Below are positions 1 to 64,000 of a stretch of DNA of 64,000 nt, piece by piece; position 1 is the first letter of the stretch, and every line of letters begins with the position of its first letter. A program made the translations under genes and the position numbers. The DNA comes from Rhabditophanes sp. KR3021. Taxonomy: Eukaryota; Nematoda; Chromadorea; Rhabditida; Alloionematidae. Below the pieces are notes generated by a model. It saw only the letters and a program-made list of their open reading frames with translations, ran no database searches and had not been told where the DNA came from. Location: assembly GCA_963281155.1 (NCBI GenBank), contig CAUJLY010000004.1, forward strand, positions 5,518,001 through 5,582,000, given 5' to 3'.

Positions 1-199
1 AGTTGTAGAAGTCCTCTTCATTTTCAATAATAATTTTCTCATCATTCCATACAAAAAGCAATTCCGTTGATCCGATTTTAAAGCAATCATTTACAATTCG
101 ATTGTAATAACTTGGTAGTTCATCATAAAGAATGTTTTTGCTTGTTGTAAGAATCTTACTCTTGGAATCTCCAACCATTTTGATAATCAATCGACCCAT
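1..199 (-). CDS. PB1-like domain protein, 5' part (runs off window)
   Basis: An open frame starts at an ATG (base 199) and runs off the left edge without a stop, giving about 66 residues. The start follows a polypyrimidine-AG acceptor (atatttag, then ctac before the ATG), so this is probably the true, trans-spliced start. The sequence opens with a beta-strand-like GRLIIKMV stretch and reaches an acidic loop, WNDEKIIIENEEDF, resembling the OPCA motif of PB1 protein-interaction domains (as in p62, TFG and PAR-6). No other domain is visible because the rest lies outside the window. The PB1 call rests on pattern alone; an unrelated ubiquitin-like fold is possible. Confidence 0.45.
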   Translation of the reverse strand, partial: MGRLIIKMVGDSKSKILTTSKNILYDELPSYYNRIVNDCFKIGSTELLFVWNDEKIIIENEEDFYN

Positions 200-612
200 T
201 GTAGCTAAATATAAATAAAAAGCAATTAGTTGTAGTTAATGAACGCGTGATTTTGATATGAATCATGATAATACATATTTTGTCTTATAGAAAATATAGT
301 TAGGCTGTGGTGCTAACATAATACGCATTCACTATATTAAAAATTATTTTTTGCATAACGTTTCTTCATAATAAAACAGCATTTCATTACCATTAGACTT
401 TGGCCTTAATTAATGTTCCACAAATAATTATCTCTTTTTAGAAGTGTACAAGCTTGATTAAAAATAGTATACATGCATGTTCAACATGTGTATATTATTA
501 AAAGTATTTATATTCATTTAAATGAATTTCTTATAGTAATTCATAAAACTAAAACTAAAGGAATATTACATTTTATTCAACAATATTGTATCAGTTGTTA
601 ACTAATAAGTAA
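200..612. other. Intergenic, AT-rich
   Basis: About 410 bases of AT-rich sequence lie between the PB1-like start and the NHR stop codon. It presumably holds the promoter of the former and the 3' UTR of the latter. I see no repeat or RNA gene. Confidence 0.5.
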
Positions 613-2014
613 TTAGCTTTTCAAATAAAGCAACAAGGGATTATCATCTCCCAGTTTTTCCAAATACATCTTGCTTGTGTCAAAAACTCCCATAAGTTGT
701 GCCACTGAAATCGTCTCGCCTTTCATGCTACAATAGCATGTTGCCTTTGAAATTAATCTGACAATTTCAGTGATACGATGAGCATAATCAGTTCTATTCT
801 TGCAATAGTAATTGTGGATATCGTTGTTTATCAATTGGATCGCTCTACTTCCTGCCTCCCGTAATTCATCAGTGATGTCTACTATATCTTCTACGCTAAA
901 TAAAAAGAGACCTATAAAAAAACTAAACTCTGTGATTGTTAATTTGAGTTTCTTCAATGGCAAATACAGTTTATTTAATAAAAATTCATTGCAATTTCTA
1001 AATAAGCTGAACAATTGTTTCTTAGAGTTTTCTGGCAGCTCAGCATCACTTAAAATTGCGAATCTTTCGTCATATCCTTGGACGTCATCAAATAGAATTA
1101 ATGTTTTCGGATTATCATGACCGAAGACTAAAAGTGAAGAGTATACTCGTTCTATACTAAGAAAGAAAGGCAATAAGGTGTTGAATAAGTTTGCTTTATC
1201 AGATTTTGCAAGCGAACTAAACTGAGGTAAATACATAAGTGTTTCTGCTAACTTGAGACATATTTTTCTGTGAAAGGTGATGTATGTTTTAAATTCAAGT
1301 TCCTCGCGAATCGCTATCTCACCTGCGGGCCTGTAATTAATTGCATCAAATAACCGCTGCATCCCATAGCAAAGTGTTTGTAAAATTGATACATTGTGTT
1401 CTAATTCAACAGGGACTTTTAATCCAGGGCCATGAATGATATTGCGAATATCCGAAAGTAAACTACTCGTATCAAAAATAACTTGGCTATTTTTTATCGT
1501 GGTTGCATTCTTAGTTTCTTCCGAAAAATGACCCTTCAGATTTAGCGAGTTCATACTCGTTTTTTCATTCGTTCCTTCTTGACTTGGTAATTTAAACAAA
1601 ATGTTGTGATCCTCTTCTGTATCAGACGGACTACATTTAATGGAGTCTTTTGAGTTACTTTGTCCTGAACTTTCGCTATTTTCTGTTTTCTTCCATACCA
1701 TTCCTGCTTTAGTACACCTACAAATTAGATCCATTTAATTAGATATATTAAAACATACCTATAAAAGCGACAATACTTGCACATTTTGGGAATTCTGTAA
1801 TCTATCCGACATTGCGTTTCTTGAGCACGTCTACACACGTAACTTTTTTTATTTTGTTGGGAACGTCTAACTAAATTATGTGATTATTTAATAAGCAATA
1901 AATGTGCTTACAAAACGCGGAACAACTTCGGCACACCCTAGATAAATAATGAAATGAACTCGTCGACATGTTGCATACTTTACATTGTGGAAGTTCATTG
2001 TTTTTGGCATCCAT
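613..2014 (-). CDS. Nuclear hormone receptor A (divergent nematode NHR)
   Basis: Ligand-regulated transcription factor acting in the nucleus. Exons, 5' to 3': 2014-1912, 1870-1759, 1717-613, joining to 439 codons plus stop. The first two exons encode a complete C4 zinc-finger DNA-binding domain: Cys at about residues 11, 14, 28 and 31 (canonical x2-x13-x2 spacing), then CRSCSAFFRRS, and a second finger ending CKYCRF.RCTKAGM. The remaining 360 or so residues form a linker and an alpha-helical ligand-binding domain, including the segment SSLLVFGHDNPKTLILFDD that the other NHRs of this window share in altered form. Both introns are about 41 nt. Neighbouring NHR B is a tandem relative on the same strand. 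The ligand is unknown. Confidence 0.88.
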
Positions 2015-2551
2015 AGTATAAATTATTCAAAAAACACTACTTCTCTTTGCAAATTGTTTGAACAAATATAAATAGAATTGGTGCTAGCAAATTATGTGTC
2101 ATAAATGTTTCCGCAAACTTATTGATCTGAAAATGTAGTCTGAGTTAAGCGCTAGCCCTTTCTAACGCATAATTAAAGTTATATTATAATATTAACATTT
2201 ATCAATAACCATGCATGATTAAATATGCTTATAATTTGAATGGGAAAAAAGAAAAATCGGTGGAACTATAGAAGGAAACATTTCACGCGACAAATAGCAG
2301 TGTTGTGGTAGTGAGCAAAAGTATGTTCTAAACATCATACTACATAAAAACGTTCAGGTAAATGATCAATTGAAAGAGTTTATTAATTTTTGAAGAACAC
2401 ACTTTTATTTGATGAAACGTAGTTTGTCTGAATATCGTGTGATGCAAACATTACTTTTGCAAATGAAAATTTATTTTTCAATCATAATATTAAAATGGAT
2501 GTGAATAAATGTATCAACAATTATTTAAACTATAACAAATTTTTGTCTATA
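2015..2551. other. Intergenic between NHR A and NHR B
   Basis: AT-rich spacer holding the 5' flank of NHR A and the 3' flank of NHR B. No coding frame, repeat or structured element stands out. Confidence 0.5.
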
Positions 2552-4340
2552 CTATTGCATTAAATAAATTAATCCAGGGTGAGATAAATCCATCTTTTCA
2601 AAATACAGTGATGTTGAGTCCATAAGTCGAAAGATTCGAGCAGCTAAAATAACTTCACTTTTCATTCTAACATATGTCAACGCTCTAGATCCTGTCTTCA
2701 TTATTTCACTTAATCTATAAGAATAGTTATCCAGATTTTTGGTAAAAGTATAATGATTATGCAGTTCATTACTTATGCATTTCATAACCTTTTTCTGGAT
2801 TTCTCTACCTGAAGGACTTAATTCTTCTAGTTCATTTATACCATACATAAATTGATATATAAGATATGCAAATTCTATTGGATCTTCTTCAACTACTAAC
2901 TCCTTTAATGGCAAGTACAATGATTTTAGTAAAAATTCATTACATGATCCAAATAACTGAAACATTTCTTTTACAGACTCTGCAGGCAAATCCTGCTCTG
3001 ATAAGCTTGCAAACTGTTCATCGAATGCCTGTGTGTCATCAAAGAAGATAATATTACGATTCTGTGATCCGAAGACGAATATCGAAGACCAGATTCTCTA
3101 GAAAATTTTTTAGTGGTGATAAATGAGCAGCCACGCTTTACTATTAATACAATAAAAAAGCGTCCCCATTCGGTAGCATTGATAGTTTTATAAAACTTGA
3201 TATTTAGGGAAAATACAGATGTATTTATATGTACTTTACACTATTTATTTTTAAGTCCGAAAGTAAATTTACCTCAAAATTAAAGAAAACTGGCCATACT
3301 GAGTTAAATAACAGTGCACGATCCCTGTCTGAATGCTGGCAATAGTCAATTGAATGAGTCAATGCTTTTGCCAGGAGAATTGCGCTTTTTTCATGAAAGA
3401 TGACATACTTTTTAAAGTCCAATGTTTTTGTAATAACCACTTCTTCCTTTCGCGTCCTATTTAATTCCGCTAGTAGTTCAGAGAGTCCATAGGCGAGAGA
3501 TTGCAAAATGGGAGGATTCGAAACATTTGGAATTGGTTTGTAAGGTCCTCGGATTATGTTTTTAATCTTTGTTAGTAAGTGTGATTTATCATAATGGATA
3601 TGCATTCCACTAATACGTATGTCCTTGCTAAATGTACTAGCAATGGATTTACGTAAGCAAGATTCTTCTGCGCCTGCCTCTTCTTGACTGGCCATGTCGA
3701 TTGCAGAAGTTTTTTTAGCCATAACAGGTGTCCCATCATTGAACTTTAAATCATTATTTTTCCAAATCATACCTACAAAGCGATTCTCTTTTAGTTTGCG
3801 CAATTAGGAGTCAAATGTTAAGTGATGCGTTGTTTATATTATTATGAGAATATTATAATATTCAGAGAGACATTGTCACATTTAAGTCTACATAGAATTA
3901 ATCCAGTCGTTTGATTATACAACAAAAGGTGCTATATAAACAAGAATTGTCTTATTTCATACTTCTTAACTTATCTTAAGTTAATAAATACAATTAAACA
4001 GTATCTGCTTTTTTACAAATTATAACATACCTGAATCTATGCATTTCTTAAGTCTCTGCAAAAATAATATATAAAATGTTATTAAAAGGACTTACGCAAT
4101 ATCGGCACATGGAATTTTTTGAATAATGAGAAATGACACAATCTTTACTAAGACGTTTGCAGGAATAATTTCTGTTATTCTTTTTAGATCTTCTAAAATA
4201 ATTTTCAAATTAATATTGTTACAAAGGTTTTTTTATTTATACCTAAAGAAGATACTGCATTTGGAACAGCTGTTAATGCTGTAGTGAACTTGGCATATGT
4301 CGAAGTCACAAACAAGACACCTATCGCCCTTTTCTGACAT
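2552..4340 (-). CDS. Nuclear hormone receptor B (divergent nematode NHR)
   Basis: Five exons: 4340-4243, 4192-4096, 4055-4031 (25 nt), 3772-3273, 3097-2552, joining to 421 codons plus stop. The DNA-binding domain is complete: Cys 8, 11, 25 and 28, then CSIFFRRSKK, second finger Cys 44, 51, 62 and 65, then CIDSGMIW. The ligand-binding domain contains IWSSIFVFGSQNRNIIFFDD, matching NHR A (YSSLLVFGHDNPKTLILFDD). The two are therefore recent-looking paralogues. The start codon sits five bases after tttattttag, a plausible spliced-leader acceptor. The P-box region (CSKCSIFF) differs from NHR A, so target specificity may have diverged. Confidence 0.88.
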
Positions 4341-4660
4341 TTGTCTAAAATAAACTGAGATTATAAATTACACAAATTCTGCGATATAAACGAAATGTAT
4401 GTGTTGAAACAGTATAAATATTGATTTAAATCGGAATAAGCAGAGAAGTATCTATCCTACCTAATATTAAAATATTTAACTTATAAATTAATGATCGCTT
4501 TTATAAAATGCATACTTGATTGTTTCACTTATGTTACGAAAGTGTACTCGATGCATGATTTAATCATATATGAACATTTATAAAAATAATGTATTTGAAT
4601 TGATTTAAATATTTATTTGTAGCCCAAACACTATAGATCTATGATCAGCACCAAAAGTAA
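4341..4660. other. Short spacer between NHR B and the 351-aa gene
   Basis: A 320-base AT-rich spacer separating two same-strand genes. It contains no recognisable element beyond the probable trans-splice acceptor just before the NHR B start. Confidence 0.4.
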
Positions 4661-5716
4661 TTAAATTGTCTTGTAGAATCTACCCCAAGGAATACGTAAA
4701 TCGTCTTTGATTTTGACGTCTTGTATGTCCTCGTCACTTTGAATTTCCACTAGACATTTTCCCACATTACTTTCTATGGTTTCCTCCAACTCAACAGCCA
4801 CTTTATCTGTGTTCGCATCCATATTGTCCATGACTTGATTGCAAAGTATAATATTTTCAATTATTTTTGGTAGACTAATTTCTTTCTCTAAAAGCGCATA
4901 TTTAGATGTAAATGGACCAATACGTAGACAACGTAAGATTCTAGGGGATGCAATTGTTTCTAAAGCAACTCCAAATTGAAATACAAATTCTCTTAAGAAA
5001 GGATCTGTCAAGTTGACACCCTGAATATTTAAGGCAAACATTGGAGATTTGAATGATTTTAAGGCAAGTTGATAGATCATTGGGGCATCGGGAATAGATG
5101 GTTTCGGATTTCCCTGTCTTGCTAATTCGAAAGCTTCTTCTGATTGCATATCAATATTATGATGTTCAAACGATGCTCTTTTGTATTGATGCTTGATCCT
5201 CGTTATTTGCTTCATAATCTTTGTGCTCACCACATGATCGCAGGGCTGTGAGCCAATTCCTTTGCCTCTGATTAAGTTTTTGTAAGATTGTTTTCCAAAT
5301 TGCCCTCCTAAGAAAAATTCACTAGACCAATATTTTTGTCTTAAAGAAGGAATAGTATCTTCGTCAGGATTGATGGCTAATATACACACGCCGGACGAAG
5401 CAGGTTCAATATAGTTTAACTCTTCAAATTGAATGTCTTCCGATCTAAAAGGATATCCGCACACAAGAGGATGCTTAGTATAGTCAAGTTGATTTCTCAT
5501 TCCTGAGATTACAGGAGCCCCAGATATTGGATGTGAAATGACGACGGGGCGTTGAATTGTTGGAACATTTATATCATGATATTCATTTCCCTCCTCAACA
5601 ATTTTATTTGTAAGTAATTTTTTGAGAGCTATTATGGAAGTATCTTTGGATTTATATACACAAACAAAGCCTTTCAGCAATTTTTGAATCTCAGGAGCTT
5701 TTAAGGTTAATCTCAT
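4661..5716 (-). CDS. 351-aa intronless protein, possibly mitoribosomal mL37/mS30 type
   Basis: An uninterrupted 351-codon frame. The ATG at 5716 is preceded by gtatttaga, a likely trans-splice acceptor, which supports this start. The N-terminus is basic with little acid (RLTLKAPEIQKLLKGF), compatible with mitochondrial import. The body has proline- and glycine-rich segments such as HPISGAPVISGMRNQ and a Lys/Arg-rich stretch around residues 145-185, with no enzyme motif I recognise. The general look resembles the mL37/mS30 family of mitochondrial ribosomal proteins, but that is a weak impression. It lies 181 bases downstream of rps-4 on the same strand, a spacing that fits a nematode operon. 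Otherwise it is a protein of unknown function. Confidence 0.6.
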   Translation of the reverse strand: MRLTLKAPEIQKLLKGFVCVYKSKDTSIIALKKLLTNKIVEEGNEYHDINVPTIQRPVVISHPISGAPVISGMRNQLDYTKHPLVCGYPFRSEDIQFEELNYIEPASSGVCILAINPDEDTIPSLRQKYWSSEFFLGGQFGKQSYKNLIRGKGIGSQPCDHVVSTKIMKQITRIKHQYKRASFEHHNIDMQSEEAFELARQGNPKPSIPDAPMIYQLALKSFKSPMFALNIQGVNLTDPFLREFVFQFGVALETIASPRILRCLRIGPFTSKYALLEKEISLPKIIENIILCNQVMDNMDANTDKVAVELEETIESNVGKCLVEIQSDEDIQDVKIKDDLRIPWGRFYKTI

Positions 5717-5897
5717 TCTAAATACATAAATTATTATTTTACAAGGATATAATAAAGTATATTAGAAATTGAGTTTACAAATAACAAAAACACTTTTAAA
5801 ACAACAAATTTATTCTCCAATTAAAGAGTAAAACAAAGTTTCCATGATCATATTCAATAAAAAGTAAACAATTTATAGAATAAAAACGATAACATAT

Positions 5898-7534
5898 TTA
5901 TTGCTTCTTTCTAGAGGCGATACGGGCATCACGTTCTTCAGCAATGGTGAGTTTGATTCCTTTTCCGCTTGGAAGGGAGATCAAAGGAGTGGTTCCTTTT
6001 CCAATAACGAAAACGTTGGAAGCTCTGAAATTGAAATTATAAGAATTATTCTTAGGAAGCTGAAAATAAATTTATTAGAGATGGACTTTCGTGATATCTT
6101 AATTTCATCACAAGCCAGCTCGAGGTCAAACAAACCGTTGGTGGGAAGTTATGCCGACCAGGCCCCCACCTTCACTAATCTTTTATAATAAGACTTTTTG
6201 GCATACAAATGGATTGCCACTTGACGCTGACTTTTGAAGCCATTTCGTAATAAAGAAACTAATTCAAAATCAGTTCGATTAAGAACCTATTTTGAGGAAA
6301 TGATAATTTTAAAATGGAACAATAAATTGCCTGGTAGCAAAAGCTTTTCCGGTGTTGTCCTTGATGTGAACAATATCGAAGGAACCTGGATGTCTTTCTC
6401 TGTGTCCGATGATTCCAACACGTCCTGTATTTCTTCCTCCGGTGATCATGCAAAGATTTCCGGCATCGAACTTGATGAAGTCGGTGATTTTTCCGGTTTC
6501 AACATCAATGATGGCCTAAAACATTAATAAATAAATAAAAGAAATTTTTAAATAGTTTTTGTAACTCAAGAAAATGATGAGTTTTTTAAAACAAAACATC
6601 TTAGCAGTTTTGGTGCACACTAGTTCAAAAAAAATTAACCAAAGAAAATAACCTTTCAAAAATTGCTTTTGAAGAAGGTTTCATGGCAGTAACTAGACAA
6701 TTAACTACCGGAGAGAAACTTCAAATTAAGAAAGATGTCAGATTTATCAAGAAGCGCCTTAACCTTTCAGGTTTTGGTATGTTCAAATTATCAGATGGAA
6801 CACCTATGTCATCTTCTCAATACGATGACGCAACAAGGAATCGAGATTTAACTGTAAATGCATTTAAGCTCATTAACATAATCAGAAGATATGTTTTTGA
6901 CAATGCTCATCTAATAGCCGGTAATTATTTATTGGAATCAATTCTAATAGATGGAGCAACCTTAAAGTTGATCAAGTCTTGTATGAATTTCATGGCAAAG
7001 GCTCTCAATATAAATAATTGTCTACCCTTATAACTTTTGAATTTTTTTTAAACTTACGGTGTCCTCATTTTTGACATGTGGATCTGGGTAACGGATACTA
7101 CGGCCGTCGTGGGTTGATAACATAGGTACACCCTTTGGTCCCATGTAGACACTCTTTACCTTGACAAGCTTGATGTTTCCTTCTTGCTTGGTAATTCTGT
7201 GGGTAGTGTATCTTCCTTTAACATCATAGAGAAGTCTGAAAGTTTCATTGGTCTTTTCAAGGGTGATAACATCCATGAATCCTGCTGGGTACTTGATGTC
7301 AGTTCTGACCTTTCCGTCAACCTTGACCATGCGTTCTTTGCAGATAGCACGGGCATCATTGTAGCAGAGAGCGTACTTCAAACGGTTTCTAAGGAACAAA
7401 ACCAATGGAAGAGACTCACGGAGCTTGTGTGGTCCAGCAGTTGGACGTGGAGCAAAAACTCCTCCGAGTTTGTCGAGCATCCAGTGCTTTGGGGCAGCAA
7501 TACGCTTAAGATGATGCTTGGGTCCGCGAACCAT
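5898..7534 (-). CDS. rps-4: 40S ribosomal protein S4 (eS4)
   Basis: Small-subunit ribosomal protein. Exons: 7534-7058, 6515-6331, 6024-5898, giving 262 codons plus stop (human RPS4X is 263 residues). The family signature is unmistakable: start [22 protein letters not shown], an S4 RNA-binding segment around RNRLKYAL, a KOW-like region at [10 protein letters not shown], and an end reading [17 protein letters not shown]. The start lies 16 bases after tgtcttttcag, a clear spliced-leader acceptor. Intron 1 (6516-7057, 542 nt) contains an antisense coding relic. Intron 2 (6025-6330) begins with GC instead of GT and contains a GC-rich, hairpin-forming patch. Possibly first gene of an operon with the 351-aa gene downstream. 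Confidence 0.97.
6135..6235 (-). ncRNA. Possible structured RNA (snoRNA-like) in rps-4 intron 2
   Basis: Within a GC-AG intron of rps-4, two perfect short stems stand out in otherwise AT-rich sequence: tggca/tgcca (6199-6203 with 6215-6219) and ggtggg/cccacc (6140-6145 with 6165-6170). On the host strand an A-rich linker with aaaaga separates them. Ribosomal-protein introns commonly host snoRNAs, and two hairpins around an ANANNA-like linker is the H/ACA layout. I did not find a convincing ACA tail, so this is only a candidate. Confidence 0.2.
6683..7033 (+). pseudogene. Antisense coding relic in rps-4 intron 1 (116 aa)
   Basis: A 116-codon open frame (ATG 6683 to TAA 7031-7033) lies entirely inside rps-4 intron 1 on the opposite strand, ending about 24 bases from the host splice donor. 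It is not a shadow of rps-4, because no host exon overlaps it. It is recognisably paralogous to frames in RCL1 intron 3. Both carry IKK(R/H)L followed by a FKLSDG/LKLSDE segment, and both carry a [11 protein letters not shown] / NVFDNKHLIAS segment. This copy is open but short relative to the RCL1 relic, so it is probably a truncated fragment; it could still be expressed. I recognise no domain. Confidence 0.6.
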
Positions 7535-8336
7535 TTTTTATTTAATCCCACTGAAAAGACACAAATTAATATTTGAAGAATTAAAATGAAGTTAAAGTAG
7601 AAGAATCCGATATATTCAAGAAGATGTCAAACATAAGTGAATGAATTAAAATATTTTTAAATTGAAAGTGGGCCGTACACGACTTTCCAACTGATGTGTA
7701 GAAAAATGTTGTAGGAGACAACGAGAAGTTCAAAAAAGAGGTTGGTGCAAAATGTCCTGGAAAAAACATGTCGAAGCAATGTCATTCCAACTAACCAAAT
7801 AGCTGCGTGTCAGTCAGGATAAACAATTTATTTTTATGGATCTCATAAAGTTATTTGTATAAATAAACTATTTTGGAATAATTATAAAATGACTAATTGT
7901 TAAGTCCATTAAAATTTGATTGAAGGGCTAAAAGTTAAATATTGGGAGTATGTTAGGGTTACAAGTCTATTAGGATAATTATTACACGAACAAGTATCGA
8001 CATAAAGGTCCTATAATCAGAATATGCACCCATATCACATTTATTTGAACATACCTCATTTGCATCTGTAAATAATCATTCTATCTCCTGTTACAAACTC
8101 CATTGAGTAAAATAAATCACTAGCTTAAAGTTCTCTGTTTGTTACACGCGAAAGTTAGTTTGATAGTGTTGTTGCCACGTATTATTAGTTCACTGTGTAC
8201 TTTTATAGATTTTGACGTTGCATTATTCGTTTATTTGATCCCAAATGTATTTTACGAACTAATAGTTTTTTGTATTTAATCAATTAATAGTTTTTGTATT
8301 TCTTGAACTAACAAAATTATATTTTTAGTTGTTACA
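7535..8336. other. Divergent intergenic region between rps-4 and the TM9SF gene
   Basis: About 800 bases between two divergently transcribed housekeeping genes. It should contain both promoters. The only elements I can point to are the two probable trans-splice acceptors at its ends (tgtcttttcag before rps-4 and atttttag before the TM9SF start). Confidence 0.5.
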
Positions 8337-11300
8337 ATGCTTAGGGTGGATATTTTATCCATTTCATTGATATTTTGTTATTGCATTGCTATAAATGAGT
8401 CATTTTATTTGCCCGGACTAAATCCGGTGAATTTTTGTGAATTGAAGGACGCAAAAGCTAACTGCCCAGTAAGTAAAATAATAGAATCAGATGTATAGTA
8501 TTTATTACATATATTTTAGAACAATGTAACCTTGTTTGTGAACAAGCTAGACTCTGAGCAATCAGTTATTCCTTACGAATATCACTCTTTCGACTTCTGC
8601 ATTGGGTCAGAAGAGGATTCGCCTGTTGAAAACTTAGGGCAAATACTTTGGGGAGAAAGAATCAGAGCTAGTCCATACCGCTTATCTTTTAAAGAGGAAA
8701 AGACATGTGAAAAATTATGTACCAAGTCATACAAATCTTCAAATAATGATGATATGGCGAAGTTGAAACTTTTACAAAAGGGAATGAAATTTAATTATCA
8801 ACATCACTGGATTATTGATAATATGCCTATTAGTTTTTGCTACCCGAATTCCCAGGACCAGAACATTTGCACAAGTGGTTATCACCCAATGGGATGCTAC
8901 GTTACACCTCAAGGCAAACAGAAAGATGCGTGTGTACTTGATGCTAAATATAAAGACCCCGACAGCCATTACATTTTTAATCATGTTGATATAGAAGTTG
9001 AATATAGGGATATGACTCATGATCCCAATTTCTTGGAAGACAAAATCGGAGGTAGGATTATCCACATTAAGATTTTCCCAAGAAGTATTAAGCACAATAG
9101 TGAAAAGGAACTAAACTGTGGGCCAAATGCACCACCACTTGCTTTGAAGAATGGACCTGGCGATTCTGAGATAGTTTACACTTATTCCGTAAAATGGTCT
9201 TTAACAAATGTAAAGTGGAATAGTAGATGGGATAGCTTACTGAACTCATCAGCAAGGTAACACAATTATATCTTTAATGTTTAATAACGTAAATTATATA
9301 GAAACTTGAATGTCCAATGGATTAGTATAATGAATTCGATTATAATTGTTCTATTTCTCTCAGGAATGGTGGGCATGATTTTGATGCGCACATTGCATAG
9401 AGATATCATCAGATACAATCAATTTGACAACGAGGAAGATGCCCACGAAGAATTCGGATGGAAATTATTACATGCCAATGTATTCAGGCCCCCAAAGCAA
9501 GTTATGTTTTTGGCCGTATTTGTAGGAAGTGGGTCCCAAATTTTGTTGTCTTCAGCGGTCACAATTTTATTTGCTTGCCTTGGCTTTTTGTCACCGGCAA
9601 ATCGAGGAAGTTTGATGACATTTGCTCTTGTATTTTATGCAATCTTCGGCATCGCTAGTGGATACGTTTCAGCAAGAGTATTTAAAACTCTCAAAGGAGT
9701 TGCATGGAAAACAAATATACTACTTACATCTTTTTTCATACCGGGTTTGAACTAATTCTAAAGTAACTAATCTTTTTTTTATTTTAGGTGAGTACTGGAG
9801 ACAATAGTTTTGGGTCGAATACCAAAAAAAGTTTATTAGAACAAAAATAAACATCAAAAATGAAAGAGATAGGACTATAGATGATTATTAGCATCCAAAA
9901 TGTCTTGAGAGATTAGCTTAGTGACCTCGTCATTTCTCTCAGGAAACATCTGGTATACAATTTTAAGAGAGGGATTGCCAGAGTCCTAGTTGGTATTTTC
10001 ATCTCTCAAGTAGTCGATCAAGATTGATTCAATCTTGGCAGCGAGTTTTTCTGTACCATAAGACTTATACAAAACTATCATTTCTTGATTTGAATCAAAG
10101 ACTTTTTCATGGCTTCTTCCTTGCCAGTAAAGACCTTATCCAATTCAACTGATTTATTTTATTCAGACATGTGACTTAACATCCTTAAGGTAATATGTGG
10201 TATAGTCTTGCCTACATATAGTACATGTTTCTTTGCATCTTCAGCAGATATGAGGTCAGATGAACAATGTCTGGATTGATCATGATGTAAATGTCACACG
10301 TTATTTTGCCCACATTCAAGTCGTCAAGTTCATTCTTAATGGACTCAGCATCTCTATTAGAATTGAATTCTTCTGCTTCTGAAAGAAATCCTACACAATT
10401 TCTAAATCTGAAGTGCTTTTTGAGACGAAAGATATCGTTTGCAGCAATGACACTGATAGTCGTTTCTTCAGTAGAATAGTCATCATAATAACCAACGGGA
10501 CTAGGTATTTCAATTTTTTTTATCATCTTTATTAATAATACGCTGCATAAAGTACTTGCCTAATTCCTTAATAGATTTTGACGGAAAGAGGTTGAGTACA
10601 TTGTCCGTAACTGTTCCGACTTCAAGATTGGTTTTGTTATTTGTGCCAGCAATCAAACAACGTTCCATGATTTCAGCCATTCTCTTTGAGACTCCATCCA
10701 AATAGAAAACAGTCACAACTTTCTTGGATTGCTGAAGTTTCTAGTTTTGGCTCTAGAAGCTTCATCTTTATGTTGAAGAAATCTGCCATCCTTGTCATCG
10801 GTCATTCCATAATAATAACCTTCTGTTTCTCCCTTCTTCATAAAACAATAGACGGTATATTCTCCATTCAAAGCACTTTCTCCTGTTTCAACTCTGGTTA
10901 TTATTACTGAATTGTAATTCTTGGCAGCTAAAATGTCTGAACGTGACACATAAGCGACTTCAGGTAGAGAATGTTCATCTCTACTTAGTGCTACCGATAA
11001 TTCTTCTAAATTTATTATTAATATGTAATTTGATAGTTGTTTAACTTACCGACTTCCATTAAGTCATCCTGTTCATCATCTTCCTCACTTTTAACTTCAG
11101 CCTGCTCTGAAAAAGAATAGTTAATAAGTTGATAAATCTTAAAAACATCCTCTTTCAACAAAAGTTATACTTCTCCCAAACGGGATACTCACCTCAGTCT
11201 TAACCAGTTTTCGTGGCTTCGCTTCAATGCTAACTTGTCTTAAAACTCGATCCACAGTTTCAGCGTCATTTGTGGTTGTCTTTCTTTTCCGAGATTGGTC

Positions 11301-13660
11301 AGCCATTTAGATCGAATAACACCAATAAGAGTGCGATGTTGGGCAACTAAAATTAATGAGTAACTAAATAAAGACTTAAAAATGGTGACACATAAATGCC
11401 TTTCAACTATATTCATATCTTAAATGTTCAAAGTATTAAAGAATAGTTGGTGTTGGGTTGAGTGAACTTATTGCTGATGCCACTCTCCCTTAAATCTCCC
11501 TTTTGACCCTCAGTCATAACATAGATAAGAAACTTTATTAAACTCAAATAATGACTGATTTTGTATCAAAATCATCATCTTAAATATATACAAAATCATA
11601 ATATAAAATTATTGATGACGATATAAACTGAATTCATAAGTGCAAATAATAAAGTATATTCAAATTATACAACAGTTGGTCACTGTAGTTCAAACACTTA
11701 TTAAAAAATATAAAAGTGGTAATCTCCAACAGATAAATTACTTTAATGCCGACCCTAATAACAATTCATTTCAGGGATTCTATTTTCAATCTTCTTCGTC
11801 ACCAATTTGATGCTTTGGGCTAAGGGAAGTTCGGCTGGTAAGTTAACAAGCTAAATTTAAGGAACAGTAAAAGGTTAAAATAAAATGTTTTACTTCAAAA
11901 ATTATTAGGGTTAGAATTAAAAGCTTAATTAAAATGTATTATTTAAGTGACAAGTGGTGTACATTTGAAAATTTACCTATCATAAGTGCTATGAGTGGTC
12001 ATATTCTTTTCTTCTTCCGTAACAGGAATTACTTCATCATCTCTGCCAACCATTTTATTCAACAAATGCATAAATGGTTATATTTTGGCAATCTTATTAG
12101 TGTGAAGATTTTTGATGAAGTTCGATCTTTCCTCCACAGTTGATTCTTTTGTCATGGCGAATTTGTTCTTAAACATAATAAATTTAATAGAAAAAACATA
12201 TCTTCCAACAAATCACTTTAATCGTAAGCACATTTTGTTGCCAAGTTGAGATTCTTTACATAAGTTATTCCAGCAACAAATTTTGGTTGAAATAAAGAAG
12301 AGAATGTTGATCTTCCCAAGATCTTTCCCCTTATCCACAAGATCATTCCTCCATCCCCTCCCTTGAGCAGAGAAGATTGTTCCTTCAGACGAGATCTTGT
12401 TTCAGCTATTGCTTCCTCGATTGTCAAAGGTTGGAATCTTTTCTTTGATGTTGGAGCACCTTCAGAATCAAAAGCTGGTCTCTTGAAAAATTTGTTTATT
12501 GAAACTGAAAATAAACAGGAGCAATTAAAATGTGATCATTATATTGTAAATAAACATTATATAATTAGAATATAATAATGATGTATGCAATGTTGGGTAA
12601 ACATATGCTAATTATACAATAAATATTTGCAAGGTTACTACAATTTGATAACAAAAAAGTTATAATAATAAGTGCGAGGCTATTAAATCATCCTACTAAC
12701 ACATACAAATATTAGTTGGTTTATTAAGAAAAAGAAGTCACCATTTAAAGGTAGATCAACTTGATTTTCCACGAAAAGAACAATGAAGTCGTTTCAAGAT
12801 TTTATTAGCTACTTTCTTATTATGCGCCAAATAACAATTGAACCATTTTTTTAATTAATACTTTATTCCATTTAAAAAAGTAATCAAATTCAATTTAAAA
12901 ACAAATGTATATAAATATAATTAGCATTCATTTAATTGATGCATATAAATAATTTGATTTGTTGCAGCTGTGCCATTCGGTACATTGATCGCTCTATTAT
13001 CTCTATGGCTACTTGTTTCGACTCCATTAACTCTCATTGGAGCAATCTTTGGATTCAAAAAACCACCATTCCATCCCCCTGTGCGCACACATCAAATACC
13101 TCGTCAAATTCCTGAACAATCATTTTACACCAAACCTTTACCTGGAATATTGTAAGTAAAAAATTATAACGAGCTTTAATTATCGAATATTTTCAGAATG
13201 GGGTCTATCTTACCATTTGGGTGTATATTCATTCAACTCTTTTTCATATTAAACTCTCTATGGGCAAATCAAATTTATTATCTTTATGGATTCTTGTTAC
13301 TCGTGTATTTAATTTTAATCGTAACATGCTCCTTAACGACGATACTCTTGACATATTTCCATTTGTGCTCAGAAGACTACAGGTAATATCAACACTCACA
13401 CCACTTTTTTAATATATTCATTTTACAGATGGGCCTGGAGAAGTTTCTTGACGTCAGGATTCACGGCAGGATATTTGTTCTTATACTGCGTGTATTTCTT
13501 TAATTCCAAATTAGCTATCACTGGTATCGTTTCAACAATTCTTTATTTCAGTTACACAGCGATATTTGTGTTTATGTTTTTCCTTATGACCGGAACAATT
13601 GGATACATTTCAACTTATTACTTCATTCATAAAATATACTCAAGCATCAAAGTTGATTAG
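8337..13660 (+). CDS. Nonaspanin, TM9SF2/4-type transmembrane protein
   Basis: Nine-spanning membrane protein of the endosome/Golgi system. Exons: 8337-8468, 8520-9256, 9302-9744, 11775-11837, 12968-13151, 13197-13382, 13429-13660, giving 658 codons plus stop, close to human TM9SF2 (663). Residues 1-20 are a signal peptide, followed by the family sequence FYLPGLNPVNFC. A long lumenal domain (CNN..., YEYHSFDFC) precedes nine membrane segments carrying hallmark strings RTLHRDIIRYN, IPRQIPEQSFYTKPLPG and YFHLCSEDYRWAWRSFLTSG. The C-terminus, SSIKVD, is the conserved KxD retrieval signal. Introns 3 (2,030 nt) and 4 (1,130 nt) are far longer than the others (about 45 nt) and each contains antisense coding relics. 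A run of aataaa signals follows the stop. Confidence 0.95.
9875..11306 (-). pseudogene. GIY-YIG nuclease-like gene relic in TM9SF intron 3, antisense
   Basis: A multi-exon coding relic opposite to its host. It starts MADQSRKRKTTT (ATG 11306), has its own short introns (donor gtgagt near 11195, acceptor ttttcag near 11108; donor gtaagt near 11050, acceptor aatttag near 11006) and an acidic linker. It then enters a GIY-YIG-like core: YTVYCFMKKG, YYYGMTDDKDGRFLQHKDEA, and downstream AEIMERCLIAG, where the Glu fits the catalytic position. It is broken by a one-base frameshift near 10717, another at the A-run near 10518-10526, further loss near 10200, and an in-frame TAG near 9994. The last about 85 codons (LYWQGRSHEK onward to 9875) remain readable. 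GIY-YIG domains occur in homing endonucleases and Penelope-like elements; I see no reverse transcriptase. Confidence 0.65.
11950..12504 (-). pseudogene. Second antisense coding relic, TM9SF intron 4
   Basis: Two readable pieces on the strand opposite the host. The upstream piece begins after a ttttcag acceptor at 12505 and reads FFKRPAFDSEGAPTSKKRF, then IEEAIAETRSRLKEQSSLL, ending at a stop at 12218-12220. The downstream piece (about 12155-11950) contains VGRDDEVIPVTEEEKN. This resembles [19 protein letters not shown] at the start of the relic in the ALDH intron, which links the two. The basic SKKRF patch plus acidic linker is also the layout of the relic in intron 3. No nuclease motif survives here. 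Probably a truncated, decayed member of the same group. Confidence 0.45.
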
Positions 13661-13879
13661 AAGTGTCAATAAAAGTAAATAAATAAAATATATTTAATTT
13701 AATAAAATTTTAACCATAACTAGAAATAAATGTGTTCCTTAAATTATTTCGAAAGATAATCAAAATAACACGATTTTTTATCTTCCAATATTAATCTTAT
13801 TTTTTATAATCTGATGGCATAGTTTCGAAAAAAAAGTATAAATATCATTTTTATTGCTTTATTTTCACATCATCTAACA

Positions 13880-15899
13880 ATGGATATAGAATATAAAGTC
13901 AAAGCCTACCGCTTCGTTGCCTATTCGGCAGTTACATTCTCTGTCGTAGCTGTCCTTTCAGTTTGCATTACTCTGCCATTGGTCTGGAACTTCATGTCTA
14001 ATGTACGTATGCAAATGAATAATGAAATTGCATTCTGCAAGGGTTCGGCTAAAGACATTTGGACTGATATTGCCCAATTGAAAGAAGCCCCGGAATCATT
14101 TAATCGTACTAGTAGACAAGCTGGATATGGCGAGGGAGCTGCAAGTCCTGTTGAATCATCTTCCAAAGCAGCCGGGAAAAGTTGTAGTAGTTGCTGCAAA
14201 CCTGGAGCACCTGGACCTGCTGGAGCTAACGGCAAACCTGGTAGACCAGGCAGACCTGGTAGGCAAATGTATAGACCACAGTGATAATAAATTTACAGGC
14301 ACACCCGGGTTCCCAGGCAGACCAGGAAAGCTCTCTGCTTCAAACGTTCCTTGTGAGATGGTTTCACCACCACCATGTCAAACTTGTCCTCAGGGAGTTG
14401 CGTATGTTTATTTCCAATCATTATGATAACCATTTCAGTGGTTCACCAGGACCAATAGGACCAGCTGGTGATGCAGGAATCGATGGCTTACCAGGTGGAG
14501 TCGATTTTAAAGATATTTATTAAGAAATATGACTAAAATCTGGTGGGAATTACATCTTTGAGCTCAAAAATTTTATCAATTAAAAGTTGTCCAAGCAATT
14601 TGGCATTGATAAAATCTTCCAAAGTCCAACCATTAAAAGGTTTCTTGACAATTCTTGGGTCCAGGAACAAGTAATCATATGGAAGGCTTTTGGCATTAAC
14701 TTCATTGATGTCTGGCCAGATGCCAGTCAGAGTTTTCATTGCATCAAAGTTTTTGTTGAACTTCAGCACTTCTTTTAATATCTCCTCGCATCTCCTTTCT
14801 CGGTAATGATCCGATAATGCTCCAAAACTGGACTGAACTCCATAGCATCATTTGCAGCAAATTTCGACAGAATGACCATCGTCTTCATGCTTCTTTTTGT
14901 CTTTTTTCGAATTAAACACATATAGATTCCTGAGGTACAAATGAAAGATACTTAGGGTTTAAAGACTTTATTACAATCAGGAATCAAGAGATAAAAGATA
15001 ACTATAGAATGGCAAGATGCTTATATTGAGGAAATAAGAATATGAGGTGACAAGCACAAAAGATACAATAAAATCAGCTATAAGCATTACAATTGCCCAA
15101 TAATTGTAGGATTATAGCAAGTATGTCTTGCTAAACGTTTAGGGTGACCAAGCTTTACTTAAAGTTCAAATTATTGTCATGACATTGAGTAGCATTAACT
15201 AATGTTTAAATTTAAAGAGCCTTACAGAAAAGATTGATATGTATAGGATTTCACCAAAAAATCTATTCACAAAATACATATATTAACAATATTCCGGTAT
15301 TTCAGGTTCACCGGGAACCCCAGGAACACCAGGATCTACTGGCATCAAAGGTTAGTTGATTAATAGCAAATACATATATAATCACAAATATTAAGGACCA
15401 CCTGGCGAGCCTGGACAAAAGGGGTAAGTTGCTATTTTCAAAAAAATTATTTAATTTGTAGACCTACTGGACCTGTTGGAGAAACCGGAACACCAGCTAT
15501 CAGCGAGGCCTTAGTTCCAGGAGACGTTGGTCAACCAGGTTAGAATTTAACTACAAATTGATAAAATAATCTTTTAAGGTGAAATGGGACCAGCTGGAAG
15601 TTCAGGTAATTATATTTTTTAAAAGAGCAAGCTTAATGTATTTAAAATTTAGGAGCCCCCGGAGCACCAGGACCAGAAGGTTCGGTAGGAGCTCCTGGTC
15701 CAAAGGGAAACACAGGCCCAGATGGGTTACCAGGAACTGATGGAAATCAAGGAAAGGCTGGAGCTCCCGGACCACCAGGATCACCCGGTCAAAATGGAAT
15801 CTGCCCTAAATACTGCAGTCTCGATGGAGGAATCTTCTATGCGTAAGTAAAAGTATACGTTCAAGTAATCTATTTTCTAGTGATGGAACCCGTCGTTAA
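13880..15899 (+). CDS. Cuticle collagen
   Basis: Structural protein of the nematode exoskeleton, secreted by the hypodermis. Nine exons: 13880-14258, 14299-14401, 14439-14494, 15306-15350, 15396-15423, 15462-15538, 15579-15605, 15653-15842, 15881-15899, giving 307 codons plus stop. The N-terminal block is the nematode cuticle collagen N domain ([19 protein letters not shown] membrane/signal segment, then [11 protein letters not shown]). Cys-rich spacers ([16 protein letters not shown]) alternate with Gly-X-Y tracts. The C-terminus reads [19 protein letters not shown], the typical family ending. Intron 3 (811 nt) is exceptional and holds an antisense coding relic. Nine exons is many for this family. 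Confidence 0.93.
14533..14930 (-). pseudogene. Antisense coding relic in the collagen's intron 3
   Basis: Inside collagen intron 3, on the opposite strand, an exon-like segment begins after a ctcag acceptor (at 14931) and continues to a stop at 14533. It is readable in pieces separated by frameshifts near 14850-14890 and near 14770: [20 protein letters not shown], then [20 protein letters not shown], then a 78-codon frame with [20 protein letters not shown] and [21 protein letters not shown] recognise no domain. Position, orientation and state of decay match the other intron relics, but I could not align it confidently with any of them. Confidence 0.5.
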
Positions 15900-16857
15900 T
15901 GGCATAATTTGAATTATCTTTCTGCATATTTTTATTACAAAATAAATTAACTTGAAACAAACAATGTCATTTTGTCAAACTGCATTTTATTAAAAGTAGA
16001 AAGCTTTTCAAACTTCACAGTTAGATTCATTTAATCTTAAAAATTACTAACCTTTTTTATAAGTCTTGTAGACATACCTGTTATGTTTGGAACTGTATTT
16101 AAGTCGTGGAATGCAAACACTTGAAGCAGTGCTTGCATGTGTTAATTAAAAGATGTAATATGTCTAAACTCTTTTATTTAAAAAAGATTGCAATATAATA
16201 AACATTATTCTATCTGCCAAAATCTATCGTATTTATTGGTTTGTATTCAATAACTATTGTTATTGTTCTATTTTAAATATTTTTTGCATTAGTGTGTACT
16301 GTCTATTTTTTAATCTGGAATTAAGAACAAAAATATCAAGCGTTTATGTTGCATAGCATTTTATTATTTCTAAATATCTAATTAAATTATTAAAAGTTTC
16401 AACGTAAATAGTATGCCACCTTACTTATACTAAAAACTTTTTCGCTATTAATTTGAATTGGTTCATTTAGTATTTAAATATATTTGTTGCAAGATATTTC
16501 AGTTGTTAGAAATGAATTTATGCCAATTTGATCTTTTCGAATAAAAATAACATTACCTTGATCGTTTATCATGTTGAGGCGTTTAAAACTAATAGCGATA
16601 CATTTATAGCCATTCAATAAAGCATTTACAATAAAGCCTGCAATTTTGGCAGCTTTAAACGTAGCTTGTTTTCACAATTGCCAAAGAGATGATGAGGGTG
16701 ATATCACAACTTTTGAAACATGTGTTGATAAAGAAATGTTATTTTAAAAATAATAACATCTAGATATCAAAAGCCATTTTTAAGGACATTCATTTTAATC
16801 ATCAAAATAAAATTTAATACTTAATATAACAATTTTTATAAATAATTTACTTAAATA
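15900..16857. other. Intergenic between collagen and histidine phosphatase genes (convergent)
   Basis: About 960 bases, AT-rich. One exon-like piece on the plus strand, from an acceptor-like tttatag near 16600 to a TAA near 16747, reads AALNVACFHNCQRDDEGDI and ends ETCVDKEMLF. It has two Cys pairs but no upstream partner that I can find, so I do not call it a gene. Confidence 0.35.
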
Positions 16858-18066
16858 TCAGCTTTTACAATTTCTATTGCAACTATTTTGAAAATACATT
16901 TGATTTGCTTTTTCGAAATTATCAAATGAACAAATTTCTTCATCACATCCATTTACGAATTGAGTTACTACCCGAAAAGGTGAGAAAGCATTGTCTGCTG
17001 ACAATATTTTGATAAAATAATGCATGTGCTTGTTACGCCATAGTTCAAAAATAATCGAAGCGGAATAGTCTATTAATCCTTTGCTGTTTAGAATATTGTC
17101 TTTTGATCCAAGTAAATTACTTAATTTATATAAAGTGGCGTCGTCGTGACTAGCAAAGATGACCAACTTTTCGCATCTTTCACCTTCGGACTTCCGTTTA
17201 AAGTGATTTATTATTCTTTCGATCAGTTCACCGCTTTCATACTTTAGTAATTCCTTGTCTTGAGGCAATCCTATCACATCCGATGACCCGCCGTATATAT
17301 AATTTAAACTATTGTTTATTGCTCTTTCAACTTCCAAAAATGATTTATCTACCCATTCTGGTTGGCTGAGGTTGAAGTATTTTTTTTCGTTGTAAACATT
17401 CATATAGTATCTCTTCAGCTTTAAAATATCGCGAATTGGCTCATTCGCATGTTTGGTTAGGTATAAATATAATGGTTCAAGAGATTTGTTAAATTTTAAA
17501 AATTCGGGTGTATTCAATCTGTCACTAAAAAGTTTTTTATACTTTGGACATTCATATCTAGAATCTAATAAGGAATCCTTCTTTGACAGTTTTGTGAAAA
17601 TTGGAATTAGCGAAGAATTATAGGATGACAAATTATCTTCAAAAATAATACTGGAACGATGGTTTGGAAATATTCCTAACAAATTGGCTCTTGCCGAATC
17701 CAATGCCCTTTTGATAATAGTGCTTCTAATCAAGATATCATTTTTGTGATAGCTTTTATTTATTAGCTGGTGATTTTGTGAATATCTGTGGAGAATTCGT
17801 TGCCCTAATCTTCTCTGTTGAAGAAAGCCTTTTTGAGTAAGTTCATTTAGAGGTGTTGGCCACGAATAATCTTGATATTTATCATATTTTAAAAAACTAG
17901 ACTCTAGAGAACTGTGGCCGTGACGATAAATCTGCAAATTAATTTGTGTATGCTTGTAAACTTCTTTACTTACTATTTGAGCCGCAACTAATTTTTTGGG
18001 TTGTATTTTGATTATCAGTGAATACATAATAGCAATTAAACCTACACAATATCTTTCGAAAATCAT
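16858..18066 (-). CDS. Histidine acid phosphatase-like protein with altered RHG motif
   Basis: Single-exon frame of 402 codons. A hydrophobic N-terminus (residues 1-22) suggests secretion or a membrane anchor. The active-site region reads IYRHGHSSL around residue 48, where active family members have RHGxRxP. The nucleophilic His is kept, but the second Arg and the Pro are missing. The C-terminal proton-donor motif is present as FASHDDATLY. Length matches eukaryotic histidine acid phosphatases (about 380-450). C-terminal cysteines (CDEEICS, NSCNRNCK) suggest disulphides. The absence of introns contrasts with its neighbours and could reflect retroposition or intron loss. It may have weak or changed phosphatase activity. 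Confidence 0.75.
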   Translation of the reverse strand: MIFERYCVGLIAIMYSLIIKIQPKKLVAAQIVSKEVYKHTQINLQIYRHGHSSLESSFLKYDKYQDYSWPTPLNELTQKGFLQQRRLGQRILHRYSQNHQLINKSYHKNDILIRSTIIKRALDSARANLLGIFPNHRSSIIFEDNLSSYNSSLIPIFTKLSKKDSLLDSRYECPKYKKLFSDRLNTPEFLKFNKSLEPLYLYLTKHANEPIRDILKLKRYYMNVYNEKKYFNLSQPEWVDKSFLEVERAINNSLNYIYGGSSDVIGLPQDKELLKYESGELIERIINHFKRKSEGERCEKLVIFASHDDATLYKLSNLLGSKDNILNSKGLIDYSASIIFELWRNKHMHYFIKILSADNAFSPFRVVTQFVNGCDEEICSFDNFEKANQMYFQNSCNRNCKS

Positions 18067-18730
18067 TTTACAACTGTAATGTAGATAAACAACAAATTAA
18101 CTTTAAATATGAAACAAATGTTATAAAGTGTCTATTTATACAGATGTTATTAAAATACATGATTGTTTATTTACTTAAATTAACTTTTATTAATGAGAAT
18201 GCTGAAAATGACGTCTTACAATATCAATGACGTGTTGTAATACTGCAATAAATTGATCTATTTATACACTCATATTGAAAATAATAATTAAACTTTGGAG
18301 ATCAAAATAAATATCATTAAATTAATTATAGATGTTAAATATGATATTATCCTAATTCAATGACGTATCAGATCATTTTGGCTTGATCTTCTGTTCTAAT
18401 TAGTCATCCTTCAAGATTGATGAGCCTGATTATATTCCTTCCGTTTAACTGAACTTGATCTCAAACTAACAATTGAATATTACAACAATTAATTGACATC
18501 TTTTATTTTTATAAACTGTTATTCAAATTAATTAATTGATTTTAAAAGACCATTTAGACCATAGGTTCGAAAAATCGAAAAGCTACTTTGATCATTTTTA
18601 ATGTATATTTTAATTAATTTTAGATTTGATGAACAGGTTATATTTTAAGCTAAATTTATTATTATACGTCAGAAAAAAAATAGTTTTACGTTATTTCCCT
18701 GATATATCTGTTGTAAAATAAGCACTTTAG
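18067..18730. other. AT-rich intergenic
   Basis: About 660 bases, very AT-rich, upstream of the phosphatase-like gene and downstream of the Cys-rich gene. No feature recognised. Confidence 0.4.
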
Positions 18731-19108
18731 TTAAACTATCTTGAAATCTTTTCCAAATATATAAGGGAAAATACTGCATCCACACTTGGCTAATATTATA
18801 TTATAAGCTGTAATTTTATTTATGACTTTACATTTATTTTCAATATGACCGCAACCGTTTTTACCTTTTAACGTTATTATTGGCAAAATTTGGACGCATG
18901 CACATATATTTGTTGTATTATATGGTGCACACTGAAGATTCTCTTTTAATAAACACGTGGGACTTAATTCAATGCAATTATCATTATGTGTACAAGAAAG
19001 CTGTTTAAATAAACAAAATACATTCAAAGAATTGTATATAGTACAATTCCTCGTTTCAGTTCGAATAGTTTGGAATAATATGATGACATAAAATATAGCA
19101 ATGTACAA
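18731..19108 (-). CDS. Small secreted cysteine-rich protein
   Basis: A 125-codon frame with a hydrophobic leader (MYIAIFYVIILFQTIRT) followed by about 14 cysteines spread through the mature part (CTIYNSLNVFCLF, CTHNDNC, CLLKENLQC, CACVQ, CGHIENKC, KCGC). The pattern suggests a disulphide-stabilised extracellular protein; I recognise no named family. There is no visible intron. Its start is an ATG after AT-rich sequence with no clear trans-splice site. It could be the final exon of a longer gene, but the leader argues for completeness. Confidence 0.55.
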   Translation of the reverse strand: MYIAIFYVIILFQTIRTETRNCTIYNSLNVFCLFKQLSCTHNDNCIELSPTCLLKENLQCAPYNTTNICACVQILPIITLKGKNGCGHIENKCKVINKITAYNIILAKCGCSIFPYIFGKDFKIV

Positions 19109-19262
19109 TTTAGGTACTTTTCAATGTAATGGTGAAATTCAATTTTATTAACTTAAAATAAGTGTAATTATACTTGAATATTCATGCGTACGTGATTATT
19201 TTTCTTGGAAACAATTACCTTCATTCGTTTGAATAAATGTGTATCTAAAAAAACAATATTTT

Positions 19263-19781
19263 TTAATTTGATGCCGATCTTAAGAAAGTGTTTTCAGCCA
19301 TATTATTTTCAAATGCCTTGTACAATGACGTAACAACATTGGAACCATTATATCCGTCTGGAATACCAAAGTCAGCAAAGGGAATGGCACGTACTTTTTG
19401 ATAACCCAATTTTGTCTGAGCTTTAAACTAATGTAATTTGTTGTTTCCGTAGTATCTATCTGTATGTCTTTAAACTAAGAAATATTATTAAAACACATCT
19501 ATTTATTGCTTATTCGTTCAAGTATTAAGGTTCACCTTCACAAGCCATTCTATTAGCAATGCCCAATCCTCTGTATTCATTTGGCACAATTGTGATAACA
19601 CTTCTAAGTAAAGTATGACAATCTGGAAGATCTTCAAATTTGACTTTAACTTTATTCAAAATGCCAAACATTTCCCCACATCTTTGTTGTTTTCAAGCAA
19701 ACTTTCAAAAAAGTACTTGCTACTAGCCAAGCGGTTATTATGGATAATAAGATGGGAGAATTTCTTCAAAAGAGAATTCAT
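19263..19781 (-). pseudogene. Broken GNAT N-acetyltransferase (third family copy)
   Basis: Remnant of the same acetyltransferase family as the two genes at 26.8-28.6 kb. Readable pieces are MNSLLKKFSHLII...YFFESLLENNK, then after a one-base frameshift near 19660 FGILNKVKVKFEDLPDC and VITIVPNEYRGLGIANRMAC. The second piece is the acetyl-CoA-binding motif A, matching IMVIKEKHRGMGIAQKF in the intact gene. A second exon ends KVRAIPFADFGIPDGYNGSN. The N-terminal half of the fold is missing, so the product would not be a functional enzyme. The frameshift could in principle be an assembly error, but the missing front half could not. Confidence 0.65.
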
Positions 19782-20476
19782 TGTAGTTTGATATGATATA
19801 CTGTTAACCAGGCACCTTTTATACTACTTGATTACTAAACAGTATTCAAATCAAACCATTAGTTCAATTTTTGCCAAATTATAATTATTCTTGTAAATTA
19901 GAAAAACTTAAGTGCACACCAATAAAAAAGATATAAAGTGCGTTTGTCATGTTCGAACCAGTTTCTATTATAATACTGCTCTTTTTCAATTTCCTTACAT
20001 TATTTTTTTTGCAAAATTTGTGTTTTAATAACAGTAATTTATTCACTTATCTGATTAACATGTCAAATGAACACAACTTAATGTATGTATTTATATTACA
20101 TACAAAAGAGGCAAAAAACTGAATATATATAAAAGTGCAATCTTTTATATTTTGATCTCCTTCTTATATGCATATTTTGTATATGATATTTCTGTCCCCT
20201 TTTTATATATATTCCCCGTTCATTTATTATTACACGTCCTTTTATGATTCATTATTTTAATAAAGTCTTTGACTACACGTGTCTATTTTTTAACATATCT
20301 TCAGTGCACTTGCTCAAACACCACTGCTTGTACTTCAAAAATCACTTTCTTTAAACATTTTAGTATCAGATTCTATTAATGCATAATTACCAGTCACTAT
20401 CTCAAAATGAAACAAGATGCTAATTTGAAGATAAATATAATTTATAATTCGAGAAACAACTATTTTGCATGCATAT
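19782..20476. other. AT-rich divergent intergenic region
   Basis: About 700 bases between the broken acetyltransferase and the transporter start. Nothing recognisable beyond AT-rich sequence; it probably includes the transporter's promoter. Confidence 0.4.
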
Positions 20477-21918
20477 ATGAGTAAGCTTATTAATTCTCTT
20501 AAACTGCCTACTAGAAACATTTTGTATGCAGTTGTACTTCACAGTACTTTGGGTACAATAGGTATGAATAAACCTATATGGTCTAAAAATATATTTTAGG
20601 TATGACCTTGCAGTACAATATGGGTTCTTTTGTGGACTTTGTAAAGGTGTTCGTTGTTGAATCTATCCAACATCAATTTGGTCCTAAAGATGCAATAACC
20701 TTAGACTCTTTGTTCTCAATATACTCCGTAATATATACACTTGGATTATTACTTATGAGCATATCTTTTGTATTTGTTTTAAAAATATTGGATCCATTTA
20801 TATGCTTGATAAGATTACCTCAAGTATTCGCTCAACTTGGATGTATTTCGATGATAGCGGCCTTTAATTTTGGATTGTTCGAGTTGGGTATGCTAACAAA
20901 TTTGTTAATTGGTGCAGCATCTTTTTACCTCCAGCTATTATCCTTACACATGGCGGAATGTTCAAGTAAAGAAAAAAAACGAACTGTAATGTTAAGCTTT
21001 TCCACTTTTGCCAAAATTCAAGGAATTGTATTAAATTTATTAACTTACAAAGCCATTTTTGGAACTGAATATAGGTGGCAATATATTTTTGTTTTTGTTT
21101 TCTGTGCTTCTATAATGTACTCAATATTAATAATAGGGTTTCCTGATTCACCAAAACAACTATACATTATGAAAGGAAACCCAGAAGATGCGAAAAAATC
21201 CTTGCAATTTTACTTAGGAAAGGATGTGAATTATGATGAAGTATTTAAAGACTATGATAAAGAAATGAGCAAACAGGAAAAAAATAAACGAATATCAATT
21301 ATTGAGATTTTATCAATCTCTGAATCACGAAATATTTTTCTGATAACATTATGTTCGACTATTGGTTCCGTTTTAGGTGTCAGTACAATTGTCCAACCTT
21401 ATTATCAAATCATTTTCGAAAGATATGGCGCTGAAAGGGAAAATGCAACCTGGTATGTAATGGGATTTCAATTTTATTCATTAAGCATGATGATAATTGC
21501 TCCTATTGTACACCAAAAATTCAAAATTAAAACTATAATGATTTTTCTATACATTGCCGCTATTACGTCATGGTCAATGATTAGCCTGACTGAAATTATA
21601 ACTTTTACCTATCACTCAAGTAATTTCACTTTATTTCTTTGTATATTTTCGATTTTTTGTGATAAGACTAGTACGTCTTTAGGAAAACAAATTTTACCTA
21701 CCATTATTATCTCAATCCTTTGTCCACTTAATATCAGAGATAGTGTAGTCAGCTATACCAATATCGTCTCCGAACTTTTGTCTGTATTAATGTTGCTAAC
21801 TTTTTTGCCACTTTTAGATCAAATCGGTTCAACCATTTATATTTTTTATGCGGTTCTATTAATTTTGATTTTAATCATTTCAATCTTTTTTATTCCATCT
21901 CTCGAAGAAAAGGATTAA
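20477..21918 (+). CDS. Major facilitator (sugar-transporter-like, SLC2-type) membrane protein
   Basis: Exons 20477-20561 and 20600-21918, 467 codons plus stop. The first exon supplies the N-terminal transmembrane start (LKLPTRNILYAVVLHSTLGT) that joins in frame to IGMTLQYNMGS. About twelve hydrophobic segments follow, split by a central cytoplasmic loop (PDSPKQLYIMKGNPEDAKK, around residues 205-250) that resembles the PESPR-(x)-KG-(x)-EEA loop of SLC2 sugar porters. Substrate is not predictable, because the usual loop-2 Arg signature is weak. The gene is followed on the same strand by a 7TM receptor, probably independently transcribed. Confidence 0.75.
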
Positions 21919-22334
21919 TTGTGCGTTATAACACTAATACGAAGAAGATATTTATTGTTAAATATATTCTGTTAAATTAATAAAACCTTATAAGCATTAT
22001 TATATTAAAATATAATTATTGAGTGCTATTGTACTTCATTACTTAATGCCAATAAACAGGTATAAATATGCAGGAAAACATATGAATGGATAAATCCTTT
22101 ATAAACCTCACTAATACCTTCACTTGCTTTTAAATGGATACATATTTTATTTATTAACAGTATTGCCGGAAGAAGGAGTTTCAGACTTCATAAAAAAGTT
22201 TCAGTCACACCCGCAATTTATAATAACAGTGTTTGAGAAGGACAATATATTAGCTAAAGTATTATCGAAGGCAGTACTTTAACCATACGTATCTAAGGTT
22301 TAATAACTATTATAACTTCTACACATTATTTTCA
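21919..22334. other. Intergenic between transporter and 7TM receptor
   Basis: About 415 bases; aataaa-type signals lie shortly after the transporter stop and the rest is AT-rich. No other feature seen. Confidence 0.4.
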
Positions 22335-23289
22335 ATGATGGTTCAACCGACGTATAGCTATGCCCTTTTTGCCGTTTTTATAATTTCAATAATAGTGGGT
22401 CTCTTTTTAAATACTTTTGGAATGATCTACTTTTGTTTTTATTTGAAAAATAAATGTGTATTTATTAAAATTGCCGTATTAATCATGCTGACTAACTTGG
22501 TTGTCTTAGTTGTTGCATTCGTCACAATGTTTCTGAAAAAGTACACAATTATCGAACTTCCTTATTTTGTTGAAACATACTCTAGTATTCCATTGTTGTG
22601 TGCGTTTTACACAGGCAATTTTTTAAGAATTCTGTTAGCTTTGCATTGTTATGCGGCGTTATATCATCAAGTAAAATATGACCAAATATTTTCCGTGAAG
22701 AAATTATATGCAACTGCTTTTGTCATTTGTGTTCTTGCCTTTCTAATGGTTATACCTTGGTTATTCTCTGATTATTGTCAGTATATTTTAATTGATCAAG
22801 GATGGTTAATCAAAAGGAATACAAACATATTTATGGCATGCTTTACAGAAGATTACTTGGTGCCATTGATTGTATCTATTGTACTCATTTTAATTAACTC
22901 CATAATAATTTTTAAACACCAAAATAATATTAAGCAAAATATTAACGAATCTGTTTCGTCAGAGTATGTTGTTCCGGATAATAAGAAACATGTCGAACAG
23001 AAGAAAAGAATGAAAATTGAATTGAGATATTTTATGAATTTTTTATTTTCAAACACAACTTTTACAATTATGGTTTTGTTTCGAATCATATCCGCCAATT
23101 TTTCAGTTAAGAATAATGAAGCATATTTTCTTTTTAACACTGTTATTTGGATGATGTTTCATTCGCTTGATGGGTAAGTTAGCTAATATTTGTTTATTTT
23201 TTTAATATTATTATTGTTTCAGATTTTTTCTTGGCATCTTAAACAAACACGTCCTCAAGAGTATCAAAAATTTCATATTATGCCATTAG
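22335..23289 (+). CDS. Nematode 7TM receptor (putative chemoreceptor GPCR)
   Basis: Exons 22335-23173 and 23223-23289, joined at a Gly codon, 301 codons plus stop. Seven hydrophobic segments are visible. An HCYAALYHQVKY segment at the end of TM3 sits where DRY-type motifs lie, and a long basic third cytoplasmic loop (around residues 195-230) contains KKRMKIELR. The C-terminal tail is short (LNKHVLKSIKNFILCH). This architecture is typical of nematode serpentine receptors, which detect environmental chemicals in sensory neurons. I cannot assign the subfamily or ligand. The start could be either of two adjacent ATGs. Confidence 0.7.
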
Positions 23290-23769
23290 ATTGTAATTAA
23301 AATAAAGGGTTGATTATAATGAAGTTTATTTTCTTGTTGCAAACCTAACTCGTACCATACTTTAGGTACACTGATAAATTATAAAACACCCTCTAAATTA
23401 ATTTTAATTAATGCAAAAGTAAAAGAGTACATGTTTCCTAAATTACGATTATTTTAAACTAATTGGATCTTTTGAAACAATATTTATAATTTATATGCCA
23501 GACAAACTAAATTATTAATAAAATATAATATGTATTTATTATTGTAAAAACTAGTAATATTAAAAAAGAAAAGGAAGATAAATACGTATAATGATAGTGG
23601 TATTAAAATAAAGTGTCCTATAATTTCCACCCACATATAAAGTTTTAATAAATCCTTTTCAACTTTGTCTAATTAAAATTTATTATTTCCTCAGCATCTG
23701 CGTGGAAAATATTGTTTAAAAAATAGTCAAACACATATATATAAATGATATCATTAATAACGACAAATA
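23290..23769. other. Convergent AT-rich intergenic region
   Basis: 480 bases between convergent gene ends; only AT-rich sequence and possible polyadenylation signals. Confidence 0.4.
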
Positions 23770-24264
23770 TTAATCGCTTTCCCCATCTTTTTCTAAACGA
23801 CGAACACGGGTAGCTGTTTTTGCCTTTCTTTCTCCAGCTCTGCTAGGGGGAGTATAACCATTTCTCTTAACAGCATTTTCACTGGCGTCATTAGTAATCA
23901 GTTCATCGAGTGGATCTAATACTAAATGGAGATATAATTAAACATAAGTGCATCTAGCAAACATACCACTGTTGATTAAGGCTTCAAGGGAATTATTCTT
24001 TTCAAGAGTGGTAGATGTTGTTTGGGAATTGCTCTTAGTTACTTCATCATTAAGAACACTATTATTAGACTTCATAATCTCTTTGTTACTTCTTTTTTCT
24101 TTCACTCCAAACAAATCTCTTGGTTTCATGACTTTACCACTTTTGATCGCTTTTAACTTGGATAGTTTTGACATAGCCCTTACAGTTGTTTTGGGTGTTT
24201 CATCTAAACCACGAACTCTTTGCTTATTCTCCGGACTGTTGTTTTTTGATGTGATAGTTGACAT
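23770..24264 (-). CDS. Small basic, Ser/Thr/Lys-rich protein (unknown)
   Basis: Exons 24264-23967 and 23915-23770, 147 codons plus stop. It is hydrophilic and probably largely disordered, with basic clusters (KLSKLKAIKSGKVMKPRD, KEKRSNKE, RAGERKAKTATRVRR) separated by polar stretches. Composition suggests a nuclear or nucleic-acid-associated protein, but I recognise no domain. Its introns and exon phases are clean, so I consider it a real gene. An ATG further upstream (24309) is in frame but would add a hydrophobic stretch unlike the rest; I prefer the start at MSTITSKNN. Confidence 0.55.
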
Positions 24265-24967
24265 TCTGTAGATGGAAAATATGGTGACTTCTTTGTTCTT
24301 TTTAAACAAGAATAAGGAATGTTCCAGAGAAGGTACTTAATCCAACGCAATCGTGCCGAGAATATCACAGATAATTTCATGATGGTGATTTGTGCTACAC
24401 TTATTTTCTGATTATAGCAATCGTGCAGATGCAAACTATTTACAATTAATAGAACTGCAATTACAATGTATTGTATTAGTAGAAGAATGAACACCTATGA
24501 AAAAGTATGACCTTTATTGGAGAAGCACGAAGATATACATTGTAGAACACATGGCATCTTTTTATTAAGCATCGCTACCTTTCTATTAAGGCATCAAATG
24601 TTTCATTAACATTTTCATGAAATAAACCAAACTTAATATAATCTAATCAAGTTTCTTATTTAATACGGAAACTATAAATTAAGTGTGACTGAAAATATTG
24701 TAAAATTAAAACTTGAGGTCATTTTGTACTCTGTGAGACAAACAATTTTTTACTCGCGAAGTTGTTTAAAATATAACTGTAAGTAGATTAAAAAGTATTC
24801 TTAAATTGATTGGCAAATAAAAAACATTTCTAACTTATTTTTGAATGTATAATATAAAAATTATGTTTTTAAAATAGGATATTTATTGTAATGCATAAAA
24901 TCTGAAAAAATTGAACTAACAATTGTTAACAATAATACTTTAGTGATGTTTAATTAAATATTTTGCT
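24265..24967. other. Intergenic upstream of the small basic protein gene
   Basis: About 700 bases. A 96-codon frame on the minus strand (24204-24494) overlaps the start of the neighbouring gene in another frame and has no domain; I treat it as chance. Confidence 0.35.
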
Positions 24968-26262
24968 TTAAACCTTTCTTATCCTTCCTCCCCATTCCAG
25001 TTGAAAAGTACCGGTTTTCCATATTATTTTAGAGTTAAATAAGGCTCTTAAATAAAGGGGGAATGCTAACAATTCCCTACAAGTCCAAAGTAACAAAAAT
25101 TTACTTATACTAAATGGTAATTTTCCATTTTCAACGATATTGAACAACACATAATCCCAGAAGCACCAATAAGCTACATGACCTACAAAATAAACACAAT
25201 AATTTACACCAAACAAGTGATTAATAGCAGCGGCAGACAAAAAACCCGACAAAAAGCATTCTTGAATGGGTTCCAGCAGAATGGTATGAATTAACATTCG
25301 AGTCCGTAATTGAATCCACCGACTAATTCTATCGTTGAATGCTTTCATTTCTGTAATACACGAGTTTTGCAAACCAGGTAAATGTGATATAGATGATCCA
25401 TAACCGGCGTTTGCAAATGCTAATCCAATGAAATAATCCTCGGCTAAGTATGGAGAAAATGCTTCTAAGCCACCACATTCTTCTAAGGCTTTCCTTCGCA
25501 TCAGTGACGACATTCCCGTTGAGCATGTGAATCCTAAGCAGTTTCCAGCCCCATAAATTCGAGCATGCGCAGTTCCGAAGTAAACCTGAAATAAACATGA
25601 TTTCTGATACTATTTTTAAACTAACCATTTCTAAATTTGCCCCAAAACCCTCTCTAATTTTACAGTAAGGCTGTTGTGTTACTAAGGCATATGAATCTTT
25701 CATGCATGCAACCATGTCAGTTAAGGCATCTGGTCGCATATACATTCCTGAATCGCTCACCAAGACAAGGGGATTTATACTATTTCTATATGCTGGCATC
25801 ATGTTATTAATCTTAGGGTTTAGACCAACAAATTCTCCTCCAAGGTAAATTTTTGACGTCACATTCCTATATTTCTTGCATAATTTTTTAACAATGGGAT
25901 AGGCACTATCTTTCGCATCATTCAAACAAAATAACAGCTCGTAATTTAAGTAATTTAATTGAAAGAAAGATTCTAAATTCTGCTCTAAATTATTATCGAC
26001 ACCCACCAATGGTTTGATGATAGAAACACCGATTTTTTTACTGCTTGGTTGACATGGCTTGTGTAAACGGTATTTGCTAAATAAATGACACTTAAATGCA
26101 AACAAAATGTTAGTTGACTTACGCGTAGAAGAATGAGATCAAATGTAAGACATATAACCCGCCAACAAATAATAATATTGCAATTGATAACAAATTTAGG
26201 AATGAGGTATTATCTGGCAAATTATCAAAAAAACGGAGTAAATTCCACGGCCTAAACTGCAT
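24968..26262 (-). CDS. cgt: Ceramide glucosyltransferase (UGCG, GT21 family)
   Basis: Transfers glucose from UDP-glucose to ceramide at the Golgi cytosolic face, the first step of glycosphingolipid synthesis. Exons 26262-26123, 26076-25626, 25585-24968, giving 402 codons plus stop (human UGCG 394). Residues 19-45 form the N-terminal signal-anchor. The family D1-D2-D3-(Q/R)xxRW signature is complete: D100 (CLND), SDSG at 154-157, AEDY at 245-248, and RISRW at 283-287. C-terminal hydrophobic segments follow. Identification is firm; which nematode paralogue it corresponds to cannot be said. Confidence 0.93.
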
Positions 26263-26775
26263 ATCAAATATACACTATTCCAGGCAGTTTTGTTGTTAAG
26301 TAACTTGTCTGTGTATGAGATATGTGAGTGTAAAAAAAGGTGTGCCAGTATAAAAAGATCTATAAAATATAATATTAATACGTATGAAAAATATTATATG
26401 CAAAATTCAATAAATTTTGGAACGATTGACGATATCAAAATAATCTTATTTAAATCAGGATAAATAAATACGAAATGAATAGAGCGTAACATTTAGCAAT
26501 ATGCTAAGTTGCAAATTGTTAATGTGCAAATTTTGTTTGATAAGCCGATTTGAATGATGTCTGGTAGAGTAGCAGTGTGATATAGTTTTAATTATTTTTA
26601 TATCAAATCAATTATTTTTATGTTTGAATATGACAAAAGTAACAAATGATATATAATCACGATTTTATTAATACGTATATCGATGACTATTACTTTTTTA
26701 GATTATAAAGATTGAAAGAATATTTGTAAATATCAATGCAATACAAAACAAATAAAAGACTTTTTTCGGTATTAT
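26263..26775. other. Intergenic, AT-rich
   Basis: About 510 bases between the GNAT A stop and the glucosyltransferase start on the same strand. No motif recognised. Confidence 0.4.
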
Positions 26776-27581
26776 TCAATTGTTATCAAACATATAAAAA
26801 TATGAAGCAATTGTTTTTGATCCGTCTAAAGATTTTGGGATTCCAAAATCAGCATAATTGTATTTTTTATGTACTTTAAATCCGATCTTAAGATGAGCCG
26901 CTAGAGATAAGTCACTGGTGCTATAAACAAAATTTAATTAATATCCTCTGTGAGTTCTTTTTATTACCATTCACCTATGACTCCTTGTAATTCGGGGTAT
27001 CGTTCTCGCAATACTCGGAACATTTTTTCGTTAAACTTCTGGGCTATACCCATTCCGCGATGTTTTTCCTTAATTACCATTATGTCGCTTCTGACCATTG
27101 TATGAATACGGGGGTTGTCGTTCCAATAATCTTCCTTGCATTTTCCCAAGACTCCAAATAATGGATATGTTTCAGGATGTTTTCTAATGTAATTCTCATA
27201 AAAAGTATCATCTTCTTTTCCCATCAACGATTTATACTTTGGCAAGGTAGATTTTATTCCGCAAATAAAAATACCAATCATTTCATCCTCTTGGGTGAAG
27301 GCACAAAATGAATTGTCCATGTACAGTTTCGACTTAAGAATGTGCTCATATGTTGGTCTCATAACTTTCCTTGAGAGTTTGAGCAGTTGAGTTATGGGTT
27401 CATCGTCGTGAAACTCATTAGACAACATATCAACCATCTTATCTCTGTCATTTTGGGTGGAACTACGAATTTCGTAGGTGGTAGTGGGGGTGAAAAAAGC
27501 TCTTTCTAAAGGTAACCGGGAAGTCACATTAGTTCTGATTAGTTTGGCAAGAATCATTTTTACAATTAGAGCATACGTCAC
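26776..27581 (-). CDS. GNAT-family N-acetyltransferase A (AANAT-like)
   Basis: Exons 27581-26968 and 26920-26776, 252 codons plus stop. The acetyl-CoA-binding motif is visible as RSDIMVIKEKHRGMGIAQKF (the R/Q-x-x-G-x-G/A core is RGMGIA), preceded by the conserved MVDMLSNEFHDDEPITQLL segment found in arylalkylamine N-acetyltransferase-like proteins of insects and nematodes. The C-terminal exon gives HLKIGFKVHKKYNYADFGIP, as in the sister gene. Likely acetylates a small amine; substrate unknown. A start at MILAKL, nine codons in, is also possible. It lies in tandem with GNAT B. Confidence 0.85.
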
Positions 27582-27880
27582 TGATGCTAATTGTATAATA
27601 AGACTGATAAGGACAATATAATGAAACTTAAAATGTTGTATAGCACGAGCTAACTAATGCTTTCGATGATATAAGCCTTTTTTATACGAAATTTAGCAAA
27701 TCACTTATGAAACGTCTTATTTAATGGATTGAATAAACATTACAATTAATGCGCTTAATGCTATAAATAATGTGTTTAAAAATACTTTAACATGCAAATT
27801 AATCCATTCAATTTCAAAATAATGTGGTATTTAATTAATTTTATAATGTGTTTTCATTGTATGTTAATATTGGGATAAAC

Positions 27881-28600
27881 TTAGAATAGAGTGACTACGC
27901 ATGTAACTTTGTTTGGTGAATTTTGAACTTCAGGAATACCATAGGTTTGATAGGATAAATCACGTATCTTTTTGTAGCCATTCTTTTCAAAGAGCTTCAA
28001 AGCAGTTGGATTAGTCGTTTCTGCGCAATCTCCCTGAGCATCTGGGAACTATTTTTAGAAGATACATAATTATACTTTTATTGCTAGACTTACTCTTTTC
28101 CTTAACAAGTCAGTTCCATCTTTCATTAATAGTTGGGCTATTCCAAGACCTCTGTACTGTTCTGGAACAATAATGATTTCAGTTCTTAAAAGAGTGTGAA
28201 TTTCATTTGGAAGTTCTTTTTTCATGTCAACCTTTGCATCTTCGATAATCCCAAAAAGAGGCAATGCTGATGGGTAGTCCTTTAAAAACTTGTTATAAAA
28301 GTTATCTAACGTTTCGGTATTATTAGTATCATACTTTTTGTTATTTGAGTCAATGCCCACATATCTGACCCCAACAATTTGGTCATTGCTATCAACGACA
28401 CAAATAGAATTGTTCATTAAGAATGTGTCATTTAGAAAAATTTCATAATGAAATCTCATATACTCAATATCTAGATGCAAAGCTTGAGTAATGGCTTCAG
28501 ATTGATGAAAACATTGGGTCAAGTATTTCAGCATTAATTTGTAATCGTCATTTTTCGTGAAGCGAACACAATATTTATTTTGAAGCTTGGTTAGAGTCAT
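27881..28600 (-). CDS. GNAT-family N-acetyltransferase B (AANAT-like)
   Basis: Exons 28600-28094 and 28048-27881, 224 codons plus stop from the ATG at MTLTKLQNKYC. An in-frame upstream ATG at 28702 would add 34 residues that do not resemble GNAT A. The acetyl-CoA motif reads IIIVPEQYRGLGIAQLLM. The N-terminal part has the family QCFHQSEAITQALHLD segment, and the second exon ends KNGYKKIRDLSYQTYGIP. The intron occupies the same place as in GNAT A (after LLRKR / VLRERYPELQG region), which supports tandem duplication. Confidence 0.85.
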
Positions 28601-30559
28601 GGTGAATAATGTATCAATCCGTGTTGGAATATTTAGCTTCTGCTTTGATTTTATAGCAAAGAATATGTAAATAAACGTTGGTTGGGCAAGACTCTGAATC
28701 AAATTAGGTATAAAAACAGTATAATTAAAACAAACTAAGATTAGATGCTCCGCAAATTATTTTAGATAAAAATAACTATTAAAATGATTCATTACATTAT
28801 TTTTGTGATTTTTATATTTTTTGTATAAAAAGTGTAAGTAATATGTATCTATCTTATGTATTTGGTAAACGGACGTGCGATTTAAAAGTATGGAAAGATA
28901 ATTCCTTTACCTTATAGTGTGATTTTTGGGGAGTGAACCTTCAAGTTTAATTTAAAGAAAACATTCGACTTCAAACCAGGCAAGAAACTATTCATTAGGT
29001 ATAATCAATTATCAAATCTTATCTAGATGTATTTACGATGCCTGAAAGTTAAATAAACGTTTGGTAAAGGTGCTCAGAAGAAGTACGAAACTGACTCTTC
29101 TAATTATCGTAAGATTGGATTTATTATTTCAAAACAAAAAACCTTACAACTCATAATAGAATAGAATTCGTAGTTGTATAATTACTTTATTATTATGGTA
29201 ATAATATAGAAAACGTAATGATCACTTTACACAAACGATATTAGCAATAATAAAACAGGATATCAAAGTAATCTGCTCAATCAAAGATTTAATGATTGGG
29301 TGTAGTACAACTAGTATATAAAACATCGGATAAAATCATACATCATGTAAAAATTTAATCTGTTTTTTGGAGACTTATCGGTGCTTAAATAAATTTTATA
29401 AAGTAAATTTCAGTTGATTGAAAAGATATAATAATTGATAAAAACTGATAAGAATTAAAAGGATTCAAATAAAACAAAAGCTGAAAAATATATTTTCATA
29501 AATTTATGGTTCCTTATTTGTCATTAACAGAAACGACACTTTCATCTGCACTTTTAAATGAAAATTATATTTATCTTATCAAAACAAGCTTACTACATAT
29601 TTAATCCTTTTTAATAATATGTTTAGATGTGAAACATAATCCAGTCCTTTTTTGTTTATTAAAACGATGAAAATAATTTCAATTATCAAAATAATGTAAA
29701 AGATTTTTCAACCTTCAAAATAATTGACAGACCTTTCAACCGGCACAAATATAAAAAAAGATTTCTTCGATTTATGTGCCTTTTATAAGCGTCGAATTAA
29801 GAAACCATATTATTCAAATAAGCTAAATTTATCTGAAATTTCTTGTACGACACTCGTATAAGTTTTTTATGCCTGAATAGGAATACTTTATTTGAAAAGA
29901 ACATTCTGATTTCGTACATAAACATAATTAAAACAAAATGTATAAGTAATATTGAAAAATATATTTCTAAATAAGGTTGAAAATATTTTTGTTTTTCAAA
30001 ATATTGTTGACGTAAAAAATTACCTACCTAAACAAACCTAACACTTCTAGTTTATATATGAATATTAGATGTTATTTATATAGCATTCAACTTCCACATC
30101 AATTTGACTTTTTAATTATTAATGACAATAGAAACAACAATTTTTTAATAAATACCAACAAATTGTAGTCATTGTTCAAAACCCCTTGTTGACGATTAAA
30201 AAAAGCTTCTAACATTTAGAATAATATTACAAATTATCTTAAGAACTTTAAAATGTCTTTGAAAAAACGTTTATCCATTTTGTATTTAGAAGAAGTCTAG
30301 AACCAAAATTGTTAAGCTCAAAACATAAATCATTTGAGGTTATACAAGAAACTGGTATCAAAAATCACTATTCGATATTACTTTTGCAACTTCAAATTCA
30401 TAATTTATGTGATCTTTAAAAGTAATGAATTTGTTATTGTGGATTTTTATTTGTATTGCTTTCGTGACTCTTATTAAGATCAGTATGATTTGTCTAAAAC
30501 TGTAATTATTAAAATAATTTGACAATTTAGCAATTTGTTCATTTGATAATTTTATTTAA
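28601..30559. other. Long AT-rich intergenic region
   Basis: Nearly 2 kb with no coding frame that looks real on either strand, no obvious tandem or inverted repeat and no RNA gene that I can recognise. It contains the upstream region of GNAT B. Confidence 0.4.
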
Positions 30560-31351
30560 GATGGAAAAAATTCATATTGTTCTAGTAAAAAGACTAATGC
30601 ATCTATTTACGCATTCATTGAAATGGCTTGTGGATGAACAACGCCATTCTCCATAAGATTCATACGAATGTGATTGCTCAAAAATTCAAATTTACAATCT
30701 AATCTGGAGTGTTTCTAAATGCTTGGACTCATGCCACTCAGCTTGAACGTCAAATCGTTTGTCAACTACCATTTCTTGCAAGATTTATGAATGTAGACCA
30801 GCTTGTGATACGGAATGGATAAAAACTTGCATATTAATAGCTCAGAAAGACCGTATAACCAAACCCAATCCACATTGACTCAAGCTTTTCTTATTGAAAT
30901 TCAAAAAGTTGGATCTTATGCAGGATGTACTTGTAAATGTAACGATGATTACATTGTCAAAATGTATGTTCTAGTAAATGTAAAATATCAATTTGCTTTA
31001 AATTTTCAGTAGAAGGAGTTGCTTAGTCGTCAAAATAATTGTCAATTGAAGTGTTCCCAAAGAATACTTATTACCTATTGCATCAGGCCGTGTGCTTCAA
31101 AATGTGATGCAGTAACAGTTGTTAATACTCCTTCAATTAACTTCTGCGAATATGATTCTTACTGTATGAATGAGTGTTATCAAACCAAAAATTCACTTTC
31201 GAGATGTACCGAAATTGGTAAAAGCCCTTGCAATAATGTGTCTTCCCAAAAAGCGTATGAAATTGTTATATCATGCCAAACCACAACTTTCAACTAGTGT
31301 TACTGTTCAGATGATTATTTGGTTTGTGCCAGTAATAACAAGTGCCGTCGA
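30560..31351 (+). pseudogene. Decayed cysteine-rich secreted-type gene
   Basis: Cysteine-dense reading frames occur in succession but cannot be joined without frame changes. Pieces include SYECDCSKIQIYNLIWSVSK, CLDSCHS, ISCKIYECRPACDTEWIKTC and GCTCKCNDDYIVKM. After a ttttcag acceptor near 31011 a 92-codon frame follows with CIRPCASKCDAV, CEYDSYCMNECYQ and SPCNN, and finally CYCSDDYLVCASNNKCRRT in another frame. The echo of CxCxDDY(I/L)V at two places suggests a repeated Cys module. Several in-frame stops in the 5' half indicate a pseudogene, or a gene whose exons I have mis-drawn. Confidence 0.4.
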
Positions 31352-31553
31352 ACATAAATTTCTTATTCATTTAATAATAACTTAACTTAATGTTATTGTG
31401 TGATCGATTATTGAAAAATATAAAAAATTTAAAATGTAATAACTGTATTGATAACAAAAAATATTGAAGGAATATTAAAAACAACCAACCTTTACAACAA
31501 TAAGAATAGAGTAATTAAAACAAAAATAACAAATGAAACAAAATAAGGGGAGT

Positions 31554-32144
31554 CTACTTAATAAGTTCATTTTCACATCTGATATATTCTCCGATATCAG
31601 CATAACGCAATACAACTAAAGCTGTTGGCGGAGCCTGACGAGCAGCAATCGTGGACTTTTGACAAACTCCGAAACCCAATGGAATATTGTTCAATGTGAA
31701 TAATACAACACCATCGTTACTTTCCATACCATCAGTCATGCGAGAAACTTGAGATTTTAGAACATTGTTTCCCATAGTAAATTGAAGGTCAGATTTTTCT
31801 CTTAACCATACTTTGTGCTAAAAATCAAAATATTAGAATTGATTGCCAAATGGTTAATTTACCTTAGCATAAGGAGCCAATATATTCAAAGCTGTAATTT
31901 TTAAATAAAATTTGCCGGAGCCTGAAAATTTGCCGACGCAAGTACCGAACATTTGAACCTTCTTTCTTTCGACATTATTAGCGGCCTTCATGACTTCCAT
32001 AGATGAATAAAACACACGGTTATTGTGATATCTAAATACATATTCCCCATCCTCTCTAGTTAATAAATTAGCAACATTATCACCAATGTATTTTCTTAGC
32101 CTTTCCAAGACAATTTCAGCTTCTTTTGGTTCCAAAGGGCGCAT
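31554..32144 (-). CDS. nip7: 60S ribosome biogenesis factor NIP7
   Basis: Nucleolar factor for pre-rRNA processing and 60S assembly. Exons 32144-31863 and 31817-31554, 181 codons plus stop (human 180). It begins MRPLEPKEAEIVLERLRKYI, has the N-terminal alpha/beta domain (YVFRYHNNRVFYSSMEVMK, FGTCVGKFSGSGKF) and the C-terminal PUA RNA-binding domain (NVLKSQVSRM, IPLGFGVCQKST, ADIGEYIR). The ATG is one base after ttgttacag, a strong trans-splice acceptor. It lies 236 bases downstream of RCL1 on the same strand, so the two ribosome-biogenesis genes may be one operon. Confidence 0.95.
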
Positions 32145-32380
32145 TCTGTAACAAATAAAATTATTAGATTGATTTACAATAAACAAAAAAGCAAAATTGT
32201 GGCTACTTTTATGCTAACAATTTTAAATGCATTTCAATTTGTAGTAGACAACAATCGTGTCAAGAGTTAGGTTGGTAGAAAGTCATTTGACAATTAACAA
32301 TTTATTTAAAAATTAAGATTAACAATAAAACAATGTGAAATATCTTTTAAACAAAAACAACTGTGACATCAGCTAACTTT

Positions 32381-35186
32381 CTATAAGACGACACGATTCA
32401 AATTAGCATATCCAACACCAATGCAGCATGCCAATAACTTTTCTTTTGAGCCAAGATTTGCATCATGATCCTCGTGGTATTTTGATTTTTGAAAGTCAAA
32501 TGTTATGCCGAAGAAATCTTTCAAATGACGCAAACCATAAACAGTGTATTGCGATAATGGTCCTTGAAGATATTTGGAGGCATTTTTATCGGTCAAAGCC
32601 ATAAACGTTGTTGCTAAGTATTGAGCAGTCGTGTCAAGTGCCCCAGCACAATAAATCTCGTCCAATAATCTTTCGGCAGCTAAATTTCCAAGATCTTCTG
32701 GAATTATTGGGTTCTTATTATCTAATCCCTTTTGGCTCATCGCTTCTCCACTAAAACAATTCCATAATCATTAAACATAAATAAAGAGTTTTTTATGTAA
32801 GTTCTAAAACAATATAATTTCGGCGTCTTTTTGAGTCGTATCCGTTAGATAAAAAATAACGATTAGCCAAAACAAAATTAATTAAGGAGTTGAAGAGTAT
32901 AATTAAATTATTCAAGATTTTTGGGTGAAAAAGAGGCAAAAGATCGAAGTCATTGAGGTATCTCATGATGATGAAGAGCCTGAAGAGATTATTCAAAGCA
33001 ATAACTTAGTGAAAAAGATTGGTCAAATTATATCCGAAACTGACGGTGATACTCAACATGCTACTGTTGAAGAAATGCTATAGAAGAATCTTTTGAGGCT
33101 ATTCCTTCACCTGAAGATGGAACCGAACTCATGAGACCTTCGGACAATGTTGATTCTGATGAGGAAGAACCTGATGAAGAAGCTTTTGCAGAAAGACAAT
33201 GACTAGCTATCTTTGAAGGAATTACCCACCAAGTTCCGTTTGAAGAAAAGAATCAATTAAGGAATAATTTCACTACCATAAAAAAGCATTTGCCAGTAAA
33301 TGATTTTTCAATCCTCAAATTATCAGACGAAAGTTTCAGGTCTGTAGGATAATTCAAACATGCAATTAGTGACCACAAAATGTCTGATCAGATATTTGAG
33401 TACATGAAAATAATTTAAAAAAATGTTTTCGACAATAAACATCTTATTGCGAGTAAGTTTAATTTTATTGTATGTTAATAACCTTTGATTATTTAGGAGC
33501 TACTAGTGTTTTCGATGAAAGTAGAAGAAACGACCCTAAATATCGTCAAAGCTACATCAAACATTTGAAGAGTAAATTGCTTAAAGACATTCTGTCTTTC
33601 GGCCAGTCTATGAAAGCATTGTAAAACCCTAAAATGCCAATGCAAGAGACACTTGTATACCAACTCTTAATCACCCTACTAGGCCATTTTGTAGAGAGAA
33701 ACGACATTACTGGACACAGCGTGTGTAATGGAAGGAATAATGGAATGATATTGTATAATTGTAGGAAGTTAGAGACAACAAGACCATATATGTTTAAAGA
33801 TCTCTGCCAAGATGACTCCTGTTCAACTAGAGGTGTCACTAATTTAGAATTACTCTCAATCTCCTCTGCCTTTAAGGCTTGTTTCATGTGTTCTAACGAA
33901 AATGTCAAAAACACTATGTGGCTAATCGCTAAAAGAACACAATGTGGAGCTGGATGCCTAACTGTGGCTAGGTATCAATATTACATGATGCCATAAAACT
34001 ATTTTTTGCTAGAATTCAAATTAAATAGAGAGAAACTATGTTGATATAGAGAAACAATATCCTGGTCTGGTTAGACGTTATACACCTTTACGATCTGATT
34101 TCATTATTGGCGCAGATTTTGAATTGCAACAAAGCTATGACAAAAGAATGAATATTATCTAGAAAATAATCTTCATCTGATTAGAATCTCCTTTTCAAGA
34201 AGCAAGGATATGACATCCATATTGAAAAGTGTTAAAGAGATGGACTACTGGGTTTAAAAGTGGTGAAGCTTTGAAAGAACTTTACGGCATAGACGTCCAA
34301 TATCAATAATTGTATTTTTAGTTTGTATTATTTTAATAAACTCACTGATAAAAGACACCATCCGTGGTTTCCGCAGTCAAAAATATTCCATATCCGTTCT
34401 CTTTTCCACCTGCATCTCCCTTGCGGTTATCTGATGTAACATAAACATCGGCAAAATAACCATGAAGCTTTTTCTTCGCAGCGTCAATCATTCTGTGGCC
34501 AAATACTTCATTTACACGACAGGTATAAGATAATCCTCTGATTTTGCAAATCTTTCCAACTCTTTCAATAGTAACTGGCCTCAAATTTTTGTTTACAGGT
34601 GATTTGAAAGTAACAACACCCCCTCCAAGTGGAAAGAATCCTCTTTGCAAAATCTGTAACAGTAATAATAAGTAATACACGATATAACCACTTACTTTAA
34701 TTTCCAAATTTTCGTCATTTAGGATGAATTTCTTAAAAACTGGTAACCAAGTCGCTCTAATAGCATCGCAACTTAATTCATCCGCCTTGTTAGTGATTCC
34801 CTCAAATTTGACATTCAATGGTCTTTTGCAAAATGGCGCAATAGCTACTAATGGTTCCAAGAAATATGAGATACTTCTAGTCAAACCGCAATCAAACTTG
34901 AGACTTCCTCCAATTAAAATGCCAGGGGTAAAATCTATTACTGTACCACTTTGATTGATGTTTACTTTCATTCCATTTGTAATTTTCTCAAGCAATTTAA
35001 ACAAGGATGTTTCGAATTCTGCAAATGTAAAATTTAAAGTTTATTACTTATTTACTTACGTTTAACGCCAGGGTTTTCATCCTTTGTTCTGATGTCGACG
35101 AAGCGGACCCCTCTTCCACTCAACAAAGAGTACACCAACCTTTGGCGAAAAAAATTGACTCCAGAATATACTAATTCTTCAGACAT
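32381..35186 (-). CDS. rcl1: RNA 3'-terminal phosphate cyclase-like protein RCL1
   Basis: U3 snoRNP-associated factor needed for 18S rRNA processing, nucleolar. Exons 35186-35060, 35018-34696, 34653-34346, 32750-32381, giving 375 codons plus stop (human 373). Diagnostic strings are FRQRLVYSLLSGRGVRF, a TPGILIGGSLKFDC stretch, FFPLGGGVVTF, RIRG-like CKIRGLSYTCRV, and the C-terminal YLQGPLSQYTVYGLRHLK and CCIGVGYANLN. As in RCL1 orthologues, it is a cyclase-like fold rather than an RtcA enzyme. Intron 3 (1,595 nt) contains a coding relic on the opposite strand; the other introns are short. The gene is divergent from PMS2. Confidence 0.95.
32925..34308 (+). pseudogene. Antisense coding relic in RCL1 intron 3, paralogue of the rps-4 intron relic
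   Basis: A long but broken coding region opposite to its host. A basic start (VKKRQKIEVIEV) and an acidic stretch (DSDEEEPDEEAFAERQ) lead into VPFEEKNQLRNNF, IKKHLPVNDFSILKLSDES and NVFDNKHLIAS, which align with the frame in rps-4 intron 1. Next comes a cysteine-rich 120-codon frame (33634-33993) with GHSVCNGRNN, NCRKLETT, FKDLCQDDSCSTRG, CFMCSN and QCGAGC. A further piece reads YPGLVRRYTPLRSDFIIGAD, then SGEALKELYGIDVQYQ at the end. At least seven in-frame stops or frameshifts interrupt it. The LCQDDSC region resembles NLCTDEDC in the ALDH intron relic. Confidence 0.6.
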
Positions 35187-35347
35187 TTTAAATGGTCTAA
35201 ATAAATTATTTAAAAGTGTTTGGAAGAGTTGGATAAATGCGTATTAGTATGTTTGTCAATTTTCTTCGTAGGAGTCGTCCACTTTAAACAATGAAAGCGG
35301 TTACTTTTGCTGCAACTTACTTTTTAGTTTGATTTTACTATCATATT
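35187..35347. promoter_or_regulatory. Compact bidirectional promoter, RCL1/PMS2
   Basis: Only 161 bases separate the start codons of the divergent RCL1 and PMS2 genes, so their core promoters must share this space. A ttactttttag acceptor about 27 bases before the PMS2 start suggests trans-splicing of that transcript. No TATA box is evident. Confidence 0.6.
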
Positions 35348-37859
35348 ATGACTAATATAATAACATTGCCTCAACAAGTTGGCCATGAAATCCTGTCTGA
35401 ATTAGTATGTGTTGATTTGCGAGCGGCCATCAAGGAGCTTATTGATAATTCATTGGATGCAGGAGCCAAGAAGATCGTGATTAAGATAGAAAATTTCGGA
35501 TTGACAAGTTTTAGTGTTAATGATGACGGCCATGGAATTGCAGAAGAAAATTTTCCTTTGTTAGGAGTTAGAAGTTGTACGTCAAAGATAAATACATTGG
35601 AAGATTTTAAGAATATCAAGACATATGGTTTTCGCGGGGAAGCTCTTCATGCATTGGGAATAACGAGTGATCTTTCTATCAAGACTAAAGTAGAAGAAGC
35701 CATCACTGGATTTAACATCTTCTTTAATCAAAGTGGCATCTTGGATAGAACTGAACAAATATGTATGACTAGAGGAACCACTATAACGGTAACTAATTTT
35801 TTATGTAGAAGGCCTGTTAGAAGACATTATCATGAAGGACGTAAAGTTAAAGCCTTGGAAGAGGTTCTGGGATTGATTCAAACTTACGTTTTTGCAAGAA
35901 TCGACGTTCGATATGAATTGAGTCACACGCAAAATGGGAAAGTGAAATCTTTGTTGACATCAATGGGACGAAATTGTACTTTAAAAGGAGTAATGGATCA
36001 AGTTTTAGGAGGTAAACCGCCGATGTCTCAAACAACTACGAGTATTGTTGAGTCGCCAATTTCTACTCAATATTTTAACCATTTCAAATTGGCCCAAATA
36101 CCCAATTTACTTCATTATCAAGACGAGATCCACTTTGAGGGAGTAATCAGTTTTGTACAAAAAGGAATGGGATGTTCGGGAAAACACAGATTTTTTCTTT
36201 ATGTCAATGGAAGACCGATGACTTGTTTAAGAGTAAGATATCACCTAGTCGATTAGTATTTACTAAAAATTTTAGATTGGAACAGCTGTAAAAGAAGTCT
36301 ACAAAAGATTCAACCCTTCCGAGTTTCCACAAATGATTTTGTATATAACTATGCCACCTTCGATAATTGACGTTAATACATCAGCTCTGAAAGACGTCTT
36401 AGAATCAAAGTGTATCGAAATATTACTCGCGAAGCTTTGTTCGTCTCTTGATTCAATGTTTTATCAGGATAACGAATCTATTGTTTTGACCAATAATAAG
36501 AGAAAAAATCCCTATGTGGATAATGAAAATAGAGGCATTTCGTCTTTTCCTGCTGCAAAACGGCCCAAAGCTACAAGTATACTAAGTAATGTCTTAGACA
36601 ATGATATTTCTTCTAATCAGACAACCTTAGATGGCATAGTAGTAGTAAAGCCGAGAGAAATCAAATGTGAAAGCCAAAGTGTTGTCCAGAATATTCCGAC
36701 TGCTCTGGAAATTGATGAAAATATTCAAACAACCGAACCAATTAATGGCATGGAAATTGATAAATCTTCGAATGTGATCCAAAAGAGCCCCGGTGAGATC
36801 ATTAGTACAACGAATGATGCTGGTAAAGAATCATCAGAAATCGAACTAAATAAGACGGCTAAAAATGTAGATGATGCAGTTTTTAAGACTCCAACAAGAG
36901 TTGCTACTTCCTATCAAAAGAAGAATTCAATTCCAGATGGTGAAAATGCAAATAAATGTTCTGAAGTTCGTGACGAAATTAAAATCATTGAAGAAATAAT
37001 GGTCGTTAGAAGGACAACACGTACCATTCGTCCATTAAAATTGGTTAAATTCAGCAAAATAAATTTTACTAATAGACTTAAAAAAGTTGGCGAAGAGAAG
37101 GAATTGGAAAAGGATAAACGAAACTTCCACAAGCAATTTGCAAAAGATTCAATAAAAGATCATGAAGCTGAACTTAAGTGTGAAATTCGAAAAACCGACT
37201 TCCAAAATATGGAAATTATCGGTCAATTTAATATGGGATTTATTTTCTGTTCTCTAGGACATAATATTTTTGTATTTGACCAACATGCTTGTGATGAAAT
37301 TTATAATTATGAGATGCTTATAAAGAATACAACTATTACATCGCAACCATTGCAAACGTAAGTTTAATAAATATCTTTCACCTGATAAATGAGTCTCTTT
37401 TTAGACCTACTGTCTTGGATGTTGGAGCTCTTCGTGAAAATGTTCTACAAAATAATATAGCTGTTTTTGAAAAGTGCGGCTTTCGATTAAAAATTGATGA
37501 GTCAAGAGAAGTTGGAAGTAGAACACTTTTGACTGCGCTTCCAGTTGTAGCAAAATGTCAGTACGAAACTAGTGATCTCATTCAAATGTTGGATAATTTG
37601 CTGAACTTTCCAAATTCAAATTGTGTCCCCAAAAAGACTAAAGCTCTTTTTGCTTCAATGGCTTGTAGAAAGTCTGTAATGATTGGAAAACCTTTATCCT
37701 TTAGGCAAATGAGATCAATTGTCGAGCATTTGGAAGATCTTAAAGCGCCATGGGTAAATAATTTAATTTTTAATTTTTGATAAATATTTTCAGAATTGTC
37801 CTCATGGTCGTCCAACCTTCAGATTTATTGCAAGGCATTCAGAAGATCAAAATAAGTAA
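35348..37859 (+). CDS. pms-2: DNA mismatch repair MutL homologue PMS2
   Basis: Nuclear endonuclease subunit of MutL-alpha (with MLH1). Exons 35348-36232, 36276-37357, 37405-37753, 37794-37859, 793 codons plus stop. The GHKL ATPase motifs are intact: ELIDNSLDAGAKKI, DDGHGI and TYGFRGEALHALG. A low-complexity linker spans roughly residues 350-570. The C-terminal nuclease motifs are also intact: QFNMGFI, DQHACDEIYNYE (fits DQHAxxExxxxE), MACRKSVMIG, and CPHGRPT at the end. Everything needed for the latent endonuclease is present, so it should be functional. Confidence 0.96.
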
Positions 37860-38808
37860 AATGCTAATTTATAATGTATTTTTCTCAAAGAATTAGATAT
37901 TTTGAAAATACTGTAAATTATATTTTAATTATTTTATAATAATAAATGTGATTCTATTTTACTTACGTGCAATTATCAAATTACATAAAATTTAAACTTC
38001 AAAAGCGTAAAATGGACTTTTTAATCTTTTTTAATCTGCAATTATCAATACCCACGTATTTATTTAATGCATGATATACTTATTTATTGTAGGTGCTAAT
38101 TGTTATAAAATAAAATATAATCAATTTCAAAGTATATCCATTATCACGTTTACATAGCATCAGGACTTAATTTTTTGGGCTTTTAAAAACGCACCTACAA
38201 ATTATCTAACTAAAAGTAACTAATGCATGCGAATTGTAGCATTATTCAATTAGTTCAGGCATCTTTTAATTTCTCCAATTAGTTCCTGCTTACATTATGT
38301 TCCTCATCAACCAAAGTTCTCTTAATGAAAAGATTTGTTACGTATCTTTATATATTAGTCCAGTTATTCAGATTGCATTTCTTGGTATTGTAATCAAAAT
38401 ATGAAGCATGTGTCTTATGTTCAATTTTTAACGAGATATGGCAAACTTTGTGGTGTTAAGTACGCTGCGTAACACGAAATAAACAAAAGTTAGCGTTTTG
38501 CTTACCTCTATATTATATGCCATTATTTACACGCAATTTTTATTAACAATACCACTAACCGATTTTTTATATTTCTTTGGAAACATTATAAATTGCCTCC
38601 ACACGTTTATTTTAATGAAATAAGCGGACTTTATATAAAGCATTTCCTCAAATAAAAGTTTACCCATGAAAGATATCATTTGTCAGACGATAAATTATGA
38701 AAGTCAATCAGTAATGAGAACAAGTACATATTAACTCTTTATGTACTATATTACATGGTACTTTGGGTGACAAAAACAATAATATGTATATTACATTCTA
38801 AGGATTGT
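37860..38808. other. Convergent intergenic region between PMS2 and GST
   Basis: About 950 bases, AT-rich; aataaa near 37940 is a likely PMS2 polyadenylation signal. No other element recognised. Confidence 0.45.
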
Positions 38809-39517
38809 TTAGTAGATAGATTTTGGTCTATGAGCAATATGTTCTTTTATGGAGGGTAAATTGTAAATTCGGTTGACATAGGCTGTGATTTCAGGCCAAG
38901 TAATTGCAGCTTTCTCACACATGGAAACTACGTTAGAGAGCTTGTCGGCGGCAAAGAAATCAGCATAACTGAGATTTCTTGTCAAATATCCGCTTCCACT
39001 TTCTCTAATCCATTTTGTAAAGACAGGGAAGAATAATGCAATAGCCGGTTTGACAACATTTTCATATTCAGCTTTCTTATCCCCTTGTAGAAAGCCGATT
39101 TCCATGCGGAAATAATTTCCTGTTTTTGTGTCAAACTCTTTGACAAATTCAGCGATAGAACTGATCAAAGCAGCTTCAGTAGTATTTACTCCAGCAAAAC
39201 CGTATTCGGATCCTATAAAAGATACAATATATTAATAACGTTTAATTATGTTACCGATATATTTATAAATTGACAAGGATTGGGCAATTTGGATTCCATT
39301 TGGCAATTCCAAAACAGGCAATTGCCCGAAAGGAGTAGTTGGCTTCAATGCAGCCCAATCAGCTAATTGGACAACGTGGTCTTCGAACTTGACTCCAGCG
39401 TGAATTAACATTAATCTGGCAGGCTCGCCATATCCTAAAAAGTTATTTGTTAGTGTTTAACATTTGGCTATGCTCACCACGCACTGGAAAATATGAAAGT
39501 TTCATTTGATGGACCAT
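38809..39517 (-). CDS. gst: Glutathione S-transferase (sigma-like, nematode type)
   Basis: Cytosolic detoxification enzyme. Exons 39517-39478, 39434-39255, 39212-38809, giving 207 codons plus stop, the standard nematode GST length. The thioredoxin-like half has the catalytic Tyr in LSYFPVRGYGEPARL (Tyr 9) and the glutathione-binding GQLPVLELPNGIQIAQSLS (cis-Pro then QS). The helical half contains YLTRNLSYADFFAADKL, matching the usual G...ltyADf motif with Asp, and ends LPSIKEHIAHRPKSIY. An alternative start four codons in (MKLSYF) would be closer to the norm. Confidence 0.93.
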
Positions 39518-40848
39518 GTTTGAGTTGATCAGTAAACGTAAATATTATATGTATAATAATGAAGATACTTTCTTTTTAAAACGTATTTATAATCTTTTTC
39601 CATTACAAATTTGATGTAAAGATTGGCCATAATTAAAAGGAGATATTTTAAACAATCCTTGATAAGATAGTAATATAACGTTATGAGTTGCGCTTATACT
39701 TTGCAGATTACGTCTCTTTTATCGTTTGTTGTTAGTTTGTTACGACTTTGTGCTTTCTGCCTTTTGTTATGTTCTTTGTAATTTATTCCAATAAGAAACT
39801 TTTCGAACTTATGCAAAAGTTAGTATTTTTTGTGATCTGAAATTTAAATATATACAACTTATTACGTTTATTTCAAACATTTGTCAAAATCAAATGAGTT
39901 TCCATACTAAAATTTTAAATTTGCTTGTTTAAATATATATTAAAAGTGTACAATATGTGTTCATTTAAACAATATTTTTATAGCGCACTGTTTGTTTAAA
40001 ACTATATTATTTCAAAATACTATGATAATTTCCTATTTTATATAATGTCATATAATTCATATTTTTACTTATTATTTTTATTTTTAATCCTAATTATTAA
40101 TCCATGTTTAGTTTAAAAAATACAGAATTATCCATAGTGCAAATTACTTAATGTATTTTAATGAAGATTCTCTAATAAAATAATCCACACATTTATTCAT
40201 ATATTTGATTTTGTTTCTATAGTTTGACTGGATATTATACATAAGGACACTCCGTATACATTTTTATGTTTCCTTTAGCTTTTATAGTTTCAATGAATAT
40301 TATATTTTAGCGTAGCAATTTTGTTATATTTATTTATTTTTCAACATTAATTACAACGATTAAGGAAAAAAACGAAACACAAAATACATTTTCCTACGAT
40401 TTGTGATGTCTTATTTAATTTATTTGGCAAGAGTTATAATTGAAAGTAAAGTATGTAATGACATAAATTTTTTTAAATTTAAAACTAATAAGCAGAAGGA
40501 AATAATACTTAGATTATGATTTTGTACTTTTGCTGAAAATATCACATTGCAATTCATCGACCGACCTTCATAGCATTAATACTTTTAAAACTTTCTAATG
40601 AAAGACAACTAAATAAGTATAATGTGTACATGTATAGATATAAGTAGAAATGACAACAGTGTAGTTTTAAAAGTAATGGAACTTGATCAGACTAATGCAT
40701 TAAAAACAATTTAAATACCTACTATTAATTATATAGCATTTTTTACGTCTGTGTTGTGTAATAATATTATGTACTTTTAAATTCACAATAACCTTGAATA
40801 CATTTTAGTGTCCATTTGATTGATCTCAATCACTGGCATATTTAAAAT
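39518..40848. other. AT-rich divergent intergenic region
   Basis: 1.3 kb between the GST and NHR C starts, extremely AT-rich, with no recognisable gene, repeat or RNA. It presumably carries both promoters. Confidence 0.4.
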
Positions 40849-42551
40849 ATGAATGCTGCTGTAATTGAAGGATGTATGATTTGTGGTAAGCTAGACATAG
40901 ACAGTCGTTTTTTAAATAACGGGTCATTTATTAAAATAATGAAAAACAAATTATAGGTAACCCCAATTTCGGATTGCACTACCAGGCAAGTAATTTCAAA
41001 AATCAAACACTAATTGGGCATTTATTTTTAGGTCCAGAGTTGCAAGTCCTGCAAAATGTTTACCCTTAGGTCGGCAAGGGAAAACCGCGTATACAAATGT
41101 AAACGAAACACGATGGATTGTGAAATAAAAGCAGGGAATGGGCGAATGTGTAGATATTGCAGACTTGCTAAGGCAATAAGATGCGGTATGGTGGTACCCA
41201 AAAGAAACGAAGAACCTATTATTTACAAGAAGAATGCAGTAGTTGAAGTGAGTGAAGCTTGTAGACGCAATCCAGAACTGTGTAAACTTGAAGCAAAACA
41301 AGATTCATTTGATGAAGAGGAAGATTTCAATTCGGACTACGTAACTAATTTTGACACAGAATCTGACCAACCTATGTATCAGAATGATTTTGAATCAAAA
41401 GATATTTATGATACTCAAAATATATATAACACACAAACAGACTATTCTGTTCAAACTACAGTTATTTCCAATAATCAGTTCAATTTTTCGAATGATGTCA
41501 TCTATCCCATTCGTTCAATTTCTCCTTCTTATGCAATTTATGGAGGTACAACACTACCTACAAAAGTTTGTATCAAGGAAAATAAAGTGATTTTCGATGT
41601 TGATGCAATTTTAAATTTAGTAAAGGCAAATCTCCACGGACCAGGAATTAACATACCAAAAAGAAATGGAATAACTTATTCTCCTTTGCAGAATTTATGC
41701 TATGCTTTAGGTCAACATATTGAACAATACGAACAAAGAAGCCGGGAAGACATTTGCATTTCTAAAGATATGTCCTGCAAGGATTTTTCATCTTTTTCAC
41801 TATCTGCTTTCAAACTTCTGAGTGTCACATTAATGTTTTGTCCAGAATTTTGCTCGCTTTCAATTTCGGACCGTGTGCATATGTTTAATAACATGTTTGC
41901 GCTGTTTCATACGATTGAAAGATGCTACACGTCTATTAAAACATTTAAAAACGATCCAAGGACCATTTTACTTGTAAATGGAACTCACGCGACAGATGGA
42001 ATGCATCCCTATATAAATGACAAAGAAGTTCCCGACTCAGTCAAACTAAACCTTCAGAAGTTGATGAATCCAGTAACAATGTATCAAATTAATGCCATCT
42101 ACAAGCCAATGAAGGAATTAGATCTTTGTATGCTTGAATTCACATATTTAGTTGGAACGGCTTTATATGATATCCAGGAGTTGGATACAGTTTCTGAAGC
42201 AGGAAAGGAATACAGCAAACGAGTGCTGCAAAGCTTCAATGACGAATTACACTCCTTTTATACTGTATCTTCTACCCATAGAGATAACTACGCGTTTAGG
42301 TAATTATTATTTTAATTATTCATTCAAATTCTCTTTAGATTAAGTGAGATGGTAAAGATCGTTGCTAAAGCTCAGAAATATATATCACTAAAAGGTAAGA
42401 ATCAGTTGAATTTAATCTTCCTTCATTCTAACCTTTTTGTCTAGGAGATTCAATGCTTACTGCTCAGGTGTTTAATATCTTCAGTTGCAGTACATTGTTT
42501 TGCTCAAAGCTAGGATTGTCTGGAGAACGCATTCAATTTCTGATCAACTGA
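40849..42551 (+). CDS. Nuclear hormone receptor C (divergent, altered P-box)
   Basis: Exons 40849-40885, 40957-40985, 41032-42299, 42339-42394, 42445-42551, 498 codons plus stop. The first finger has Cys 9, 12, 26 and 29 with HYQVQSCKSCKMFT where the canonical FFRR should follow, so the recognition helix is unusual. The second finger has Cys 45, 52, 62 and 65, then AIRCGMVVPK. A 130-residue acidic, Tyr/Asn-rich linker precedes the ligand-binding domain (CYTSIKTFKNDPRTILLVNG). Intron 2 begins with GC (CAG then gcaagt). aataaa overlaps the stop region. Same family as NHR A, B and D. Confidence 0.86.
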
Positions 42552-44709
42552 AACAATAAACTGTTTAAATAACTCTTAGCGCACTATCACAAACTTGACC
42601 ATTTATATATAATATTGAATTATTTTCTAATAAAAGTCCGTTGTGGAATCATTAAAATATACTGGCTAATCAAAATTATGATTCATATGACGTCAAAAGG
42701 AATGAAACTAACAAATGGTGATGTAAAAGTATAACGTTTGTGATATGTATTTGTTACAAGGAAGAGCAATTGGTGCATCATTTTTTTGAAGTACAATAAC
42801 ATAATGGGCACAATTCATGTACTATTTTATTATATTTAAATATAAAAGACATCTACCACATCCGTCCTCTAACACACCAGCCGCCACATCAGTCCCATTT
42901 TGTCGGTTATTCTAAGAAATATGTGTACACAAAGATGTATAATGACTATAATAATTAACAGAGGCTTTAAAACACAACTTTCCGTTAAATATATTTATCA
43001 CTAACAATAGAATTGTGTATTTTTTGTGACCCTGTTTAAATGATCATCAAACATCCTGCGTGACAATTTGTAATTTAATGAAATATATACAATTTTATAT
43101 ATTCCCCGAATTTATAAAACTGCATACAATGTTTAAAGTTACATAGAAACTTTTTAATCATACTCTGTACTACACACCCTTCAAAGTGTTGTCCTTTCGA
43201 ACAAACACATTTATCGCACAAAACCAAACTACATACACTTTTGAATAGGAGTAAACTTCCCCCACAGATAAAACTATTTAAACATAATGTTCGATCTCTT
43301 AATTTTGTCGCCATAATGATCAAAATAAATGTTTATCTTTACCTCTGTACAGAGTGTTACTTAGTCAAATTCTAAATCTCTTAATTATCGTATTTTATTA
43401 AATTCATACTTCAGAATAATATTAATAAACCTTAAAACATACGTCAAAATGGTACTAATATACTTATCTATTATTTTCAAAAATAACTATTTTATAGTCT
43501 TTTTGCATTGTCACAAAATACACTTATTTAACCTTTTTTGTATTAACTCCCAATCAAATAAGCATGTCAAATAAATAAAATATATTAAACGAATCAGCTT
43601 ATTTCTACATTAAGAAACGAAAAAATTCATTAATTTTAAAACTGTTCCTAAAATTTCGTTTATTTTTGTGTTTGACTATTTCTCTTTAAAACACACATAT
43701 GCACACATTAAAATCCGTCAAAATGTTTCTAGTTTGGTTACTCATTTTAGAAAGAATACATTTATATTATTAAAAAATGACTGCTTTTATAATTTAAAGT
43801 CCAAACTTTCGCAACCTAATGTTTATCATGCTTTAATAATCTCAATTTGGTATAAATTGTTTTATATAAAATTAAATTGAATGAATTTATCTTGATAATT
43901 GTTTACATGAAATCATTTCATAAATTATTTATATTATCAGTTACAAATGGCAAAAATTGCATGCGTTTGTTTATTATCTCGAAAGGCTAAATTTATTACC
44001 TTTATATTTCCTAAATTATGTAAAGCCTGTCACTTTATTGGACAAACCATTTTTTAGTTAAATTTTGATATAACCCGATTTACAATGCCACCAATCTTAA
44101 GTTTGCACGTAGCGAATTACTAATACCAAAATCATATTTTGTGATACTTTCTGACGATCAGTCTGTCATAAGGAGCAAATTAATGGCTCGACATATACAC
44201 TTTGGTCGGAAATTTTTATGTTTCTGTGTAGTTTTTGTGAAGAAATCGTATTAACGAATATGCATACCATTACCTTTGAAGCATATTCTGACTGATTACA
44301 AATGATTATATTTTGTGCGATGGTTGTGTGTAGTCTACTATATGATGAACAATCACATTATGATATTTAATACTTATTTCCTGCAGAACATAAATATTAT
44401 TTTTTGGTAGGTTAAGACAGGCAAGTATATACATTTGTATATAAATTCGACAAGAACATGAGTCAAAATAAACAACATATAGGTGGTGGTTATTTGTTAT
44501 GTATCCACTACTAATTATAAGTACAAAATAATCCTTTTCATTTTGTACATATCTTTATCTTTCGTTTTTTATTCAGTTTTATTATTTTTTTCGTATGCCG
44601 TCTTATATATTATTTACACATTATTGTCTATCACAAAAATGCACAAATATCTCGATTTATTATCTATTTCATTTAGGTATTTGTTATTACTGTAAGAACA
44701 TCTTATTGA
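42552..44709. other. Intergenic between NHR C and NHR D
   Basis: 2.2 kb, AT-rich. On the minus strand a possible cysteine-rich small gene occupies about 42.84-43.32 kb (listed separately). A 70-codon frame at 44483-44695 is hydrophobic low-complexity sequence and is not called. Confidence 0.4.
42837..43323 (-). other. Possible small cysteine-rich gene
   Basis: An 82-codon frame (43323-43075) contains FICGGSLLLFKSVC, LVLCDKCVCSKGQHFEGC and FLCNFKHCMQF. Downstream, after a tttcttag acceptor near 42918, an exon-like piece reads NGTDVAAGVLEDGCGRC and stops near 42837, with GC content clearly above its surroundings. The two could be exons of one secreted Cys-rich gene, but I could not find a donor that joins them in frame. 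Confidence 0.25.
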
Positions 44710-46450
44710 ATGACTTCGGAAGCTGCTACGGCTATTGATGTTGATAAATGCTTGGTTTGTGAAACTGTTCCAAAGAACAATTTTTCTTATATTCTAAATA
44801 TCTGCAGGTAAGTAGTTGTACTGTCAAGTTGAACTAGAACTAAACTTTATCTAAATTCCCACAATCTCAAAACACAAAAACACAAAAAGTATTGCACTCA
44901 ATAATCTGCAATCTTTAGACATTCTACACTATTCTCGCATTCTTAAACAAAAAAGCTTTTAAGAAACTATTTTGACATGGTCATAATACATAATATTACT
45001 CTAAGTGGATTACCAACATTACATACATTTTGAAAATATCATATCCGTTTAGGTAGTAGTAAAAATTGCCTTGCATTTATAAATAAGTAGGAATCTAATT
45101 TTTTATATTTTAGATCATGCAGAATTTTCAGCCAACGATCTCAGCAGAATAAAAAAATTTATCAGTGCAGACGAAATACATTTTCATGTGTCGTGAATGC
45201 TAATCATTCGCGTAGATTTTGCAAAGCATGCAGACTTAGCAAATGTATTCGTATGGGAATGAGTTTGAAGAAAAGTTCAAAAACAAATAAGAACAATAAA
45301 AATAAGAGCAAGAAAAATGAAAATGAAAGCGAAAATGATATCCAAGAAGAAATAAGTTTAACAGACGATGTTAATGTTCCAAGGATTAAAAATTCCAAAA
45401 GTGCTGAAACTTTTAGCATCGAAGCAATAACTGGTGAAAATATTTATATAAATAATAATCAAATGTTTTCGCAAACGCCTAACATTAATTTAATTCAACC
45501 TTCATATACGTCATCAGTGATTGTGAAAAATAACAAATCGGTCCTTAATCTACATGAGATTATCGGTGAAGTAAAAAATTTATTAACCTTTCAACCAGTC
45601 GTATCATTCGATAAAAGCCAATCTTCAACGGAATATCTAAATGTGTTTTGTACAAAGCTAGAAAAACTACTCCAAACCACAAGATCGTCACAAACATTGA
45701 TAAATATTACAAACACTCTTGATCAAACAAAACATCACCAGTTTGTTGTTCAATCCTACCATAGCTTGGCTGTGTTTTTACTCGAAACGCCGGCATTTAA
45801 TTCGCTATTGCCAAACGACAGATTGTTGCTCTTCAATCATTTATTTCCTGTGTTCTCTATTGTAGAAAGATTGATTACGTCTCTTAATACGTTCGGTAGA
45901 CTGGATAGAAATATAATCTTGTATGATGATACCCAGGCAATGGAATCTACGTTGGCCTTTCCAAACGAGCCAGAGTTATCAAATGAAAGGAAAAATCAAT
46001 TGTACAAGATTTACCAGCCCGTAAATAAATATCTCATAAATTGTTTGTACATTCCTTTGAAGTCCATGAATCTCTCAACATATGAATTTTCGTATTTATT
46101 GGCTCACCGACTTTGGAGTTGTGAGGACATTCCTGATTTGAGTAAAGAAGCTTTGACCTTAGCAAAACAAAATATAATAATTATAAACAACAATATACAC
46201 CAATATTACACAAAATGTGTAAATACGCAAAACTACGCCTTTAAACTTGTAAGTCTTTTGTAGCTTTCGTGTCTCTTATTTTGTTATCACATTTTAGACT
46301 GAAATCGTGAAATCCATTCAACGTGCATCAACCTATTTTAATATGAAAAAGAAAGCAGAAGAAGACGCCACATCGCCTCAATCCTGTATGCAACAAACTA
46401 TTGCTTTCAACAAACAATACTTTGAAAACCTTTTGGCTTCATTTTTATAG
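44710..46450 (+). CDS. Nuclear hormone receptor D (divergent, altered P-box)
   Basis: Exons 44710-44807, 45114-46248, 46298-46450, 461 codons plus stop. First finger Cys 14, 17, 32 and 35 (one residue longer than canonical), with CRSCRIFSQRS replacing the usual FFRR. Second finger YQCRRNTFSC...FCKACRLSKCIRMGM. A strongly basic hinge follows (KKSSKTNKNNKNKSKKNE). The ligand-binding domain contains LITSLNTFGRLDRNIILYDD, the shared segment of this receptor group. aataaa signals follow the stop. It lies 2.2 kb from NHR C on the same strand; the pair may derive from local duplication. Confidence 0.86.
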
Positions 46451-46765
46451 TTTGATCTTTGAAACTTAATATATCTAAATATCTTTGAATAAATAAATTA
46501 TATACATACAATATTTCTGTTTGTATAAATTATGCAATCAAAAACTAGTTTTTTTGGAGGCTCGCTAAAATGTTGCAAAAGCTTGTTAGTATCATATTTA
46601 GAGACCAATAGTAAACATAATGACCAGATCTATTGCCGTTCTATCAAGGTATAAATGATGAGAACTGGGATAATTTAAATCATAACCCAACCAATCTGTA
46701 TTTCCGCTTTATATAGGTGAAAGTTTGTTTGTTTATGTAGACACAAGTTTATTTATTTGTTTATA
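46451..46765. other. Short intergenic region
   Basis: 315 bases between NHR D and the RNase-H-like gene. Apart from the NHR D polyadenylation signals, nothing recognised. Confidence 0.4.
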
Positions 46766-47516
46766 ATGATAAGACATTCACTATTAAATTACGAATATTG
46801 TGAGTGGCAAGACGATTCTAGCGACGAAGAGGAAGAAATCATTTACGTCCATACAGGCGGAGTTTGTCTTGATGACGGAACAGAAAAAGCTTGTGTAAGT
46901 TTAGGTAATCATATACATAATAATTATTTAGGCCGGAGTAGGTGTCTACTGGGAAAATAAAGATTACGAAAATATTGCAGAACCCTACAATGGATGTCAA
47001 ACCACGAAAGCAGCTGAATTGGCCGCTGCCATAATTGCTCTCGAGAGGTATTTGGAAAATGAGAAGGAAGGAATTTTAGTAATGACAAATTCCCAGTATA
47101 CAGTTGATTGCATGATTAAACATATTGATGATTGGCTTAAAAACGACTTTGTTAGAAGTGACGGGATCAAAATTGAAAACGAAAAGCTAATACGTGAACT
47201 GTACAGATTGACATGCGAAAGTGGTGCTGAATTCCATGTTACAAAAAACGGATATGACGAAGAAGGTGGTGATGAGGAAGAAAGTGATAATGAAGACATT
47301 GGTAGCGGAGAAGAAAACGATAAAGAAAATGACGCAGATGGAGATAATGCCCTTGGTGATCAAGGACAAAAAGTTGATGATGGTCAAGAACATAAACTTG
47401 TTGATGATCAAGAAAATAAAGATGATATCAGTGTCAAGGAAGACGGTAGTACCATTGCCGACAAACTCGCCTTAGAAGGTGCTTTGAAAAGAAGATTGAT
47501 TGTTTTTGGAGAATAA
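46766..47516 (+). CDS. RNase H-like fold protein, probably catalytically dead, acidic tail
   Basis: Exons 46766-46894 and 46932-47516, 237 codons plus stop. The fold order of RNase HI is visible: first strand IIYVHTGGVCLDDG, GVGVYWENKDYENIAEP, helix with TKAAELAAAIIALE, strand GILVMTNSQYTVDCM, then KHIDDWLKND. Active enzymes have YTDGSC and a TDS motif. Here the first Asp position is VHTGG and the second is TNS, leaving only the Glu. The protein therefore probably binds rather than cuts RNA/DNA hybrids. Residues about 155-220 are a very acidic tail (EEGGDEEESDNEDIGSGEEN). The stop is followed directly by an aataaa signal. Confidence 0.65.
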
Positions 47517-47693
47517 ATATTGTTATTTTTACCTAAAACTACGTATGATAATTTGATCCTTTTAGTATTTTACGAATGAAAATGGTTTAAACTTCTGATG
47601 CATATTTATTAAATGGTCTTATCTTAAAATAAATGACGAATATGATATAATAAATACACTACTTTAAATAATTCAGGTGCTAATTAAAATTAC

Positions 47694-50600
47694 TTATGAG
47701 TTCTTTTGGTTAACCTTCATGGTCACGGTCTTGACTTCAGTGTAAGACGCCAAGGCATATTCTCCCTGAAAATATTAAAAAAGTCATTTTTAATTAGCTA
47801 TGGGAGGAATAAACGAACCAAATCTCTTCCTAATCCACTAGCCCCATAACCTCCGAAAGCTGCTGCTGGGCTGAAAACGTCATAGCAATTTACCTAAAAA
47901 TAGGAATATAAAATTGCATTAATTATTGTTTAAATGGGACCTTATGGTTTGTAATAAGACGTTATCACTACAAATCATAGAGATTCTATCTGAAATTAGA
48001 TACTTACCCAAACAGTTCCTGCGCGCATGTTGTTAGCGACTTCGAGAGCTTGATCAATCTAAATTAATGTGAATTAGCTCTTAGAGGTGAGTATTCAAAA
48101 ACGTACGTCCTTAGTGTAGACTCCTGCTGCCAAGCCGTAAATAGTATCGTTTGCCTTAGCGATGATATCCTTGGTGTCTTCGAATTTAATTATGCATGCA
48201 ACGGGACCAAAGATCTCTTCTTGAGCAATTCTCATGTCTGAAGTAACATCGGCAAAGACGGTTGGTTCAACAAAGCATCCCTTAGTTCCATACCGTTTTC
48301 CTCCTGTGACCAAGCGAGCTCCTTCTTTCTTCCCAATGTCGATGTACTTGAGGATAGTTTCAACTTGGTTGTTATCAATTTGGGGGCCTTGGTCAACAGA
48401 AGCATCAAAGGGATCTCCGAGCTTTCTTTTTTCAACAACTTCCTTGAATCTAGCTACGAATTTATCGTAGATTCCAGCTTGAACAAAGGTTCTTGATCCG
48501 GCGCTACAATATTCATTAGTTATGTATTCTAAGACAAAATCATTTTTAAGCGTAAAAATACTACCAACGAAATAGGAGACTTATGTCGCAAAAGTGAATT
48601 TTAAATAATATTACCATTATTGTTTTTTAAAATACAACAATTGGGCTAAAAGGTAATATTTTTCTTGAATAAGAATGTAAATTCACTTTTGTGACATAAA
48701 TCTACCGTGAGTATTATCCCTTTTTTAACCGAAAATATTATTAAAACTCAGTTTTGTGTTAATTATATTACCAACAGCATTGCCCCTGAAAAAGAGATGT
48801 TAGGATTAATTATTGTGCGAGAGTAAACATACTTGATTAAACATTATGGCATGTATACTGATATCAACGGCCTCATTAATTCCAGCATCGTCGGTGTTGA
48901 AAATGATCATTGGAGACTTTCCACCTAATTCAAGAGAAATTTTCTTCAAATTGCTTTTGGCGGCATCAGCCATGATAATTCTTCCGACATCAGTTGATCC
49001 AGTGAAAGCAATCTTATCAACGTCCATATGCTGAGAGAGGGCAGATCCAGCAGTGTGTCCAAATCCTGGCAGGATATTGATAACTCCATCTGGGAAGCCG
49101 GCTTCTTTTGAAAGTGCGGCAACATGAAGAGCAGTCAGTGGAGTTTGTTCAGCGACCTTAGATATGTTATCATTCACACACAAAATAACTTACCTTCATA
49201 ACAATGGTATTTCCCATGGCCTGAATGTTAATTATTACATGATTAATGATGTACGATAGTTTTTTAAAATCTTTTGTTAATTGAATTTGATTACTATTTT
49301 TAATTGGAATAAAATAAAATTGCATTGATAAACCATTTATGGGTATCGTAGGTGAAATTATTGGCAAAGAAGAGGATGACGGAGAAACTATTCCTGTAAC
49401 TGAAGAAGAAGAAAATGAAGATAACTTATGGATTAAATCTAAATATGTTTACAGATGCAAGGCAACTGGCCAATGCAGTGAAGGTCATTTCAGCAAAGGA
49501 ACAGCCGAGAGCTGAACAAAACATTTTTTCATTAGGCCATATTACACGTTGTTATTTTCGCAATGATGGAACATGATCTTGTAGCTTCTTGAAGACAAAG
49601 AGTCCCAATTGTATGTCAACTTATGTACTGATGAAGATTGTGGTGTTCGTAAAACCGAAAATGTAGTGTTAACCAAAGATTCCGAATATACTCCACGTCA
49701 GTCTAGTAAATAAGTGTGCATCAAATATGGAGTACATCATGTTAAAGTTGTAAGTAGCTTAGTTAATAGAAGGTTTGATTGCAACTTTTGAATGAAGAAT
49801 CCCGTTCTTCACGATGAAACAAAAGAATTCTCTATTGCTAAGTATGGGAAAGGATTAGGTCCGGAACAAATATTTCATGATTGTGGGGATAAGCTGGCTT
49901 TCAACTTTTTCGTGTCTCCAAACCTTTGCATCGAAGTTAACGGGCAACAGCATATTCAAGCTGCTGGTTTTGGCACGTTCTGGAAGAGTTTAAGCAGAGA
50001 CAGGCTGTCGACAGAATAAAAATTGAATATTGTCCTAAAACAAGCTATTCTCTCATTAGAATCGGACCCTATGAGTTTGCTAATATCGGCAAACATGTTG
50101 AGGAATTTACTAGTCTTTACGACAATTTAAATGAAGGAGAAAGATTCGAGAAGTTCTATGGCAAAGCATATCAACAGAAAACTACCCTACATATTCTCTT
50201 TGATTGCATCCTTAATACTCTTTTTAATTTATTTAGATCTAATAACGTAATAAAATAATATGTATTTTGATTAGCAACAGCTTACATATTTCAAGTCTCA
50301 CTTGAGGTATATAAACAAACGTCCTAAATATCTATATTTTTTAATTCAAGACTTACAACAGCTGGAGCTAATTTCCATATTTGCATCAAAAGGGAGAAAT
50401 TCCAAGGTGTGATACTTCCGACTACACCAATAGCCTCGTGTCTGCTGTAGGAAAAGTAATTTCCATCAATTGGGATTGTCTTTCCGGTGTATTTATCGGC
50501 ATACCTTCAAATTTGGACATTAGCTTGAGATATGTTAAAGAATAAAATAAATTGAATTACAGAATTATCGTTTATAGATAACGTTTTGTAAACAATGAAT

Positions 50601-51148
50601 TACTTAAGTGTCAAACGATGAATATCTAGGCTATAACAAATGTCGATCAAAAACATACCCAGCATAATAACGAATTGTGGAGATTGATAAAGGTATGTCT
50701 GCGGCAAGAGCAACCTTGTATGGCTTTCCGTTGTCGATAGTTTCCAAGGTGGCAAGGATTTCAGCATCACGTTCCATAAGGTCAGCTAATTTGTTCATCA
50801 AGATACCACGTTGGGAAGCATCCATAGTACGCCATTCAGATCCCAATTCAAAAGCTTTTCTGGCAGCTTTTACGGCAATGTCAACATCGGTCTTGTCGGC
50901 TTCAGCAACCTTGGCAATAAGTTTGTTGTTTGCTGGGTTGACTGTGTCAAAGGTTTTACCGCTATGTGCGTCAACAAATTTGTTATTGATGAAGAGCTAA
51001 AAATAGTGTTAATCGTTAAAATATAATGAGTATCACAATTATTTACCTTTGTGTATTTTGGCTTATGGTTTTCAGAGGGCGCAAATGCAGCAGTGGATTT
51101 GGAAACAATCGTAAATTGTCTGAATTGTCTAGTAGCTATTCTCAACAT
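47694..51148 (-). CDS. alh-1-like: Mitochondrial aldehyde dehydrogenase (ALDH1/2 type)
   Basis: NAD-dependent oxidation of aldehydes. Ten exons: 51148-51047, 50996-50659, 50504-50357, 49220-49194, 49156-48833, 48785-48772 (14 nt), 48503-48107, 48058-48008, 47893-47819, 47765-47694, giving 515 codons plus stop (human ALDH2 517). The N-terminus [17 protein letters not shown] is an amphipathic mitochondrial presequence. Motifs are intact: [32 protein letters not shown] (catalytic Glu), GQCCCAGSR (catalytic Cys) and [11 protein letters not shown] at the end. The start follows tttcctttag, a trans-splice acceptor. Intron 4 (49221-50356) contains an antisense nuclease relic. Intron 6 (48504-48771) contains a MITE-like inverted repeat. 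Confidence 0.96.
48579..48702. mobile_element. MITE-like inverted repeat in ALDH intron 6
   Basis: Left arm acttatgtcgcaaaagtgaa (from 48579) and right arm ttcacttttgtgacataaat (ending about 48701) are near-perfect inverted copies with one mismatch. Inside them, aatattacc (48606-48614) and ggtaatatt (48652-48660) pair again. The whole 124-base unit could fold into a long hairpin, as in miniature inverted-repeat transposable elements. It has no coding capacity. A target-site duplication is not clear. Confidence 0.6.
48772..48785 (-). other. 14-nt microexon encoding the ALDH catalytic cysteine
   Basis: The sequence GGGCAATGCTGTTG is bounded by ttttcag upstream and gtaat downstream. It is required to restore the invariant GQCCCAG motif between FNQ (exon 5) and the next exon, beginning C-GCC-GGA. 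It encodes Gly, Gln, Cys, Cys and two bases of the next Cys; the middle Cys is the family's nucleophile. Confidence 0.85.
49339..50256 (+). pseudogene. Antisense relic with VSR/PD-(D/E)XK-like nuclease signature in ALDH intron 4
   Basis: A broken coding region opposite to its host. It opens with an acidic segment ([20 protein letters not shown]), followed by two Cys pairs ([19 protein letters not shown]) that look like a zinc ribbon. Next comes [15 protein letters not shown], then [19 protein letters not shown] and, after a one-base frameshift near 49985, DRIKIEYC and YSLIRI. The order E-x-N/D-G-x-Q-H ... D-x-I-K-x-x-Y-C ... L-I-R-I is the signature of VSR-like PD-(D/E)XK endonucleases common in large DNA viruses and phages. 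Several in-frame stops in the first half show it is inactive. I do not know its source. Confidence 0.6.
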
Positions 51149-51468
51149 TATGCAATTCTAAAGGAAATCAAAAATTAAGTGAACTAATTAATGAAACGAG
51201 ATGCTCAAACGACCCTTTTTATATGCTCAAATGAACAAACGTTTTTCCAACCCATCATACACGACAACACTTTAAAGATAAACTTTGAATATAAAAATGC
51301 ACATAAGTTTGCCTTATCAAAGGTGAATGAGTAGATACAAATGCGATACTAAAAAAGATAAACTTAAATATAAATATGTGTTAATTTATTCTTATCAGTT
51401 TATTTACCACAAAAAGAGAACAATTGAAATAAATTTATTATATAACAATATTGGAACATAAATTATTA
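51149..51468. other. Short intergenic region between ALDH and sphingomyelin synthase
   Basis: 320 bases, AT-rich. Contains the ALDH 5' flank with its probable trans-splice acceptor. No other feature. Confidence 0.4.
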
Positions 51469-52974
51469 TTACTTAACATTATTTTTGCTTCTTCTTTTGA
51501 CTTTTCCATTGACAATTGTTTGTGGTATCAACAAAGTTGACAAATCACAATCATCTGACTTTTTCTTAGCAGCAACTGGAGAACCAACTTGAGTTACCGA
51601 CTTCTTTACACTTATGAACAAACGGATAATTTTGTTGATAGGAAGAGGCCATTCGTACTCGTTTTCAACTCTTCCCACACTTCCACTTTCAAAAAACCAG
51701 CCTATAGAAGGGATTAACTTAGTTAAAATACTTAAATTTAATAAAAATACCTAGTGGAAACCAAAGGCGAACTCTTGAATCTGTATTTGTTAAATGGACC
51801 AAATTGTAAGCATAAGCGTGATAGTACAAGAACATTCTTGAGCTCAAGAAAAATGCGATCTAAAATGGAATATAAGTATGTTCGTTCAACTTCAAAACTA
51901 ACAGCAATGTCAATGGAGTAATGTTCATGGCCTAAAAGAATTTACAAAAATGAAACATGAAATTATGATACCACGAAATACAAGATGTAATTATCAAACT
52001 AGTTACCTGCTAAAATAAAGAAGATTGCAAAAAAGTTCAAAATCCAAGTCATCGTATGGAGCATATTCCAAGAAGCTGGGGTATATTCCGTAATAAATAG
52101 ATTCAGCAGGGTAATTGCACTGGTATGGCCACTAAAATTGGAATGTAAGTATGTTTGTCTTTTTTTTAAATTCTTGCCTAAATAAGTAGTCCCCGCATGT
52201 TCGGACATCGTTAACTGCCATTCCGAAGTTCGAAAATATCTTAAAGGCTTGTGCTAATTGGTCCTTCAAATTGTCGTGTTCCTTTTTCTTGCAATCCAGG
52301 TGCACTCCGGGAACTGATAATGATGTAATTAGCATAGTTACACATCTCAGTAAAAATACGGATCCAACAAGTGAAAACATTCTTCTTAATGCGATTACTC
52401 GTGACTTGTGGAAAATAAGCACAGTTACCCATATAGACATTAACAATATTGCAATGCATTCACTGGCTTCAAAGGCATAGGGGATCAAAGGAATGGCATC
52501 AAGGAACAGATCAGGCAGTGGCTTGTAAGTTTGCATATCGGGTACACGGGAATGGACAATAACCATAACAAATGCAGTAATAAATAAGACTATTGAGCAG
52601 TAAGCAAAAGAAATTGCCAACTTTAAAAATGACTTTAATTTTGTGTCTTCGCTCTCGACATGCCGAATGATGTCCTCTCTTGAAAGCATATGAATTTCCT
52701 CTAGAACCCCACCGTTTGACGTTTTTATTCTACTAAGAGTTGACAGTTCATCCACCGACTCAAAGTTAAAATGATTACCATTAGACACCCTTTCTTGATG
52801 ATTAGCGATAATATGCAACTGAGAGGAAGGTGTTTGATAAACTTTTTCAACATGTGAGGAGTTTGATTTTTCGTTTAAAGAACTTATTGTTTCAAGTATT
52901 TGCCGGATCTCTCCGAGATATTGCCCCAATTCCTCCTTAACAACCTTTTGTATGTCTTCTTTCGTTAAAGACAT
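51469..52974 (-). CDS. sms: Sphingomyelin synthase
   Basis: Integral membrane enzyme that transfers phosphocholine from phosphatidylcholine to ceramide. Exons 52974-52178, 52131-52007, 51931-51903 (29 nt), 51859-51751, 51701-51469, 430 codons plus stop. The N-terminal 110 residues are soluble with coiled-coil tendency; six hydrophobic segments follow. The lipid phosphatase/transferase motifs are complete: CGDYLF plus SGHT (His 268) and HEHYSIDIA (His 311, Asp 315), which form the catalytic triad. Intron 1 begins with GC (TTTAG then gcaaga) and splits the Ser codon of the SGHT motif. The C-terminal tail is basic. Confidence 0.93.
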
Positions 52975-55402
52975 CTTATAGAAGACAATAATATAGAAAT
53001 AATTGAGAGTAATAGAATGAAATTTGAAGCTGTTGAATCACGTTAGCTTTGTTCCAACTACAATCTATACTAGACATTCACTTATTTAGTACTATACTTA
53101 CAACTATATTGTAATATTAAAAAAGTGTTATCAATTTTAATAATCTGTATGTGATATAACAAAAAATCGGATCCGTTTTAATTTTGCTTTATAAAAGCTT
53201 GTGAATATTTAAAATGAACTGCATCGAATTAGGAGTTAATGATAAAAACGACATTTCTTCAACCAGTTTTAATTCCTTCTCCCAAAATGGAGATAACATG
53301 ATGTATAACTGACTTGGAATCATTTTATTTAGTATATCAATTTTACAGATTATTACATTATTATACATTCTTCGTTTGACCGTCATAGATATTTCTGTCA
53401 AAAGAACGAGTTTTATCAAATTTATAACGAATAAAGAAGTTCTGACTGAATATTCCAACAAAAAATAACACCTGCGTTAAGTGTCTTCAGATAAATAGCA
53501 ACTTTAGCTGCACAATTTACAATTTTCGGCCAAAATAAATATGTATACAGAATATGGAAAATATAAAAAATTGAAATTGTCAAATATTTGTTTTATATAT
53601 CGTTGACTTTATGAAATAGTAAAATGTCATGAGCAAATTATTGTACCATCTTTTGTTGCAAACTACTTCGAGGACAATTAATTATTGTTGTACCTTTTAT
53701 ATCACTATATTATTATTGTTTTTCAACAATTAGAATTTTATTCTATTTACATACATTCAATTCGTCCATAAATTATATTTTTTGTTCTATTGAACTTTAA
53801 GAGTGTCAATTTCTACTCATACGACCCTACATATAGTACTTGTACCCAACCGATTATAAATAAGGTTAAAACTTGGTAAACTTTTATTTGATTGACTTTA
53901 AACTTGATTGAATTGTTTTAGATTGACTTTTAAACTTGCTTCAAGTTTATCAAAATGATCTAATGAATCAGTTTCGTAGTGCCTCAAAAACGAGGGTCGA
54001 AATTAAATTTTTTTGATTACTCATAATTTTTCGATATCAATAGCATGAGGTTTAAAAAGTGACGAGCTGGTCACCATTACAAGCTGATAAATGTTTCTGA
54101 GTCATCAACTTTTATTTTGGTACCGATGTTGATATTATAGTTGGTATTTTAAATATATTATTTATCAACGTCGGGTGGTGACTGTTTAAATATTAGAATT
54201 TAAATCACTATATATTCGATTTGGTGTCTCTGTTTATACTGCTCTATCATGGCTTAAACGGCAACCAAGGTATCGAGTGTTAATAGAAGGAATAGTTCTA
54301 TAAAGAGTAGGGCCTACTTTTGTTATTAATAAGTTCCTTTTTGCAATAATTTCTCTCTAAACTCTTCTCATGGTTGTCTTAGCAACGATAATAATTCTAT
54401 TTTTAGTGTTTTTTGAAAACAAAACTCACCATGAATCAAAATAATACTTATTTCAATAAATAAACAAAATCACAGCGATGTACGTTGACGACATTATATT
54501 AGCATAAAACATTTATTCTTTACTCATTTGTAACTTGCTCTTTATGACACAATTTAGCACAGCTAATGATTACTCAATCTCTGTTGAATTTTGTTAAAAA
54601 GTGAGTTTTATTTCCTCCAAAATTATTGTACTTGTCTTACTTATATCGTATTTAAAAATATATTGGGTGTATTTATTGAAAACTGCGCATATTCAATTTA
54701 ATAAGGATTATCTGATGGATACAATATGTATAACTATAAAAAGCGTTGATATTTAATATTAAAAAGTATTATATCAGCTGTGATCACAAAAAACGACCTA
54801 TATATGGCGAGTCCTTGTGGTTTTTCATCAACATATTTTTCTCCTCACGGTTGTCATTGTTAACATTTTTCGATATATTATATTTTCCAATGTGATTGTA
54901 TAAACATCATTTCTTTATAACATTTGAGGTTGAACTTAAACAGAATTGCTCATGTTAAGTTGAATCTAAAAAAGTGTTTGCTTATTTCATATTATTTAGC
55001 ATTTATTCGAAATATTTTTTATTTTGAGTGGGTAATTAAGATTTCCATACCATTGTTATTCAGTATTTTCGCTTGATTTAACATTTATATTGTTAAATGG
55101 TTTAAAAGCAATGAGATTATTTAAAATGAGCTTAATCAGTATATTGAACAAACAGTTACTTAAAGAATGTTTGAATGGTACTGACTTTATAAAATAACAT
55201 TTGACAATTGCTTTTTTATCTTGTAATATCACTTTTATTACCACAAATAAAAATAGTACAATAAATGTCTATTTTAATACATTTCATATATTTTCTTTAT
55301 TTTGATTGTACTTATTTAATTTTAACTTTACTCATTTAATTGCCTAACTGAAGCTTAGTTATTTGAATATTTTCCAGATAACAGTTTTTATATTTAACAA
55401 TC
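52975..55402. other. Long divergent intergenic region
   Basis: 2.4 kb between sphingomyelin synthase and syntaxin. A 90-codon minus-strand frame (53189-53461, with PFWEKELKLVEEMSFLSLTP) is the only candidate coding piece; it has no intron partner or domain and I do not call it. A ttttccag acceptor precedes the syntaxin start by about 25 bases. Confidence 0.4.
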
Positions 55403-57216
55403 ATGCCTAGAGATCGTTTGTCAGAATTTCGCCGCAAGGTAGATGATCCAACAAATGTGTTTGACTCCATCGATAGAAATCCTTCCATGGACATTGCTAT
55501 GGGTGAAAATTTATCAGCCCGAGAACAATTATTTAATCAAACGACTGAGGAAATATTGCAGTCTATAAGTGATTTAAAAGAACGTGTAGATTTGGTGGGT
55601 GTTTCTTTAATGCTTTAACTAATTTTAACTTCGTTTTAGGTAATTTAAAAGCGGCTAGGGATAATAAATAAAAAACGTTTATTTAAAAGGGGGCGAAAAT
55701 AGTACAAGTAGACAAAATATTAGTCAGTGATATGCTTTAAAGACGAATGTATTCTATTGAGAGTGATTTTTGATATTCGAGTTACAATTTCAGGATAAAC
55801 TCCATAATTCTGTTTGTAGTCAATTGGGCATTTATGGGCGACTAAAGCTTATCGCATCCTCGATTGCGATACCTTGAGTATATTTCTTGAAAGGGTAGAT
55901 AAATTTCACAAATCCAATTCTCTTCTGGACGTCAGACCAGCATATCCAATGAAATATACATAGCATGCGTCTTAAACCGTTTGATGGCCTTGCATCGAAC
56001 TCCCCAACTCAGCTTGAAACTCCTACGCACTTTGATTCGTTCTTTTCATCACGCACAACGTAGAAGTGAGTCGTTTCAGGTGACTCATCAGTGGCCTAAA
56101 AGAAGTATTTACTGTATTAGAATGTTTAAACTTACAGATAAATAATATGCAACTCCATCAACTTCTGGCCTCATTGTGGCACTTCGTCTTAACGGAACAC
56201 TTCTATCCAAATGGCCCATCTTTTTAGGGAGCTCATCGCCATTGGGAGCATCGTTTCTACCTCTCATAATTACTTGTCAAATTCAATAAAGTGTAAATAT
56301 GTACTTCCAAAGGACTAAGCTAATTAAACATTGAGCAAAAACGCTCTTTCAGTAATGTTTTCTTAAAACAACATTTTAGTCAGCTTTATTTTATAATATC
56401 AGTTAAAAGTTACTACGTTATACTAATGATCCCTTTCAGGTGAAAAGAAAGCAAACTGACATTTTGGCCCAAACTGTGGTAGATTCTAGAGAAAAAGTAT
56501 GTTGTAAAATAAGCTTTTAACTAAATATTAAGTTATAGGAAGAATTGGAAAAGCTACTATTAGATATAAAAAACTCCATTAAACTTTTACGTCCACGAAT
56601 CAAGCGCATCGAAGCTGACTTGAAAGCAGAGGAATTAAATGGGACTATGCAAGCAAAGACAGGGGCTTTTTTGAGAATAAGAAGAAATCGTTGCGATTTG
56701 ATTAAAAAAAAGTTGAACGACGTCATAATAATATTTGGCGAAACTCAAGTTGATTATAAGAGTCGTGTTTCAAAGCGTGTTAAACGTCAATTGGATTTAG
56801 CTGGGGAACATTTGTCAGAAAATGATGTCAATAACATGCTTGAGTCAAACTCGCAGGAAATATTTTATAACAATGTTTCACCAATTTCACTAGCTGGAAG
56901 AATGGCTCTTGACGATGCTACATCTAGGCACAATGAGTTATTAAAATTAGAGCACAGTATCAAAGAATTACAAGATATTTTTGCGGACGTGACAGATTTG
57001 GTAGAATCCCAAAGTACGATGGTTGATAATATCGAGGCCAATATTGAATCAGCTGTAGATTACACTGCCGATGGTAGGATTAATGTAGTTCAAGCTGTTC
57101 GGCACAAAAAGGCAGCAATACGAAAAAAAATATACGTGATAGGAATTATTGTTCTGATTTTAATTATCCTGATTGTGCTTGCCATAGTTTTGGGAGTTGT
57201 CTTCGGAAAGAAGTAA
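55403..57216 (+). CDS. Syntaxin (Qa-SNARE, plasma-membrane type)
   Basis: Target-membrane SNARE for vesicle fusion. Exons 55403-55594, 56440-56496, 56539-57216, 308 codons plus stop. The N-terminal half has the helical Habc region (KLLLDIKNSIKLLRPRIKRI). The SNARE helix runs from LLKLEHSIKELQDIFADV through LVESQSTMVDNIEANIE, with the zero-layer Gln in VESQ. A basic juxtamembrane patch (RHKKAAIRKK) and a C-terminal anchor of about 22 hydrophobic residues ending FGKK complete the architecture. Spacing and motifs fit the syntaxin-1 group. Intron 1 (845 nt) is the only long one and carries an antisense relic. A polyadenylation signal is near 57310. Confidence 0.93.
55720..56267 (-). pseudogene. 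Antisense coding relic in syntaxin intron 1
   Basis: Opposite to its host, a frame starts at an ATG (56267) with a basic leader (MRGRNDAPNGDELPKKMGH, RSVPLRRSATMRP). It crosses a 41-nt intron of its own (gtaagt ... cttttag), then continues ATDESPETTHFYVVRDEKNE and VGVSS before an in-frame TGA. Further readable pieces are KRIGFVKFIYPFKKYTQG and CPIDYKQNYGVYPEIVTRIS, with a final stop at 55720. The FYVVRD...VGVS stretch sits where HFLRDSVTKKVLYTG is found in the 57.7-58.7 kb relic, hinting at a worn GIY-YIG core. Confidence in that last point is low. Confidence 0.5.
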
Positions 57217-57660
57217 GAAATACAAAACATTACACGATATTTGTTATAACAATATATTTAAAAATCAAATGGGTAGTATAAAATGCGATTTTTAATATAT
57301 TGTATCCAACTTAATAAATATATAAAACTTCGAAAATCAGCAAAATCATTTCTTTATTTAAAACAATCTGCATATGTATATTTTTTAAATTATAAAAGTA
57401 TATTCTTTATTTATAATATGGAAAAATTTAATTGTATTTATGAAGACTAGGCAATAACACAATTTCCAAAAGCAATATCCACACCTGTAATAATAAATAA
57501 GGAATAAGATTATTGAAATTTATGTTATTTAGTAGAATCAAGTAACTTGATTTTATATATGCAGATGTTTACTTTAAGTGTCTCAATAGGTTTTGGAAAA
57601 AGAGTCTCATAGACTGCATAATGGCATTACATATTTTTACAATTGATGATTGAAGTTACA
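57217..57660. other. Intergenic, 3' of syntaxin
   Basis: About 440 AT-rich bases with the syntaxin polyadenylation signal; no other element recognised. Confidence 0.4.
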
Positions 57661-58743
57661 ATATGTTAAGGAAAGACAACAATAGTTATGAAGAAAAGCC
57701 TGAGAAAAAGCCCACCTTAGATGTGACCCTCAGTATAACAAGAAGCAAAAGCACTCGTCAAGACAATAGAACTGCAGGTAACTATCAAAGAATCAACATT
57801 TTAGTCAAATTTTAGATGAAATTGATGCTTTGAGCACGCAATTATCAAGAGTTTCTACCAAGGACTCTAAAATAGTTACTCTGAGCAAGTAATATGAATT
57901 AGCCGTCAAAGATTACATGCAATGCTAGATGAGCATGTTGTTGACAAGAATACGAAGTATAATTATGTTGTTTAATTAATTATTTTTTTAGAAATCTGAC
58001 ATAGAAAAGATAAAGTTATTCATTTTCTGCGTGATTCTGTAACAAAGAAGGTATTATATACCGGGCGGACAAATTCTTGTAGACTCAAGATTCAAAAGAC
58101 ATGCAGATGAGACATCAAGCTATCTACTCCACGGTAAAATATGTGATCATGAAACGGCCTTTAATATGGAACATTGCTTACTACTCACACTCTGGGTTTG
58201 CGAATTGCGTAACAAATAGATGGTCAACATTTATTTTTGTTAGCCGAGAAAAGACTGCTAATGTTCTTGGAAATGTTTTTACATCAATCTTGTTAAACGT
58301 CATCAAGTTTATGAAATCGTGAGGGCATCACCACAAAAGCAACATATATTCAATTGAGAAAGGAAATGCAAGAAAAGATTTGAAAAAGGCCAAAAACTCA
58401 CTTACGCCAAACCATGGAAGCATCTAATGGACAAACTTAAGAAGGCTACTCCTCAACCAACGTTAAAGAAGAAACACTCAATCTACCCATTCTTGGACAT
58501 TCCTACTGATATTGAATTGGATACACTGTCTCTTACTGAGTTCTAGAAACTTATCTTTCATAAAGGAGTATCGGTCACACTGAAGGGGAGATTACGAGAT
58601 CATGCCTCCAAAACTAGATGCAACATAACACGCTTCATTCCATTAGACACAAAAGGTAGAAGAATAAAAAGTATTTGGAAAGATAAAAAAGAAGTAGTTG
58701 CCGTCTACTTGATGATCTCCACATCAATTAAGCACTTAACTTA
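57661..58743 (+). pseudogene. GIY-YIG-like coding relic, intergenic
   Basis: Between the convergent syntaxin and CUB-like genes. It starts MLRKDNNSYEEKPEKKPTLD with a basic SITRSKSTRQDN stretch, and has its own intron (gtaact ... aattttag at about 57779-57814). It then continues as EIDALSTQLSRVSTKDSK to a stop. After a second acceptor near 57991 it reads KVIHFLRDSVTKKVLYTGRT, then after a frameshift RFKRHADE and FNMEHCLLLTLW. VLYTGRT, the RFKRH arginine and NMEHCL are in the order and roughly the spacing of a GIY-YIG nuclease, as in the TM9SF intron relic. The C-terminal part (KPWKHLMDKLKKATPQPTLK onward) is readable with a few stops. Inactive. Confidence 0.55.
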
Positions 58744-58965
58744 GAATATGCTATCATATTTTTTGCATGCGACGTAAGCTAAGTAATGTCAACGATTCGG
58801 ACAATTAAACCAAGTAATGTACTTAAGACATCCCGACATTGTCAAAAGAATTAGTTATTTTGCTCTTAAACTCATTTTTGACAACTTTTCTTCTAATGTC
58901 ATGTCTTTTTAATTTTCCATAATCCATTTTTGTTTTAATTTACCTAAAACAAAATATTAGTTACA

Positions 58966-60584
58966 TTAAATAAAGATAGACAACCAACCAGTTGAAATTC
59001 CATTGTTATCAGTAACCAATACTACCTTAATAGCTTTACTTGTGATTGTTTCGACTGAAGCAGCAACTTGAGTTCCAGTAAATTCTGCCATTAAATTATT
59101 GCTTTCATTATCATAAACTTGAATAAAATCTTTTCCGGCCTCTAAATTATATGAATTTAAAGTTACTGTGATAGGTAAAGCAGCATTTTCTACTTTACAG
59201 GCAAAATTATATTGCATATAATTGCAATAACTTTTTGGAGGCGTGGGTGGAGTTGTGGGTGGAAGTGAAAATGGAAATACAAATGCACTCTTTCCTACAT
59301 ATTTCTTTGCAAGTATATCATCTAAATTGCACAAAACTTGAGCTTTAAAAAGGACATTTTCAAAAAGATCAACAGTGCCGTTGTAACTATGTTGAACAAT
59401 TGTATTGGTGAAAGTTCCTGTGTATGCTCCAGCAAATTTAGTTAGTAGAGCAGGAGTTGGGGAAATGTTAACAATGACGGGGTGAATATCGTTATCATCG
59501 ATAATTGCGGAAGTAATTGGATATAATCCTACAGCATCTGCAGCTTGATTACTGAAAAAAAGGAATTACTTGAATATTTAAAATGGAATTACTTAAATAT
59601 TAAAAATTATATTAAAAAAGTAATTAAATAGGATTCATAAAATATTTAAAATTAAATTAATCAAATAGTTGAAATTAAATTAGTTAAATAATTAAAATCA
59701 AACTAATCAAACGTTCGAAAAACTTACTCGTTATCTGTAATTAAAATAAGTGTTTTTTGTACTCCAGATCTAGTTTGGCCTAAAGCAGAAATTAATTGAG
59801 CACCCAAAACATCCTTTGCGATCGAAATTTGGCCTTTTCCGAGTGCTTTTGGAATTCTAGAAGCAAAGGTTATAAGATCAGATTGTTCCATTTCCCAACT
59901 GTATTGAATCGTGCCAGTATTTGTCAAAAAGAACATATTGATACGAGTACTCAAACTTGTGTTAGCAATATTAATGTAGTAAGTTTTGATAATATCTACA
60001 GCTACCTTCGACAATTGATCAATGTTAGAACCTAGATCAAGAATTAGGATTACATCATTTTGAGATTGAAAAGGATCTGGAATTATTGAGCCATCTCCTG
60101 TGGGGAGTACGGTTGTGGTAGTCATTGGAGCGGCAGTTGTACTTGGTGTTCCACTTTCGGCGGTAATAAAAAATACTGGCAAAGCATTTGGATCTGTAAT
60201 TGCTACTGGTACGGAGTATACTATTGTGACATTAGGAGAAATTGAAGCCGGGGCGTTTTGTCCACTAACATCGTCGGTTAATGTAAAATATGGAGTTCCG
60301 GTGGCTGTAATTCCATCATAAAGATCAATTCTTCCACCAGAAGATTTCAAATTGGTGACTGTTTTGAAACTAATAATAACTGCATCTTTTGGTGCTGCAG
60401 TGTATATTGAATAAGTTGCTTGGCCGTTGGGATTACAATCATTACCAATGTCATCTGAAGGACTACTTAAAAAAGCTGATCTGCCAGCTGAAACAAATGC
60501 TGGTGTGAATTGTCCTGGAGCACATGTCGAATTTACAGATTGAATCAATATCAAAGAAAGTAGAGTTAAAAATATAGCTTTCAT
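58966..60584 (-). CDS. Secreted CUB-like / von Willebrand A domain protein
   Basis: Exons 60584-59728 and 59551-58966, 480 codons plus stop. Residues 1-19 are a clear signal peptide (MKAIFLTLLSLILIQSVNS). A nematode CUB-like domain follows (about residues 20-145), then a Thr/Pro-rich linker (STTAAPMTTTTVLPTGDG). Next is a vWA domain beginning DVILILDLGSNID, whose MIDAS motif DxSxS is changed to DLGSN, so metal binding is doubtful. A second CUB-like domain lies at the C-terminus (YCNYMQYNFACKV ... GKDFIQVYDNESN). The layout is familiar in nematode secreted immune- and gut-associated proteins. The last residues GWLSIFI look like a natural end. Confidence 0.85.
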
Positions 60585-63500
60585 TTTTGACTAAAATTAA
60601 ACCAATTATTTAAGGGTAAGTAGAAAAAGACAAATTAATATTTAAAATGATCTCAAGTGTCTTTTCAATGAATTTTATCATATAAAATGCAAATGTATAA
60701 CTACCACACCCTTAAAATTAGTCTTATCAAATTTTTAATGAAAAATGTATGTAACATCCTTTGATTCCATAAACATTTTCCTTCAATATATCAGGAAATA
60801 AGTTATCATTATCTATTAAACACTCCTATAATTTTTATTATAAGCTTTTTTTCGTATGCAAGATATGATAATGAGACTCCGTTATACAATGCTTTGTTAT
60901 ATACTTTTATGAAGAACTTTGAAATGTTAAAACATTACCATACTTAAGAACCCTAATAGTTTAATTATAATTCGGCAAATTTGTGAAAATTATATTTAAA
61001 ATGATTCATAATTTGCAATTAAAGGTCAACCTTCTTGATGATTTACTTAATTCTTTACCTAACTATGTGGTCAATATAAATACTTTATGACTAATTTTCA
61101 TCTTTATTAATTAATAAAAAATATACTTTTATCCTCTTATCATATTTCAAATTTCCCTACAATACCAATTTACTTATACTTTCATATGGTGACATGCTAA
61201 AGTGACTAATTTTTTGACTTTAAAAAATAATGGTATTAGTAGTTGTTGTGAACAAAAGTGGAACAATGAATATTAAGACGATGTAAAATATCAATCCGAA
61301 ATATGCATTTATTCACATTAAAGCTTTCTTTTTTGTTAAGTCATATGGTTTTGTCCTGTCCATTGGGTTTATTTTGATCTTCTAACCTTTCAAGTTTAGC
61401 CATATGATTCCATAAATATTATTGAGAGATACCAAACAAATGTTTGAAAGGAAATGTTATTATAAGTTTGTGTTTGAATCTACAATGTCTGCCATACTAC
61501 AGTCATAAAAACATGTACCTGATGTTTAAATTTATACCATGCAGAAAGCAATGGCGTTAAATTTATAATTTTACTTAATGTAATTCATTTTTATTTTGAA
61601 ATACTAAACATTTAAATTGATGATACTTCAAAGTTATGCAAATGACTCATATATATAGAGAATAAAACAAATTGCATTGATAAATTGCGCAAAGCTGATA
61701 ATACAGTATTAGATACAAAAAAGAAGTTATGATTGAACGATTTTTGATGTCAACTTTGAATAATTGAAATATGCTAACGCTAAACGCCGGTAACAAATTA
61801 ACTCAAAGTTAAATGGTTTAAAACACTTTTTATTATTAAAGAAGTTGTCGGCAAATATAAAGATATCATCATTTGTGGATCATGTTTCCTTCAGCAGATT
61901 TTAATTTCGACAGAACTTTCTACCTAAATAAAATTAATCATTGATGGTAGTGTCAACTTATTTTTAATCAATTGTCATACTTAGAATAATCTTGTTCCTT
62001 TTTGAAACGATATGTTTATTGCATTACTATTATTAAAAAGTTTGTCATATGTAGTTGACGATTAAAAATTTTAAATAATATTTCCTGTACTTCGCAATTT
62101 TTAGACACCTTCCTTTTTTTTATATAAATTGAAAGCGTTATCCAATAACTTTTAAAAATAAAGAGTACTTATTAAAAGGAGGTACCGTGTACTATTAATT
62201 GTAAAGAGATTATTTTAGGAAATACGTGGTCTTATATAAAAACACTTTTGATTATTTGATTGTGCCTACCTTTTCCAAGAACTTTCCTTCAATTTTGTTT
62301 GTCTTATATTACTGTCAAAGTATGTTGTTTTGAGGTTGTACGTACTAATTTCCTGAATGCTCATCATACTTTGATTAATCCTTTTATCAAGAAATTGATT
62401 AAATAAGCTTTATCACAACTTAAATCATTTTTTGATTGCAATTGTGACATGATTTGATTTCCATTTCCTGGCCTTTCAAGCAAGCGTCGTAAATCATGTT
62501 ATTAGCAGTATTACTAGTGTTTATACTTTTATTAATGTTATTAGTGCCATTTACTGTTTTTAATAGTTCTTCAACTTTGTATACCATTAAGCTGTTTGGT
62601 ACGCTTAGTATAATATAAACATATTTTAATTTAGTATAAACATACCCTAATTTAGTCATCTCAAATTTGTATTTGTCCAATCCAATTATAGGACTTCCCT
62701 TAATTACAAATTTCTTTATTAAAAATATCTATACGGTTTCTGAAGACTCACAGTAAACATTCGTAATTTCTAATTATTGTGCCAATCTTCGTTGCTACGA
62801 CAATATTCGTACTTCCCACATGTAGATGAAAACTGTTAACAACAATATGAGCATCAAACATAAACTTACAAAGGATAGGTGTTACTTAATTTCTTTATTA
62901 TGTGCATCAAAACCATGAATAAAAATTATAATTTTGTTTTGATTACTTTTAATGCTTCAGACTTGACTATTCATAATCGTTTGTTTAATTTGATTTAAGA
63001 AGATTAATTATACAAAAACAGGTAAATGGTTTAAATATTTACAAATATATAGCCTGTAGTAATAATGTCTAAAACTTTTAATCCTTTAATAAGACTTTTC
63101 TATTATTCCTTATCTTGTTATCACATACAATGCTTTTTTATGAAATATCTATTTTTTGTTTTCATTTAAAGTACCATTTTATTCAATGAACTCTTACGGC
63201 ATGTGAAGAAAGTCTTTTACTACCGTGTGGCAGTATTCACCATCAAACTCTGTATTTTAATTAATGTTTTTTCCCAATCACGACTTGCAAACTTACTGTG
63301 TTGAATGTGAAAACATTATGAGACAGTTGGCTTTCAAGTTTAAGGCCAAAGAGGGTAGGCACGAAAAAGAGACACGTGGGCAGGTATTACAAACAGCATT
63401 GTATTATAACGGATATGTGATGGATGTGATATAAGAAAAGAGTATATTTGGATATATTCATTTGCGATTTTATCCATTATATTCACATCTAAAATATATT

Positions 63501-64000
63501 TATTGTACATCTAATGGTATTATTAACATTAATGTTTGACTAAATAATTGTTGCTTTAATATAGTTGTAAATTAGTGAAGCCAATATATTTTTTAAAACC
63601 CAACCTTTATCACACTCCAAAAATCACAATCGTTGAAGTGCTTTGTGGGAATGGTGAAAAAAGGTTTAGATATTATAGAATGTGTCGGAGTCTTGCCTTC
63701 ACAAAATAAATGTACGAAAAGAAGAGTATGATTGTTTAATGATCTCCAACAACAATACATCATACATCTTGTGATAACCAGCTCTTCCATTTGCCACCAA
63801 TTTATTCATTTAAATATACGCATTATGTATTATCCATTATTATAACATTACAGTATTCCAGAATCGACCATTCGTCTCGTTTACCTTTAGAAAATACATA
63901 CAATTTGACTTCATTCGCTGTATAATATATTTACTCTCAATTTATTCTTACGCTGATAACGAGTCATCTCCTTTTTACATGACAATCTCATGAAAGTTAA
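60585..64000. other. Gene-poor AT-rich region to the window end
   Basis: 3.4 kb with no convincing gene. Three short frames were considered: 62420-62680 minus (86 codons, ends with CLKGQEMEIKSCHNCNQKMI), 63318-63434 plus (38 codons, unusually GC-rich, MRQLAFKFKAKEGRHEKETR) and 63593-63790 minus (65 codons). None has a domain or a splice partner. The GC-rich patch at 63318-63400 is the only compositional anomaly. Confidence 0.4.

Follow-up and report, generated by a model that had tools for sequence, protein, structure and literature searches.

Candidate homing introns with antisense endonuclease genes in the nuclear genome of the nematode Rhabditophanes sp. KR3021

We propose that seven long introns within a 64,000-nucleotide stretch of this genome (the window), together with their relatives elsewhere in it, are probably spliceosomal homing introns of an animal nuclear genome, carrying nuclease genes antisense to their hosts and amplified in the manner of introners, a reading that comes from sequence comparison. 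The sections below set out the relics and their hosts, the copies and their orientation, and the limits of the repeated unit.

Antisense relics and their host introns

All seven introns of the original prediction are real, and each holds former coding sequence on the strand opposite its host, marked by stops, frame changes or truncation. Intron 1 of rps-4 (6516-7057, minus strand; splice sites set by the host frame) is classed as a mobile intron unit of the rps-4/VSR domain family and contains, on the plus strand at 6683-7033, a relic of a single domain in a single open frame of 116 codons, which is part of its family's protein only and has no match in Pfam or PHROG; this sole domain is one that elsewhere adjoins VSR-type matches, as an accessory domain. 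The RCL1 intron 3 (32751-34345, minus) is assigned to the same family, with a frame-shifted plus-strand relic at about 32900-34300 that matches loci L051 and L055, and the rps-4 relic query matches it at 33221-33463. TM9SF lies on the plus strand and carries two units with minus-strand relics. Its intron 3 (9745-11774, GIY-YIG family) holds a nuclease relic at about 9884-11306 with a GIY-YIG-like core in 10713-11027, in which the first exons and their GT-AG introns are legible by eye and the frame changes further on; its match to Pfam GIY-YIG (E 0.015) is below the cut-off. Its intron 4 (11838-12967, VSR family) holds a relic at about 11945-12520 that corresponds to the N-terminal portion of a VSR-type protein, with frames read by eye, and is matched at the DNA level by L032, L036, L038 and L044.

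The ALDH intron (49221-50356, minus; VSR family) holds a plus-strand relic of a VSR-type homing endonuclease at 49330-50258 (core 49792-50016), which matches the homing endonuclease family phrog_9084 at 5.3e-4 with a 75-aa piece and at 1e-9 when read through with X. Collagen intron 3 (14495-15305, plus) is a probable mobile intron unit, and its antisense relic (14533-14847, minus) is an open frame of 104 codons, again part of its family's protein only; in L084, a relative of this relic, a GIY-YIG-like core can be made out by eye, and its PHROG match (0.0032) is to a family without an assigned function. Finally, the syntaxin intron (55595-56439, plus), a unit of a small family, holds a minus-strand relic at 55800-56267 (one end approximate) with a legible exon 1 and GT-AG intron followed by stops; no nuclease domain was found in this relic or its family.

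The hosts are protein genes with GT-AG introns, whose predicted removal restores the host frame. Pfam identifies TM9SF from its joined peptide (EMP70, 1.9e-65), the collagen gene (Col_cuticle_N, 7.5e-18) and, with matches that cross the intron junction, ALDH (Aldedh, 9.8e-45), RCL1 (RTC_insert, 8.8e-26) and rps-4 (Ribosomal_S4e, 2.8e-29); the syntaxin gene was named by eye, and its joined 83-aa peptide has no Pfam match. Among 20 host peptides joined across introns, 19 match Pfam and 13 do so with a single match over the junction, while an atp-2-like joined peptide aligns with PDB 9b0x gap-free at the junction. Both TM9SF paralogues are uninterrupted at both intron sites, and so are 10 of 12 other ALDH places at the intron position.

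Copies in the same genome and their orientation

Five of the seven relics, all but those of TM9SF intron 4 and RCL1, served as queries against their own genome and matched 194 places in 156 clusters, six of them inside the window. The queries from TM9SF intron 3, ALDH, rps-4, collagen and syntaxin matched 85, 44, 13, 48 and 4 places respectively, their own included (two of the four for syntaxin), which is more than chance. Most matches belong to two families, one GIY-YIG-like and the other zinc-ribbon/VSR-like and matching phage homing-endonuclease families. The statement that the relics do not all share similarity has to be given up, as the rps-4 query matches RCL1, and the TM9SF intron 4 and ALDH relics align with common VSR-type loci. 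Furthermore, three clusters have the rps-4-type domain next to VSR-type matches in the same orientation, collagen-type and GIY-type matches occur together in one, and two copies in different hosts, L011 and L013, are 88% identical. The genome also contains eight places of DDE_3, the one transposase family searched, and 37 reverse-transcriptase places; the 22-nt SL1 pattern was looked for and is absent.

Kinship with nucleases is clearest in copies outside the window. L030 matches phrog_559 'HNH endonuclease' at 6.4e-24, phrog_9084 'homing endonuclease' at 3.8e-18 and phrog_7140 'intron encoded nuclease' at 2e-8, and L015 has a GIY-YIG domain above the Pfam cut-off, located between the MIR- and RIH-domain exons of a ryanodine-receptor-like gene; a homing-family endonuclease thus lies within an intron in both L015 and the ALDH relic. 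Matches to C2H2 and DUF2726 are below the cut-off, a PDB search with L032 returned three matches only, all at E 0.066 or worse, one with the VSR profile returned none, and a scan of viral contigs with the GIY-YIG protein found no relative. Stop-to-stop frames are open over 509 codons in L015, 323 in L030 and 342 in L032, while 33 of the 44 VSR matches contain stops. Past coding constraint is indicated by a pooled excess at third positions (p 1.1e-9, 4.1e-10 and 3.5e-6, from pairs that have a common reference), which pair by pair reaches p<0.05 in 4/9, 4/5 and 4/10 pairs. The open VSR copies are found within stretches of a dlg-like gene that have been duplicated, and two of these copies give a Ka/Ks of 0.71 over 317 codons that include a large identical block.

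Copies are antisense to their host wherever orientation is decidable in our sample. It comprised the 64 loci returned for the five queries less nine window places and seven overlapping or near-duplicate ones, leaving 48, plus four further places; in none of these 52 copies outside the window with flanks examined was a sense host intron found, several being undecided. A non-nuclease coding flank of at least 17 bits was present in 33 of the 48 loci, of which 27 had antisense flanks only (eight on both sides), three same-strand only and three mixed. Inspection by eye traced all six of these to sequence of the nuclease itself (L019, L032, L051, L072) or to an adjacent gene (L020, L037); the actual host of L037 is an antisense Nramp gene. 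The other 15 loci were judged from weaker segments and joins: seven have an antisense host (L025, L026, L027, L044, L045, L052, L071), L030 adjoins antisense dlg-like pieces, four show weak antisense segments only (L023, L055, L058, L060) and three are undecided (L017, L035, L038). Among the four further places, L084 and L086 have antisense coding sequence on both sides and L085 on one, and L083 is an intergenic copy between two divergent genes, whose best antisense join (40.6) leaves out a host exon and looks spurious. An intron finder run on both strands of the 52 loci scored the antisense strand higher in 33, the sense strand higher in 13 and both equally in six; scores of at least 30 were reached by 27 antisense joins and six sense joins (L015, L020, L026, L032, L037, L063), and the four of these six that were inspected (all but L015 and L063) are nuclease exons (L026, L032) or neighbouring genes (L020, L037). 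The predicted orientation bias therefore holds in a sample of copies, as distinct from the whole genome.

The intron as the repeated unit

The limits of DNA similarity fall close to the splice sites. TM9SF intron 3 aligns with introns of other genes at 68-88% over the main pieces, with limits at 9744, 9745 and 9749 and at 11769, 11774, 11775 and 11775, the donor-side agreement coming from only 3 of 15 loci. Similarity to TM9SF intron 4 begins at 11829, 11847 and 11847 (L036, L037, L038) and stops at 12961-12990 in seven loci, in six of which the limit is no more than 7 nt from 12967. For ALDH the limits are 49217-49227 in seven loci and 50339, 50344 and 50381 in three; for RCL1 they are 34339, 34351 and 34365, and 32744 in one locus; for syntaxin similarity runs from 55603 (L071, L072) to 56431 (L071) and 56440 (L064). 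Both splice sites are thus reached to within 12 nt in these five of the seven window introns. In collagen intron 3 similarity starts on the donor side at 14509 (L066) and 14522 (L065) and does not reach the acceptor side, and in the rps-4 intron BLASTN similarity covers only 6712-6933, while RCL1 is similar to its 70 nt at either end (SW 30 and 30) and L051 to the last 70 nt (33).

Comparison of terminal 70-nt pieces points the same way. The last 70 nt of the intron score at least 30 in 23 of 70 within-family pairs; none of the 227 between-family pairs does so, nor any of the 28 pairs that combine the rps-4 and VSR labels, and the adjoining 70 nt of exon reach that score in 0 of 70 within-family pairs. 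The first 70 nt reach this score in 6 of 55 within-family and 0 of 193 between-family pairs; the donor side is weaker (p 0.046) than the acceptor side (p 1.3e-13), in a test where some boundaries were set by the intron finder alone and those of L011 are one base off. At the donor side of TM9SF intron 3, a 43-nt segment (9745-9787, plus) ends in TTTTAG with GTGAGT directly after, a layout also present in L011, L017 and L026 that may act as a recursive-splice-like site.

That the introns spread as units, from splice site to splice site, is well supported by these alignments: similar introns occur in different genes of one genome, with the exons outside the similarity. The original prediction of repeated spread by nuclease-bearing selfish sequences, antisense wherever this was decided in the sample and with many copies decayed, stands, but its picture of existing introns being invaded does not, because similarity that runs to the splice sites indicates that the introns travelled as units. 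The same boundary data largely contradict what we consider an improbable explanation, that an expanding and decaying family of ordinary nested genes landed in pre-existing introns. The families are indeed multicopy and often decayed, and nested genes are frequently antisense to their hosts; however, five of the seven window introns show similarity up to 12 nt or less from either splice site, the paralogues of TM9SF and ALDH have no intron at these places, and not one decided copy is sense. Nor are the homologues, as found in this genome, single-copy genes nested at one position; they are multicopy and their hosts unrelated. That segmental duplication or gene conversion copied introns from gene to gene, with the nuclease genes as passengers, is likewise very improbable. 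The dlg-like case does include a duplicated exon (L030, L032 and L033 against L040), but the other sets compared stop near the splice sites with unlike exon flanks, and the absence of flanking exon similarity there confines such duplication to the dlg-like case.

A model for spread and its relation to known systems

In our model the unit would extend from the host 5′ splice site to the host 3′ splice site and the spliceosome would excise it from the host mRNA, while the unit's opposite strand would encode a GIY-YIG-like or zinc-ribbon/VSR-like DNA endonuclease. The enzyme would cleave target alleles that lack the intron, repair would copy the intron-bearing allele, and occasional off-target cuts may start copies in new genes; once a unit is fixed, its nuclease gene would decay. 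Antisense orientation would keep the nuclease promoter, introns and polyadenylation signal off the host transcript, and such sparing of host splicing and polyadenylation is consistent with the anatomy. Such cleavage-driven homing is our inference. No target sequence shared between hosts was noticed by eye, which leaves ectopic spread without an explanation. An introner-type transposition, in which the nuclease is a low-specificity transposition enzyme or cargo without allelic homing and the units are still whole introns, would account for 156 clusters in many hosts with no common target noticed, and for copies as similar as L011 and L013 in different hosts. We consider it a lesser possibility, as inverted termini were not noticed by eye, DDE_3 is represented at few places (yet reverse transcriptases at more), and the protein family matches homing-endonuclease kinds.

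Searches of the open-licence literature of PubMed Central (bioRxiv preprints being outside that scope) showed one direct precedent for the homing model, the mirusvirus report (PMC12768974); reports before ours are possible elsewhere. Mirusvirus 'shintrons' are described there as spliceosomal GT-AG introns that encode GIY-YIG, VSR-like and other endonucleases and are proposed to spread through homing; they lie in genes of protist viruses, 64.1% of them in genes for virion morphogenesis, and their targeting is gene-specific. The worm introns have in common with them the GT-AG ends and GIY-YIG or VSR-like endonucleases, but are nuclear, multicopy, often decayed and spread over many unrelated cellular genes. 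The antisense layout is a feature of the worm introns, the orientation of the viral genes not being found stated in the passages of that report considered here. Introners are described as sets of introns that resemble one another although they lie in different genes, the resemblance stopping short of the exons (PMC12768974, PMC9169325). In this the worm introns are alike, with related introns in different genes and similarity that does not extend into exons. Known introners are mainly non-autonomous transposons, whereas the worm introns carry antisense endonuclease genes.

The worm VSR-type proteins, a label given by eye, belong to the protein family of the phage homing endonucleases phrog_9084, phrog_559 and phrog_7140, and the stretch DDCRGKKNRLPFD is common to them and the phage zinc-ribbon/VSR-like homing endonucleases. 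A viral contig locus, L087, encodes a 318-aa relative that is 46% identical over the matched part; judging from its ORF neighbours this gene looks freestanding, whereas the worm gene lies inside a spliceosomal intron. L015 also has a weak, sub-threshold match (E 0.0024) to TIGR01453, the group I intron endonucleases, but its host intron, in distinction to group I introns, is called spliceosomal from its GT-AG ends.

The broadest form of this conclusion, which we regard as evenly balanced, is that natural homing drives moving as spliceosomal introns have colonised the nuclear genome of an animal again and again, with two unrelated nuclease superfamilies converging on an antisense niche in self-made introns of cellular genes, new introns at perhaps more than 100 sites, and some long frames open. 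If true, these would be natural homing-type elements in nuclear genes of an animal. New spliceosomal introns, whose origin has long been debated, would then have a direct mechanism based on a protein, and engineered gene drives would have a natural counterpart, with many copies as a fossil record.

Antisense relics and their distribution in the genome

The window occupies bases 5518001-5582000 of contig 4 in a genome of 44.8 Mb and six contigs. It is nematode by gene content, its collagen carrying the nematode cuticle collagen domain (Pfam) and three of seven scanned frames being nuclear-receptor genes; a pattern search did not find the exact SL1 22-mer. Outside the intron finding, the window also holds an RNase H domain frame with an acidic tail (46932-47516 (+), 1.6e-10).

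The original prediction placed former coding sequence opposite the host strand in all seven introns, and reading each intron antisense bore this out. In the TM9SF intron 3 relic the start codon, the 5′ exons separated by GT-AG introns and a core resembling GIY-YIG can still be made out by eye, after which the frame changes. The antisense readings likewise gave a VSR-like core in the ALDH relic, a readable exon 1 followed by stops in the syntaxin relic, and one open frame each in the rps-4 and collagen pieces.

These relics are members of repeated sets, not isolated remnants. Five relics, used as queries against their own genome, found at least 85, 44, 13, 48 and 4 places defined by sequence match, at least 194 in total. 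Merging same-strand matches no more than 3 kb apart gave 156 clusters, six of them inside the window. Internal stops occur in 33 of the 44 VSR matches, and matches of the other families are often single exons. The largest contig (C6, 11.2 Mb), perhaps the X chromosome, has only six of the 156 clusters, 0.54 per Mb versus 1.7-6.4 on the others (binomial p 1.5e-12 by length). The genome also holds nine reverse transcriptase matches that share one score (135.9 bits) and each lie in an open frame 718-1377 codons long, suggesting a recently active retroelement.

The antisense orientation holds in the sampled copies: where a clear non-nuclease coding flank (at least 17 bits) was present, 27 of 33 loci were antisense to the host by automatic call and the other six were resolved by eye, and no sense copy in a host intron was found among the copies examined. 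Among 15 loci lacking such a flank, four are weakly supported and three give no orientation. The intergenic exception, L083, has a 276-codon GIY-family-related frame (1379-2206 (+)) between two divergent genes (EMC7-like and IK/RED-like, by eye), and is possibly an escaped copy or a copy in a 5′-UTR intron.

The intron as the repeated unit

Of the proposed repeated invasion of spliceosomal introns by nuclease genes, the repeated spread stood and the gene as the inserted unit did not, since alignments stop near the splice sites; these boundaries indicate that the repeated unit is the intron itself. When TM9SF intron 3 and its flanks were compared by BLASTN with 15 GIY-family loci oriented to the host strand, alignments ended at 9744, 9745 and 9749 in three loci on the donor side (intron start 9745) and at 11769, 11774, 11775 and 11775 in four loci on the acceptor side (intron end 11774); one weak match reaches 11786 and the remainder end within the unit. 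The outermost ends also fall near both splice sites of TM9SF intron 4, ALDH, RCL1 and syntaxin, with overshoots to 11829 and 12990 (TM9SF intron 4), 50381 (ALDH) and 34365 (RCL1). In the collagen intron similarity approaches the donor side but not the acceptor side, and evidence for the rps-4 intron as a unit comes from a comparison of 70-nt ends. That comparison covered 26 introns, of which 24 contributed a donor side. Scores of at least 30 were reached by the last 70 nt in 23 of 70 within-family pairs, versus 0 of 227 between-family and 0 of 28 rps-4-VSR label pairs, by the donor-side 70 nt in 6 of 55 versus 0 of 193 and 0 of 28, and by the exon 3′ of the intron in 0 of 70 within-family pairs. 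Both ends of the syntaxin intron (56354-56440 and 55662-55743) are similar to L064, which is a unit of the collagen type in an LRP-like gene, and this hints at a place for the syntaxin family within the collagen/GIY group.

The joined exons indicate that the hosts are whole once the introns are removed. Exons were joined across 25 introns, and 20 joined peptides (the TM9SF one with both introns out) were run against Pfam, host names being assigned partly by eye. Nineteen matched a family, and in 13 a single match spanned a junction (ATP synthase beta, GMPPB-like, phospholipid ATPase, M18, calpain III, carboxylesterase, M3, FerB, PAN, TM9SF at two junctions, ALDH, RCL1 and RPS4). The atp-2-like peptide aligns gap-free at the junction with solved ATP synthase beta, two TM9SF paralogues, whose open frames span 520 and 605 codons, are unbroken across both intron sites, and the ALDH site is unbroken in 10 of 12 other ALDH places of the genome. 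Counting the joined introns alone, 16 of 25 are phase 1 (including L046, whose donor is doubtful), and the break often falls behind the initial G of a Gly, Asp or Ala codon.

Nuclease frames and signs of coding constraint

The copy L015 has a 509-codon stop-to-stop frame, antisense between the exons that encode the MIR and RIH domains of a ryanodine-receptor-like gene; within this frame a zinc-finger-like segment is flanked by two GIY-YIG-like stretches, and Pfam matched GIY-YIG above and C2H2 below cut-off. Open stop-to-stop VSR frames occur in L030 (323 codons) and L032 (342 codons). Both match DUF4379, and L030 matches DUF2726 below cut-off (Pfam) and, in PHROGs, 'HNH endonuclease' (6.4e-24), 'homing endonuclease' (3.8e-18) and 'intron encoded nuclease' (2e-8). 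The ALDH relic matches the same PHROG homing-endonuclease family as L030; in this search no homing-endonuclease match came from the pieces of the rps-4, TM9SF intron 3, collagen and RCL1 relics that were used. A relative lies on a viral contig (46% identity, with the stretch DDCRGKKNRLPFD common to both). The open VSR frames (L030, L032, L033) sit in partial duplicates of a dlg-like PDZ gene, found on C5 and on C2 (where the copies are 8 kb apart); L040, the VSR copy in the dlg-like gene on C4, is frame-shifted. The top GIY-YIG match of the genome (L001, G000:C3:396736-396945, 1.4e-13) is perhaps an ordinary SLX1-like host gene.

Coding constraint appears to have acted during the spread, because pooled mismatches concentrate at the third codon position: 309/334/470 by position in the L011 set (9 pairs), 93/97/183 in the L015 set (5 pairs of sufficient length among the 8 supplied) and 321/329/443 in the L030 set (10 pairs). 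The pooled p values overstate independence, as the pairs have a common reference; single pairs reached p<0.05 in 4 of 9, 4 of 5 and 4 of 10 cases, respectively. The close pairs L011-L013 and L030-L032 have no third-position excess.

A proposed two-stranded unit and its viral counterpart

The analysis covers the sequence of one genome, with a coding model trained on the window and a few loci. We propose that one strand of the unit would supply the splice sites and the other would be a self-contained gene. The donor side of TM9SF intron 3, L011 and L017 has a weak GTTTRAAC, about 43 nt ending in TTTTAG, then directly GTRAGT; L026, of the same intron group, has GTAAGAAC instead. The abutting acceptor and donor, TTTTAG|GTGAGT (window 9745-9798), looks like a recursive splice site, and a similar arrangement also occurs in L011, L017 and L026. 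On inspection, several units have TTTATT near the donor, which reads AATAAA on the nuclease strand.

Shintrons, the spliceosomal homing introns of mirusviruses, include both nuclease kinds, GIY-YIG and VSR-like, and are proposed to work in the same way as the worm units would; the authors note an apparent lack of counterparts in eukaryote genomes (PMC12768974). What sets the worm units apart from shintrons, and is new relative to them, is an animal nuclear host, dispersal across many unrelated cellular genes, the antisense rule and a fossil record.
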